DNA of 64,000 nucleotides from Asterias amurensis (lineage: Eukaryota > Echinodermata > Asteroidea > Forcipulatida > Asteriidae): assembly GCF_032118995.1 (NCBI RefSeq), contig NC_092665.1, forward strand, positions 16,202,012 through 16,266,011. The letters are read 5' to 3'. The notes beneath the pieces were generated by a model. That model did no database searches and was not told the DNA's origin. It was given only the letters and a program-made list of their open reading frames with translations. Within the stretch, counting starts at the first letter, position 1; each line of letters begins with the position of its first letter. A program made the position numbers and the translations under genes. Positions 1-64,000 of this stretch are shown here, in pieces.

Positions 1-101
1 TAACTGCTCATTATTATTTGGTTCCTACCAAACAGCTATCATTCCATCAAAGGCGATAAAGACTAAGAAACATTAACTACTCGTTATTACTGGGTTCTTA
101 C

Positions 102-2026
102 CATGCATGCGTCCTTGCCTCTGGTCCCCGCACAGAACATGTTATCAGTAATAGAAACACCAGTGTACCAGGAATCACAAAGTCGTCGTTCAACTACCAT
201 CACATCCACCTGCATCAACTCCCAAACCAAACTACCATAACCTGGAGCAAATAATACAAAACAAGTGTCGATGTCTAGCGGTTAAGAGCACCTGATTAGC
301 AGAGTTCGGGTTCGAGTCCCAGTCGTGACACTTGTGTCCTTAAGCAATATACTTAACCATGATTAATCATGATGCTTCGTCCTTCGGATGGGACGTAGAT
401 ACGTTGGTCCAGTGTGTTGTGAACCAAGTTCTTAATAATAAGATATATAGTTGGATTCAGTTTCTATCGGAGGGGACAGTCCTCGAGCACAATCCCAAGT
501 AAGTCGTATTTTCAAAGAGACTTTTGGAGGCGGGCTCGCTGGAGCAGTGTGTTAAAATGATTGCCTGGCTGCCAAACGCCAACATATATTAATGAGTTTT
601 TGTACCGCTTGTAGATCAAGTATTTGGTCATGACATGAATCCTTACTAACTGCGAATGGAATGAAGACGTTTACATGTAGAAATTTCAGCTTCACGATTC
701 GTCAGTCAAGTTGTTGAGGATAAAAAGTAAAAATCCCAGAGTAATGTTTTTTTAGGAGAGTCGCGTAAAATAAATTACGTTGCACATGCTAAATTAGTTT
801 TCGTTTCCTGGGACAAAATTCATTTTTGGTTTTCAAAAACTACAGCACTTCAGCAAGTTGTGTTTTAAGGGGAGCTTTCTATCATCATTATCTTAAAACC
901 GTATAAGTTTATTGTAAGTGTTGACATTGTGTTTTGTATTGTACAACAAGTACCCAAAACTCTTTACCTGAAGTACTGCCCCATCCACTGACCAGTAGTG
1001 TAGTTCCATCCGCGGGGTCACTGCCCTTCTTAGCGAGTGCAATGGGCTCGACGAGACTGTTAAGTACCGCCTCCTCCTCAAGCTCAATGAGAGAGATATC
1101 ATCGTCATACGTGGCGACGTCGAACTTAGGGTGGGGTCGATACGTTCCCATAATTACCTGTGTACCAGCCTGGTTCTTTAGGTTGGTAAACCCGAGTCCA
1201 ACGTACACGGTTGTAGACCTGTTTAAGAAAAGGAGCACGTCTTGTAAGCATGTTTTCTTGTTATGTTTAGTGCTTGGATAAAAAAGAGGCATGCTTTGTC
1301 TGCCATTTTGACTCCATCAGTGTCTAGGGATAATTAGCATATTACAAATTTGAACACATCTTACGAACACATAATATGTTTAGGCATGTCTACCTTTAAT
1401 AATTGGCATATTATAAATTATTTGAGTATAATTTCTTGATAGCCATTACAGAGAAGTCCCGAGGATGCTATGGACGCTCTTGAGCTCTTGATGTACCCCT
1501 TTGGGGGTTTTTCTTCCTCGTCTAAAAACTGAAATGTCTTTGTCTTCTCTACTAAAAATTTGTTAGATGTTTCCGTGAGGATGCATTGCCGACTTTATAA
1601 TTCAGAATCAGTTAAATGTCATCATTGTTTTCTCTACAAAAAGTTGATGTGATGTTTCCATGAGGATGCTTTGCCGACTTAAATTCAGATCTTAGACTTA
1701 CCCTTGGCTGCAATGGGCAGATGTTAAAACCCATTTCTTGTGGACTAAGACGCCACCGCAGAATTGGTCCGAGCCATGGTCGGTTGACATGAGAGCGACC
1801 TGATACGGCCGGCTACCTACAGGGGACTCCGTTCCCCCCATGATCCGCTTGGATGGTGGTCGGAAGGCTACCGAGGGAAAAGATCGAACATTAATATGTT
1901 TACTTCTGTTTTAATAAAGATGCATTTAAGATCATATTTTGACGTGAACGTTTCCTAGAACAGACAATACCGTGAATTCTTACCAAATGCCAGTGACAGG
2001 CAGGCGAGGAAGGCAGCAACCCTCAT
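102..2026 (-). CDS. Trypsin-like serine protease, 3' end outside window
   Basis: Secreted S1-family endopeptidase, minus strand. Exons read from splice sites: 2026-1984 (start and signal peptide MRVAAFLACLSLAF), 1867-1702, 1218-968 and 241-102; all joins keep frame (600 nt, 200 codons). The zymogen site is KR|IMGG near residue 22, a normal trypsin-type cleavage site. Catalytic His lies in LTSAHC (about residue 66) and Asp in YDDDISLIEL (about 110). The GKDAC motif before the missing last exon supplies the Asp expected at the base of the S1 pocket, so cleavage after Lys/Arg is predicted. The exon with GDSGG should lie left of base 1; the donor at 101-97 is good. Exon phases match the protease gene at 6.3-9.1 kb, so the two are tandem paralogs. 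Substrate unknown: digestive or immune-cascade roles both fit. Confidence 0.88.
262..430 (+). repeat. tRNA-derived SINE
   Basis: The head resembles a tRNA gene with an A-box-like TCTAGCGGTTA and a B-box GGTTCGAGTCCC, followed by a non-tRNA body containing CCTTCGGATGGGACGT. The same body motif recurs near 11.48 kb. It sits in intron 3 of the left protease gene, about 20 bases from the acceptor of exon 4. A free functional tRNA is unlikely because the acceptor stem is not convincing. Confidence 0.6.
829..966. repeat. Half copy of a palindromic DNA element
   Basis: Matches the right arm of the element at 4135-4562 (CTACAGCAC, AGCTTTCTA, TGTTGACATT, ACTCTTTA in the same order). It ends directly at the splice donor of exon 3 of the left protease gene, so the first intron bases of that gene are transposon-like sequence. 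Confidence 0.6.
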
Positions 2027-2257
2027 GGTGATTGAGATGATGTCTGGTTGGAAATCAGCGAGAAAATGAAAACATCTGCCCGATGTCCTGACCTATTATT
2101 GCCGCAATAATTTCTGCTATCAATAATAACAATTTCTTCATTTGACTGATTAGTTTGTAGATTGGTGATGTACATTCACCAGCTGTGGAGAATGTAGAAG
2201 GAAAGATAACGAGAACATGTCACGTTGCAATAAAACACGAACAATTACATGTGTTGT

Positions 2258-2648
2258 TTAAAGACAGTGGACACCATTGGTAATTCTCAAAGGCCAGTCT
2301 TCTCACTTGGTGCATATCAACATATGCATAAAATAACAAACCTGTGAAAATTTGAGCTCGATTGGTCGTCGGAGTTGCGAGATAACTATGAAAGAAAAAA
2401 ACACCCCTTGTCACACGAAGTTGTGTGCTTTCTGATGCTTGATTTCGAGACCTCAAATTCTAAACTTGAGGTCTCGAAATCAAATTTGTGGAAAATTACT
2501 TCTTTCTCAAAAACTACGCCACTTCAGAGGGAGCTGTTTCTCACAATGTTTTATACCATCCAGCTCTCCCCATTTTACTCGTAATCAAGAAAGGTTTTAA
2601 CGATGATAAATATTTTGAGTAATTACCAATAGTGTCCACTGCCTTTAA
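2258..2648. repeat. MITE family 1, full copy
   Basis: Non-coding element with terminal inverted repeats TTAAAGACAGTGGACAC and GTGTCCACTGCCTTTAA, and an internal palindrome (GAGACCTCAAATTC / AACTTGAGGTCTC). Nearly the same structure recurs near 16.1, 23.0, 33.3, 38.3, 52.4 and 54.6 kb. TA at both ends suggests a TA target duplication, as for mariner-like elements; the family assignment is an inference. Confidence 0.85.
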
Positions 2649-3760
2649 GACAATAGTAAACTAAATAGGACCAGAAGCTTTGTTGTTTGTTGTTTGTTAA
2701 GATGATCTTCTCGTCTAAAGGAACTAGCCCCCCCCCCCCCCCCCCGCGAGGGGATAAATGACTAGCTAGCAACAGCCACTCTCTCCCATACAAACATTAG
2801 TTTAACGTCTTCTGCACACATCAATATATTGTGATTCGGTAAGGTATTCATGTTATATAGTGCAATTTAACCATACCGGTTGCCATACTGTTAATTCCTT
2901 TGTGATGTTTTTCCTTAATAAACCAATAAATATAATAATAGACGACACTACTTTTCATATTAGTCGTTGTGAAATCTGCAGTTAGCGTGGGGGTTCGAAC
3001 CCACAACCTTGTAAATGCAGTTCATGCAGTCATCAAACCCTGGACTACGGATATCTTAAAAAAAATTGTGCACCCTTGTGCCCCCCAAATTTCATCCTAT
3101 ATAAGTTTTGGCCCTGAAAGCACAACACTATGAAGTTTGTATCGAAACGTCAGGTATAAATAAATACATTTTGTTTATGAATCCTGTACGTCGGTAAGCA
3201 TTTTAAATAAGCAAAATATTCTCATAAACAAAATGAATTTAATAATTTTACCGAATTTTTTTTACAGACGCTTTTGTTTTTACTTCAGTCACAGACACAC
3301 ATGTTTCCATAAAGCCAGATAACCCAATTAGATATATAATTCATCGAGACTGGTTTCTGCCAGATATTATCTATAGAGGTTAACCAGGCAGCGATAACAC
3401 AAAAAAAAAATGATATACAAAAAAAAAAGCAAACTATAGAAAGTTCATTGATACATGGAAAGTAAAAGATGGATACAAAGTTTTCTTCTTCATTCAATGT
3501 TTGGTTAGGCTTAAAGTTCATTAAAATGTTTGTTATCACACAATTTTTTTATTTTTATTATTGGGAAATCGCGCGTAATACTCTTTGAGTAGGTTTCATC
3601 ATGGAAAAAAAGTCAACGGAAAAGGAGAAAATTTCATTTGAAAATTAATTTTCATGCGTTAGGTTGTTCTGAGAAAAACTGTTTCTTATTTTAAACAACC
3701 ATTTTTTTTTTGGGGGGGGGGGAACCTGGTTCCTTATTACTTTGAGTTTATGAGAAAACA
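2649..3760. other. Intergenic, no gene seen
   Basis: AT-rich spacer with a poly-C run (about 2730-2745), a poly-T/poly-G junction (about 3703-3721) and a minus-strand B-box-like GGTTCGAACCCCC near 2990-3005 that may be a SINE remnant. No convincing coding region. Confidence 0.6.
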
Positions 3761-4136
3761 TTAAAGGGAAGGTACACGTTTGGTAATTGTCAAAGACCAG
3801 TCTTCTCACTTAGTGTATCCTAACATAAGCTTAAAATAACAAGCCTGTGAAAATTTGAACTCAATTGGTCATCAAAGTTGCGAGAAAATGATGAGAGGAA
3901 AAACACGCTTGTTGGACGAATTTGTGTGCTTTCAGGTAGGAATAAAAGACTTCTGGCTAAGGGTCTTTTATTATTTTAGTGAGAAATTACCTCTTTCTCA
4001 AAGTCTATCCTACTTCAGAGGGAGCTGCTTCTAACAATGTTTTATACTATCAACAGCTCTCCAATGCTCGTTACCAATTCAGTTTTTAAGTTAATATTTG
4101 TTTTGAGTAATTACCAAACGTGTACATTCCCTTTAA
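3761..4136. repeat. MITE family 1, variant subfamily
   Basis: Same interior as family 1 but with ends TTAAAGGGAAGGTACACG / CGTGTACATTCCCTTTAA and an inner hairpin AAAGACTTCTGGCTA...TCTTTTATT. The same variant recurs at 44.23 and 55.22 kb. It abuts the next palindromic element. Confidence 0.8.
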
Positions 4137-4562
4137 AGGATTCGGATACTTTTCAAAATGTCCACAGATTTACATTAAACTTACAGGGTTTGAAGATAAT
4201 GATAGTGGAAAGCTTCCCTTCAAATATTACTAACTAAGGTTGTGTAGTTTTTGAGAAATGAGTAAAACAAGTCACAAAATAGTTTTGGTCTCATGAGACC
4301 AAAACTATTTTAGCATGTAAAATCCCCTTAACCAGTTATGATATTATACCAAAACCATAGCATAACTGGTTAATACGTTTTTACATGCTAAAACTGAGAC
4401 GAAAATTATCACTTTTACTCATTTCTCAAAAACTACAGCACCTCAGTAAGTAAAATTTCAAGGGAAGCTTTCTACTATCATAATCTTCAAATTGTGTAAG
4501 TTCAATGTAAATCTGTTGACATTTTGTTTTTTGTTTGGAAAAAACACATATACTCTTTAAGG
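4135..4562. repeat. Palindromic non-coding DNA element
   Basis: Two long inverted arms (ACAGATTTACATTAAACTTA against the complementary right arm near 4500-4530) flank nested inverted repeats, including TTTTGGTCTCATGAGACCAAAA. No coding sequence, so a non-autonomous foldback or MITE. A half copy lies at 829-966. Confidence 0.7.
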
Positions 4563-5584
4563 CCTTAAAAAATTGCTGTAAAACATGTACATTCTCCGTT
4601 AAACACTATCGCCGATTTTTGTATGATGAATAATATTATTTACAACACGATCAGCGGCAGTATCTATGGAGGTGGTGGTGAGGGGGAGTTTGCCATAGTT
4701 GAAACTTAAACTTAGGAGAGCAAACATCAATCTAAGATTTTGGATTGTGCATTTGCGAACTTAGATCACAGTTATTTTTACGCTCACTGGTGATCGTGAA
4801 CATCACGGTTAAATTTTGTGTGTGTATATTATTGTTATATTATACACAATCCATTCCCGCCAGCTACCCGGTCAAACATGACAAACAGCTCAACAAAATA
4901 CCATGCAGAACAACAGCAGGATATGGGAGCGACAATAATAGGATGTTCAAGACAAAATCCTATAAACGTGCTTTAGACTACACTGTGAACTCCTTTTCCT
5001 TATTATACATGGGGACTATGACCGGCTCTACAAAAATGGGTACTAAGGGACATAACAAATAAACTGAGTTACATACACAGCTGTATTGGTGTTATTATAA
5101 GCTTCATTTCGGTGTAGGTTTGAACCCTGTGGCATTTTGCGTTCTGGAAATATACTGATATTTTGCATATTTTGGTGGCGGAGTATACACTCTTACCACT
5201 ATGAACAAACAGACACCCCAAGACCCCAGCAAACTAACAAACACCCCAACTAACAAACACCCCAACAAACAAACAAAAACACTTCGACAACAACAAACTG
5301 GACAACGTCTGAAGTTTACATGATTCTACTCTCTTTTATTTCTGCCATCATAATTGCAAATTCGCACGAAGAATCATTAAGTTTGATATTATGATCAAAG
5401 ATAAGGTAATCTTTAATTTTTCTGCATCATTATAAAACCCAGAAAATAATGTGGCTTTCAACAAAGTGCTTATGGCAAGGAACATCACACTGTCTTGTGT
5501 ACATTGTCTCGAAGATGTTACACGATTGAAAAGGCGAACTTGAGATGTCAGTTCTTGAGGATATCTATATGAACTGATAGTTCT
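4563..5584. other. Intergenic, no gene seen
   Basis: AT-rich spacer with a CCCCAACAAACAAACA-like low-complexity stretch at about 5210-5290. Open frames here have no recognisable domain and no supporting splice structure. Confidence 0.55.
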
Positions 5585-5826
5585 GGGCCAAATTTCATGG
5601 CTCTGCTTACCGTAAGCAAATAATCGGCGCTTACGGAAGCAGGGAATTATGTGCTTACGGCAAGCGTATTTCACGGGTTAGCGGCGAATTTTGGCTTCTG
5701 CGTCTGCGTACTCCACGTTACTAGGCATTCTACGCTTTCAAGGCTAGCGCAGAAATTCGGCGCTTGCACGTAAGCGGGGAATCGTGATCGTAAGCGCAGA
5801 ATTCGGCGGTAAGCAGAGCCATGGAG
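5585..5826. repeat. Palindromic MITE
   Basis: Inverted ends GGGCCAAATTTCATGGCTCTG and CAGAGCCATGG, with repeated GTAAGC/GCTTAC units between them. The terminus resembles the GGCCCAATTTCATAGAGCTG element seen at 16.4 and 44.9 kb, so it may be a diverged member of that family. The right terminus is shortened. Confidence 0.65.
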
Positions 5827-6292
5827 GCAAGTGTACTCATTTTAGGGTGTCATACAGTTATGAAAGTCAGTATGTAAAATAATGTGTCAGTAATAATGCA
5901 GTATATAGCTGTCTGCTGCCACCAAGTGTCCCAAAAAGTATCATGATTGTTTCAGCATTTTCAATATCACGTGGAGGTAACACTAAACAATCTGGAGTCA
6001 TTTTAGGGAGACTGTTGGTGAAGGCAAAGACCTACTCTCTTAAGACAAGCTCATTGTTTAGGAAATGTCTGCTGCCCTCTTGCGATGGCTTATAACAGCC
6101 GCCCGGTGCATTATACAACAATTTAATTGCTTTTTAAATACCTTATAAATATCGATTGTCATTGTACATCGTGAGAGTAGCCATTGTAACAAACTGTTAA
6201 TTCGTTTAGTGTTAATTGAAGATATTGACCAAACTGTCAGTGAAGTAGTCGATCAAGCTGTCGGTTGAGCCGTCGATCAAAGAAGTGATAGT
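5827..6292. other. Spacer 3' of a protease gene
   Basis: Lies downstream of the minus-strand protease stop codon. It should hold that gene's 3' UTR, but no clear AATAAA was assigned. Direct repeats of GTCGATCAA occur near 6249-6280. Confidence 0.45.
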
Positions 6293-9064
6293 CTAACATG
6301 TTACGGCGTTATTGGTCGTGGATGCGAACCACGTGCAGTAGTTGGAAGGTCGAGCGTAGACACCTGGGTATTTAGGGTCGGCGCAACCCCAGCCCCAGCT
6401 AACAACCCCTTCAAGAACGACGCCATCTTGGTGAGCTTTCTCGTCGAAGTGACTGACCATCGGTCCACCACTGTCACCCTGTGTCAAATAATGGTACGGG
6501 TCAGGAGATTAGGAGATAAAATCAGGCATAAGGTTGGGTGCGTTCGATAAGCTTCCCTGGGTCGACCCCGCAGTGCTCACTCGGTCGAGCCCCTGACAAG
6601 AGCTAATCGAACAATCACACTCGCCCCCAAGTGACCCACTCCACAAGCATGGCACTGGGGGCTGACCCGGGTGAGCCCCGTTAAAGCTATTCGAATGTAC
6701 CACCGGGGCAGACCGGGGTCGACCCAGGCAAGCTAAACAAACGCACCCTTAGTGTTGGGTGTCTTGCCTCGTCTTCCACCTCTGGGACCCCGGTTTGAAT
6801 CCCACCGGGGCACGGGGATTGGAATATTCTCTAGGGTTTCCTCACACATCTAAAACTAAAATTTCTTCACCATCTTCTCTAATTTCTCGTTTAGCTCTAA
6901 TAAGAGCGTTCAGAATATTTATCTAGATCCGAATTCGTAAAACATGTTGGCTGAGAGGGAGGATACATCATGCCTTTGATATTGATTACATAACTCGGGA
7001 ATATACTGAGAGTTTACAGTTCTAACACACATCGGTGTATACAGGTAAAACCGAAATTAATATTCTTTGCCCCCGATACAAATTTAACATCTATTGATTC
7101 ATAACTTGCCTGACAAGCGTCTTTTCCGTCGGAAGCTGCACAGATCATGTTATCTGTAATTGTAGCACCATCATACTGATAATCGCACTTAGCCCTGTCA
7201 ATACCATCCACAACAACTTGTCGAAGTTCCCATCGGGGGTAACCACCAGCTGTTGGGTGAACAAGTGAATATCACGTCAAGTTAACTGTTTACGTTATAA
7301 ACTGTGTCATGAACGAATTTTGACATTTATTTTGACTTTTCTTTTATGTACAACCGTTCCCGTTTTAGATGGGGAAACAATAATGCAAGTTGAGTATACC
7401 TTAACTGTAATTAGCATCAATAATATTATAGTATTGGAAATCTTTAAAAAATATTGGCAATGTCTAACTTATAAAGTTGTTCAAGTCACGCCTCTTAAAC
7501 ATGTCACAGATGACGTCATTGGTATAAAAATAACATACTTACACTGAATGGAGCCCCATCCGCTGACAAGGAGTTTGGTGCCTGGTGCTACGTCACTTCC
7601 AGCCTTTGCAATAGGAATAGTCTGTATTACGGTGGTTAGGGTGACTTCTTTATGAAGCTCAATCAAAGCGATGTCGTTGTCAAAACTTGTTTTGTCAAAC
7701 TTCGGGTGTCTGTGCCATATACCTTCAATAGCTACACCTTCAAAGCCGGTGTCTGCCAAGTTGTGCCATCCCATGCCAGCGAACACAGACCATTCGCTAA
7801 GAAATGAACATACATCATATCACATATATTATTAATGCAAGTATCCATGATTGTTAAAAGAAACATTACATAATTGGTTTTGCTAACAAAAACAGTTGCT
7901 TGCAGTGAAAGCATTTTATGCACCACGAGATTTGATTGGGATTATATTTGGTTTAAAGCTATTAATAGGCCCTATACAGTAGAAACTGCCTTTGCTCTCG
8001 TGCTTAGAAATACACTATTAAAACATAAAAGGACATTCCAACCCGTCTACATGCTGCATATTAATTTGTCACTTAACCACCCCAACCCACCCCCCCTCCA
8101 CCCCCCAAAAAAACAAAACAACAACAACAACAACACACACGCACACACAAAACAGTCAAAAAAAGTAAAAAATAAAACACTCAACATACTTGACACAGTG
8201 GGCTGCGGTGAGTACCCATTTAGGATGGACCAAGGTTCCCGCACAGAACTGGGAGTCCCCTTTTTCGGTGTATGACAGAGCCACTTGATAGGGGCGGCTC
8301 CCCCGGGGTGCTTCAACGCCCCCAACGATGAGTTTCCGTGGTGAATAACCACGGGGCAATGCTGGGACGAGAGAAAAGAAAATAATAGGAAAAACAAAAT
8401 GGTCGATAGTGCACTATAAATTGATAGTAAAGGGAAAGTATACTATTTTATAATCAACATAGCAGATCGATAAATATGTTCCACACCCTTGGGAGAGCAT
8501 GTTACCCCATCATCACTTAGGGATTTTCATTGGCTACCGATTAGAGAATAAAATCCATTTCAAAAGTGTTGATGCTTATACACAAAACTACTCCTCGATA
8601 CATTTCGATTTTACTGTCACATTACACTCCTCCAGATTTCTTCGGTCCACACTCTTGACATCACTCGCTTGAATGTTCCCCGAGGAAACAAAGTTCTAGT
8701 TCAAAAAGCTTTCAGTGTACACTGTAGCTGGTCCAATGATTTGCAACAACCTCCATACTGCCATTAAGGAATCTGTTACTCAATCTGCATTTCGTAAAGT
8801 TCTAAAGACTCCCCATTTTTCATGTTAGTTGCGCTAAGTGCGCTAGCTTCTTGATGGAATAGCCCCTTATGAATTATTATGATCTTCCAACTGAAGGGGT
8901 GGTTTTAGTAATTGAGCAGTTTTAAGCCTGTTGCATCCGTTGTCGAATTGAGTTAGCACAAACCATATTTATTTTAATAACTATGGTTTGTGGCAACTCA
9001 ATTCTTAAAAGAATACCTTACCCAAAGCCACCGTGAGGCAGGAGAGGAATATGATGATCTTCAT
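6293..9064 (-). CDS. Trypsin-like serine protease, complete
   Basis: Five exons on the minus strand: 9064-9022, 8361-8190, 7796-7543, 7249-7110 and 6478-6293; they join in frame to 795 nt (264 residues plus TAG). Signal peptide [14 protein letters not shown] is followed by a short propeptide and the mature start IVGG at about residue 26. The triad is visible: His69 in LTAAHC, Asp113 in [10 protein letters not shown] and Ser206 in GDSGGP. Asp200 (KDACQ) gives trypsin-type specificity for Lys/Arg. The length is normal for a single-domain secreted trypsin. Oddities: the residue before IVGG is Leu (PRKL|IVGG), not Lys/Arg, and the donor after exon 4 is GC rather than GT (CAG|GCAAGT at 7109). Introns hold a MITE, a SINE-like piece and an antisense LINE fragment. 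Paralog of the gene at 0.1-2.0 kb. Confidence 0.93.
6536..6749. repeat. Palindromic MITE in protease intron
   Basis: Terminal inverted repeats GGGTGCGTTCGATAAGCTT and AAGCTAAACAAACGCACCC; the subterminal GGGTCGACCCCG / CGGGGTCGACCC is also inverted. GC-rich relative to its surroundings. Non-coding. Lies in the intron before the GDSGG exon. Confidence 0.75.
6750..6840 (+). repeat. Possible SINE fragment
   Basis: A B-box-like GGTTTGAATCCCACC is preceded by a pyrimidine-rich head and followed by TGGAATATTCTC, a pattern typical of a decayed tRNA-derived SINE. No A box was assigned with confidence. Confidence 0.3.
8520..8830 (+). pseudogene. Decayed LINE reverse-transcriptase C-terminus
   Basis: With at least two frameshifts the plus strand reads HWLPIRE, then [20 protein letters not shown], then [16 protein letters not shown], and ends [12 protein letters not shown] before a stop. 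This order (HWLP, K..P.YIS.LL, VPR, AFS, FRK.LKT) is the signature of the C-terminal end of L2/CR1-type non-LTR retrotransposon polymerases. It lies antisense in intron 1 of the protease gene. Too short and broken to be active. Confidence 0.7.
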
Positions 9065-9874
9065 GACAGAGGAGTCTCGGCTGGCCTGGAGTTTAAAACT
9101 TCTTCAAGTTATAAGAGAGAGCTTTGCGTGAAGTGTTTGGTGAGTGTTCCTGGTTTATATTGACTAAAAAGTAGATCAACAATGATAGCACGTGCGAGTT
9201 TAAACAGCTGAACATTTTTTTTGAGGAAGAGTGCGTTTGTTCCTGTTGATAATGGTTATTATTTAACTACAGTTTTAACTACATTTTTAAAATAAGTTAT
9301 TTATTTATTTCTTAAACTCGTGACGGCAGAGCTGACGTTGGTGTTTAGTAATGAAGCGACGTAATGGGTGTCCACGGTTTATTAGTTGTAATTACTGCAT
9401 TGTTCCAGACCTAAAATAGTCACCTGGAAGTGGTATTTTTTATAAATAAAGCTTTTGTCACTCAAATATGTGTTTTTACGAGAGGAATGTGAATAAAAAG
9501 TTAACTAAGGTTTAAAAATATTAGCTTTGATTGTATTTACAAATTTACGAGTAGGCCCCGACCCGAGAGGGCGCTGTTCGTGACGTAATTCAAGGCGCGA
9601 TATTTGAAGAGAAAATTTGTAGTCAGGCCCCCGTACATTACGTCTGGGAACATGGCACATCAAAACAAATTTAGACACGATTTTACGCAGTGGGTCTGCC
9701 TACGTATTATTATAGAAGTACGGCCACGAGCAGACTGCACGCACGCACTATGGCTGCTGTATAATGTGCGGACGATCACATAGGACCTGCACGCACGGTG
9801 AATCGCATGCGGTACCAAAACAAATCGTGCCACTTGGCAAAAGCTCAAAACATACCCTCAAAGTTCAAACTTAC
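9065..9874. other. Intergenic spacer, no gene seen
   Basis: Promoter side of the protease gene and downstream side of the THAP remnant. A GC-richer stretch at about 9550-9850 gives only unsupported short frames. No TATA box was assigned with confidence. Confidence 0.45.
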
Positions 9875-10223
9875 CCGATTTTTTTTCACGTTTAGCAAAT
9901 GCTCCTCTGGGTTCGTCACGTCTTTCAGATACCTTCTTCGATTTCCCACTAGCTGGAAAAATTGTTGGGACGGCGTCGTGTTTAAGAATGGCTCTTCTCG
10001 TCATGTCAAATGAGTGGTGTATCCCGGATTCGAAGCACGACGGCTCGAGGTGTTCGCTGCATAGCGCTGAAAAAGACGTCGGACCGGACCACTTTGCTCT
10101 AGTTAATCTGACTTTCGCAGCCCACAACCGCCTTTACTTGGGATCTGCAGGAAATAAATGAAGACTGACCCCATCTTTAGTTGTTTTGCTGCATCCAGCA
10201 GCAATACACGTACTTTTGCACGT
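9875..10223 (-). pseudogene. THAP zinc-finger domain exon, disrupted
   Basis: Read on the minus strand from about 10223: CIAAGCSKTTKDGVSLHLFP, ADPK, stop (TAA at 10136-10134), then RRLWAAKV..W, LCSEHLEPSCFE and LKHDAVPTIFP. This is a THAP domain in the right order: C-x4-C opening, FP, Trp, the C-x2-H pair in CSEH, and the closing AVPTIF motif. THAP domains are DNA-binding zinc fingers of transcription regulators and P-element-like transposases. A strong donor (G|GTAAGT) at 9874-9869 ends the exon. The in-frame stop and the absence of an ATG before the first Cys suggest a dead copy; an assembly error or unusual splicing is less likely. Downstream exons were not found. Confidence 0.72.
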
Positions 10224-10639
10224 GTGTTTATCTACGCATCGATGCAAAGTCTTCCTTTTCCTACGTCACAAAAGGGGTAGGCGGAGTCAGCCCCCAAGCA
10301 CTTAATTAATTTTTTTAACATATAAATCGTGACAAACAATTACTAAAAAAAATGTTTTATTGTTAATAAACATACTCTTATGTTTAAAAGAAAAAAAATC
10401 CTATTTCCATGTGTCTTTCATTTGTCCCCCTTTTCATGCAAGGCGCCTGATACACGAGGCCTGAAGGCCACTTCAAGGTGTGGGCTACAATCTATTTTTT
10501 TTCACGGGCCGTTGCCACCTACTCCTGGGGCTGAAACAGGGTTACCCCCTTTACAGTCCATATGGATGTAGGCTTGGGTATCATCCATCAGAAGCCTAGC
10601 TAGCAGAGCGGAGCACTACCTTTCCAACTTTACGAAGCA

Positions 10640-10755
10640 ATCATGGTTAAGAGTCTTGTCACAACCAGGACTCGAACCCACACTCTGCTGATCAGAAACA
10701 CCAGAGCTTGAATCCAGTGCTCTTAAATTAACCGCTCGGCCATGACACGCGTTGG
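10640..10755 (-). repeat. tRNA-derived SINE head, minus strand
   Basis: On the minus strand GTCATGGCCGAGCGGTTA (A box of Ser/Leu tRNA type) is followed about 60 bases later by GGTTCGAGTCCTGG (B box). The order and spacing fit a class II tRNA or a SINE head derived from one. The extended, irregular 3' part suggests a SINE rather than a functional tRNA gene. Confidence 0.55.
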
Positions 10756-11454
10756 TTTTATCCTTCCAAATACTAAATTGGTGATACACAGCATCGGTAT
10801 ATGATTTAAACTTTGCATGATGGATTCGCAATTATGGTTTGTGGTAGAACCATGTAAATCAAAGTAAAAACAACTGTTCAAAACAGTTTTGGTGGCCGTA
10901 AAAAGAACAGCTTTTTATAACAACTCGACATTTCGATCAGTATGCTCTTATAGTCAGCAGAATTTTCAGCCATTTTCTACTATTAAATTTAATAACAATA
11001 ATATTGGGAAATCATTATTTTCATTGTAGAGTTTTTTTTTTTTTCATTTCTCAACAACCCTTTTTCTCAAACTCAACGAGAGACACAAACGATACAGACA
11101 AAACTTTTTTTTAACCCTCGTGTAAAAAGCTTGTGAACTTTCAGCTGCTGTTTTGTAAAACGAAGCTTTTGATAAGATTACGATGTGAAATACAATATAA
11201 AACAAAAATGGATGAGAAAAAACACGATATAGATAATTTAAAAATAAATTTTCGAGTGCTGCTATCTACTTGGAAATGACTCAATGTATACTTGCGTGTC
11301 GATTTGTTTTATTATCATTATATAATTATTTTAGGGTTCAAAATAGTTTGTCGACACTATTTCTTATGTATTGCGAACTTCTCTATACAGCCCATTAACA
11401 ACTCGATGTATCTTTCAACAAGTTTTTATTGTTGTTATCATTTTGACTGATCTC

Positions 11455-11520
11455 ATAACCATCCTGCCCCGTTCTTCGGATGGGACGTAAAGCCGTTGGT
11501 CCCGTGTGTTTTGAAACACC
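11455..11520 (+). repeat. SINE body fragment
   Basis: TTCTTCGGATGGGACGTAAAG with GTTGGTCCCGTGTG matches the body of the SINE at 262-430 without its tRNA head. Confidence 0.5.
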
Positions 11521-11821
11521 TCAGTGTAAAGGGAATGGGTTAACCCCGGTGTTCCTGGTTTGAGTGACAGCATAACTGCGCCACAGCACCTTGTAAACCA
11601 TTACACGGTGCTATGTAAAAGGTGTAGGTCTCATAACTCTAACGGTGTAGTTGCATGGTGAAGATGTTATGGTGATTATTAAGTGTGGGAGTCTGAGGTC
11701 TGATTGCCAATGATTTCCAAGTTTATGTTTAACTAACATTTGGCTCAGATGGGGTGATAATGATAGGCAGACTAAAGGTCCATCTCTCCGGCACAACGAT
11801 GTGACGTCACCTCTACCGGTC

Positions 11822-11953
11822 TAAGGCCGTATCCGATTTGGCGGCTACGGCTGGATCGCCGCGTCATCATGCATTGAAGTATAGGACGCCCTTAGCAACA
11901 CCCCTGGCAACGGTCGTAGCCGCAGCCGTATTCACCAATGCGGACACGGCCTG
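11822..11953. repeat. Short palindromic MITE
   Basis: Inverted termini AGGCCGTATCCGATTTGGCG and GCATTGG.. near CGGACACGGCCT, with GGCTACGGCTG / CGTAGCCGCAGCC just inside. About 130 bp, GC-rich, non-coding. Confidence 0.65.
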
Positions 11954-13339
11954 AGTTACTGTCAATATTCGCAACAACGAATAGAAAACGTTACGATTAT
12001 TTCCATCACAATCATTCGGGCCTGTATTTTTACTTGTAGAAGGGAAATTGGAACTGAAATCTCAAGGCGTAAATTTGGATTAGTGTATTAAAGAACAAAA
12101 AAGTGTCCGTTGAAACATTTTTGACGCCCCTCTTCCCCCACCACACCATAGGTAGAATTGCTCATGATCCAGTGGTGTATATATTCAATTGGTGCGCCCT
12201 CATGGATCGGTCGTGAGGGTGCAGCATTGCCACCAACCCAGTGATTGACCGCACATCACATTTCATCATGTGGTACCGAAGAACCGAGTAGTCCCGAACC
12301 GAGTGGCCCCAAGCTCCCCCGAGTGCTTCTACAGCGAAACCCGTACCCTCCCGTGAAGGCAGCTCTCCCGACGCCCTCAACGCTCGGTAGAAGAGACTCT
12401 ACAAGCCCTTCCATCAGTCGAGCTCTCATCCCATCGCCCTCTGCTGAAGGGAGTTGTTCACATTCAATCTGTCACGACCATTATAAAGCCCTGCATGTGG
12501 TGGGTTGCTCATTTTTTTTTCACCAATTCAATAAAATGATGAATTTATTGTTTTGGTTCATTTGCTAGTGTTGATGCACCTCATCATACAGCACTATGTC
12601 TAGGGTTGCGTTCTGTTCATTTATTTGGTATCAATATGTATGACTTGGAATAAACCCAAAAGAAACTCGGGGGGGGGGCAATAATTATGATCCCTTTCAC
12701 ATGACTAACACGAAACATGCTCCCCACAGAGAAACTAAGCGACAGGAAGAATAATGTCGCCTGTCCCTGTAAGGAGAGCTAAAGGGGAAGATACATGTTC
12801 AAAATGCAGTTTCTTAGAGTAAACAAATTGAAAGAGTTATATTACGCCCAAGATCAAAGAGGGCGCAGTTGGATTCTAAACACACGCCAACGATGACGTA
12901 TCTGGCACAATATTGTGAGCACTCACGTTCATAAGAAGAATAACCTCCAAGCAATCGACTGTGACGGTCTGAGTCGACGGCCCGTGAAATCGAGTTTCAT
13001 GACCCAGAGAGAAAATCTAGTAAAGTCACATCGCTAACTCGTCAGTGTCATCGAATCGATTTCTTTCTAACGACTTGTTTGAGTCCAATTTCGATTTTGT
13101 ATGTACCTGTGGTAAGAAACATTTATTTCTGTGTGATTTATTTCACTGTGCACTGGCCGTGTGAATAATTGGTGAACATTCTAAACCGTTTTTACCGCAC
13201 GGGGATTTTGCACACACGTCAACATATCCATCTGGTTCGGTAATTCTTTTTAGAAGCCCAACTGACGTTTCGTTGGAGGTGTCTTCACCAAACAGAGACA
13301 ACTGACGTTTCTTTTGAGGTGTTTTTAACATTGAAAGAC
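11954..13339. other. Spacer upstream of the lectin gene
   Basis: A GC-richer stretch (about 12220-12460) is open on both strands but has no recognisable domain; AATAAA at about 12530 follows it on the plus strand, so a terminal exon of an unknown gene cannot be excluded. Just before the lectin start two imperfect copies of CAACTGACGTTTC..GAGGTGT lie at about 13259-13281 and 13299-13321, in its 5' UTR or core promoter. Confidence 0.4.
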
Positions 13340-13900
13340 ATGATGGTGAAGCTGCTATTTCTGACGAGTTTGGTTTGCGTGTATGCCATGGAGTCGTGCC
13401 AACCCGGTCATCGAGAACTCTTCGGCACTTCTTGCTACGAGTTGCTCACCGGTACGAAGACTTGGCAAGATACTCGGGACGACTGCTCGGCCATGGGGGG
13501 TAAAATGGCCGTCCCAGACACCCCGGAAGAGCATGCGGGTATCTGGAAGATGTTCACGGAAAAGATCGCTGTCACCTTAGAAGGAGAACTGTGGATCGGC
13601 TGCGAAGAGAATAAGACAGATGGAAGGTGGGTGCAGGCTGGTTTGGGAGACTACGAATGTGTCTACCTTGAATGGGCTTCAAACCAACCTAGCAATCATG
13701 CTAAGGAACATTGTGTGGAGATGAGGAGCCAATTCGACGGGAAATTAAATGACCGACAATGCGACGAACTTAACTACGGGATGTGTGAGTTCAATGTCAT
13801 TACCGGTACCACCACACTGCCGCACCGTGCGTCTTCGAGCCCCGTGCTATTCTGCTTGGAAGCTGATGATGACGGCTACTTTAAGTCCCCCCGTGCCTAA
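13340..13900 (+). CDS. Secreted C-type lectin, single domain
   Basis: Single-exon frame of 186 residues. The ATG at 13340 (second ATG adjacent) is chosen because it begins a signal peptide, MMVKLLFLTSLVCVYA. One C-type lectin-like domain follows, about residues 20-153: opening Cys pair (ESCQPG..GTSCYEL), TWQDTRDDC, WIG signature (LWIGCEE) and closing C..C..MCEF. Sugar recognition usually needs an EPN or QPD loop and WND; here they read QPS and LND, so calcium-dependent sugar binding may be altered or lost. The C-terminal 30 or so residues after MCEF have no domain and could be a tail or read-through into an intron. Such lectins act outside the cell in recognition or matrix roles; the ligand is unknown. 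Confidence 0.85.
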   Translation: MMVKLLFLTSLVCVYAMESCQPGHRELFGTSCYELLTGTKTWQDTRDDCSAMGGKMAVPDTPEEHAGIWKMFTEKIAVTLEGELWIGCEENKTDGRWVQAGLGDYECVYLEWASNQPSNHAKEHCVEMRSQFDGKLNDRQCDELNYGMCEFNVITGTTTLPHRASSSPVLFCLEADDDGYFKSPRA

Positions 13901-16083
13901 CTGGCCACTTTGCCAAGATGGCTAAAGACAGTCAGAGTTCTTAACTCTTCTGCTTCAACTTTGAGTTGTGATTAAAGACTTAAGCTAGGCTGTGTGAACA
14001 CGTGAGGCCATCAACAATTATGTGCAATTATACCAAGATAGATCATGATTTTGGTTGAAAATATTTTTTAACAATTACATTTTTCCTAAATAGGAGAATT
14101 AATTAAACTGGTCAAACAACACCATCTCTCGGATGTGACTTTTCCACGACAGCAAAGATCTTTATAAACACAAACGTCTCTAAAAGCTGACTGAATTTTG
14201 ATGACAGGTTCTGTCGAATATTTGTTTAACAACTATTATATTTTGTTTAGCCTATAATTGTCACACTTGCTTGTGTTGTAGATGTGGGTTTTTGAGTTTG
14301 TTTTTACTGCATTTAAGTAAAGAAACATCAACGGCAACAAACAGCACCAACCTGCCTTGTAGTTCTAAACAACAATAATTTAAACTCATTGTGAACACAA
14401 AGTCATCGTGAATTTGTCAAGTTCTTGTTTAGACAGTGGTTTTAGTAAAACCCGCTGATTGTACACTCTGAAACATTTTCGTAGAAAAGAAAATAATAAT
14501 TAGCATTGAATATTAAAGCAGATATTTCCAGCTTACGGAGTGCTCCTTCCGTAACAGAATTCGTTTCACAACAGCTATTAAAATGTTCACTACATTGTAA
14601 TTCCAAACTGGGCAAAATTACCAACAACCGCTTAGCAGAAAGTATTGCTTATTAAATTACTGCTTATCAAAAACTAGCAAGGTGCTTGATGGTATTTTGT
14701 GGCTTGGCTGGCAACCTTAGCTAAGCACAATTTTTTATCGTGCTATTAATCAAGTGTGTAAACTAGTTGAGGAAAACGTGACTACTTGTTACTATTCTAT
14801 GAATTATTCATGAAATAGCTCCCCCCCCACCACCCCCACCCCCCCCCCCCCACCCCCGTGCTTATCAGTCTTTATGAGCTGCACAATTTTTTTTTATTTT
14901 TACTGGCAAACAGTTTAATTTCACTAGAATTGGCGGTAGGTTTGAAGACAAATGACCACGCCCAAGCCTTTGTGTACTAATCTTTCTGTAAAAAGAAATC
15001 CCTGGCGGATAACGTTTGAAAATAATTAACGGCCATCACCTGACCGATTTTTGTGTGTTCCTTTTCTGTTTATTTTTAGATTTGGGAATCCAGGGCAAGG
15101 ACGAATTTAGTATTCGTCAAAGGATAAATTGTTATTACTGAGTAAATGTTATTACTGAGTATACCAGTGACTGTTAAAAACTACACCATAATCAGAAACA
15201 CGCGTCAATTTCTTTCCTTGTTTTTAATTACTGTTTTTTAGTGAACTGGGCCAGCCAGGTACTTCAGAACTGCCTTTCCTGCAAATGATTTAATTAAACT
15301 ATTTTTTATATAAGATACGGGGGAAACTGTTTGTTATTGCATCACAATCGAGATGGGCACTGGCAAACATTTAAAAAAAAAAAAACGACCAAAGCAAAGG
15401 AACCAAACAGAGAAAATAAAAATAAAAAATAAAAATAAATGTTAATAATAATTATGATTACAAATGAAATGTGTCTATATTTATTCCTGTAATCTGTAAT
15501 CACGTTCGTACGTTAAACTGTCAAACACGACTGAAGCAATAGAAACAAACAAATAAAGCAAAGAACCAAAAACCGAAAGCAAGTGTTCATAATGTTGATA
15601 ACACAATTTATTACAAATGAAATATGTATATTATCTGTAATCACGTTCGTTCGTGAATCTGACAATAGTTATGTTGATAGCATGAAAACCATCCAGTTTT
15701 TCTGATCTAAATCATATTAAATGAAACTCCAATCCTACGCCGTGTATAAACAAACATCAAAGAGATAGGTTATTATCAGAAAGCGGACACAGTTAATGCG
15801 TTGCTATGGAAACCCATCTGTTGCTGAATCTCCCTTATTTGGAACCGGGAGCTCAAGTTTGGAGGGATTTGATGCGCCGTGAGTTGATTTAATTGATCTA
15901 TAAATAAAGATAGTGGTAACTTATTGTGTGAACACACGCATGTAATATCTGCTGTTGTAATATTTGCTATTTATGGGGACCGATGAAAACACACAGCAAA
16001 TGGAAATCAAAAGCTTTTCATGATAATAAGGAAATATAAAAACCTGGGTCTCCACAGGGAATTTTGCGTGCAAAGTCTATGGT
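13901..16083. other. Intergenic, no gene seen
   Basis: AT-rich spacer downstream of the lectin. Contains a C-rich tract (about 14821-14857) and A-rich simple sequence (about 15370-15440). Two loosely similar blocks ending in TCTGTAATCACGTTCGT lie near 15486 and 15634. No coding evidence. Confidence 0.55.
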
Positions 16084-16662
16084 CAAAGGCGCTGGCCACT
16101 ATTGGTAATTACTAAAAATAGTTGTTAGCATAACAACCTACTTGGTGACGAGCAATGGAGAGCTGTTGATATTATAAAACATGGTGAGAAACGGCTCCCT
16201 CTGAAGTAACGTAGTTTTTGTGAAAGAGGTAATTTCTCCCTCAAATAACAAACGATTTCGGCGGAAGCCTTTTAATATGCATCTGAAAGCAAACAAAGTA
16301 ATGTCAACACAAACTCGATGACCATTGAGCCCAATTTATTTTATTCTATGCATAGTTTTGGGATACATCAAGTGAGAATACTGGGCCCAATTTCATAGAG
16401 CTGCTTAAGCACAAAATTTTGCTTAAGCAAAAAAAATCCTTGCTAAGTAAAATCAAATCACCGGCCAAGACTCCACTCAATTGTTATGCTAGGTAAACAA
16501 CAGCTAAATACTAGTCATAAGCAATGTATATGGCATGAAATTTTGGCCAGTAACATGTTAATTAAATAAGCGAGCTATTTTTCGTGCTTAAGCAAATTTT
16601 TTGCTTAAGCAGCTCTATGAAATTGGCCCCTGGTCTTAGACACGTGTCCCAGTGCCTTTAAG
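16084..16662. repeat. MITE family 1 copy, interrupted
   Basis: Ends AAAGGCGCTGGCCACTATTGG and GTCCCAGTGCCTTTA with the usual interior (GAGAAACGGCTCCCTCTGAAG). It is split by another MITE at 16384-16629; removing that insertion restores the common ATACTGGTCTT sequence. Confidence 0.8.
16384..16629. repeat. Harbinger-like MITE nested in another MITE
   Basis: Termini GGCCCAATTTCATAGAGCTGC and GCAGCTCTATGAAATTGGCCC, flanked by a 3-bp duplication CTG (16381-16383 and 16630-16632). No coding capacity. A three-base CWG duplication is known for some PIF/Harbinger elements; the family call is an inference. A sister copy lies at 44852-45090. Confidence 0.75.
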
Positions 16663-16694
16663 TTTGCATATCTGTGACTGGTATCCTGGTTATT

Positions 16695-16757
16695 GTTGCT
16701 TAGCAAAAACTTGTTAAGCAATATTTTCTGCTTAAGCAGCTCTATGAAATTGGCCCG
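16695..16757. repeat. Fragment of the Harbinger-like MITE
   Basis: Right end only: TGCTTAAGCAGCTCTATGAA followed by ATTGGCCC, preceded by TTAGCAAAAACTTGTTAAGCA. The left end is missing. Confidence 0.55.
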
Positions 16758-17029
16758 GGACAGTCTAGGTTTAGTCAGTACACCCTCTCTTCAATTTTGA
16801 ATGGTGAAGAAAGAAAAAACAATCATTATGTAAGACTTCGGCACCTTTAATTTCGGATTTCAAACACCATTAAACATCAAATTTTTATTTGAAGGTACTG
16901 CACTCAAGTTGATGTTGTACGACTGCAACTAGCTTAAAACATTCACTTAGATCATTTCTAGTCTGGTTGTCATCACAACCGTTCAGTGTGCTTTAAAAAT
17001 GTATTTTTAAATAGTAAAAGACTATACAG

Positions 17030-17227
17030 ATCTGAAGCCTTTTATAAGGCACCTGAAGGCACACAAATATGGGCAACAATGGTGTTTTTTCTTTCATTAT
17101 TCTCTTGCAAATTCGATGACCAATTGAGCCCAAACTTTCGTAGTTTAAATTCTTTGTTGCATATATTTGGATACACTTAAGTGAGCATACTGGTCTTTGA
17201 CAATAACAACGTGTCTAGTGTCTTTAA
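17030..17227. repeat. MITE family 1, 3' half
   Basis: Begins at the CTGAAGGCACACAA region, continues through CGATGACCAATTGAGCCC and ends ACTGGTCTTTGACAATAAC..GTGTCTAGTGTCTTTAA. The left half is absent. Confidence 0.6.
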
Positions 17228-17466
17228 GGCGTCAGTCCAAAATGCCCCTGAGTTCACTATCTGTATCGAGCACTGCTCGTCGCGAGTCAAGCAAAATCGA
17301 TAATGACAATTTGCCAGCTCGGTGACACCATTTTCACCCATTATGAAAACACAGCTATCTTTTAATATACACTCTGCGGCGATTTCTTTGTTCTCAAACA
17401 ATAGAAAATATGTAAACAATGTAGCACCTTATGCAAGGATCCTCAAAGCGCTTCAACCCCCCCCCA

Positions 17467-17757
<291 letters not shown>

Positions 17758-17943
17758 TATGAGCACTTCTTTGTTATGCACATCTTCAAACATGACTTGT
17801 AGGGCCTACTATTGCCGGAGCTTCGTATATAAAGATAATTCCATTGTTTTATTATTAATATTTTTTCATAGAAAAAAAAATAAACAACATTTTCACTCCC
17901 GAAAAATTAAAACCCGAAAACAGCATAATATGTAAAAAATAAA

Positions 17944-18838
<895 letters not shown>

Positions 18839-19339
18839 ATAACAATACTGAGAAAAGAATTTTTTCGAACAATAGAGCCTACAGATAAAATAGAACAAAA
18901 TCAATTTGTAAAACAGGGTTTTGCGTTCATGAACAAACTAAAGCAAACCTTGTCCGATTAGCAGGGTCGTCGCAAGATCGATAACAGCCAATTTGATTTA
19001 TTGTTTAAGGGGCACACTGGCTTCAATGATGCTGTGGGCATACGTTTAGAAGTTAAATCATTAAATTCACATAAATATGCCTTGAAATTGTGTTATTTTT
19101 GTGCAACTTTAACGGTCTGCAAACCAAACGGATAATAATTTACTCAGTTCTAAAGATGAATCATAGACTCAGAAAATAGTTTCCATAGAAACCCATCCTT
19201 TTCCGGGGCTACTCTGTCACTACGAGATGGGAATCTGGTTACTTATTAAGATTGTCAAATCCATCCACATTAACAAAGTGACTATGCGGGTATCAACTGC
19301 ATCTCCTATTGCAGCATTCACAAAGAGACACCATGGAAA

Positions 19340-19482
19340 GTTGACTCGCCATAAGTCGTCTGAAGTCGATCTATGGGGAATACATGTTTCACATTGGTTT
19401 CTGATCAACGAGGTAACTTCAGATGAAATAATTGTGCTGGATTCCACTACAATTGTATACAACAAAAAGGTCGTCGGTTGAA
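19340..19482 (+). pseudogene. Possible Ulp1-like peptidase fragment of a transposon
   Basis: Reads SSEVDLWGIHVSHWFLINEV followed by EIIVLDSTTIVYNKKVVG and a stop. A HWxLI..(about 10)..IxVxDS pattern is the His and Asp core seen in C48/Ulp1-type cysteine peptidases, often encoded by DNA transposons. Only this short segment is recognisable, with no Cys box, so the call is weak. Confidence 0.25.
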
Positions 19483-19823
19483 ATAATTTTGTTTTCGGGT
19501 TCAGAATCAAAGAGAATCTCAGTATTGATTTGTAAACAAGGGGTACACGATTTGGCAGGATGCGTACAACCATTTACCATCTTTACATACTAGGTAAGCT
19601 TTCGGATTGAAATTACACAATATTTCGAGGCTATTTATTAAATGATCATATCCTTCCTTTAAGTTCACCCAAGGCTTTGTTTGTTAGTGTTTGTTCATGC
19701 AATAATTAGATCAATGTTTTTTAATAATGGACCTTTAATTGATGTATTCCCGACCCAAATGTGGACCTTTTTAAACCTTTCAAACTACCTCAAACCTCAG
19801 CCTCACCTTATAACATCAGGGCT

Positions 19824-19981
19824 GGATTTCACAAAGGTAGTCCTAACTTAGGACTAGTCCTAGGCAATGCTAAGAGATAGGACTGGTCCTAAGTTAGGAC
19901 CAGTAACTCATCCTAACTTAGGACCTATCTCTTAGCATTGCCTGGGACTAGTTCTAAGTTAGGACTACCTTTGTGAAATCC
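19824..19981. repeat. Palindromic MITE with CCTAACTTAGGAC units
   Basis: Inverted ends GGATTTCACAAAGGTAGTCC and GGACTACCTTTGTGAAATCC are perfect over 20 bases; CCTAACTTAGGAC and its complement recur four times inside. No coding sequence. Such short foldback elements are common in marine invertebrates. Confidence 0.85.
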
Positions 19982-20491
19982 ACCCAGTTCGTCTTTAGTT
20001 GCAAATAAATGACGTATGACACGAGTGCAATACCTACCACTACACCAATAAGTGACGCAGTTGTGTTTGGTTTTTAGTTACTACTAAAAAATAAAAATCA
20101 CCTTGGCTGAAACAAAAAGCTTGTAAGCCCTTATTCCGAAACGTATCTGGCAAGAACGCGTGATGGCCTTGCTCCATCAGTAGATTCCCGCGTTGCTGGA
20201 GAAATGTGACGTCAGTTACAAAGACTTATTGGCATTATGACGTCACACTATACTCCCCTGGGCGCCGTACAGCGATAGCTACACGCGCGTTGGGCTACTA
20301 CGCGACGCGTCATCATAAAACAAACAAACACAGTAGTTCATGTTTCTACACTTTGCAGCGAGAGAGACGGGCCTGTCTCTTAAACGCTTCATAAATAAAG
20401 TAAGACTCTTAAAAGATGGTTGAATGTTCCTTTTTGGTCCAGAATCTACGCTGGTAACAATCAAACTCTGAATCACTAGAAGGTTTTCAGT

Positions 20492-22101
20492 ATGCAGCAG
20501 TGGATCAAGGCGTTGTCGCTGGTGCTCGGCTTGTCAACATGCATTGGCATAGGTACTTATTCCATCTTAGCATTTTATGTTTAAACATATTGTAGACATA
20601 GTAAGCCATGATAATGTTGTACACAATTGAAGTGATAATCTTAACTTTGAAAACGGTTTCACAGTGTAAGATTTTAAAATTTCGTAACATACGTTTTTCT
20701 GTTTTCCTTATCCTTAATTTAGGCCATACCAGTAAGATTAGATTCTGACGAGATTATTTTTAGAAAATGGAAATAAAAACATGAGACTATTCATGTAGGC
20801 CTACTATTTTTAAATTAGTATTAACTTTTATACTTTAAATATAATATACTTTTGACTCACAACATCCGGGTTTTATTTCTCTTTTATTTGGCGGCGATCA
20901 AAACTAGCGGACGGGTTTCTGTCAGAGTGGACAATGAGGGCGCCTTGCGACGATCAACATTTTCTCCCTTCCTCAATGACCGATGAGGGCGATGATTCTC
21001 GTTATCCATGTACGATGTTTCTGGAAAAGATATATCTTGAAGGTATCTGAGGTTATGCCTTTTCTCTCCCCCCCCCCCCCGTGTCTCCAAACACACGCCG
21101 CCCTGACCTTCTGTTCAAACTGTTCTGTCACGATAAAAATAAACAATAAAAGGACAATTTTTTGCATTGTTTACAAAAGAAAATTTTTCGGATGATCTTT
21201 AGTCAAGAAACAGCTGGAAAAACAAAAACTGATTCATCCGGGACAAAAATCGAAGTCTTGGTTACGTTGTTTTCTTTTAAAATAGCAATCATAAAATACA
21301 GGGAAGAGAATGTTTTTGCAAGACAGACAATCTGCCTTATAACCTTCACCTAGTTCCAAACCACACAGCATATTACTTGATTCTGCACTAGTCAACTGAT
21401 TATGCTTAATATGATAAATTCGCATGTTATTAAGCGTTTCCCTGTAAATATAACAATAATGGTTGATTTGCCTTTAAATACTCCATGAAAGAGTTTTGAC
21501 TGGTTTATTGGAGGTGGAACATCAATGGCAGTGGACAATTTTGTAATCCTTATATACTATTAACCCTCCTTTTCCTGACTCGTTGCAAAATTGATTGTCA
21601 TGTACTTTATTTGGGGTATTGACCCCATACCTGACGTCATCATTCCAACAAATCCTTTCTCCGACATTTTGGGAATACCTCGTTTGTTTGTGTGCAGAGT
21701 GCGCATTTCAGACAAGACTTGTATGCGCTATGAGACTAGTATCTTTACGCCAAAAATTGACACCCAATTGTTTTAAAGTGATTATCTCCTCATTTGTATC
21801 CCCAATTTCAATCTCTGTTTCAGAAAACGAGAGTTTCATGTTTTACTTGTCGAGTGCCGCATGCAGACATCCAGTATTTTCTACTTTCCTCGCGTGTCTT
21901 GCTACAGTCCTGTTGTACCTCGCTCACGTTACCTTCAAATGGGACCACCGTCATTCGGCTGTTTACTTACCCGGTGTTTGGGAGCCGAGACACGGCCCGG
22001 TCAGAGAGCTCAGGGTACGGTGGGTGGACGAACAGCCAGAATTCTCGTTGTTTGAATGGAAGAGATGTAACAGTTGTCATCGTCTGAAACGAGTCGGCTA
22101 A
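20492..22101 (+). CDS. Candidate two-exon secreted or membrane protein, unknown
   Basis: Exon 1 (20492-20552) encodes a signal-peptide-like MQQWIKALSLVLGLSTCIGI and ends at AG|GTACTT. Exon 2 (21824-22101) follows a good acceptor (TCTGTTTCAG). They join in frame to 339 nt (112 residues) with TAA at 22099, and AATAAA lies 13 bases further on. Exon 2 has a hydrophobic run (TFLACLATVLLYLAHVTF) and a Trp/Arg-rich C-terminus (LRVRWVDEQPEF). I do not recognise a family. Exon 2 is open in other frames too, and extra exons could lie between, so the model is tentative. Confidence 0.35.
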
Positions 22102-22970
22102 AACATCAAATGAAATAAAATTAAAGATGGCATTTCACATTAATTTTGTATAAACAATTTTCGTTGCTTCTCGATTTAAAATTGGTATGTTTATTGCCTA
22201 ACACACTTGACACTTTGCAGTTTTATTAAAAACCAATTCATTAATAACTGATCACAAAGGTAACCTTTGTCAAGTTTATTTGGAGAGTTTTCCTCAAAAA
22301 GTATCTGTGTTCGATTCAAAATCGAACGTGTGATTTATTTTCCTTTTCCTGCTACGGATAAGAATAAAATATTTTATATTTATATTTATATTTATATTTA
22401 TTGGTTTATTTCATAAAAACATTACAAAGAAATGAACAGTATGACAACCGATACGGTTGAATTGCACTAGATCATGTACATTATAAAATAAACAAATCTT
22501 TAAAAAGAGCTAAAGGTTAAACATTTAAAACACACGATAGCTAATAAGTAAGTATTACAAACAGTCCAAACAACAAAACAATCACCCAGCACTTAAAACA
22601 ATAATGAGACTTAACAAAAATAGACGTTAACAAAGGGACAAATTGGGATTCATTGTAAGATAAAATATGTTGTATATTGTGATGTGTTCATTACAGACCA
22701 CAAAATGATGACATAAGAGATCAATCGCACGTCAGGTTAAAATAAATCAACTACTACAAAACTATCTTGTAATTCCTCAAAAATGCTGTTTCATAAAATT
22801 ACGAATACTGTTTGCATAATTATAACGAATAATGACTGCATTCACAAACGTATTAAAAAAGTACGTTGTAGATTGTAGCCCGTTTCAACCAATTACCTAG
22901 CCTACACGGTCCCCCATTAAAGCATAGCTTGAATAAAAAAAAAAAAAAAAAAAAGGATGACTGAGTGTGC
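22102..22970. other. Spacer, no gene seen
   Basis: Contains a short TTTATA hexanucleotide array at about 22373-22401 and a poly-A run at about 22936-22954. The rest is AT-rich without coding signal. Confidence 0.55.
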
Positions 22971-23273
22971 TTAAAGGCACTGGGCACCTTTGGTAATTGT
23001 CAAAGACCTGCATTTTCACTTGGTGTATCCCAACATATTATGCATAAAACAAAATAATAAATCTGTGGAAATTCGGCCTCAATTTGTCATCGAATTTACA
23101 AGAGATTGTGTTAGAAAAAACACCCTTGTTGCTTATGCTTGAGTGAGAAATTACCCTTTCTCAAAAACTACATTACAGAGGGAGCCATTTCTCATAATGT
23201 TTTATATTACACCACTCCCCATTACTCGTTTACAATTATTTTGAGCAATTACCAATAGTGTCCAGTGCCTTTA
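22971..23273. repeat. MITE family 1, shortened copy
   Basis: Ends TTAAAGGCACTGGGCACC and AGTGTCCAGTGCCTTTA, but the central GAGACCTC palindrome is missing, so it is an internally deleted copy. Confidence 0.7.
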
Positions 23274-24044
23274 CAACTCAAGTTGTTGTCTGTTCACGGA
23301 GCAAAGACTATACCGTCGATGGCGACGAAACACCGGGGGGAAAGCTGAGTCTGTTTCCGCTCAGGTGCGTGAGTGCTCACTCCTCGTACTAATTCATCAT
23401 CTCGCACCATCATCAGTGACCTTGAGAACTTAATGCAAAGCCAACAACCTTCAAATTGAATTAAAACGCCAGGAAGGAAAAACTTGTGATATCTAAGAGT
23501 CTTTTGTGGTCATGTTGATTTTTTAAAAATTGTTTAGTGGTGGATGAAAGTAACCAATCCATATCTCGATTGACCATTTAAACTGTGCAGCCAGCACTAA
23601 TTCATTATTCATAATTACTATTTCTTGATATTAAATTCCAATGCTTTAATAAAACCCTTCATCTGTGTACGTCCATAGCCGTTTCAAATTGTTGTCGTTG
23701 TTGTTACTGGTCACTAGAAAAAGGTTTTCACGAATCCATTATCTCAAAGGTTCTTGCTCTTTGCTCAAGGACAACCTCTTTGCTAAACAGGAAGGCCACT
23801 GATTGGCTAATGCTTGAGATGGCAGCAACCTCGGGTATCTAACTCGACGGTCAATTTAATACATTGTCATCGCGCACGTTATTTGCACACTGTTTGATGC
23901 GATGTAAATGATATTGATATAATATCTTGGACTTTGGGAGAAGATTGTAGTTAAAGACATACAGTAGATACATAAAGACAGCGTCAATCGTTCATTGTTA
24001 CAAATAAATTGCATTTGCATTACGGCATAACGGTACCTAAAAGT
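23274..24044. other. Spacer, no gene seen
   Basis: No supported open frame, repeat or RNA gene was recognised. Confidence 0.45.
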
Positions 24045-24300
24045 GACACGACACGTAAATAATGTGAAACAAAACTCACAATACGTTACGATGGCATGAC
24101 GCGGAGTCACGACACAAAGGCCCACGACAACACGACGTGACACGACACGGCGAGTCATTAATGACAAGCCAGGAGACATGACACGACACGCCGAGTCACG
24201 AGTCACGACAAGCCACACAAGACACGAAACACGTCGAGTCACGACACGGCAAGTCACGACACAAGACACAAGCCAGCACAAATGACAAGACACTTCGAGT
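24045..24300. repeat. Degenerate CACGACACGGCGAGT minisatellite
   Basis: Irregular tandem units around ACGACACGGCGAGTC and ACGACACAAG. The open frame on the minus strand here (many VxxRRV units) is produced by the repeat and has no gene features. Confidence 0.7.
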
Positions 24301-25284
24301 TTCGAACCGACAATAGTTGAAAATCCCCAATATAAAATGTGCCTTTATCACGATTAGAAAAACATCTCATGCCGTGTATGACCAAGACCACCTTTGATAT
24401 TAAAAAGCAACTGCTGATCAGTTTATAACATCAAACGTACTTTTAAATTCAAAGCCCTCAATATCCAAAGCAACATCGAACTGTGTGAAGATACAAGCAA
24501 CACTCTAGCGTAAACACCCAAATCACGTGAAGGGTTCTCCATTCCCGCGTTATCCCGTCAGGCATCACTCTAGCCAGAAATATAATAATAACCAGTGCAT
24601 TTGAAGTGGTATCGCTTGAATAAACTTACTTACTATTGTATAATTCGGTGATAAGATTGCATCTGCTTCAATGAAACTGATTCTTAGTGTTCATCACAGT
24701 GTGGTGAGATTGAACTTGATGGGTGCATAATCGAAACGTCTCTCGCACTGATGCTTCTTAGCACAGATTGATTCTTTTCTTGTTTTGTTGTTTTCCGTCT
24801 CTCTAACTTTCTTCCTTTTTATTCGAAGGGGATTTCATCAATGAATATTTCGATGATTTACGAATGACTGTCGCATGATGGCGCAATAAAAGGCGATGCT
24901 TATTGCATTGGAAATAGTTGAAGGACACCTTAATGTTGTCTGAGGGAAGACCAAATAAATAATCCATATAAGTGGTTGGTTTTTTATAATGCTGGTTGTG
25001 AGTTAGACTACCTCGAGATAAGAGCATATTTTGATTTTTCTGATTTGGCGGAGATTTGAGGAGCAAAAGAAATAACTAATATGAAATTTTGCACTAACAA
25101 TTACTTAACCCTGCAGCAAATTATAATTGTTTACCTGTTTGGCTGCAACGCCCCTGCGGTACGTTGTGTTGCTGACAATCTTTTCCCATTGGTTTAATTA
25201 GAGGTTTATTTTGCATTTGTTCGTGTTTTGCCTACAATGTACATGCATTGCCAGGGCTAATTAAAGCTTAAATTGAATTTTCAC
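24301..25284. other. Spacer, no gene seen
   Basis: AT-rich; no splice-supported coding sequence, RNA gene or clear repeat boundary was recognised. Confidence 0.45.
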
Positions 25285-25560
25285 ATCACTTTTGTTTTCC
25301 TGAAGACCAACATAACATAGCGGTCGAAACGTCAATTTACTGAACGATTAGTTCCTGTGCATTCCATGATTATTTATAAATAATGTCACTTGAAAATCGT
25401 GTTCTGATCCATGAGTTTTAACGTCACAATTGTTTTCCTGAAGATCGTCAGAACATAGCGGTCGAACGTCAAGTTATTGAACGATCAGTTCTTGTAAGAT
25501 TCCAGGATTATTTATAAATAATGTCACTTAAAAATCGTGTTCTGATCCATCAGGGATTAA
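25285..25560. repeat. Two tandem units of about 138 bp
   Basis: Each unit carries GTTTTCCTGAAGA..CATAGCGGTCGAA..CGTCAA, then GATTATTTATAAATAATGTC, then AATCGTGTTCTGATCCAT. The second unit runs directly into the hairpin at 25537-25642. Confidence 0.75.
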
Positions 25561-25642
25561 ATTAACGTCACCTACGTAAACACACATAATAATGTGTGTT
25601 TACGTAGGTGACGTTAATTTAATCCCTGATGGATCAGAACAC
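25537..25642. repeat. Perfect 51-bp inverted repeat with 4-bp loop
   Basis: The left arm (25537-25587, ending TACGTAAACACACAT) and right arm (25592-25642, beginning ATGTGTGTTTACGTA) are exact complements around an AATA loop. Confidence 0.9.
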
Positions 25643-26047
25643 CGTGATTCGAAAGTCACTCCCAGCAAAAGGTCCTATCACTGATGTTCCTAACCATTGA
25701 ACTGTGAAATCTGGACACGCTACAAATGTTACATTAAAAACACGTCACTGTTTGTTGAGCTGAGAGGATTCGATTGTCATATAAACAGACCCATCAGCTT
25801 GATGCTGTATCAACCAACATGGAGATACATGTTGAAGTGGTGCGTGTGGAGATATCAAAATAATGTATAATAATCTGATAGGCTTGTACAGTGCGCATTG
25901 AAGATATCAAAATGTTGAAGGGTAGGAATAGCCATGACGGGTTATATTGATTATTCTGGTCATATGTTTATATCATTTTCTTCGCCGTCCATGGGTTAAG
26001 AAAAAAAATTCCCGCATATACAAGGACAAGTTGAACGACTAGCCCAG
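25643..26047 (+). promoter_or_regulatory. Presumed promoter and 5' UTR of guanylate cyclase
   Basis: The 400 bases before the cyclase ATG, with two copies of a TATCAAAAT(A/G)T motif (about 25853 and 25904). No TATA box or initiator can be assigned with confidence. Confidence 0.3.
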
Positions 26048-29000
26048 ATGGAATCTGCGCGGGAGATAATGTGCTGCACCTGCCTGATAAAAACCAAAAG
26101 TTACGGCCGACGAAACAGCGTGGCCCCGCTGGGTTCGGACACCGAGTTGGGGAACGTTGTCTGCAGGACAGACCTGTCTTCGGAGAGGGGCAAACGGCTC
26201 CAGATTGCCCGCCTTGGTGTGGTCTGCGCTCTGGCTTCACTCGCTCTTATTTTCTCGTCTCTGGTCGATATTCAACACTTCACTAATCTTGAGTTTGCTC
26301 TCCATAAAGCACGTACTCGATTCACGAACCTCACGGGTGATGAAACGCTCTTGCACTCCTTGCAAGTTGAAAGTGCCATGTCTGAATTCTGGCACACGTG
26401 GCATAGTAACTGTGCGACTAATATGTCTTCAAACCTAACTGAAATTTTAACTTTTGAAGCTGGTCTTCGTCAAAGCTATTCAAACACTGACCTTGCTTGG
26501 AGTACATGTACCTTAACCTATTGTGCCTCTTTAGATTCCATTGAAACCATTCCAATCAATGACTTTTTGCAGACGATAAAAGTGCACCGTTCCCGCCCAA
26601 ACCAAATCTCTTCCGTCTCAGGGGTTGGTTTTTACTACAACCTTACCGGTTCGTTAGTAACGGCTGTTTCGAAACTTATAAGTAAATCTGAAGTTGAGAA
26701 TTCTGGAGTTTGTATTGCAAGTTACGATTCGCTGATGTTAGCGAAGGATTATTATAGCAGGAACATGTATGGTGGGGCAAGTTTCTACGCAGGAACATCA
26801 ACTCTGGGATTTGAGTCAACTCGTTCCATTGGAGATGCTTTCTTTGCTCATGCAGTTAACATTGATGAGGATATTTTGAACGTCTTTAAAGATGAGTTTA
26901 ATGGAAATATTTCCCGGGAAATTCTTGAAGAGATGTCTAAGATAAGACAGACGACTGTAGAGAGGACGGGCAAGTGTGATTTTGCAGAAGCCTTAAGGTG
27001 GTTGGACACCTCGGAGGAGTTTCTTGTAATCTTGCTTGAGATCCAGCGCAACCGGAGAGCGCGACTCATCGAACATCTCACCCTTGAAATCGAGTCCACG
27101 ACCCGTTTGCTTGCCTTGGAGTTCGCGGTCACGATCCTCGTAGTCATCTCGTTCCCTTTGCTTCTTCACTCAGCGTGTAGCATGACCGGGTGGATTCAAG
27201 ACTATATCAAGAGGCTACAGGGGAAGACGTTAGAGCTACAAAGAGAGAAGATGATCGTGGAGGGGCTGCTGTTTCAAATGTTACCCCCGACCGTAGCCAA
27301 TCAGTTACGGAGGAGCAAATCGGTGCCCGCTGAGAGCTTTGACAGCGTCACAATATTCTTCTCTGACATTGTCGGGTTCACATCCATCTCTGCTCAGATA
27401 ACACCTATGCAGGTATGGTACCCCACCCCAACCCGCACACATTCAAGTGTTTAATAATAGCCCCTAGGCGTGCACCCTCCTTTGCTCCACGCTTTGTCCT
27501 GGCAAACAAGGACCTAATTGTTTTCCTTAGAATAGCAATCGTGGACCTATTGTCTGTATGTTATAAGTACTCGGTCTTAAAGCCATTGGACCCTTTCGGT
27601 TAAGAAAAAAAAAGGTTACAGATTTACAAATAACTTACAGGGTTTACAGTAGGCAATGGTGAAAGACTTCTCTTGAAATATTATTCCATGAAATGCTTTA
27701 CTTTTTGAGAAAACAGCAAAACAATATAAATTCTCGTTAACGAGAATTACGGATCTATGTTAATAAACACATGTCATGACACGGCGAAACGCGCGTAAAT
27801 AAGGGTGGGTTTTTCCGTTGTTTTCTCCCGACTCCGATGACCGATTGAGCCTAAATTTTCACAGGTTTGTTATTTGATTTAGAAGTTGTGGTACACAAAG
27901 TGTGGGCCTTGGACAACACTGTTTACCGAAAGGGTCCAATGGCTTTAATATCGCTACAATTTCACTAAAATACAGTTTTATGGAACACATACTCTGTGAA
28001 CATTTCTTTGTTCCCTTTTGGGTGTGCACTGCCTACTAGCAGCTTGGAAATCCAATTGTGCCCGTTTCAATTTAATTTCTAATGATTTGGGTTAACACGT
28101 CAAAGATTAATGTGAATGAAGGTACACTTCTTGCCACCTGATTTAAAACCCTCAATTGAAGCACCTGTTTAGTCCTAACAGCGGCACTCATTTTATAGTT
28201 TGAATGAGTGTATTTAATGATATTCATGTTCATGTTCATGTCTCGTGGTCCAACTCATTCAGCGGGGCTCGAAAGGCAAAATTGTTCCCGAACATGGGGC
28301 ACTCAGATAAATTTTAAAGCTTTTAAAGCCGACTATAAAAGCTTACGGCCCTCACATGTAGGTTACGGTTGATCTAATTTAGTCTAAATGAACCAAATTA
28401 TTCAAGGCTAAACCAATACAAGAGAGTCGTCGCCCCATTTCCATATTTCACTTACACTTCTCGAGACATCTTTTAAAGCCCTTTTTAAATACGCTTGATG
28501 AAACCTTTTCCTCCGGCTAAGCCTGTGCCAGGTGCAATTGTGTCCGCCATGCAAAACTGTTCGCTCCGGACACCTTTGCATGTGCAATAGTGTCCGGGGC
28601 TATGCAAAAACCGTCCGGTGGACATGTGCATGACTGTACATGTATGTGCGCGCGTAAGCGAGCGTGCACGCACTGAACCTACGTAGTGCAGCATGATTAT
28701 TTACGTATTTTATGATTGCAGCGAACACCAAACGGCCGAACATTTCCCAGCATGTCATTCATGACATGCACTTAGCTTGTAAAATAACAAATGGCGAACG
28801 TGTACTGTAATCGACTAAGGGCGTTTTATACTGCAAGGACGGTTTTGCACGGGGCGGACACAACTGCATATGCAAATGTGTCCGGGCGGACACAATTGCA
28901 TTATGCAGCAGCGTCCGGGCGGACACGATTGCATATGCAAAACCGTCCGGCGGACATTATTGCATATGCAATAATGCCCTCCGGATAGTATTGCATAGAG

Positions 29001-32000
29001 GACATAATTGCATGCGACACCGGATTCTGAGAGCGTGTAGCTATAGAGGGAGAGCTAGAGCGACTATCGACGCAAGAAAACAATTCGACATTCTTGGAGC
29101 TCATAAGTTTTAAATTAAGAAGTAAAAAGCGTTGGCGACAAGAGATGGCTATAAAATCAAGTTTTTAAAAATGCGAAGATTAACCCCAACCCGATGTTGT
29201 ATTTTATCGTTCAAAATACACCAAGCCACAAATTATGCTATTTGTTTGACACAATGTGCCAACCGAATAAAACTATAACCACAAACGAACTTCATGACAA
29301 AATTTGTTAAAATTAACTTGCCGTTCCGTGAACGGTTATTTTTGACATTTTAATTTAATCGCACTCCGAGAAACCTTGAATAAATATTTCCCCGTTATCC
29401 TTTTAAATACATTCTACACAAACAATTCAATGACCTTTGCCTGATACTATCTCTTATTGCTACTTGATGATGTTAACAAAATGTGACATTGGGGGACAAC
29501 AGTTTCAATTTATAGACAATTTGTTAATGCCGTATGGTGCCAAACTCTCTTGTTCTATACAACAATTCAACTTGATTAAAGCAAAACATTGCTGAAAAGG
29601 AGAAAACAGTATGTTCTCTTTATACCAAGACGGGAGAAGAAAACACTGTATGGGTCAGGGAACTAAACAGACATGACAGTAGGATTTGAAAATATACAAA
29701 TTGGTTATTAAAAAGGCTTGCGGTAGCATTGTTGGACTTAAAAGCTTGCACGGGAAAGTCTATGCAGCAGCACCGAACATGAATATGAAGTGCATTTTAC
29801 ATTTCCATCTTCATCTCTTTTTTTTGTCTTTCTTTTTTTTTTTTTACTAAAAAGGGGCAACAACAAAGTGGATTAATTTGTGTGAAAGTTGCTTCAAAGG
29901 GCTGTTCGTTCATAATTGTTTCATTTCTCCTTTCCGTATAATAGTATTCCTTTCTCAAGGGTCACTTCAAACACCTCGAAAAACAAATATTGCTCGTCCT
30001 TGGAAGTAATTATCCCAAGCTATATATACATTTTAAATCTCTTCCGAGATCAACGATTCTATAAGTTTAATTTAAATTGAGAAATTTGGAAGGAGCAGAT
30101 GTGATACAGAAAAACAGGCATAATTATTAGATTTGTTGGTAAGATATTAAAGAAATGTGAGAGGAACATTTTGTTGGTGCGTCTCGCCGTTCTGTTTTTA
30201 TCTCATAAATCAATCGTGTGACATTTTGTAATTATCTCAAACCATTTATTTATTAATTTATTTTATATGCTCTTTTGTTTCAATTTGTTTTGTATTTTTC
30301 GTTATTTTCTGTATTTTTTTTTCATATCTTAATTTTACTTGTTATTATTATTGTATGCGGTGGTTGTTTGTTGGGGATGTCTATTTTTTGGGTATTGTTT
30401 GTGTTATTTATTCTTGATTGACTCAGATTTGTTTTTTTCTGTGGAGCTTTTTCTGTTTCAATCAAAGCATGTGTTAAACACACAGTGCGTTTTTCCCCAA
30501 TAAAGCAAACATAAATATCTGCAAAAGTATTTGAATTGTCCATCTTCTGCGACTGCTTTCCTTTTTCTCTGTGCCTCGTTCTTAACTATTCATGTCTCTT
30601 CCTGCCTGACCTCAATCTGTCACGAGATTACGTGTAGATTGTGTTCTGTAGTCATTTAAAAAGACTCTGCCACGGTAGGGACTGTCGGCAAATGTATCTG
30701 AATGCTTTGAGGCTCCCCCCTCCCCCACCCCCAGCCTGAGAGACCTTGGCCTATCTTTAAGACATCAATGTATGTTCTTGGCGTTCTAGTTGATGTTTGA
30801 AAGGATAAGCGGAATCACTGTGAGTAATGTTCATACACTGATATTTGCTTATTTACCGTCACAAATTGCAGTTAAAATTAGATTTGTTCAAAGTATAAAG
30901 ACAGTTGTTATGTTAAATGGTTTGGGGAAATGTTTTTGTGTTGCAACCTCATTCATCTGTGTGTGTGTGTGTTCCTTGCCTCCAAATATCAAGTTATATG
31001 CACTGGTCGACTTATTTGTTGTAACAATAGACTGATGTATACAATGGCCGCAATGTTTCCATGCCAACTTCACAAACCCAGCTACCATTGCCTTTATTTC
31101 GGTACCTTCTTGAGACCGCAGGGAAAGGGGGGGGCTCCATACGGGAATTCCAAAGACCGGTGCTCCTCAAGGAATGTTGTGTACACAATCTATGGGGAAA
31201 TCTTTTGTATAATGGATAAAAGAAAGAACAAAGCTGTCTCCACATGGATGCAAAACGAGAGTGTGCATTTGCTGCTGTGAGATCTTTGCTTGCGACTTCA
31301 AGCAAGTCGTTGTACCAGACAATTTTCAAACTGAACTCATAAATTGTTTCTTAAAATACTATACAAAATATTACTGATGTTTTTTATCTTTTATTTCCCA
31401 TAGGTTGTGGACATGTTGAATCGTTTATACATGTGTTTCGATGGCCGTATCGACATCTACGATGTATATAAAGTGGAGACGATTGGAGATGCGTACATGG
31501 TGGTCAGTGGTTGCCCTCATCTCAACGGGGATAAACATACCGGGGAGATCGCAACGATGGCCCTAGACCTTCGTAGTGCAATCAAGCAGGTTCAGTTGCC
31601 ACACGACCCGGAGAGAAAGCTAGAACTGAGAATCGGTATTCACACTGGTAAGGGTTTCGATTTTTAAAGAAAATTCTCAAATTCTGAAAAGGAAAGTCAT
31701 TAAAAGGACCCAATGGAACTAAGGTTTGAGGGGCTATATCCTTAGATGATTTTTTTTCAGTTTTTCTTTCTTCTGTAAGAGTTATATTTTGGTTTATTTA
31801 ATTTCATTGTTCAACCTCTCGATGCTGTGTATGTATTTGTATGTATTCGACCTTCTTGCTGTATTTTTACTCAAATAAATTCAACCAATTGATCAAATTT
31901 TACTACTCTTACAAATTTGGACATTCTTTTATTTATGCTATTATTTTTCTTGTACTGTGTTTGTAATTGGTTTTGCCTCTTGGTGTACAAGAACTAATTA

Positions 32001-35000
32001 TTATCCCGCAGCGTACACCTGTTTGGTTGCAATGCCCCCCTTTGGTTCGAGTCGTTGTCAGAATATGCTGGCAAGCTTTCCCCCTAGATTAAGGGCGGGG
32101 GGATATTTTGTATTTCTCATAGGATGTTTTATCCAGTGAGTTGTTAACGTGTTCAGTTATAACCTGGGTTATAACTTGCCTCAGTATTTAAGTTTGTTAA
32201 TTTGTTTGATCTATCGTTGACAATTGACATACAAATTCTGTGCACAAAGAACATACTGGCAGAGTTTGTCTTGCCCCCATCAAACCAAATCACTAACCCC
32301 TGTTGATTGACACCCCTCTATGACATGTGGTATGGTCCAACTTAGGATATCATGGCCTTATATGAGACGACTGCCGGTACGATGTGATTAAAGCAATGGA
32401 AATATTACAATAATGTCATCATGACAGGTAGTTACTACAGTGTTTTAAACATCTGTACATAAAATGAAAAATATTCCCGAATGATAACAAATTCGGTTTT
32501 CCGGAAAAACACTCACAGCAGGAAAGACACAACAAGATAAGTGCATTTACCGGGATGCTCGAGGAACACTATTACTTAATATTCCTAACTGGTTGAGCAA
32601 AATGTTTTTTAATAATATTTATATAAAATAAATTGCTCCTAAAAGAAGAGGAAAAAATATCGATCACTAAAACCCCCAATCCAGTTTTAATCCAATCAAC
32701 GTCCTTAGCATTAACCCGTTGAAAAACATCCTTATTAAATACACTAACCCCAAAAGTTCAAATTCAAGAGATTATTGAATCAAGTTAAAATATGACAATG
32801 TGTAGGGTTTCCGGGGTAAAGGGTAGGCCTTTACTAAAATTTAATTTATGGGTTTTATGAAGAGTAGGACTTCCTGCTGCGGAAACAAGGGGCTATTATA
32901 TCTCGTAGTTGGTTTCTTACTCTAATGAAATTATGTTTGTGTGTGTCCGTGCAGAACATAAAAGACGCATATATTATTGGCACCGACAGAAATGTGTGTA
33001 ATAAACATGTACCGGTAGTTGAATTTGTTTTATGAAATTGCTTTTTAAACCATTTATGATAAGTTTAAAGAAAAAATTAATAATGACAAACTTTATATTT
33101 TTGTTTATAATTTTAAAGAATATTGTTTTGTTTGCCTGATATTTGTTTTTAGCTTACTCGATTATACACAAATGTGACGCACATAATATTTCAGGATTTT
33201 CTCTAAACCTCCTTGAGAGTTCAGATTTTCCTTTAAAGCAGTGATATAGTCATCAATGTGAGAAATAAATAGTCCACAATGTGTCTTAAAGGCAGTGGAC
33301 ACTATTGGTAATTACTCAAAATAATTATTAACATAAAACCTTTCTTTGTGACGAGTAATGGGGAGAGGTTCATGGATAACATTGTGAGAAACGGCTCCCT
33401 CTGAAGTGCCATAGTTTTCGAGGAAGAAGTAATTTTCCACGAATTTTATTTCGAGACCTCAGATTTAGAACTTGAGGTCTCGAAATCAACCATCTAAACG
33501 CACACAAGTGTGACAAGGGTGTTTTTCCTTTCATTATTATCTCGCAAGTTCGATGGCCGATTGAGCTAAAATTTTCACAGGTTTGTTATTTTATGCATAT
33601 GTTGAGATGCACCAACTGTGAAGGCTAGTCTTTGACAATTACCAACAGTGTCCACTGTCTTTAAAGTGTGGTTTTGTTGTTCTTATGATACACAGAGTCT
33701 GTAACTCACCTGAATTGTAACATCTTAAAGGTTCTGATGGGTCTAGAATATGAGGGAACCCAAGCCCAAAAGCCCTTTTCAGGAATTTTCATAATCTTCC
33801 AATTTCCTCTTTGTATGTTTTAGGGCCGTGTGTTGCGGGTGTCGTTGGTTCAAAGATGCCTCGATATTGTCTTTTCGGTGACACCGTAAATACAGCTTCA
33901 AGAATGGAGTCAAACAGTCTACGTGAGTTCGTTTATTTTTTGGCAATTAAATTATATTTTTCTCTAAACATAATATTCGCTTTTGGTATTTTTATGTTCG
34001 TTTGTTATCTCACGTATACGCTATTGTGTTATATTGTTTATTTCATGTTGTGTTGTAACATGTTTTTGTTTTATATCTGTTCTGTTGGATACGTACGCCA
34101 TTTATTTCGATGTTTATTACTCTACTTGTTACCATGGTGATAACGTGCTCTGATGTGGATTAGATTGAATCATTTTGTTTTCAGCAAATAAGATCCACGC
34201 CAGTGACGTCACATACATGGCCCTGTCCAAAGACAGTTCGTACGAGATGGAAAAGCGAGGAGAAATTAACATCAAGGTGAGACTGTTTGATAGATCTGTC
34301 CTGTCTTTGGGTGAAAATAAATTTGCCGTTTTCGGATTCAAACTTTCCTAATGGTCAAGTGGATGCTGCAGAAATCAGTATCTGAAATGCGCTTAGGTTT
34401 CGGAGTTGTTTATAAAAATGCCACGGTGTGATTTTGTCACACAGTTAATCCACACTGATTACATGAATGTATTTAATGGTGAGTTGTTATATGTGTATTG
34501 CATCTGACAACAGCATTCTCATGAAGACATTCAGAGCATACTGATCGAAACGTTGTTTCACCACGTTGAAGAACCGACACAATTACTCATAGAGATAAAT
34601 GTTCAAGTACAACGCAAACCTTAGTCGAATATCAATGATCACAGAAACAAAGGAACTCCTCAACAGGCCCGACCAGGCTGAGCAAAACTAATAAGCAAAA
34701 AAAGAGAACCCAGCCAGAGATGGCATGTGTGAGATGGTATTTTGGATGATAAACTTGTTCTTGCTTGTGAGCAGAATTGTTCATGCTAAGCTATGTTTTG
34801 TGATTATTAAGCAGTTCCTTAAAATGTGGCTTGAGCATGAGTAAAGTTTTTAAATTCTGCTTGAAATTATACCAGGCTTTTTCTCAGCGAGAGATTGTCC
34901 GGGTCTATACTTCCCTCATGAGATTATAGGGTGCTATCATTAACGACTCTTGTTTCTAATTACCAATGATTATTGGAAAAATTTGAAGCACCCTTGAGTC

Positions 35001-36401
35001 GGAGGCTAGTCTCGTTGCAGCTATACTTAGAGCTACACTAAGATATCTTGACAATTATTCTCCACCCTCAGGTGCAGAAATGTCATCAGAGATGGAATTA
35101 TTAATTCCTTCTCGAGGACACACGGGAAAATGTCTAATGAGAAACGTCAATCTTAATATCTCAATGACGAGCTAAAACCTTTTAGAGTTAGTCAGTGCTA
35201 TCACAAAATAAATTGCGAATAATATTTCATTAAAATGAAAAGAGAGCGCAAATTGAAAGTAAATTCCAGTAATTTTGATTGAGCTGAATTCAGTTTCAAT
35301 ACATGCATACCTACATTACAGTACAGCATTGTAAAGCGCCTTTTCAACCAGATCAAAGCGCTAAAAAGCAAACCAATGTAACTTAACTATACAACATTAT
35401 TATACATCTGACACAAATAAAAAAAATTAAGAGATTTTTTTTTCAAAAATGAATCAGTCATGATTGCATCAATTAATTCATTGGTTTCGTTTTTTCTGTT
35501 GATTTGATTTGATTTAATTTGATTTGATTTTGATTTGATTTGAACGGTACAGTATAAGTGAGTTTATTGCTTGACATCGATTTAAAAATATAAATTGTCT
35601 CAATATGTTGGGTTTTTTTTTCAGGGAAAGGGTATGATGAACACTTACTGGTTGGTTAGCCGTAAAGGATACGGCGAGCAAAATGAAAGCATGGTGTGCC
35701 ATATTGACTTCGCTAAGATCAGAGCCCAAAAGAAGGCTGCACGGGAGGCTAAAAAGAAAGCAGAAGAAGAAGAAGCCAAGAAGAAAGCAGAAGAAGAGGA
35801 GGCGAGAATTAAAGCAGAGCAAAATGAGGCCAAGAAAGACGAGGACGAAGCAGGGTCTACACAAAAAGCAGAGCAAAATGAGGCTAAGAAAGACGAGGAC
35901 GAAGCAGGGTCTACACAAAAAGAAGAACAAGCTGAAGCTAAGAAAGATGAAGAAGCAGAACCCACAAATAATGAAGTGGTGGCTGTGGCTAAGAAAGACG
36001 AAGCAGAGTCCAGAAACAAAGAAGAGGGAGCTGAGACTACGCTAGATGAAGAAAAACACAAGTCAACCATTAAAATTCCACAAGACGAGTCCACAAACAA
36101 CAAAGGAGAGACGACACTTGAAGGCGCTAGTAACATTTCTCCCTGGACTGAGGCTACAAAAGAAGAAGAAAAATCAGAGTCCATAAATAAAGAACAGGCA
36201 GCTGAAGCTACGCTTGATGAAGAAACACACAAGTCAGCCGCTAAAAATATACCACAAGAGGAGCCTACAAACATTAAAGGAGAGACGACACTTGAGGGCG
36301 CTAGCATTTCTCATGTACTTGTTTTCAAACCGGCAGCAACGGGCGCGAGTGACCACGTGGAGTCAAAGGCAGCTGATAAAGATAATTCAAATAATAAGTG
36401 A
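26048..36401 (+). CDS. Membrane guanylate cyclase, NIT-receptor type
   Basis: Makes cGMP from GTP. Five exons: 26048-27412, 31404-31647, 33824-33922, 34185-34276 and 35625-36401; 2577 nt in frame, 858 residues, all GT-AG. TM1 lies at about 55-75, an extracellular region at 76-353 with Asn-glycosylation sites and a C-terminal helical [15 protein letters not shown] part resembling nitrate/nitrite-sensing (NIT) domains, and TM2 at 354-375. The coupling helix follows ([20 protein letters not shown]), then a class III cyclase domain from about 432: metal Asp440 (FFSDIVGF) and Asp484, guanine-selecting Glu480 (KVETIGDAY) and Cys552 (RYCLFGD), and Asn559 and Arg563 (NTASR). These specify guanylate, not adenylate, cyclase. 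The tail (617-858) is Glu/Lys-rich, coiled-coil-like, with two internal duplications. NIT-type cyclases are known from marine invertebrates; the ligand here is inferred only. Confidence 0.93.
27577..27948. repeat. MITE family 2 in cyclase intron 1
   Basis: Termini TTAAAGCCATTGGACCCTTT and AAAGGGTCCAATGGCTTTAA are perfect inverted repeats; the centre carries TTCTCGTTAACGAGAA. It shares the TTTTCACAGGTTTGTTATTT stretch with family 1, so the families are related or recombined. Confidence 0.85.
28535..29014. repeat. Two clusters of palindromic TGCATATGCA / TCCGGGCGGA units
   Basis: Inside intron 1 of the cyclase gene. The left cluster (about 28525-28640) and right cluster (28836-29014) contain alternating short palindromes, TTGCATATGCAA-like and GTCCGGGCGGAC-like, in units of 25-30 bases. 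About 200 bases of unrelated sequence separate them. Confidence 0.75.
29015..31403. other. Remainder of cyclase intron 1
   Basis: AT-rich intron sequence with T-rich runs (about 29816-29845) and a short (GT)n at about 30958-30970. The acceptor is TTTATTTCCCATAG at 31403. No nested gene was recognised. Confidence 0.6.
31648..33285. other. Cyclase intron 2, left part
   Basis: Begins with donor GTAAGG. AT-rich, no nested gene recognised. Confidence 0.55.
33286..33664. repeat. MITE family 1 in cyclase intron 2
   Basis: Full copy with ends TTAAAGGCAGTGGACACTAT and GTGTCCACTGTCTTTAA and the inner GAGACCTCAGATT..CTTGAGGTCTC palindrome. Lies about 160 bases before exon 3. Confidence 0.85.
34277..35624. 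other. Cyclase intron 4
   Basis: Contains the CATGAAGACATTC..CTGATCGAAACG motif (34520-34552) and a (GATTT)n-like run at about 35499-35543. The acceptor before the last exon is TTTTTTTTTCAG at 35624. Confidence 0.6.
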
Positions 36402-37429
36402 AGAAGTATTAGATACAGATAATGGTGAAGTACATGATGATATCAAATGAGTTGAGGACAGGTCAAGAGTAGTCTTTTGAATATTAAGGAGGATGGATAA
36501 ACACAATATTTTTATCAAAATTCAGAAACCTCTGATTGTTATTACGCACGCCCAACCCTTACCAGCAGACAACATTTTCATACATTTGTGATGAATAAAT
36601 TGTGCAAGTTTCTCGCGCGTATTGTAAATGCGAAACAAAAGTCGAATGAAGATTTGTTTGTTTGTTTGTTTGTTTGATCTTTTAAAAATATATTTACACA
36701 ATTTTCTGAAAAATTAAAAAAACAGTCTGTTAAAATAAAGAATAATGTTCCTGTGCGACAAATAAAAAATGTTAACACATTACTACCTCCGAAACAAAAT
36801 CATATAAATCTTCGTTGATTGTAAAGTTACTTTATTACGGCCTAATTATATTTCATTGGCTATACTGTCCCAACTTACAACACATTATTTTGCAGCCATA
36901 AACTACGTATAAACAAGTTTCAATAAACCGAATCTTTTACACATAACATTCAATGCTTAGGATCAAAACTTGGTTTAGGAAGTTCAAATACGCGCGAGAC
37001 TTGCACAAGTCTAGTATCATAGTTAAACACGACTCTCCCTACCCTTCCCACATTTCCGGGATCCGCCTTAAAAAAAGTGCGTTTCATCCAAAACACTGTG
37101 CCAAACCTTTTTTGGCTTAATTAAATATCAAAATAGCAAGTCATCAGAGTTTGTTTTTGTTACCTTGCATTCGAAAGAGAATACGATTCAGTGAAAGCAA
37201 ACAAAGTGTCGAAAATGAAAGAAACATAAATACCGAGTCATATCAAGAATATCAGTTACTGTATAGTTTTTATTTCGATCACGAAGCCTCTTCTTGAAAA
37301 AGGGTGGTTCAATATCTAATAAATGTTTACTTTGCATGCAATACGTCAAGGTACTATACCTAGTTCTATTGTTTCTAACATTCGCAGCTGGGCCCATTCT
37401 CAGGACACTATTCTCAGTATAGTTTTATT
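36402..37429. other. Cyclase 3' UTR and spacer
   Basis: The 3' UTR is expected to end soon after AATAAA at 36594. A (GTTT)n run lies at about 36655-36675. No other gene was seen. Confidence 0.5.
36594..36599 (+). terminator. Polyadenylation signal AATAAA of the cyclase gene
   Basis: First canonical AATAAA after the TGA, 193 bases downstream, on the coding strand. A second weaker candidate (AAATAAAG) lies near 36735. Confidence 0.5.
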
Positions 37430-37720
37430 ACACTCTAGAAGACTCACAGGTCAGAGTGAACCGGATGTCAGGAGTCAGACTTGACCCGGATGCCAGGTCA
37501 CAACTGACCCATATTCAGGGTGCCAAGGGCCTGACCCATTTGCGGTTCAGACTATTACCCAAGAAGTGGTTACAAATGGGTTTTAAACTCAAACTCTGTG
37601 TTAGTTCGACCCATGTCTGGGTCATTTTGACACAGATTCCGGATTATATTGACCCTGCAATGGGTCAGGCCTTAATGGACTCGGAATTTGGTAAAACTCG
37701 GAAATCTTTTTAGAGTGTCT
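37430..37720. repeat. Foldback-like element with TGACCC units
   Basis: Ends ACACTCTAGAAGACT and TCTTTTTAGAGTGT are inverted; GACCC/GGGTC units are scattered inside (CTGACCCAT, TGGGTCATTTTGAC, AATGGGTCAGG). Non-coding, degenerate. Confidence 0.5.
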
Positions 37721-38305
37721 GATGAATTCTTAACTTACCCATAGCTCATTATCTCACTGTATTGTCATACTCCCTGTATACACAATGTCATTTGTAGTGT
37801 TAAGTTTCAATTTAAAACAATGGACCAGACTATTTTTCCAGGTAGCCACGATTTGCTAGGGTGTTGTTTCTCCTGGGCCCAGTATTAACATTCCTTTTTC
37901 CCTACCGAAAAGCTACATTGCATACCAATAAATCAAAGAATCAAATTAATAACCAAATGTTTTGTAAGCTTGCTTGTTTTATAGTGTAGCTGCTGTTCTT
38001 TGTTTTTGTTTCTTAAAAGTATAATTTGCATTTTGTAACTGCCGCTAAATGTCCATGCGATCTCATTTAGACCAATCTTGATTAGTGTTAGTGTGATGGC
38101 GAGTGTTGCGTTGTTACGATTCGGGTTCGATGGTGTGTGTGACACCTAAACGTAGCCCGAGCCCTAAATGTAGCCTGACCTAAATGGTGAGACAAGTTTG
38201 TCGACGTTTCGGTCAGAATACGCTGATTATCTTCAGGATATTCCAGATCTCTATGAAAGTCCCCAAAGTCAACCATGAAGTTGTGATGACACTACATGTT
38301 TTTAC

Positions 38306-38692
38306 TTAAAGGCAGTGGACACTATTGGTAATTGTCAAAGACTAGCCTTCACAGTTGGTGTATATTACCATAAGCATAAAATAACCAACCTGTGAAAATT
38401 TGAGCTCAATCGGTCATCGAACTTGCGAGATAATAATGAAAGAAAAAACACCCTTGTCACACGAAGTTGCGTGTGTTTAGATGGTTGATTTCGAGACCTC
38501 AAGTTCTAAATCTGAGGTCTCGAAATCAAATTCATGGAAAATTACTTCTTTCTCGAAAACTATGGCACTTCAAAGGGAGCCGTTTCTCACATTGTTTTAT
38601 ACCATCAACCTCTCCCCATTACTCGTCACCAAGGAAGGTTTTATGCTAATAATTATTTTGAGTAATTACCAATAGTGTCCACTGCCTTTAAC
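38306..38692. repeat. MITE family 1, full copy
   Basis: Ends TTAAAGGCAGTGGACACTAT and ATAGTGTCCACTGCCTTTAA are perfect inverted repeats. It ends about 60 bases from the stop codon of the first Ig receptor gene, so it may lie in or next to its 3' UTR. Confidence 0.88.
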
Positions 38693-38752
38693 TCAACGAA
38701 AACTGAAAGTGCCTGTTCATGGTTGGAAGATAGTGCTTTTGCTAAAGGCCCT

Positions 38753-40204
38753 CTATATTGCATAAGAGTGGGTGACTTTTGAGCCAATTATGGTGGCGTA
38801 CTGTGACATCTCGATGCTTTCAAGAGATTTGTTCGGTTTGGCATACAGTGCGTGGATCGACTCCTTGTGAGCGTGCGTGTCCCTGGACTGTTGGGCCGTC
38901 CTATGTGGCTCAGTCACGGCGTGGCTGGTTGCCATTGGTGGCGGGGGAACTGCGGGTGGCTTGGGGTTGCAGCGTGGATCTCCAACAGTCATGTACTCTG
39001 AGATTGTAATGCTTCTCTGTGGTCTTGATGTCAAGCGTGTTGAATTCCCACTCTCCCGTCTGGTAGAGTCTTGGTGCTTGATGGGAATGGTGCCAGACTG
39101 ACGTCTGTGTTTGGCGATTTTGTACAGACACAAGGCAGAGACCACAATCATGATGAAGACGGCCAGAATGACCCCTATGTAGAGATCAAAACTAGTGAAA
39201 GTTCCAGGAGTGTCTTCTTGTTTACAGTTGGTGATATTGAGAGCTTCGCTTGTCGCATTCAGACCGACGGCATTGGATGCAGAGCATGTCACAATGAGAG
39301 AGTTGAACGACACGCAGTTGTTGATTCTCAGGAATCTTGAAGTAGCATTCCAGCTTACGTCTTGAAACCCACTATCAGAAACATTCCACGATAACCTAAT
39401 GGTGCCTTCCTGCACAGTCCAAGAATAGTGCGACATTTCGGGCACAGCTTCTGATCGACACTCTAAGTGGAGCTCGACCATCCCACTTTCGCTGTTGTAC
39501 TTTCTGTCGACAGCGACAGTAACGTGCCCAACACGCACCTTCAACGGTGTAACCGAGCAGTTGGGCCCCCTCGATCCGCCCCAGCCCGATATGCATACGA
39601 AACGTCCATAGTTGTCGCCCCCGCGAAGGCGATGTTTCACAATACTCGTTGAGCCTGGCTCAATCACGCGTGATTCTGCGAGAAGAGTACTCTGAGCGTT
39701 AGTTCGGGCCGAGTACCATGATAGCAGGGTGGGAATTTTAGTGTTATTTGGTACTCTGCACACCAGTGACACGGTATCATTTACATGTGGGGTCGTTGGA
39801 TTCAAAGTACAGATTGGGGTAGGAGGTTGAATAACAGTCAGACGCGCACGATTTGAATAAAGTGTTTTGGGAGAGTGCAAACATCTGAGGTCGCCTCCTT
39901 GTTTGGAACGAACATTGAGAAGCAGAAGCGTTGACATACAGTCTTTTAACAGAACGACTACGTCTTGTCTAGCATTTGTCTCTCTGTAAATGGTCGTTGA
40001 TGTTGATGTTCCATTAGCTTCCGCCTCAGAGTAACGAATCCAGACTATTCTCTCGCATTTTTTAGTTCGGCATGTGAACGTCGCGTTGCCTCCAACTTCG
40101 ACAGTAACATCATTTGGTTGTATAGAAAACACGCCATTTGATGATGAAGTCCCAAGCACGAATATTTGAATGCTACTGATAAGCAGTAAAATGCATAAAG
40201 CCAT
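38753..40204 (-). CDS. G0: divergent three-Ig receptor with two ITIM-like motifs
   Basis: Single-exon type I membrane protein, 483 residues. Signal peptide MALCILLLISSIQIFVLG; D1 with VEVGGNATFTC; D2 from PPTPICTLNP to RGPNCSVTPL; D3 with LHLECRSEAVP and LIVTCSASNAVG; membrane helix DLYIGVILAVFIMIVVSALCLY; basic stop KIAKHRRQ. D2 and D3 align in layout with G1-G7 (PPTPIC, GPNC.VTPL), so it is an older relative. The tail holds SEYMTV and SQYATI, both fitting the ITIM consensus (S/I/V/L)xYxx(I/V/L), plus PPAVPPPPM, a possible SH3 site. An inhibitory role through SH2 phosphatases is inferred from the motif alone. Several NxS/T sites are in the ectodomain. Confidence 0.85.
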   Translation of the reverse strand: MALCILLLISSIQIFVLGTSSSNGVFSIQPNDVTVEVGGNATFTCRTKKCERIVWIRYSEAEANGTSTSTTIYRETNARQDVVVLLKDCMSTLLLLNVRSKQGGDLRCLHSPKTLYSNRARLTVIQPPTPICTLNPTTPHVNDTVSLVCRVPNNTKIPTLLSWYSARTNAQSTLLAESRVIEPGSTSIVKHRLRGGDNYGRFVCISGWGGSRGPNCSVTPLKVRVGHVTVAVDRKYNSESGMVELHLECRSEAVPEMSHYSWTVQEGTIRLSWNVSDSGFQDVSWNATSRFLRINNCVSFNSLIVTCSASNAVGLNATSEALNITNCKQEDTPGTFTSFDLYIGVILAVFIMIVVSALCLYKIAKHRRQSGTIPIKHQDSTRRESGNSTRLTSRPQRSITISEYMTVGDPRCNPKPPAVPPPPMATSHAVTEPHRTAQQSRDTHAHKESIHALYAKPNKSLESIEMSQYATIIGSKVTHSYAI

Positions 40205-40846
40205 ATTAATTCAGTGATTTAATCAATTAAAACAACAACTGAGTCCAGAAGACGCCTTACATAGGTAGTGTGGACCCGGATTAAATGAATCAATGTTATT
40301 TCAAATTGACTTATTACAACTAAAAATTGTGGTTCATCGCTCAGTGAAGATGTTTCCCTTTTCGTTTGCATCAATTTCAGTTTTACATTCGATGTGACTT
40401 ATTATAATATTGTTATACGATTATTTGTTTTTGTTTCCTTTTACAAGAGTGCACTGTGATGTTAGTTTGTTACACCTATAAATTAACAACCTTGGCAAAA
40501 TAGCGAAAGAGAAAATAGTTTATAGAATGTGTCAATTAAAAGCTGAAACAAAAACACCAAGTTAAACAAAACATTGAATTACTTGTAAAGTAGGCCTGAG
40601 GCTCCCGGGCCCGTTTGATGATGAAGTACCGATCAAAATACGGCATCTCTTACAGACGGGGTTAACCAAATTGACCAAAGTCGGCCGATAAAAGCTTTCT
40701 AATTGGGAAGCAGCAATTAGCTAAATGAGTTGGTTACATCAGTTTGGTAGTATCAATACCCGGGATCCTGCCTAATTGACAATTCTGACCAATTTCAATC
40801 AAGAAACGCTACAATGATTAACTTGCAACTTGTTATGAACGTCATC
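40205..40846. promoter_or_regulatory. Presumed 5' region of G0
   Basis: AT-rich sequence upstream of the minus-strand G0 start. It is not similar to the conserved 5' blocks of G1-G7, so G0 may be regulated differently. No specific site was recognised. Confidence 0.3.
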
Positions 40847-41635
40847 TAAAAATTAGCAAAAACCCAAGAACAACTCAATCTCCATTAAGGTTTACGTGGC
40901 CGGTGGGGGCGCCTTGCACTTCTCTCCTCCCAGCCAAAACTATACCCATATTTGGGAAAATATTCATGTTCATAAAGGTGCAGTAATAATCATAATAGTG
41001 TGGGAACAAAACTGCCTGTGATCGAAAATAAAACTTATTACAGGGTTTGGTTTTATAAAAAAAACACGGTATTTCCCGTTTCCTGGTTGCAGCTAAAGTG
41101 TCTGAACAACTCGTACTACTCCCGTGAAACTGCTGGTTCTCATCAAGAGCGAACAAATAGCAACCTCTTTCGATTTTGGAACCACTCAATTGTTTTAATA
41201 GTGGTTGCAAACAACAACACTTATGTACATCTAAAAATTAGCAAAAACCCAAGAACAACTCAATCTCCATTACGGTTTACGTGGCCGGTGGGGGCGCCTT
41301 GCACTTCTCTCCTCCCAGCGAAAACTATACCCATATTTGGGAAAATATTCATGTTCATAAAGGTGCAGTAATAATCATAATAGTGTGGGAACAAAACTGC
41401 CTGTAATCGAAAATAAAACTTATTACAGAGTTTGGTCTCGTAAAAAGAAACGGTATTTCCCTGGTTGCAGCTAATAGTGTGTGAACAACTCGTTCAAATT
41501 GACTGGCCGACACTTGACTATACTACTCCCGTGAAACTGCTGGTTCTCAAGAGCGAACAAATAGTAACCTCTTTCGATATTGGAACCACTCAATTGTTTT
41601 AATAGTGGTTGCAAACAACAACACTTATATGTAAA
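40847..41635. repeat. Tandem pair of about 385-bp units
   Basis: Both units run from AAAATTAGCAAAAACCCAAG through CGTGGCCGGTGGGGGCGCC to GTGGTTGCAAACAACAACAC; the second starts at about 41228. A third diverged copy lies at about 51836-52165. The first unit lacks a short stretch (TTCAAATTGACTGGC) kept in the second and third. Confidence 0.8.
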
Positions 41636-41896
41636 AATCTCGTTATAAAAGGTGAGATATCGCTGAAGATCAGGACAAATGCAAAAGGGAAACTCCCTGA
41701 AAGGAACACACAAACTGAGAATTGTTACAGCAGTATCGCTTCTCGGATTCAAACTTTGGGCATAAATCTGATACATTTTAGGTTATTTCAAAGTGAAGCA
41801 TTTCTCAAAATGATTTGTAAAATCGAAAGCTGCTGTATGTTTCGAACCAGTTATAGTCATTATATCTTTTAGAATTACCGAACGTATACATTCCCT

Positions 41897-42165
41897 CTAA
41901 AGGCATGGGCACTATTGGTAACTACTGAAAGTAATTGTTAGCATACAAACTGACTTGGTAACGAGCAATGGAGAGCTGTTGATAGTATAAAACATTGTAA
42001 GAAAGGACCCCCTCTGAAGTAACGTAGTTTTCGAGAAAGAAGTAATTTCTCAGAAATATTTGAAATGAATTCGAGACCTCGAATTCAATAATCTGAAAGC
42101 ACACAGCTTATGCGACAATGGTGTTTTTTTCTTCCACTCAACTCTCTTAACCTAGACGACGAATT
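41897..42165. repeat. MITE family 1, truncated
   Basis: Starts CTAAAGGCATGGGCACTATTG and stays recognisable to TGGTGTTTTTTTCTTCCACTC; the right third is missing. The corresponding element in the right block (52445-52816) is complete. Confidence 0.65.
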
Positions 42166-43764
42166 GTTCAGCTCGTGTTTACTGCCATGTGACGAGTCAC
42201 GGGTTGAGTATTATTGCATAAACGGCGGATATTACATTGTTTTTATTATGTTGTTTTGTATGTGTGTGTGGGGGGGGGGGGTCTTGGAGCGTGGGTGGCA
42301 AACAACCATACTAATCCTATACATACTAGTACGTTATACCGGTAAACTATAGGTCATGACGTATACAGTGAAAACAATGAGAAAAGCAGGTTGTGTTTTG
42401 TCGTGGATTTTGTGCTCAGTCATAATAGGTGCACGAACCCTCACCAAACTAATCAGCATGGTGACGGTAATTTTCACAAGAATTACCATGCTGCTGCGTC
42501 TATAAAGTACTTATATGAATTGAGAAAATAGAAGAAATTAGAACTTCACGGCAAAGCTAAAAGTGTAAATTTTAAAAAGTGTCTTCTGAAAAATTCATAT
42601 GATTTTGTTGCCAGTCATAATATTTTGTTTAGATGTCAAATCGATTCGATACACACTCATTTTTCATTCAATGTATTTAGCGAGCTTGCTTATTTACAGC
42701 CTTTAATACTGATTATTTCAAATCAAATCCATTAAAATTCAATTCAAAAATACACACAACTTGTTGTATTCTGATTGGTTTGTAAAATTGACAACACTTT
42801 TAAAAGTTCAGTGATCTTCACCTGACATTACTAATCTATAAACATTGCAATAATGTCTAGTTTTGGACAATAACTAACATGATCGTTTATGTGGAAATCG
42901 TTTTTTCTTTTGTTATGTCTAGATTTTTTTTCTCTTCTTTTCTGCTTCCATTCCTTCTTGGTTTTTTCCCCGTTTTTTGCAGCCTTTTCTCCCCTTTTTC
43001 TGTATAATCAACGCAAGCATATTGTAGTAATGTTAAATGCATCGCACCATCAGGATATAAAATTGCCAAGCAACAAGGAATAATTGCAAAAATACGATAT
43101 CAAAACTCATAGTAAAATGTTATAAGCGAGGCGAAAATTAAGGGTTGTTGTATCAACCGTTACTGTTGGATAAATACAATGATTTGAAGAAGAAAGTTCC
43201 AATTAAAGTAAACTTTGTGTAAAACAGTTACGTTCGGTTCCATTGGTTACATAAGTATAACAGCTCTTATTACAAATGCATGGTTAGAAAACTAGCTTAA
43301 ATGTACAAAAGGTATAAACTTTCCTTTCAGGATTGCATATAGACCAAAACATTTAAAACAATGTGTCTTGTGGAACTGAAATATCCATAGTTAAAAAGTA
43401 CAAACTTATATTCCGATATTTTATAGATTGTTTATATAGACCATGGTGGTACAAATACACGCCATTTGATAAACCAAAAACTCTCTATAAAAAGTATGAT
43501 TTAAAAATGTATTGTATTCCGTTCTATTCATGGTTTGCATATAGGTACAACAGCATTATACAAATATTTTTTAGAACAATTCGCTCAGTAAAAAAGTCAC
43601 ATTTTACAAAACATTATACCCTCCTCTTCAAATGGCGGCATTTAAGCCATGTACAGATGTTATGATTTTATAACATTATATGCCGCATTAGGTTACTATT
43701 TTTCAAATAATATTCCTTTCCTTTTATACATTAGGCCGTCACAAACAGCCAAGTCAAATATATG

Positions 43765-43884
43765 AACCGGCCCAGTTCAAACTTCCTGCGAATGCGATGC
43801 AGACGCTGTTTGTCTTAATGTGACGCAAGAAACTTCAAATCGCGTTCGCAGGAGGCTAGGCGCAATCGCAGGAAGTATGAAAAT
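43765..43884. repeat. MITE with CTTCCTGCGAATGCG arms, right end deleted
   Basis: Starts GGCCCAGTTCAAACTTCCTG; the inner right arm CGCAGGAAGTATGAA is present, but the terminal CCGGGCT seen in the other copy (54376-54497) is lost. Confidence 0.6.
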
Positions 43885-44231
43885 GTGTTCAAATAATAAT
43901 TATAGTACTTTATACTCAGTTATGACACAATGCATACAAAATATACAAAATTTAGTACAATAGAAATAACAAAATATAAAAATATAAAGTAGAAAATTTA
44001 CAAAACTGTTGTTATAAAATCTTGTTTATATCTTGTATTCAAATCTTGCATATAAAAAGCCCATTAAGGTACAAAAGATTTCCCATTGTTTTCTGAAATA
44101 GATAGGCCTAATGCGCCAGTGCGCTTCTCCGTGATTTTTTTTCTTTCTTTTTTTTCTACTTTTTTTCTTTTTTCTTCTTCTTTTTTGTCTTCTTTTAATT
44201 CTTTTAAAGATATAGCTTTCTTTTAACTCTC

Positions 44232-44568
44232 TTAAAGGGAAGGTACACAATTGGTAATTGTCAAAGACCAGTCTTCTCACTTGGTGTGTCTCAACATATG
44301 CAAAAAAATAAATAACAAACTAATGAAAGAAAAAACACCCTTGTCACACGAAGTTGTGTGCTTTCAGATAGGAATAAAAGACTTCTAGCTAGAAGTCTTT
44401 TATTATTTTAGTGAGAAATTACCTGTATTTCAAAATCTATGCTACTTCAGAGAGAGCCGTTTCTCACAATGTTTTATACTATCCACAGCTCTCCAATGCT
44501 CGTTACCAAGTCAGTTTTTAAGTTTATATTTGTTTTGAGTAATTACCAAACGTGTACCTTCCCTTTAA
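44232..44568. repeat. MITE family 1 variant, left block
   Basis: Ends TTAAAGGGAAGGTACACAAT and CGTGTACCTTCCCTTTAA; orthologous in position to 55222-55558. Confidence 0.8.
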
Positions 44569-44573
44569 TGTAA

Positions 44574-44801
44574 AAGAGTGAAAAAGCACTCTTTCAAGAG
44601 CCATATGAGGGAAAACTCTTTTTCGAGTGGTATTCCACTCTTTTAGATTGAAGTTTGCATCTTTTTGAGTGATGTTTCACTCTGTCCTGGAGTGAAACCC
44701 CTCTAAAAGAGTGATCTAACCACCACTCTTTTTGAAGAGCCATATGAGGGACAGCTCGAAATGTAAAGAGTGCAGGTGTTTTTCACTCTTTTACATTTAG
44801 A
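44574..44801. repeat. Array of CACTCTTTT inverted units 3' of G1
   Basis: AAAAGAGTG and CACTCTTTT alternate about eight times, with two copies of AGAGCCATATGAGGGA. The region could fold into several hairpins. A matching array is at 55562-55775 beyond G4. It lies 315-540 bases past the G1 stop codon. Confidence 0.7.
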
Positions 44802-44851
44802 GAGTAGGGTTTGCAACCCTCGGGAAGCCCTACACTTTTCTTATATGTCAG

Positions 44852-45090
44852 GGCCCAATTTCATAGAGCTGCTAAGCACAACAATTTGCTTAGTATGAAA
44901 TTTCTGCCTCGATACAAACAGGATTACCAATCAAATCTCAACATGGTTTCCAGGATGAGCAAACAACAAATGAATACCAGTAACAAGCAATATGCAACAA
45001 TGGAAATTTGGTTGGTAATCCTGTTTTTATCAAGGAAGAAATTTCATGCTAAGCAAATTGTTGTGCTTAGCAGCTCTATGAAATTGGGCC
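44852..45090. repeat. Harbinger-like MITE insertion with CAG duplication
   Basis: Termini GGCCCAATTTCATAGAGCTGC and the exact complement; CAG duplicated at 44849-44851 and 45091-45093. The paralogous site near G4 (55823-55825) is unoccupied and has a single CAG, which defines both ends precisely. Confidence 0.9.
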
Positions 45091-45116
45091 CAGGTTATAA
45101 CAAGGCTATTTTAGGT

Positions 45117-47069
45117 TTACATGGTCTTGTAGGAGATGGTTTCGTAAGTTTCAAAGTCATCAATCTCTCGAGCCTCGTCGGATTGATCAAGCTGACAAGA
45201 AGACCCGCCAAGTCCAACCTCTCCAACTGTCATGTAACTTGGTAAAGTAATAGGCACCCTGGCTTCATTACTCCCGGTGGTTGGTGTAACACGCGCTGTA
45301 AGCTTACTCTTTAGAAGCTGGTTTTTCAGTGGGACTTTTGGTTTGGTAGGCCTAAGGGAAGTAGGCTTGATTCTTACCGAGTCGAGACTGCCGCCAGGGT
45401 TGACTTTTTCAGGGTCAGGATTGGCTGGGTGGGATGCCTCCTTTGTTGTTGAGCTCACTGCATGCTTTAGGGGGTGCTGAACATCAGGGGAAGGGGGCGC
45501 ACCGATTAACTGATAGTCGGGTAGTTGGAGTGGATTGGTATCCTCAACCTGAACTGACCCTTCGACCTCTGGGTGCTGTATATCAGTGTAATGCTCACCG
45601 ACAGTTTGATAGTCGGGTACTTGGAGTGGATTGGTATCCTCAACCAGAACTGAAGCTTCGACCTCTGGGTGCTTAACATCAGTGGAAGACTCGCAGCAAG
45701 CCCCATGGTCGGTCACGACTGGGAGTGGACGGCTGGTAGCCCCAATCTGTACTGGCGCTTCAACCTGGGGTACAGTAACCGTGGTCGTGTCGCTATCTAC
45801 TGCAGTACCTACTGTGGTGTTCTCAATTGGGCTGTAGTGATTCGGACTTGGGTCAACGCTTGCATCATTGGTCTGCTCTATGTCATCGTTACTTGACATG
45901 GTGTGAGGAGCAACACTAGTGGTGGATCTGTAAGTCTTCCTGTTCCTCCTGATGACTACAATGATGATTATGGTTACCAAAATGAGAGCTGATACAACGA
46001 TGATGATTATGAGCGAGATTGGGATATTCCAAGCTCCGTAAGACTTCCCGGTAGGATGACACTCTTTAATGTTCCCTGCCACAAAACGGCCGTCGGTACA
46101 TTGCAATACAGTCACTGGTTTACTCGTCTTGCTCATACCGATGTCATTATGAGCTGTGCACCTCACCTGTAGACCAGCATCTCTCCCTGTGATGTTGTAC
46201 ACGATGAGTAGATTCGATGTCAACTCAAAACCTCTTCGACTTTCGTTGCGAACATCCACCCAAGCTCGATCTGAGTCGTTCTGGGACCCGGTCTCGACGG
46301 CCCAGTCGAACTCCGTTGCCTTAGGAACCGCCGCCGCATCACACTCTAATCTTAGAGAATAATTTTGAGAGTCAAAATCGAGAAAATTCACGGTAACGGT
46401 CATGTCAATTCTGAGGGGTGTCACTGTGCAGTTTGGTCCCTCTGTTGGCTGACTGCCGGCAACACACATAAACTTCTTGTAGTTGTCTGTCTCTTTCAAT
46501 ACTAACTGTACGGTGTGCGATGAACCAGGCTCGACATTGCGTGTCATATTAGGGGTTATACGCCATGTTAGTTTAGTTGAAACCACGCTATCTTCTGGAA
46601 CTTTGCAGTTCAAAGAAACTTCGTCTCCTACCTCGGTATTTTTGGGGAAAGTTGAACAGATTGGAGTTGGTGGATTCACTACCTGCAAACGTGCACAGTT
46701 TGAAAATGTGTTCATGCCTGCTACCACGAGAAAACAAGCGTACACCCCAGCATCACTGAATTGTACATTGCTTATCTGGAACTGACTGGAATTTCCATCG
46801 AACGAGATGGACAACCGAGTTGTATCCACATCAGGATTAAAATATGGTGTACGGCATACGCCAATACCTGAATAAGAACTTGTGTCACAACCTAACTTCG
46901 AAGATGCCCAACCAACAATTCCACACTCGTAGTCTTGGTTGAAGACGCACTTAAATGTTGCAACGCCCCCAACGGTAACCGTAACATTTTCTGGATCTGC
47001 CAAGAAAATGCTAGCTCCTGTAAACGACGCCTTTAAGCAGCAGAGAATGAAGACAACCGCTGTTTCCAT
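45117..47069 (-). CDS. G1: three-Ig receptor with long A-type tail
   Basis: Single-exon type I receptor, 650 residues from METAVV. This start is preferred over one 32 codons upstream because it begins the signal peptide and is the only start available in G3. D1 about 22-131 (ATFKC; SDAGVYAC), D2 134-222 (SLNCKVP; FMCVAG; GPNCTVTPL), D3 224-324 (LRLECDA; LQVRCTAHND), stalk with KECHPTGK, membrane helix 351-373 (SLIIIIVVSALILVTIIIIV), then RRNRK. The 277-residue tail has YSPI, DYQTV, HYTDI, DYQLI, SYMTV, TYETI and SYKTM; the last fits a PI3-kinase YxxM site. No charged residue is in the helix, so no DAP12-type adaptor is expected. Many NxS/T sites. Closest paralog is G4. Confidence 0.9.
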   Translation of the reverse strand: METAVVFILCCLKASFTGASIFLADPENVTVTVGGVATFKCVFNQDYECGIVGWASSKLGCDTSSYSGIGVCRTPYFNPDVDTTRLSISFDGNSSQFQISNVQFSDAGVYACFLVVAGMNTFSNCARLQVVNPPTPICSTFPKNTEVGDEVSLNCKVPEDSVVSTKLTWRITPNMTRNVEPGSSHTVQLVLKETDNYKKFMCVAGSQPTEGPNCTVTPLRIDMTVTVNFLDFDSQNYSLRLECDAAAVPKATEFDWAVETGSQNDSDRAWVDVRNESRRGFELTSNLLIVYNITGRDAGLQVRCTAHNDIGMSKTSKPVTVLQCTDGRFVAGNIKECHPTGKSYGAWNIPISLIIIIVVSALILVTIIIIVVIRRNRKTYRSTTSVAPHTMSSNDDIEQTNDASVDPSPNHYSPIENTTVGTAVDSDTTTVTVPQVEAPVQIGATSRPLPVVTDHGACCESSTDVKHPEVEASVLVEDTNPLQVPDYQTVGEHYTDIQHPEVEGSVQVEDTNPLQLPDYQLIGAPPSPDVQHPLKHAVSSTTKEASHPANPDPEKVNPGGSLDSVRIKPTSLRPTKPKVPLKNQLLKSKLTARVTPTTGSNEARVPITLPSYMTVGEVGLGGSSCQLDQSDEAREIDDFETYETISYKTM

Positions 47070-47674
47070 TTTAGTAGTGATCGAGTTGAAAGCAGCAGCT
47101 ATAATGACCGAATTGCTTAAAACATTATTGGCCATTATAATACCAGCTTTATTTGTACACGCCATCGGGAGGTCGTTTCCTGCTTACTGATTATCACTTT
47201 CGATATGACGGGGCTTCACTATATTATTTCTGTCCTACTTTTTACCGCTCCCTTTTCACATCTTCTTCTTTCTCTTCTTTCCTTCCCCTTCTTTCATTTT
47301 CTTGAGTTTTCTTTTTCTAAAAAAAAAAAAAAAGTGTTTGTGCTTTGCTTTCAGTCATCAGAGAATCACACACTGAATTTTTTTATAAACTCTTTCGATT
47401 TGATTTTCATTTTCTGTTTTTTTTTTCTCTCCCTCTTACCAATTCTTCTTCATCTCCTTTTTTCTTTCTACTCCCGTCAAGTAGAAATTTTTCTTGTTAT
47501 GCATCTACTTATTACTTGATTTACTTATTTATAGAAAGCTGAAAAATAAAGATAGTTTAACAGATTTGATATTCGAGCCACAGCTGGAAATTCGTGTATA
47601 GAAAATTATCGTGTGAGTCCGAACAAAAAACGAACCCTCAGATTGTTTCGTCACTCATTGTTTGTTATGAATAT
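47070..47674 (-). promoter_or_regulatory. Conserved intergenic block G1/G2 (5' of G1, 3' of G2)
   Basis: Nearest the G1 start, CGCCATCGGGAGGTCGTTTC and TTTCGATATGACGGGGCTTC are kept in all intergenic blocks except 5' of G3. Next is a pyrimidine-rich run on the plus strand (purine-rich on the coding strand) at about 47240-47330. The far part is the 3' flank of G2. The function as a shared promoter is inferred from conservation only. Confidence 0.45.
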
Positions 47675-49199
47675 TCATGAAATATGTAGCCCCATGTACT
47701 CATGCGCAGTCGTCTCTCTATCACCAAGTTCCATGTATGCTCTATCCCCGGGAAGTTCATACTCCCCATCGTCTGGTTCCCTGACGTCAGACACAGCTTT
47801 TCTGTCACTTTGTCGAGCTGAAACCTTCTTGATGAGTCGACCTGATCGACGAGCCATACTCAATATGCGTGGTATCGCGGTTTCTCGTTGTATCTCACGA
47901 GACTGAGATTCGTGATATTTGGGGACCTGGTACCCGTTGTCGTTAATTACCTCAGTCGGGCTGTAGTGATTCGGACTTGGGTCAACGCTTGCCTCATTGG
48001 TCTGCTCTATGTCATCGTTACTTGACATGGTGTGAGGAGCAACACTAGTGGTGGGTCTGTAAGTCTGCCTGTTCCTCCTGATGACTACAATGATGATTAT
48101 GGTTACCAAAATGAGAGCTGATACAACGATGATGATTATGAGCGAGATTGGGATATTCCAAGCTCCGTTAGACTTACCGGTAGGATGACACTCTTTAATG
48201 TTCCCTGCCACAAAACGGCCGTCGGTACATTGCATTACAGTCACTGGTTTACTCGTCTTGCTCATACCGATGTCATTGTGAGCTGTGCACCTCACCTGTA
48301 GACCAGCATCTCTCTCTGTGATGTTGTACACGGTGAGTAGATTCGATGTCAACTCAAAACCTTCTCGAGTTTCGTAGCGAACATCCACCCAAGCTCGATT
48401 TGAGTCGTTCTGGGACCCGGTCTCGACGGCCCAGTCGAACTCCGTTGCCTTAGGAACCGCCGCCGCATCACATTCTAATCTTAGAGAAGAATTTTGAGAG
48501 ACAAAATCGAGAAAATTTACGGTAACAGTCATGTCTATTTGGAGGGGTGTCACTGTGCAGTTTGGTCCCTTTGTTGGCTGACTGCCGGCAACACACATAA
48601 ACTTCTTGTAGTTGTCTGTCTCTTTCAATACTAACTGTACGGTGTGCGATGAACCAGGCTCGACATTGCGTGTCATATTAGGGGTTATACGCCATGTTAG
48701 TTTAGTTGAAACCACGCTCTCTTCTGGAACTTTGCAGTTCAAAGAAACTTCGTCTCCTACCTCGGTATCTTTGGGGGAAAGTTGAACAGATTGGAGTTGG
48801 TGGATTCACTACTTGCAAATGTGCACAGTTTGAAAATGTGTTTATGCCTGCTACCGCGAGAAAACAAGCGTACACCCCAGCATCACTGAATTGTACATTG
48901 CTTATCTGGAACTTACTGGAATTTCCATTGAACGAGATTGAGAACCGAGTGATATCCACATCAGGTGTAAACGACGGTGTACGGCATTGTCCAACACTGT
49001 AATAATAACTTGTGTCACAACCTGACTCCGAAGATGCCCAGCCAACAAATCCACACTCGTAGTCTTGGTTTAAGATGCACTTAAATGTTGCAACGCCCCC
49101 AACGGTAACCGTAACATTTTCTGGATCTGCCAAGAAAATGGTAGCTCCTGTAAACGACGCCTTTAAGCAGCAGAGGATAAAGACAACCACCGTTTCCAT
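47675..49199 (-). pseudogene. G2: hybrid A-ectodomain/B-tail receptor, frameshifted
   Basis: Intact in D1 (METVVVF..CSTFP) and, in a different frame, from SLNCKVP to the stop, ending YMGLHIS. The break is at about 48770-48778, where G2 has five G before AAAG while G1 has four, so one base is extra early in D2. Without it the protein would have D1-D3 and the A-type helix and juxtamembrane part (RRNRQTYRPTTSVAPH), then at NHYSPTE a switch to the B tail (DNGYQVPKYHESQ, YELP, YMEL, YMGL). The lesion is in a homopolymer, so a sequencing error or polymorphism is possible. G5 is the intact counterpart. Confidence 0.8.
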
Positions 49200-49786
49200 T
49201 TTAGTAGTGATTGAGTTGAAAGCAGCAGCTATAATGACCGAATTGCTTATACCATTGTTGGCCATTATACCAGCTTTATTTGTACACGCCATCGGGAGGT
49301 CGTTTCCTGCTTACTGATTATCACTTTCGATATGACGGGGCTTCACCATAATATTTCTGTCCTACTTTTTACCGCTCCCTTTTCACATCTTCTTCTTTCT
49401 CTTCTTCCCTTCCCCTTCTTTCATTTTCTTTAACTTTTCTTTTTCTATAAGTAGTATTTATGTACTGCTTTCAGTCATCAGAGAATCACATACTGATTTT
49501 TGTTATGAACCCTTTCGAAGTATTTCATTTTCTGTTTTGTTTTTTGGTCTCCCTCTTACCAATTCTTCTTCATTTTTTATTCTTTCTACCCCGTCAAGTA
49601 TATATTTTCCTGTTTAATTACCTATTTGTTTACAATTTTTTTTATAGAAAGCTGAAGAATAATGATGGTTTTGACAGATCTGATAGTCGGGTCAAAGCTG
49701 GAAATTCGATTAAAATAAATTGTCGTCTGAGTCCAGACAAAGATAATCCCTCTATTCGTTTCGTCACTCATTGGTTGTTAGAATAT
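49200..49786 (-). promoter_or_regulatory. Conserved intergenic block G2/G3
   Basis: Same order as the G1/G2 block. Its distal half (TATTTTCCTGTTTAATTACC, GATGGTTTTGACAGATCTGA) is most similar to the G5/G6 block, which matches the three-gene duplication. Confidence 0.45.
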
Positions 49787-51370
49787 TCATGAGCTATGTA
49801 GCCCCATGTACTCATGCGCAGTCGTCTCTCTATCACCAAGTTCCATGTATTCTCTATCCCCGGGAAGTTCATATTCCCCATCGTCTGGCTCCCTGACGTC
49901 AGACACAGCTTTTCTGTCACTTTGTCGAACTGAAACCTTCTTGACGAGTCGACCTGATCGACGATCCATACTCACTTTCCGTGGTATCGCGGTTTCTCGT
50001 TGTATCTCACGAGATTGAGATTCGTGATACTTTGGGACTTGGTACCCATCGTCGTCCATCACCCTCCCGTCTGAACCTCCTGCCTCCTCTGACGTCATCG
50101 GGGTGTCACTTGGTCCTTCTGAAGCAGAGACGGCGCCCATTGGTGATGAGATGGGCGCCATTATAGTTCCAATAGAAGTTGCGTAAAAACTCGTCTGGCA
50201 TCCTTCTCCTTGCAAGCCTTGCCTTTGGTGTGTTGGCTTAACGGGGGTTTTAGGGGCTGCCAGAATCTTCCGTCTTTTAATGATGCAGATGACCATTGTC
50301 ATAACAGTTACAGACACTGATAACATTGCAATGACCACCCACACGACAAAGGGTATTGGCTGACTGCATTTCTCTGTGCACCCAGACACGCAACAGTCGT
50401 CGGTACATTGCAATACAGTCACTGGTTCACTCGTCTTGCTCATACCAATGTCATTATGAGCTGTGCACCTCACCTGTAGACCAGCATCTCTCTCTGTGAT
50501 GTTATAAACGGTGAGTAGATTCGATTTCAACTCAAAACCTCCTCGAGTTTCGTAGCGAACATCCACCCAAGCTCGATTTGAGTCGTTCTGGGACCCGGTC
50601 TTGACGGCCCAGCCGAACTCCGTTGCCTCAGGAACCGCCTCCGCATCACATTCTAATCTTAGAGAAGAATTTCGAGAGTCAAAATCTAGAAAATTCACGG
50701 TAACGATCATGTCAATTTTGAGGGGTGTCACTGTGCAGTTTGGTCCCTCTGTTGGCTGACTGCCGGCAACACACATAAACTCCTTGTGGTTGTCTGTCTC
50801 TTTCAATACTAACTGTACGATGTGCGAGGAACCAGGCTCGACGTTGCGTGTTATATTTGGGGTACGCCATGTTAGTTTAGTTGAAACCACACTCTCTTCT
50901 GGAACTTTGCAGTTCAAAGAAACTTTGTCTCCTACCTCGGTATCTTTGGGGGAAGCTGAACATATTGGAGTTGGTGGATTCACTACCTGCAAATGTGCAC
51001 AATGTGAAAATGTGTTTATGGGTGCCGCAAGCAAACACGCGTACATCCCAGCATCACCAAATTGTACATTGCTAATCTGGACCTGACTGGAATTGTCATT
51101 GAACAATATGGAGAACCGAGTTGCATCCACATCAGGGTTAAAAACTGGTGTACGGCATATCCCAATGGTCGAATAAGAACCACTGTCACAACCTGACTTC
51201 GAAGATACCCAGGCAACATTTCCACACTCGTAGTCTTGGTTTAAGACGCACTTAAATGTCGCAACGCCCCCAACGGCAACCGTAACATTTTCTGGATCTG
51301 CCAAGAAAATGCTAGCTCCTGTAAACGACGCCTTTAAGCAGCAGAGGATAAAGACAACCACTGTTTCCAT
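49787..51370 (-). CDS. G3: A-ectodomain receptor with B membrane segment and tail
   Basis: Single exon, 527 residues from METVVV; the frame upstream is not shared with the other genes, which fixes the start. D1-D3 are A type (GDAGMYAC; SLNCKVP; LQVRCTAHND). At VLQCTDD the sequence changes to the B stalk CCVSGCTEKCSQP, rich in Cys and able to form membrane-proximal disulphides, then the helix FVVWVVIAMLSVSVTVMTMV and IKRRK. The tail has DDDGYQVPKY, two YxxP sites, and YMEL and YMGL spaced by nine residues, an ITAM-like pair. The D1 CDR3-like loop is one or two residues shorter than in G1. Phosphotyrosine signalling is inferred from motifs. Confidence 0.9.
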   Translation of the reverse strand: METVVVFILCCLKASFTGASIFLADPENVTVAVGGVATFKCVLNQDYECGNVAWVSSKSGCDSGSYSTIGICRTPVFNPDVDATRFSILFNDNSSQVQISNVQFGDAGMYACLLAAPINTFSHCAHLQVVNPPTPICSASPKDTEVGDKVSLNCKVPEESVVSTKLTWRTPNITRNVEPGSSHIVQLVLKETDNHKEFMCVAGSQPTEGPNCTVTPLKIDMIVTVNFLDFDSRNSSLRLECDAEAVPEATEFGWAVKTGSQNDSNRAWVDVRYETRGGFELKSNLLTVYNITERDAGLQVRCTAHNDIGMSKTSEPVTVLQCTDDCCVSGCTEKCSQPIPFVVWVVIAMLSVSVTVMTMVICIIKRRKILAAPKTPVKPTHQRQGLQGEGCQTSFYATSIGTIMAPISSPMGAVSASEGPSDTPMTSEEAGGSDGRVMDDDGYQVPKYHESQSREIQRETAIPRKVSMDRRSGRLVKKVSVRQSDRKAVSDVREPDDGEYELPGDREYMELGDRETTAHEYMGLHSS

Positions 51371-51835
51371 TTTAGTAGTGATCGAGTTGATAACAACAGC
51401 TATAATGACGGTTCAGTGCCAATTCCTACACAACTAAATTGAGCCGTTCAAGTGTAAATTTTTCCGTCCCTGGCTTTCATTTTCGTTTATTTAAATATTT
51501 ATTTCCTTTTGGAAATTTACATTTGTGTGTATGTTGCCATAGAGGGCGCAACATTAACTGGCTCTGGGGAATCTTTATCATAAGCAGCCTATGGGTGTAA
51601 ATGTTTTTTGCTCAGGAACCCGGCTAATTTGCATGATGGCGAAGCAAGCAGTGACAGAGTGTTTGCGTGCCTTAGACTTTTATTAGAACTGCAAAAAGGT
51701 AAACATAAAGACATGTGTGCCTACAGGAATAGACTGTTATAGGACCGGTGTGAGAGGAGACATTGCTTTCCCCTCCCCCTCCCCTCCCCTCCCTACCACG
51801 CCCAACAACGCCCTGCATTTATTTCCTCCCCAGCC
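51371..51835 (-). promoter_or_regulatory. Non-conserved 5' flank of G3
   Basis: Similarity to the other array genes stops about 45 bases upstream of the G3 start (after ACAGCTATAATGAC). Beyond that the sequence is unrelated to the shared 5' block. G3 has therefore lost the common promoter region at a duplication junction, or uses another. Confidence 0.45.
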
Positions 51836-52444
51836 AAAACACTACCCATATTTGGAAAAAATATTCATGTTCATAAAGGTGCAGTAATAATCATAATAGT
51901 GTGGGGAACAAAACTCACTGTGATCGATAATAAAACTGCGTGTCATCGAAAATAAAACTTATTACAGGGTTTGGTCTCATAAAAAACAGCATTTCTCGTT
52001 TTCTGGTTGCAGATAAAGTGTGTGAACAACTCGTTCAAATTGACTGGCTGAGACTTGACTATACTACTCCCGTGAAACTACTGGTTCTAAGAGCAAATTA
52101 ATGGCAAAGCTTTGGATTTTGAAACCGTTTAAATGTTTTAATATTGGTTGCAACAACAACACTGTCACTTTTTTTATATGTGAAAATCTCATTATAAAAG
52201 GTGAGATATCGCTGAAGATCAGGACAACTGCAAAAGGGAAACTCCCTGAAAGGAACGCACAATCTGTGAAGCGTTACAGCAGTAACGACTCGAGATTCAA
52301 ACTTGGGGCATAAATCTGATATATTTTAGGTTATTTCAAAGTGAAATGTTTCTCAAAACGCTTTGTAAAATCGAAAGCTGCTGTATGCTTTTAACCAGTT
52401 AGTATTGCCAATATCTTTAAGAATTACCAAACGTATATCTTCAC

Positions 52445-52816
52445 TTTAAAGGTACTGGACACCATTGGTACTCAAAATAATTGTTGGCACAAAAAATTAC
52501 TTGAAAACGAGCAATGGGGAGTTGTTGATAGTATAAAAACATTGTGAGAAACGGCTCCCTCTGAAGTAACGTAGTTTTTTTTTTATAAAGGAGTAATTTC
52601 TCAAAAATATTTGAATGAATTCGAGACCTCGAATTCAAGAATCTGAAAGCACACAACTTTATGCGACAAGGGTGTTTTTTCTTCCACTCTACTTTCGCAA
52701 CTTTGATGACCAATTGGGCTCAAATTTCCACAGGTTTGTTATTTTATGCATATGTTGAGATACACTAAGTGAGAAGACTGGTCTTTGACAATTACCAAAG
52801 GTGTCCAGTGTCTTTA
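52445..52816. repeat. MITE family 1, right block
   Basis: Ends TTTAAAGGTACTGGACACC and GGTGTCCAGTGTCTTTAA; interior GAGAAACGGCTCCCTCTGAAG, and GAATTCGAGACCTCGAATTC as a perfect palindrome. Confidence 0.8.
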
Positions 52817-54375
52817 AGTCTCGCGAGATCAGCAGTCTAGTCGCGTGAGACCATACAAACGAATTGTCCATAGGATGGCTGTTGTTTAAACTCGTGCTTA
52901 CTGCCATGTGACGAGTCACGGGTTAAGCATGATTGCATAAACAATTATTCAACAGTAATATGTTTGTAACAGGCGGATATTATATTGTTTTTATTTTGTT
53001 GTTTTCTGTGTGTGTGTGGGGGGGGGGGTCTTATAGCGTGGGGTTGGCAAATAACTCAATACTTATCCTACTGTAAACATGTTTATCAATAAGGTGATGA
53101 CGTTATATAGTGAAAACAATGAGAGAAGCAGGTTGGGTTTCGTCGTGGATTTTGTGCATGGTCATAAAAGGAGTACGAACCGTTACCAAACTAATCAGCA
53201 TGGTGACGGTAATTTTCACAAGAATTACCATGTTGCTGCATCTATAAAGTACTTATATGAATTGAGAAAATGAAGAAATTAGAACTTCACGGCAAAGCTA
53301 AAAGTGTAAATTTTAAAAAGTGTCTTCTGAAAAATTCATATGATTTTGTTGCCAGTCATAATATTTTGTTTAGATGTCAAATCGATTCGATACACACCCA
53401 TTTTTCATTCAATGTATTTAGCGAGCTTGCTTATATACAGCCTTTAATACTGATTACTTAAAATCAGATCCACTAAAATTCAATTCAAAAATACACACAA
53501 TTAGTTATTATAATTGGTTTTAAATTGATACCACTTTGGAAACGTTCAGATATTTTTTCCCCTAACATTGATAATCTTACATTGCAATAAAAATAATTAA
53601 ATGTCTAGTTTTTGACAATAATTAACAAATTAATCGTATAGTGGAAATCGTTTTTCTTTGTTATGTCTAGATTTGTTCCCTTCTCTCTGATTCCATTCCA
53701 TTTTTTTTTCTACTTCTTTTCCCCTCTTTCTATATAATGAGCGCAGTCATATTAATTATTTCATAGTAATGTTAAATGCATAGCATCATCAGGATAAAAC
53801 TGCACAGCAAAAAAGACTATTGCAAAAACAAGTTTCAATTAGCGTAAACATTTTCTAAAACATTTATCGTTCGGTTCCAAATGGTTACATAAATATAACA
53901 GCTCTGGTAAATACACGGTTAGAAAACTAGCTTAAAGGTACAAAAGGTGTAACGTTTCTTGCATATAGACCAAACACTTTTACAAAATGTATTTTGTGGA
54001 ACTGAAATATCCATAGTTAAAAAGTACAAACGGATAAAATATCGGAATATTTTATAGATACACGCCATTTGAAAAACCAAAAACTCTCGTATAATTAAAA
54101 AATTCATTGTACTCTGTTCTATTCATGGTTTGCATAGGTACTACAATTTTTATACAAATATTTTTGAGAACAATTTGCTCAGTAAAAAAGTCACATTTTT
54201 ACAAAACATTTTACCCTCCTCTTCAAATGGCGGCATTTAAGCCATATACAGCCATATATATAATGTTATGATTTTATAACATTATATGCCGCATTAGATT
54301 ACTATTTTTCAAATAATATTCCTTTCCTTTTATACATTAGGCCGTTACAAGTGCAGCCAAGTCAAATATATGAAC

Positions 54376-54497
54376 CGGCCCAGTTCAAACTTCCTGCGAA
54401 TGCGATGCAGACGCTGTTTGTCTTAATGTGACGCAAGAAACTTCAAATCGCGTTCGCAGGAGGCTAGGCGCAATCGCAGGAAGTATGAACCGGGCTA
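54376..54497. repeat. MITE with CTTCCTGCGAATGCG arms, full copy
   Basis: GGCCCAGTTCAAACTTCCTG at the left and CAGGAAGTATGAACCGGGCT at the right are imperfect inverted repeats. Left-block counterpart at 43765-43884. Confidence 0.65.
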
Positions 54498-54579
54498 ACG
54501 CTGTTAAAAACAAATGTGTTCAAATAATAATTATAGTACTTTACTCAGTTATGACACAATGCATACAAAATATACAAAT

Positions 54580-54955
54580 TTAAAGCCAGTGGACACTATT
54601 GGTAATTGTCAAAGACCAGTCTTCTCACTTGGTGTATCTCAATATATGCATAAAATAACAAACCTGTGAAAATTTGAGCGCGATCGGTCGTCGGAGTTGC
54701 GAGATAACTATGAAAGCAACAAACACCCTTGTCACACGAAGTTGTGTGCTTTCAGATGCTTGATTTCGAGACCTCAAGTTCTAAACTTGAGGTCTCGAAA
54801 TCAAATTCGTGGAAAATTACTTCTTTCTCGAAAACTACGTCACTTCCGAGGGAAGTTTTAAACTATCAACCTCTCCCCAGCATTACTCTTTACCAAGTAA
54901 GGTTTTATGCCAATAATTATTTTGAGTAATTACCAATAGTGTCCACTGCCTTTAA
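54580..54955. repeat. MITE family 1, insertion private to right block
   Basis: Ends TTAAAGCCAGTGGACACTAT and GTGTCCACTGCCTTTAA. The paralogous left site near 43949-43961 lacks it (ACAAAATTTAGTACAATAG), so it inserted after the segmental duplication or was lost from the left copy. TA flanks both ends. Confidence 0.88.
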
Positions 54956-55221
54956 GTACAATAGAGATAACAAGATATAAAAAGTTAAAGTAGAAAATTT
55001 ACAAAACTGTTGTTATAAAATCTTGTTTATATCTTGTATTCAAATCTTGCATATAAAAAGGCCAAAATTAAGGTACAAAAGATTTCCCATCGTCGTCTGA
55101 AATAGATAGGCCTCATGCGCCAGTGCGCTTCTCCGTGTATTTTTTTTTTTATTTTTTTTTTTTTATTTTTTTTTATTTCTTTCTTTTAATTCTTTTAAAG
55201 ATATAGCTTTCTTTTAACTCT

Positions 55222-55558
55222 CTTAAAGGGAAGGTACACTATTGGTAATTGTCAAAGACCAGTCTTCTCACTTGGTGTGTTTCAACATATGCATAAAATA
55301 ACAAACTAATGAAAGAAAAAACACCCTTGTCACACGAACGAAGATGTGTGCTTTCAGATAGGAATGAAAGACTTCTAGCTAGAAGTCTTTTATTATTTTA
55401 GTGAGAAATTACCTGTATTTCAAAATCTATGCTACTTCAGAGGGAGCCGTTTCTCACAATGTTTTATACTATCAACAGCTCTCCAATGCTCGTTACCAAG
55501 TCAGTTTTTAAGTTAATATTTGTTTTGAGTAATTACCAAACGTGTACCTTCCCTTTAA
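55222..55558. repeat. MITE family 1 variant, right block
   Basis: Ends TTAAAGGGAAGGTACACTAT and CGTGTACCTTCCCTTTAA; counterpart of 44232-44568. Confidence 0.8.
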
Positions 55559-55561
55559 TGT

Positions 55562-55775
55562 AAAAGAGTGAAAAAGCACTCTTTTAAGGACAACTCTTTT
55601 TCGAGTGGTCTTCCACTCTTTTAGATTGAATTGTGCATTTTTTGAGTGATTTTTAACTCTGTCCTGGAGTGAAACCCCTCTAAAAGAGTGAAATAACCAC
55701 CACTCTTTTTGAAGAGCCATATGAGGGACAGCTCGAAATGTAAAGAGTGGTGTTTTTCACTCTTTTACGTTTAGA
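55562..55775. repeat. Array of CACTCTTTT inverted units 3' of G4
   Basis: Counterpart of 44574-44801, shorter by loss of the first AGAGCCATATGAGGG copy. Begins about 75 bases beyond the G4 stop codon. Confidence 0.7.
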
Positions 55776-55848
55776 GAGTAGGGTTTGCAACCCTCGGGAA
55801 GCCCTACACTTTTCTTATATGTCAGGTTATAACAAGGCTATTTTTGGT

Positions 55849-57690
55849 TTACATGGTCTTGTAGGAGATGGTTTCGTAAGTTTCAAAGTCATCAATCTCT
55901 CGAGCCTCGTCGGGTTGATCAAGCTGACAAGAAGACCCGCCAAGTCCAACCTCTCCAACTGTCATGTAACTTGGTAAAGTAATAGGCACCCTGGCTTCAT
56001 TACTCCCGGTGGTTGGTGTAACACGCGCTGTAAGCTTACTCTTTAGAAGCTGGTTTTTCAGTGGGACTTTTGGTTTGGTAGGCCTAAGGGAAGAAGGCTT
56101 GATTCTTACCGAGTCGAGACTGCCGCTAGATGTGACCTTTTCGGGGTCAGGACTGGCTGGTTGGGGTGCCCCCTCTGGTGTTGAAGTCACTACATGCTTT
56201 AGGGGGTACTGTACATCAGGGGAAGGCGCACCGATTAACTGATAGTCGGGTAATTGAAGTGCATTGGTATCTGCAACCAGAACTGGCACTTCGACCTCTG
56301 GGTGATGTACATCAGCGGAAGACTCGCAGCAAGCCTCATGGTCGGTCACGACTGGGAGTGGATGGCTGGTATCCCCAATCTGTACTGGCGCTTCAACCTG
56401 GGGTACAGTAACCGTGGTCGTGTCGCTATGTACTGTGGTACCTACTGTGGTGTTCTCAATTGGGCTGTAGTGATTCGGACTTGGGTCAACGCTTGCCTCA
56501 TTGGTCTGCTCTATGTCATCGTTACTTGACATGGTGTGAGGAGCAACACTATTGGTGGGTCTGTAAGTCTTCCTGTTCCTCCTGATTACTACAATGATGA
56601 TTATGGTTACCAAAATGAGAGCTGATACAACGATGATGATTATGAGCGAGATTGGGATATTCCAAGCTCCGTTAGACTTACCGGTAGGATGACACTCTTT
56701 AATGTTCCCTGCCACAAAACGGCCGTCGGTACATTGCAATACAGTCACTGGTTCACTCGTCTTGCTCATACCGATGTCATTATGAGCTGTGCACCTCACC
56801 TGTAGACCAGCATCTCTCTCTGTGATGTTATACACGGTGAGTAGATTCGATGTCAACTCAAAACCTCTTAGACTTTCGTTGCGAACATCCACCCAAGTTT
56901 GATCTGAGTCGTTCTGGAAGCTGGTCTCGACGGCCCAGTCGAACTCTGTTGCTTCAGGAACCGCCTCCGCATCACATTCTAATCTTAGATAAGAATTTTG
57001 AGAATCAAAATCTAGAAAATTCACGGTAACGATCATGTCAATTTTGAGGGGTGTCACTGTGCAGTTTGGTCCCTCTGTTGGCTGACCGGCAACACACATA
57101 AACTTCTTGTAGTTGTCTGCGTCTTTCAATACTAAATGTACGGTGTGCGATGAACCAGGCTCGACGTTGCGTGTTATATTAGGGGTACGCCATGTTAGTT
57201 TAGTTGAAACCACACTCTCTTCTGGAACTTTGCAGTTCAAAGAAACTTTGTCTCCTACCACAGTGTTTTTAGATGAAGTTGAACATGTTGGAGTTGGTGG
57301 ATTCACTACCTGCAAATGTGCACAGTTTGAAAACTTGTTTATGTCTGTAAGCCAACACGCGTACATTCTAGCATCACTGAATTGTACATTGTTAATCTGG
57401 AACTGACTGGAGTTGCCATCGAACGAGAAGGAGAACCGAGTGGTATCTACACCAGGAATCAAAGATGGTGAACGGCATACGCCAACACTGGAATAAGAAT
57501 TGACGTCGCAACCTGACTTCGAAAATACCCAGCGAAACCTTTCACACACGAGGTCTTGGTTTAAGACGCACTTAAATGTTGCAACGCCCCCAACGGCAAC
57601 CGTAACATTTTCAGGATCTGCCAAGAAAATGCTAGCTCCTGTAAACGACGCCTTTAAGCAGCAGAGGATAAAGAAAACCACTGTTTCCAT
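55849..57690 (-). CDS. G4: three-Ig receptor with A-type tail
   Basis: Single exon, 613 residues from METVVF. Same architecture as G1, with the A-type helix and tail (SPIENTTVG, DYQLIGAPS, SYMTV, TYETISYKTM). The tail lacks one repeat present in G1 (DYQTV..HYTDI with its flanks), so tandem units in the tail differ in number. D1 departs most from the others: VCERFRWVFSKSGCDVNSY and a CDR3-like loop ACWLTDINKFSNC that is two residues shorter than in G1, and the usual SDAGVYAC reads SDARMYAC. These differences may change ligand binding. Its 5' flank retains the shared block; its 3' flank matches G1. Confidence 0.9.
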   Translation of the reverse strand: METVVFFILCCLKASFTGASIFLADPENVTVAVGGVATFKCVLNQDLVCERFRWVFSKSGCDVNSYSSVGVCRSPSLIPGVDTTRFSFSFDGNSSQFQINNVQFSDARMYACWLTDINKFSNCAHLQVVNPPTPTCSTSSKNTVVGDKVSLNCKVPEESVVSTKLTWRTPNITRNVEPGSSHTVHLVLKDADNYKKFMCVAGQPTEGPNCTVTPLKIDMIVTVNFLDFDSQNSYLRLECDAEAVPEATEFDWAVETSFQNDSDQTWVDVRNESLRGFELTSNLLTVYNITERDAGLQVRCTAHNDIGMSKTSEPVTVLQCTDGRFVAGNIKECHPTGKSNGAWNIPISLIIIIVVSALILVTIIIIVVIRRNRKTYRPTNSVAPHTMSSNDDIEQTNEASVDPSPNHYSPIENTTVGTTVHSDTTTVTVPQVEAPVQIGDTSHPLPVVTDHEACCESSADVHHPEVEVPVLVADTNALQLPDYQLIGAPSPDVQYPLKHVVTSTPEGAPQPASPDPEKVTSSGSLDSVRIKPSSLRPTKPKVPLKNQLLKSKLTARVTPTTGSNEARVPITLPSYMTVGEVGLGGSSCQLDQPDEAREIDDFETYETISYKTM

Positions 57691-58287
57691 TTTAGTAGTG
57701 ATCGAGTTGAAAGCAGCAGCTATAATGACCGAACTGCTTATAACATTATTGGCCATTATACCAGCTATATTTGTACACGCCATCGGGAGGTCGTTTCCTG
57801 CTTACTGGTTATCACTTTCGATATGACGGGGCTTCACCATATTGTTTCTGTTCTACTTTTTACCGCTCCCTTTTCACATCTTCTTCTTTCTCTTCTTTCC
57901 TTCCCCTTCTTTCATTTTCTTGAATTTTTCTTTTTCTATAAAAAAAAGTCTTTGTGCTTTGCTTTCAGTCATCAGAGAATCACACACTGAATTTTGTTAT
58001 GAGCCCTTTTGATTTGATTTTCATTTTCTGTTTTGTTTTCTCTCCCTCTTACCAATTCTTCTTCATCTCCTTTTTTCTTTCTACTCCCGTCAAGTAGAAA
58101 TTTTTCTTGTTATGCATCTACTTATTTCTTGATTTACTTATTTATAGAAAGCTGAAAAATAAAGGTAGTTTAACAGATTTGATATTCGAGCCACAGCTGG
58201 AAATTCGATTATAGAAAATTATTGTGAGAGTCCGAACAAAAAACGAACCCTCAGATTGTTTCGTCACTCATTGTTTGTTATGAATAT
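57691..58287 (-). promoter_or_regulatory. Conserved intergenic block G4/G5
   Basis: Near-identical by eye to the G1/G2 block, including TATGCATCTACTTATT and AAAGCTGAAAAATAAAG, as expected if G4-G5 is a copy of G1-G2. Confidence 0.45.
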
Positions 58288-59805
58288 TCATGAGCTATGT
58301 AGCCCCATGTACTCATGCGCAGTCGTCTCTCTTTCACCAAGTTCCATGTATTCTCTATCCCCGGGAAGTTCATATTCCCCGCCGTCTGGTTCATTGACGT
58401 CTGACACAGCTTTTCTGTCACTTTGTCGAGCTGAAAACTTCTTGATGAGTCGACCTGATTGACGATCCACACTCAATATGCGTGGTATCGCGGTTTCTCG
58501 TTGCCTCTCACGAGATTGAGATTCGTGATATTTGGGGACCTGGTACCCGTTGTCGTCCATTACCTCAATCGGGCTGTAGTGATTCGGACGTGGGTCAACG
58601 CTTGCCTGATTGGTCTGCTCTATGTCATCGTTACTTGACATGTGGGGAGCAACACTAGTGGTGGGTCTGTAAGTCTTCCTGTTCCTCCTGATGACTACAA
58701 TGATGACTATGGTTACCAAAATGAGAGCTGTAACAACGATGATGATTATGAGCGAGATTGGGATATTCCAAGCTCCGTAAGACTTACCGGTAGGATGACA
58801 CTCTTTAATGTTCCCTGCCACAAAACGGCCGTCGGTACATTGCAATACAGTCACTGGTTCACTCGTCTTGCTCATACCGATGTCATTATGAGCTGTGCAC
58901 CTCACCTGTAGACCAACATCTCTTCCTGTGATGTTATACACGGTGAGTAGATTCGATGTCAACTCAAAACCTCCTCGAGTTTCGTTGCGAACATCAACCC
59001 AAGCTCGACTTGAGTCGTTCTGGGACCCGGTCTCGACGGCCCAGTCGAACTCCGTTGCCTTAGGAACCGCCGCCGCATCACATTCTAATCTTAGAGAAGA
59101 ATTTTGAGAGTCAAAATCTAGAAAATTCACGGTAACGATCATGTCAATTCTGAGGGGTGTCACTGTGCAGTTTGGTCCCTCTGTTGGCTGATGACCGGCA
59201 ACACACATAAACTTCTTGTAGTTGTCTGCCTCTTTCAATACTAACTGTACGGCGTGCGAGGAACCAGGCTCGACGTTGCGTGTTATATTAGGGGTACGCC
59301 ATGTTAGTTTAGTTGAAACCACACTCTCTTCTGGAACTTTGCAGTTCAAAGAAACTTTGTCTCCTACCTCGGTTTTTTGGGGGAAAGCTGAACATATTGG
59401 AGTTGGTGGATTCACTACCTGCAAATGTGCACAATGTGAAAATGTGTTCATGCCTGCTACCGCGAGAAAACACGCGTACATCCCAGCATCACCAAATTGT
59501 ACATTGCTAATCTGGAACTGACTGGAATTGCCATTAAACGAGAGGGAGAACCGAGTGGTATCCACATCAGGGTTGAAATTTGGTGTACGGCATGTCCCAA
59601 TCGTAAAATAAGAATCGCTGTCGCAACCTGACTTCGAAGCTACCCAGCCAACACTTCCACACTCGTAGTCTTGGTTTAAGACGCATTTAAATGTCGCAAC
59701 GCCCCCAACGGTAACCGTAACATTTTCTGGATCTGCCAAGAAAATGTTAGCTTCTGTAAACGACGCCTCTAAGCAGCAGAGGATAAAGACAACCACCGTT
59801 TCCAT
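58288..59805 (-). CDS. G5: hybrid receptor, A ectodomain and helix with B tail
   Basis: Single exon, 505 residues from METVVV, intact. D1-D3, stalk (KECHPTGKSYGAWNIP) and helix (SLIIIIVVTALILVTIVIIV) are A type and continue to NHYSPIE; then VMDDNGYQVPKYHESQ starts the B tail, ending YELP, YMEL, YMGLHSS. The junction is at the same codons as in G2, so the hybrid arose before the block duplication or was copied by conversion. The D1 loop ACFLAVAGMNTFSHC is full length. It couples a G1-like ectodomain to the opposite signalling tail, the arrangement expected of paired receptors. Confidence 0.9.
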   Translation of the reverse strand: METVVVFILCCLEASFTEANIFLADPENVTVTVGGVATFKCVLNQDYECGSVGWVASKSGCDSDSYFTIGTCRTPNFNPDVDTTRFSLSFNGNSSQFQISNVQFGDAGMYACFLAVAGMNTFSHCAHLQVVNPPTPICSAFPQKTEVGDKVSLNCKVPEESVVSTKLTWRTPNITRNVEPGSSHAVQLVLKEADNYKKFMCVAGHQPTEGPNCTVTPLRIDMIVTVNFLDFDSQNSSLRLECDAAAVPKATEFDWAVETGSQNDSSRAWVDVRNETRGGFELTSNLLTVYNITGRDVGLQVRCTAHNDIGMSKTSEPVTVLQCTDGRFVAGNIKECHPTGKSYGAWNIPISLIIIIVVTALILVTIVIIVVIRRNRKTYRPTTSVAPHMSSNDDIEQTNQASVDPRPNHYSPIEVMDDNGYQVPKYHESQSRERQRETAIPRILSVDRQSGRLIKKFSARQSDRKAVSDVNEPDGGEYELPGDREYMELGERETTAHEYMGLHSS

Positions 59806-60402
59806 TTTAGAAGTGATCGAGTTGAAAGCAGAAGCTATAATGACCGAATTGCTTATAACATTATTGGCCATTATAATACCAGCTTTATTTGTACACGCCA
59901 TCGGGAGGTCGTTTCCTGCTTACTGATTATCACTTTCGATATGACGGGGCTTCACCATATTATTTCTGTCCTACTTTTACCGCCCCCTTTTCACATCTTC
60001 CTATTTCTATTCTTCCCTTCCCCTTCTTTCATTTTCTTTAACTTTTCTTTTTCTATAAGTAGTATTAATGTATTGCTTTACGTCATCAGGGAATACTGAT
60101 TTTTGTTATGAACCCTTTCGATTTGACTTTCATTTTCTGTTTTGTATTTTTGTCTCCCTCTTACCAATTCTTCCTCATTTTTTTATTTTTTTTTTTCGTT
60201 CTACCCCGTCAAGTATATATTTTCCTGGTAATTACCTATTTGTTTAAAATTTTTTTTTATAGAAAGCTGAAGAATAATGATGGTTTTGATAGATCTGATA
60301 GACGGGTCACAGCTGGAAATTCGATTAAAATAAATTGTCGTCTGAGTCCAGACAGAGATAATCCCTCTATTTGTTTCGTCACTCATTGGTTGTTATGAAT
60401 AT
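59806..60402 (-). promoter_or_regulatory. Conserved intergenic block G5/G6
   Basis: Same shared 5' elements; the distal part is closest to the G2/G3 block (TATTTTCCTG, GATGGTTTTGATAGATCTGA). Confidence 0.45.
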
Positions 60403-61992
60403 TCATGAGTTATGTAGCCCCATGTACTCATGCGCAGTCGTCTCTCTGTCACCAAGTTCCATGTATTCTCTATCCCCGGGAAGTTCATATTCCCCATCGT
60501 CTGGCTCCATGACGTCTGACACAGCTTTTCTGTCACTTTGTCGAGCTGAAACCTTCTTGACGAGTCGACCTAATCGACGAGCAATACTCAGTTTCTGTGG
60601 TATCGCGGTTTCTCGTCGTATCTCACGAGATTGAGATTCGTGATATTTGGGGACCTGGTACCCATCGTCGTCCATCATCATCCCGTCTGACCCTCCTGCC
60701 TCCTCTGACGTCATTGGGGTGTCACGTGGTTCTTCTGAAGCAGAGACGACGCCCATTGGTGAGTTGGGCACCATTCTAGTATCAATAGAAGTTGCGTAAA
60801 AACTCGTCTGGCATCCTTCTCCTTGTAAGCCTTGCCTTTGGTATGTTGGCTTAATGGGGGGTTTAGGAGCGTTCAGAATCTTCCTTCTTTTAGTGATGCA
60901 GACGACCATTGCCATAACAGTTACAGCCACTGATAAAATTGCGATTACTACCCACATGTACAAGGGTATATGCTGACTGCATTTCTCTGTGCATCCAGAC
61001 ACGCAACAGTCGTCGAGACTTTGCAATCCAGTAACTGGCTTACTCGTTTCGCTAACACTGACGTCATTATGAGCTGTGCATCTAACCTGCAGACCAGTGC
61101 CATTGTCGTAAACAGATTTTGTGACCATCACTAGAAATCTTTGTGCCTCGATAAACTCATATGTGTTGGATGCATTAATGTTCTTCCATTCCATCGACGA
61201 ATCGTTAACCAACCAATCATACCTCGTCACCGCTGGTATTGCGAACGCAACACATTCTAAAAGAAACGTCGACTCGGAACCGTCTTCATCTGGGAGGATA
61301 CCAATATGAACCTTGACCCTGGTCGTCATAGGAACCCTCAGCGGTGAGGCCACCGTGCAGTTCGGACCTCTGTCTGTATTGTAACCAGCAATGCACATGA
61401 ACTGTCCGTTATTATCTGTTTCTTTGAGAACATGCAGTGTAACTAACTCCATTGCGCTTTGTGTCGTTCTGATTTGGCGCGTTGGCTCCACTGACCAGGT
61501 AAGTTGTGTACCGACTGTCATGTTTCCCGGCACTTTACAGGTCAGCATGACAGTTTCCCCTACCGCGGCATTTTCGTGTGGGTAAATTGTACATACAGGA
61601 GTAGTTTGGACAACCTGTAAATGTCCACAGTTTGAAATTGTGTCTGTATAACATGCGTACATTCCAGCATCACTGAATTGTACATTGTTAATCTGGAACT
61701 GACTGGAATTGCCATCGAACGATAAGGAGAACCGAGTGGTATCTACAAAGGGATTATAACTTGGTGATTGGCATACGCCAATACTGATGAAATAAGGACT
61801 TGTGTCGTCGCAACCTGACTTCGAAGATACCCATTCAACAAATCCACACGGGTAGTCTTGGTTGAAGACGCATTTAAATGTTGCAACGCCCCCAACGGTA
61901 ACCGTAACATTTTCTGGATTTGCCAAGAAAATGCTAGCTCCTGTAAACGACGCCTTTAAGCAGCAGAGAATAAAGACAAACACTGTTTCCAT
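60403..61992 (-). CDS. G6: receptor with B-type D2-D3, helix and tail
   Basis: Single exon, 529 residues from METVFV. D1 is of the shared type (PCGFVEWVSSKSGC; SDAGMYAC) but with the shortest CDR3-like loop, ACYTDTISNC. D2-D3 differ strongly from G1-G5: CTIYPHENAAVGETVMLTC, QLTWSVEPTRQIRT, FMCIAGYNTDRGPNC, then FLLECVAFAIP and LQVRCTAHNDVSVSE. Stalk DDCCVSGCTEKCSQ, helix YMWVVIAILSVAVTVMAMV and the B tail follow, ending YELP, YMEL, YMGLHNS. The shared RGPNC and RCTAHND motifs show both D2-D3 versions have common ancestry. Intact, with the shared 5' block. Confidence 0.9.
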   Translation of the reverse strand: METVFVFILCCLKASFTGASIFLANPENVTVTVGGVATFKCVFNQDYPCGFVEWVSSKSGCDDTSPYFISIGVCQSPSYNPFVDTTRFSLSFDGNSSQFQINNVQFSDAGMYACYTDTISNCGHLQVVQTTPVCTIYPHENAAVGETVMLTCKVPGNMTVGTQLTWSVEPTRQIRTTQSAMELVTLHVLKETDNNGQFMCIAGYNTDRGPNCTVASPLRVPMTTRVKVHIGILPDEDGSESTFLLECVAFAIPAVTRYDWLVNDSSMEWKNINASNTYEFIEAQRFLVMVTKSVYDNGTGLQVRCTAHNDVSVSETSKPVTGLQSLDDCCVSGCTEKCSQHIPLYMWVVIAILSVAVTVMAMVVCITKRRKILNAPKPPIKPTYQRQGLQGEGCQTSFYATSIDTRMVPNSPMGVVSASEEPRDTPMTSEEAGGSDGMMMDDDGYQVPKYHESQSREIRRETAIPQKLSIARRLGRLVKKVSARQSDRKAVSDVMEPDDGEYELPGDREYMELGDRETTAHEYMGLHNS

Positions 61993-62590
61993 TTTAGTAG
62001 TGATCGAGTTGACGGCTGCAGCTGTAATGAACGAATTGCTTATAACATTATTGGCCATTATAAAACCAGCTATATTTGTACACGCCATCGGGAGGTCGTT
62101 TCCTGCTTACTGATTATCACTTTCGATATGACGGGGCTTCACCATATTATTTCTGTTCTACCTTTACCGCTCCCTTTTCACATCTTTTTGTTTCTCTTCT
62201 TTTCTTCCCCTTCTTTCATTTTCTTGAATTTTTCTTTTTTTATAATAGTGTTTGTGCTTTGCTTTCAGTCATCAGAGCATCACACACTGAATTTTGTTAT
62301 GAACCCTTTCAATTTGATTTTCATTTTCTGTTTTTTTGTTTGTTTCCCTCTTACCATTTCTTCTTCATCTTCTTTTTTTCTTTCTACTCCCCATCAAGTA
62401 GAAATTTGTTGTTATGCATCTACTTATTTACTTGATTTACTTATTTATAGAAAGCTGAAAAATAAAGATAGTTTTAACAGATTTGATATTCGAGCCACAG
62501 CTGGAAATTCGATTAAAGCAAATTATTGTGTGAGTCCGAACAGAGACAATCCCTCAGATTGTTTCGTCACTCATTGTTTGTTATGAATAT
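61993..62590 (-). promoter_or_regulatory. Conserved intergenic block G6/G7
   Basis: Shared 5' block of G6 and 3' flank of G7. The distal part (TATGCATCTACTTATT, AAAATAAAGATAG) resembles the G1/G2 and G4/G5 blocks rather than G5/G6, so flanks and genes do not share one history. Confidence 0.45.
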
Positions 62591-64000
62591 TCATGAGCTA
62601 TGTAGCCCCATGTACTCATGCGCAGTCGTCTCTCTATCACCAAGTTCCATGTATTCTCTATCCCCGGGAAGTTCATATTCCCCATCGTCTGGCTCCCTGA
62701 CGTCTGACACAGCTTTTCTGTCACTTTGTCGAGCTGAAACCTTCTTGACGAGTCGACCTGATCGACGAGCCATACTCAGTTTCCGTGGTATCGCGGTTTC
62801 TCGTTGTATCTCACGAGATTGAGATTCGTGATATTTGGGGACCTGGTACCCATCGTCGTCCATCATCATCCCGTCTGAACCTCCTGCCTCCTCTGACGTC
62901 ATTGGGGTGTCACGTGGTTCTTCTGAAGCGGAGACGACGCCCATTGGTGAGTTGGGCACCATTCTATTATCAATAGAAGTTGCATAAAAACTCGTCTGGC
63001 ATCCTTCTCCTTGTAAGCCTTGCCTTTGGTGTGTTGGCTTAATGGGGGGTTTAGGAGCGTTCAGAATCTTCCGTCTTTTAGTGATGCAGACGACCATTGC
63101 TATAACAGTTACAGCCACTGATAAAATTGCGATTACTACCCACATGTACAAGGGTATTGGCTGACTGCATTTCTCTGTGCATCCAGACACGCAACAGTCG
63201 TCGAGACTTTGCAATACAGTAACTGGCTCACTCGTTTCGCTAACACTGACGTCATTATGAGCTGTGCATCTAACCTGCAGACCAGTGCCATTTTCGTAAA
63301 CAGATTTCTTGACCATCACTAAAAATCTTTCTGCCTCGATAAACTCATATGTGTTGGATGCATTAATGTTCTTCCATTCCATCGACGAATCTTTAACCAA
63401 CCAATCATACCTCGTCACCGCTGGTACCGCGAACGCAACACATTCTAAAAGAAACGTCGACTCGGAACCGTCTTCATCTGGGAGGATACCAATATGAATC
63501 TTGACCCTGGTCGTCATAGGAACCCTCAGTGGTGAAGCCACCGTGCAGTTCGGACCTCTGTCTGTATCGTAACCAGCAATGCACATGAACTGTCCGTTAT
63601 TATCTGTTTCTGTGAGAACATGCAGGGTAATTAACTCCATTGCGCTTTGTATCGTTCTGATTTGGCGCGTTGGCTCCACTGACCAGGTAAGTTGTGATGT
63701 ACCGACTGTCATGTTTCCCGGCACTTTACATGTCAGCAAAATAGTTTCCCCTACCGCGGCATTTTCGTGTGGGTAAACCGTGCATACAGGAGTAGGGGTT
63801 TGGACAACCTGCAAATGTCCACAATTTGAAACTTTGTTTATGTCTGTAAGCCAACACGCGTACATCCCAGCATCACTGAACCGTACATTGCTAATCTGGA
63901 ACTGACTGGAGTTGCCGTTGAACGAGAAGGAGAACCGAGTGGTATCTACACCAGGAATCAAAGATGGTGAACGGCATACGCCAATACTGATGAAATAAGG
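62591..64000 (-). CDS. G7: B-type receptor, 5' end outside window
   Basis: Open to the window edge; the visible part starts within D1 at PYFISIGVCRSPSLIPGV and runs through D2, D3, the B stalk and helix (LYMWVVIAILSVAVTVIAMV) to the B tail, ending YMGLHSS. D2-D3 and tail are nearly those of G6. D1 is a mosaic: PYFISIGVC matches G6, whereas SPSLIPGVDTTRFSFSF and ACWLTDINK match G4. The signal peptide and first part of D1 must lie beyond base 64000, and the array probably continues. Confidence 0.88.
   Translation of the reverse strand, partial: PYFISIGVCRSPSLIPGVDTTRFSFSFNGNSSQFQISNVRFSDAGMYACWLTDINKVSNCGHLQVVQTPTPVCTVYPHENAAVGETILLTCKVPGNMTVGTSQLTWSVEPTRQIRTIQSAMELITLHVLTETDNNGQFMCIAGYDTDRGPNCTVASPLRVPMTTRVKIHIGILPDEDGSESTFLLECVAFAVPAVTRYDWLVKDSSMEWKNINASNTYEFIEAERFLVMVKKSVYENGTGLQVRCTAHNDVSVSETSEPVTVLQSLDDCCVSGCTEKCSQPIPLYMWVVIAILSVAVTVIAMVVCITKRRKILNAPKPPIKPTHQRQGLQGEGCQTSFYATSIDNRMVPNSPMGVVSASEEPRDTPMTSEEAGGSDGMMMDDDGYQVPKYHESQSREIQRETAIPRKLSMARRSGRLVKKVSARQSDRKAVSDVREPDDGEYELPGDREYMELGDRETTAHEYMGLHSS

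Follow-up and report, generated by a model that had tools for sequence, protein, structure and literature searches.

KIR, LILR, FCRL, and Xenopus XFL are families of intermingled genes in which similar ectodomains occur with different helix-tail types and domains are shuffled, all features shared by the sea-star array described here. In paired-receptor families, short forms frequently signal via adaptors, and the modules of KIR, LILR, and NITR occupy separate exons, unlike the single open frames of the array. Xenopus XFL, as described in PMC2413239, also shows domain shuffling, with separate exons per domain and a proposed mechanism of intergenic exon recombination, whereas the sea-star modules are contained within one frame. 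Among invertebrate deuterostomes, the Botryllus FcoR family of the fuhc locus is represented by 53 loci so far, coding for type I receptors with V-type and C2-type Ig domains and with tails that contain ITIM, hemITAM, or YxxI/L/V motifs (PMC12065747). Thus, FcoR and the array are alike in taxonomic scope, type I layout, Ig ectodomains, and tails with tyrosine motifs, but in the published account FcoR also contains a sushi domain, and exchange of motifs at its oligomorphic loci takes place through alternative splicing (PMC12065747); in the sea star, the motifs differ between genes, and the coding frame has no intron. In the cnidarian Hydractinia, the allorecognition complex includes 41 Alr genes for V-set and I-set Ig receptors (PMC11999971), and candidate genes of this family bear ITIM/ITAM motifs (PMC12065747); like the sea-star set, it is a multigene Ig receptor family with tyrosine motifs. 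Oyster CgIgIT2, with five Ig domains and a tyrosine-based motif, is presented as one protein (PMC11999971). It resembles the array as an invertebrate multi-Ig protein with a tyrosine motif and differs in having five Ig domains and in being described as a single protein instead of a tail-swapping array.

The SpTransformer proteins of sea urchins are secreted. Their genes (Sp185/333) are, like those of the array, clustered echinoderm mosaics, but encode effectors instead of Ig receptors, and the review in question covers echinoderm immune diversity via the TLR, NLR, scavenger-receptor, and SpTransformer families (PMC13428168). Sea-star coelomocytes distinguish self from non-self, and those of Patiria pectinifera phagocytose allogeneic cells, in a report whose main text never uses the word 'receptor' (PMC9763293). 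The first-pass annotation of the locus analyzed here suggested that an echinoderm family of this layout was undescribed, and a full-text literature search, with most subscription journals outside its coverage, found none; among the papers it listed, the same search yielded nothing relevant for sea-star 'Ig kappa' antibodies and no relevant use of 'IgTM' as a family name. The new feature is module swapping within an intron-free coding frame, and we know of no earlier case of tails swapped in this way.

The window, a 64,000-nucleotide stretch of the Asterias amurensis genome, carries eight receptor genes (G0-G7) on the minus strand between positions 38753 and 64000, each with the order of signal peptide, three Ig-type domains, one helix, and tyrosine-rich tail (Table 1). 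In seven of the eight genes, one uninterrupted reading frame holds the whole coding part, with no intron between modules, a point on which the first-pass annotation laid no emphasis. Pfam was run on eight frames from the window (G2 as two pieces; G7 left out) and identified Ig-type domains in all eight, with individual domains sometimes below the cut-off; Ig_3 was above the cut-off in seven, and the N-terminal piece of G2 had V-set instead. Because Pfam passes only some of the domains singly, the count of three is drawn from the conserved cysteines in the alignments. No sushi domain was among the Pfam matches at E 0.01 in 18 frames. Hydropathy indicates a strong helix C-terminal to the ectodomain which, by eye, contains no charged residue in G1-G7; the Pfam Ig domains, the hydrophobic N-terminus, and the single helix together define an Ig superfamily type I layout. 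The prediction of eight minus-strand receptors with three Ig domains and one helix is thus borne out by open frames, Pfam, conserved cysteines, and hydropathy.

The G2 gene is disrupted by one surplus C within a C-run at the D1/D2 junction, which leaves seven intact genes in the window, and G7, which extends past the window end, is complete in the genome (C18:16264602-16266215). METV is the probable start of the array genes; a start in the upstream in-frame extension of METV was rejected, as this extension is broken in G3 and G7. For G0, the next best genome match is 34%.

Table 1 Receptor genes, tail motifs, breakpoints, and upstream regions in the window
Feature	Position	Strand	Description
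G0	38753..40210	-	485 aa frame, Met 40204; ectodomain diverged, tail its own
G0 tail SQYATI	38789..38806	-	strict ITIM pattern
G0 tail SEYMTV	38984..39001	-	strict ITIM pattern
G1	45117..47183	-	688 aa frame, Met 47069; D2-D3 type 1, helix type A, long tail
G1 tail motif region	45120..45611	-	YQTV, YTDI, YQLI, YMTV, YETI, YKTM
G1 upstream region, type P1	47070..47489	-	common to G2, G4, G5, G6
G2	47675..49310	-	frameshifted; frames 48702-49310 and 47675-48805; D2-D3 type 1, helix type A, YxxL-pair tail
G3	49787..51412	-	541 aa frame, Met 51370; D2-D3 type 1, helix type B, YxxL-pair tail
G3 best breakpoint, aa 322	50404	-	mostly G5-like before, G6/G7-like after; 0/20000 permutations
G3 upstream region, type P2	51371..51790	-	like that of G7, unlike those of G1, G2, G4, G5, G6
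G4	55849..57801	-	650 aa frame, Met 57690; D2-D3 type 1, helix type A, long tail
G5	58288..59919	-	543 aa frame, Met 59805; D2-D3 type 1, helix type A, YxxL-pair tail
G5 best breakpoint, aa 413	58566	-	G4-like before, G7-like after; 0/20000 permutations
G6	60403..62106	-	567 aa frame, Met 61992; D2-D3 type 2, helix type B, YxxL-pair tail
G6 paired YxxL, YMEL-x9-YMGL	60415..60465	-	
G7	62591..64000	-	D2-D3 type 2, helix type B, YxxL-pair tail; start codon 192 bases beyond window end

The genes group differently in each segment. In D2-D3, G1-G5 are 84-93% alike; in the stalk-helix segment, G3, G6, and G7 separate from the other genes at 20-32%; and in the tail, G1 and G4 separate from the remaining genes at 24-29%. 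The ectodomains had been described as near-identical, which holds for G1, G3, and G4 (83-89% to G5) but not for G6 and G7 (52%) or G0 (31%). Single-breakpoint permutation tests gave 0/20000 in all seven triplets tried, and the best breakpoints, including that of G2 at aa 420 (0/20000), fall at the stalk and juxtamembrane borders. Thus, the array is a mosaic of modules combined with two kinds of upstream region, and the initial proposal of mosaic receptors with exchangeable tails agrees with the segment comparison, the permutation tests, and the module matrices.

A second receptor set, located almost entirely on contig C14, consists of one two-Ig ectodomain family with either a short tail (at least 34 places) or a long tail (at least 25 places), and at least 99 V-set matches lie within single frames of 330 aa or longer genome-wide; these counts are lower bounds, with only the best candidates scored (150 of 444). 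Open frames of at least 320 aa contain 54 of the 59 C14-type tail places, as well as the seven intact window genes, and certain C14 copies are fragmentary or contain internal stops. When mapped onto a tree built from the ectodomains of 24 genes of this set, tail class requires five changes, at least three of which are forced by well-supported branches; 9 of the 21 inner branches are open, and row 547382 sits on a long branch in an unsure position. Equally low numbers of changes were obtained in 212 of 500 shuffles, that is, tail type does not track the tree. Each long-tail C14 gene shares 80-95% of its helix and tail with the nearest long-tail gene, compared with 47-87% of its ectodomain. Tail exchange therefore recurs in a second, larger set, which strengthens the mosaic reading. 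This recurrence of the module logic at separate C14 places, the coincidence of the best breakpoints with domain borders, and the construction of the assembly from PacBio HiFi data (PMC10625585) make it very improbable that the genes are chimeras of collapsed or mis-joined haplotypes, even if near-alike tandem copies are readily misassembled and the one-base shift in G2 may be a read error.

Three kinds of tails had been noted in the array, and the motifs were found as claimed. G0 has two strict ITIMs; G1 and G4 share YQLI, YMTV, YETI, and a terminal YKTM, with YQTV and YTDI additionally present in G1; and G2, G3, G5, G6, and G7 carry YMEL-x9-YMGL. A genome search with the G6 tail returned five matches, only these same five genes. 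In 15 chosen tails of the wider receptor set, compared with 2000 shuffles, we observed 36 Yxx[LIVM] motifs (13.1 expected), 11 strict ITIMs (3.0 expected), and 18 YA..[DNHE] motifs (1.1 expected), none of these excesses being reached in any shuffle; the ectodomains are enriched for neither Yxx[LIVM] (17 observed, 29.6 expected) nor ITIMs. The spacing of the YxxL pair is 9, outside the strict ITAM pattern (YxxL/I-x6-8-YxxL/I), a reading that was rejected, and at the looser spacing of 6-12 a single ITAM-like doublet was seen, a number equaled in 173 of 2000 shuffles and thus not beyond chance. The ITAM-like pair is confined to one tail class.

Paired immune receptors were the model invoked in the first-pass annotation, and the trait of like ectodomains on unlike tails is present both in the array and in the C14 set. 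Opposed signals are another matter: by eye, no G1-G7 tail matches strict [SIVL]xYxx[IVL], which in the window is limited to G0, so that pairing of the KIR kind is unproven. In addition, the C14 short tail contains a formal ITIM match, SSYQEL, so signal polarity is unreadable from the motifs. The array appears to resemble known paired Ig receptors in its manner of working, not by any demonstrated kinship. G0, the sole strict-ITIM gene of the window, has an ectodomain 31% like that of G5.

Judging from the sequence, the array is probably, if by no means certainly, one cluster of a genome-wide complement of germline-encoded, single-frame type I Ig receptors for non-self or self recognition. The outermost V-set domain, which has variable CDR-like loops and precedes one or two further Ig domains, would bind an extracellular ligand, and the basic residues C-terminal to the single helix suggest a cytoplasmic location of the tyrosine-rich tail. 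Src-type kinases would phosphorylate the Yxx[LIVM] and ITIM-like motifs of this tail, which could then recruit SH2 proteins such as SHP-2 and a SYK-like kinase; exons for SH2 domains of the SHP-2 and SYK/ZAP-70 types are found in the genome. The observed mosaics could be produced by gene conversion or unequal crossing-over within the coding sequence, coupling ectodomains to differing helix-tail modules: because no introns separate the modules, an exchange inside the coding sequence would join an ectodomain to a new helix-tail, and one recognition surface would therefore be connectable to several outputs. Recognition of non-self or self markers by coelomocytes seems the most likely role. A bolder and distinctly more doubtful proposal is that sea stars possess an intron-free counterpart of the vertebrate leukocyte receptor complex, with well over 100 single-exon Ig genes, in which ongoing conversion within the exon rewires V-set ectodomains to helix-tails that activate or inhibit, providing allo- and non-self recognition by coelomocytes. 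A large sea-star Ig set with ITIM-type tails would make sea stars another invertebrate lineage to have converged on the NK-cell style of wiring, as cnidarians and tunicates have; the receptor set provides defined candidates for sea-star allorecognition.

The best 60 of 8313 PDB sequences matched by the ectodomain profile include CEA, Robo, contactin, and IgLON chains, as expected of a CEACAM- or IgLON-like family in cell adhesion or gamete recognition, with tails that regulate adhesion and non-immune mosaicism arising by birth-and-death; ITIM-like tails do occur on certain adhesion proteins. However, chains of FcRL5, pIgR, CD276, and SIRP-alpha are also found among these 60, such that the profile match is not discriminating, and dozens of tandem copies with swapped tails would be unusual for adhesion families. 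We consider an adhesion family unlikely. No KIR or LILR chains are among these 60 matches.

Less probable still is neutral tandem duplication, under which tail and helix differences would be conversion accidents among recent copies, many of them dispensable, with unselected outputs. The frameshift in G2, the broken C14 copies, and the seemingly random distribution of tail class over the ectodomain tree are compatible with such a scenario, as is the lack of added constraint around the tyrosines among recent copies (in six C14 long tails, 17 of 28 columns near tail tyrosines are invariant vs 108 of 193 elsewhere, p 0.69). The seven intact window genes and the C14-type tail places in long open frames, the motif excess in the tails, and dN/dS of 0.22-0.45, where computable, between the two D2-D3 types argue against it. 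By segment, dN/dS is mostly below 1 (0.41-1.13 in D1; outside D1, a small number of pairs exceed 1, each on the basis of few changes), and diversifying selection by segment is accordingly not supported.

Within D1, the loops, with CDR-like borders placed by eye rather than from a structure, are more variable than the framework (0.33-0.52 vs 0.14; 0/10000 shuffles), as would suit the ligand-binding surface of a recognition receptor. The middle of D1 in G4 (about aa 60-100) is closest to that of G7.

The receptors of the window are encoded in single frames. G0, G1, G3, G4, G5 and G6 each occupy one open frame, and the full frame of G7, which lies partly inside the window, was completed to 537 amino acids (aa) from the genome (491.5 Mb in 23 contigs; window at C18:16202012-16266011). 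In the open-frame listing, G2 consists of two overlapping frames; compared with its neighbors, it carries one extra C in the C-run at the D1/D2 junction, so either the copy is broken or the base is a read error. METV is likely to be the start of these genes because the in-frame stretch upstream of it is interrupted in G3 and G7. The first-pass annotation had suggested a Pfam search, which indeed identifies V-set, I-set or Ig_3 domains in the eight frames given. The complete ectodomains (G0, G1, G3, G4, G5, G6) contain 7 to 9 N-glycosylation sequons each, by count, and in the window receptors basic residues come after the helix. The spacing of ~10.6-10.7 kb between like copies reveals the duplication of a gene block, so that the eight genes do not represent eight independent events.

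These genes are modular mosaics, as measured by protein identity by segment and by comparison of two-way splits between segments. In the second and third Ig-type domains (D2-D3), G6 and G7 are 92% identical and G1-G5 are 84-93% identical among themselves, with 40-49% between the groups. The stalk, helix and juxtamembrane segment unites G3, G6 and G7 (79-97%) and, separately, G1, G2, G4 and G5 (91-97%; 20-32% between), and the tail unites G1 with G4 (88%) and G2, G3, G5, G6 and G7 with one another (83-97%; 24-29% between). The first domain, D1, is 70-85% identical throughout in a mixed pattern, the middle of D1 in G4 being closest to G7. In the upstream DNA, G3 resembles G7, not the other five of G1-G7, with at most 86% identity per 120-column window, in an uneven likeness that falls to 49% and is not the best in every such window. 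Therefore, no single tree fits both the G3-G7 split upstream and the G6-G7 split in D2-D3. Single-breakpoint permutation tests gave 0/20000 in all 7 triplets tried, of which that of G6 with G5 and G7 mainly recovers a switch from the upstream region and leader to the body. The best breakpoints, at aa 322 (G3), 413 (G5) and 420 (G2), map to the stalk and the juxtamembrane-tail border. Thus, the conflicting splits, the breakpoints and the recurrence of tail exchange in a second family bear out the earlier proposal of mosaic receptors with interchangeable tails.

This second, two-Ig family (the C14 set) has at least 114 genome matches, nearly all on contig C14; with G4 and G0 as queries, at least 33 and at least 28 matches were obtained, respectively, including the queries themselves and pieces. 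The C-termini of the C14 set fall into two kinds. The short tail (AYEEM or AYEEL, followed by SYQEL or SYQDL) is found at at least 34 places, some of which are fragments (30/34 in frames of at least 320 aa), and the long tail at at least 25 (24/25 in such frames); outside C14, there is one short-tail place on C17 and one long-tail place on C18. The ectodomain tree comprises 24 genes (6 long, 18 short), 23 of them among the 59 tail places, whereas the 24th, 3282034, combines a short-type helix with an altered C-terminus. The N-terminus is incomplete or short in at least four rows (547382, 583785, 3080351, 3084410), and three further frames without a helix were excluded. On this tree, which leaves 9 of its 21 inner branches open and gives 547382 a long branch, tail class changes 5 times (4-5 in bootstrap), and the well-supported branches force at least 3 changes. 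Tail class clusters no more than expected by chance because as few changes occur in 212 of 500 shuffles. Three long-tail genes of the main array share 77-83% identity with their nearest short-tail gene in the ectodomain vs 29-33% in the helix and tail, and a neighbor pair near 4.02 Mb is 87% alike in the ectodomain vs 25% in the helix and tail. In all 3 pairs examined, DNA identity falls within or beside the stalk.

The tails are enriched in tyrosine motifs; ITIM, ITAM, YxxM and CDR are used here in their generally known definitions, and YxxP is a Crk-type SH2 site. From 46 frames with a helix, 2 of which are not receptors, we chose 15 tails, about one per class and not wholly independent given that the two C14 long tails among them are related. 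Yxx[LIVM] was seen 36 times (13.1 in shuffles), strict ITIM 11 times (3.0), YxxP 17 times (5.6) and YA..[DNHE] 18 times (1.1), each reached in 0/2000 shuffles, whereas in the ectodomains of the same 15, Yxx[LIVM] is depleted (17 vs 29.6). The ITAM pattern alone does not exceed chance in the shuffle test of these tails, and in six long tails of the C14 set, the windows around tyrosines are conserved no more than the remaining tail. By eye, a hydrophobic-YAxx[DNH]K motif recurs across otherwise different tails, including LYAKPNK in G0. Motif-bearing repeats vary in copy number: C14 long tails have one or two YAVV-type units, and the DYQ unit occurs once in G4 and twice in G1.

Other tails are found elsewhere in the genome. 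Single-frame receptors at C18:2.88 Mb (L010, L011) have very long tails with repeated YAxP[DH]K motifs. A receptor pair closely similar by eye (L015, L021; C5:22.68-22.70 Mb) carries YEIPK/YDIPK motifs, which would be another tail grammar. Two neighboring genes at C14:134803-137983 (L009), 34% like G4, have a tail of ~50 residues and practically none (~4), respectively; the latter is possibly a signaling-dead or decoy form.

Among G1 and G3-G7, the mean pairwise difference in D1 is 0.142 in the framework and 0.333, 0.376 and 0.523 in the CDR1-, CDR2- and CDR3-like loops, respectively, as placed by eye, an excess that is reached in 0/10000 label shuffles and 0/112 circular shifts. The D1 dN/dS of 0.41-1.13 over 15 pairs does not establish diversifying selection.

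In a genome search for the V-set family, 150 of the 444 candidates were scored and 145 kept, so that the genome-wide counts given here are lower bounds. At least 99 of the 145 lie in open frames of at least 330 aa (49 on C14, 22 on C18, 10 on C1, 9 on C9, the rest scattered); six of them are window genes, two sit together in a single frame, and the presence of a helix and tail was checked for part of the 99. The same search places V-set domains in single frames of ~340-750 aa at C1:25.59-25.67 Mb, C18:15.11-15.14 and 15.83-15.98 Mb, several places on C9, and C10:5.4 Mb. The other 46 matches sit in frames below 330 aa; C19 accounts for 36, whose frames measure 82-216 aa and which lie mainly at 2.5-2.8, 8.8-10.3 and 13.0 Mb. 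This is apparently a separate expansion of intron-split V-set genes on one chromosome and, as these domains look intron-split, an internal contrast to the single-frame receptors. The published A. amurensis annotation gives a mean coding sequence of 1,885.87 bases over 10.07 exons (PMC10625585), that is, ~187 coding bases per exon; against such averages, frames of at least 1 kb that hold Ig domains stand out in this genome.

Genes for potential SH2 partners are present, with at least 49 matches to PF00017, part of which were inspected as sequence. Exons of SHP-2 type (E 1e-85 over the 166 typed positions) are located at C18:13.904-13.906 Mb and exons of ZAP-70 and SYK type (E 2.9e-33) at C13:8.05-8.06 Mb; others resemble, by eye only, Src, CSK, NCK, GRB2 and PLC-gamma. 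Any animal would be expected to have such genes, and finding them does not establish that they act with these receptors. We propose that the receptors would reach the cell surface, where the D1 loops may bind ligand, with the tails being phosphorylated in the cytoplasm; conversion could produce the mosaics, and the receptors might serve coelomocyte recognition. Coelomocytes of Patiria pectinifera gather around and phagocytose allogeneic cells, and the passages describing this name no receptor (PMC9763293). As far as the cited passages describe them, the Botryllus FcoRs (PMC12065747), Hydractinia Alr proteins (PMC12065747, PMC11999971) and Xenopus XFLs (PMC2413239) are alike in the outline of working. 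The tested points of difference of the sea-star receptors are the lack of a sushi hit in Pfam, the single coding frame, and exchange inside the frame. We found no description of the family in the literature searched, where coverage of subscription journals is thin and one may exist elsewhere.

Beyond G7, a frame without a Pfam match (L027) seems, by eye, to combine one domain of the D3 type and a helix with a VYSSP/IYSIP tail.

Other features in and near the window
Feature	Coordinates	Strand	Remark
452 aa frame	C18:16268370-16269728 (L027:5371-6729)	+	2.2 kb beyond G7, opposite strand
Three-base A/T repeat, ~1 kb	window 17907-18888		open on both strands as poly-L/Y/I/N
Second simple repeat	window 17394-17756		
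Guanylate cyclase gene exons	window 26000-27454, 33754-34140	+	Pfam Guanylate_cyc; lower coordinates than G0
C-type lectin frame	window 13244-13900		
Trypsin exons	window 909-1316, 7481-7819
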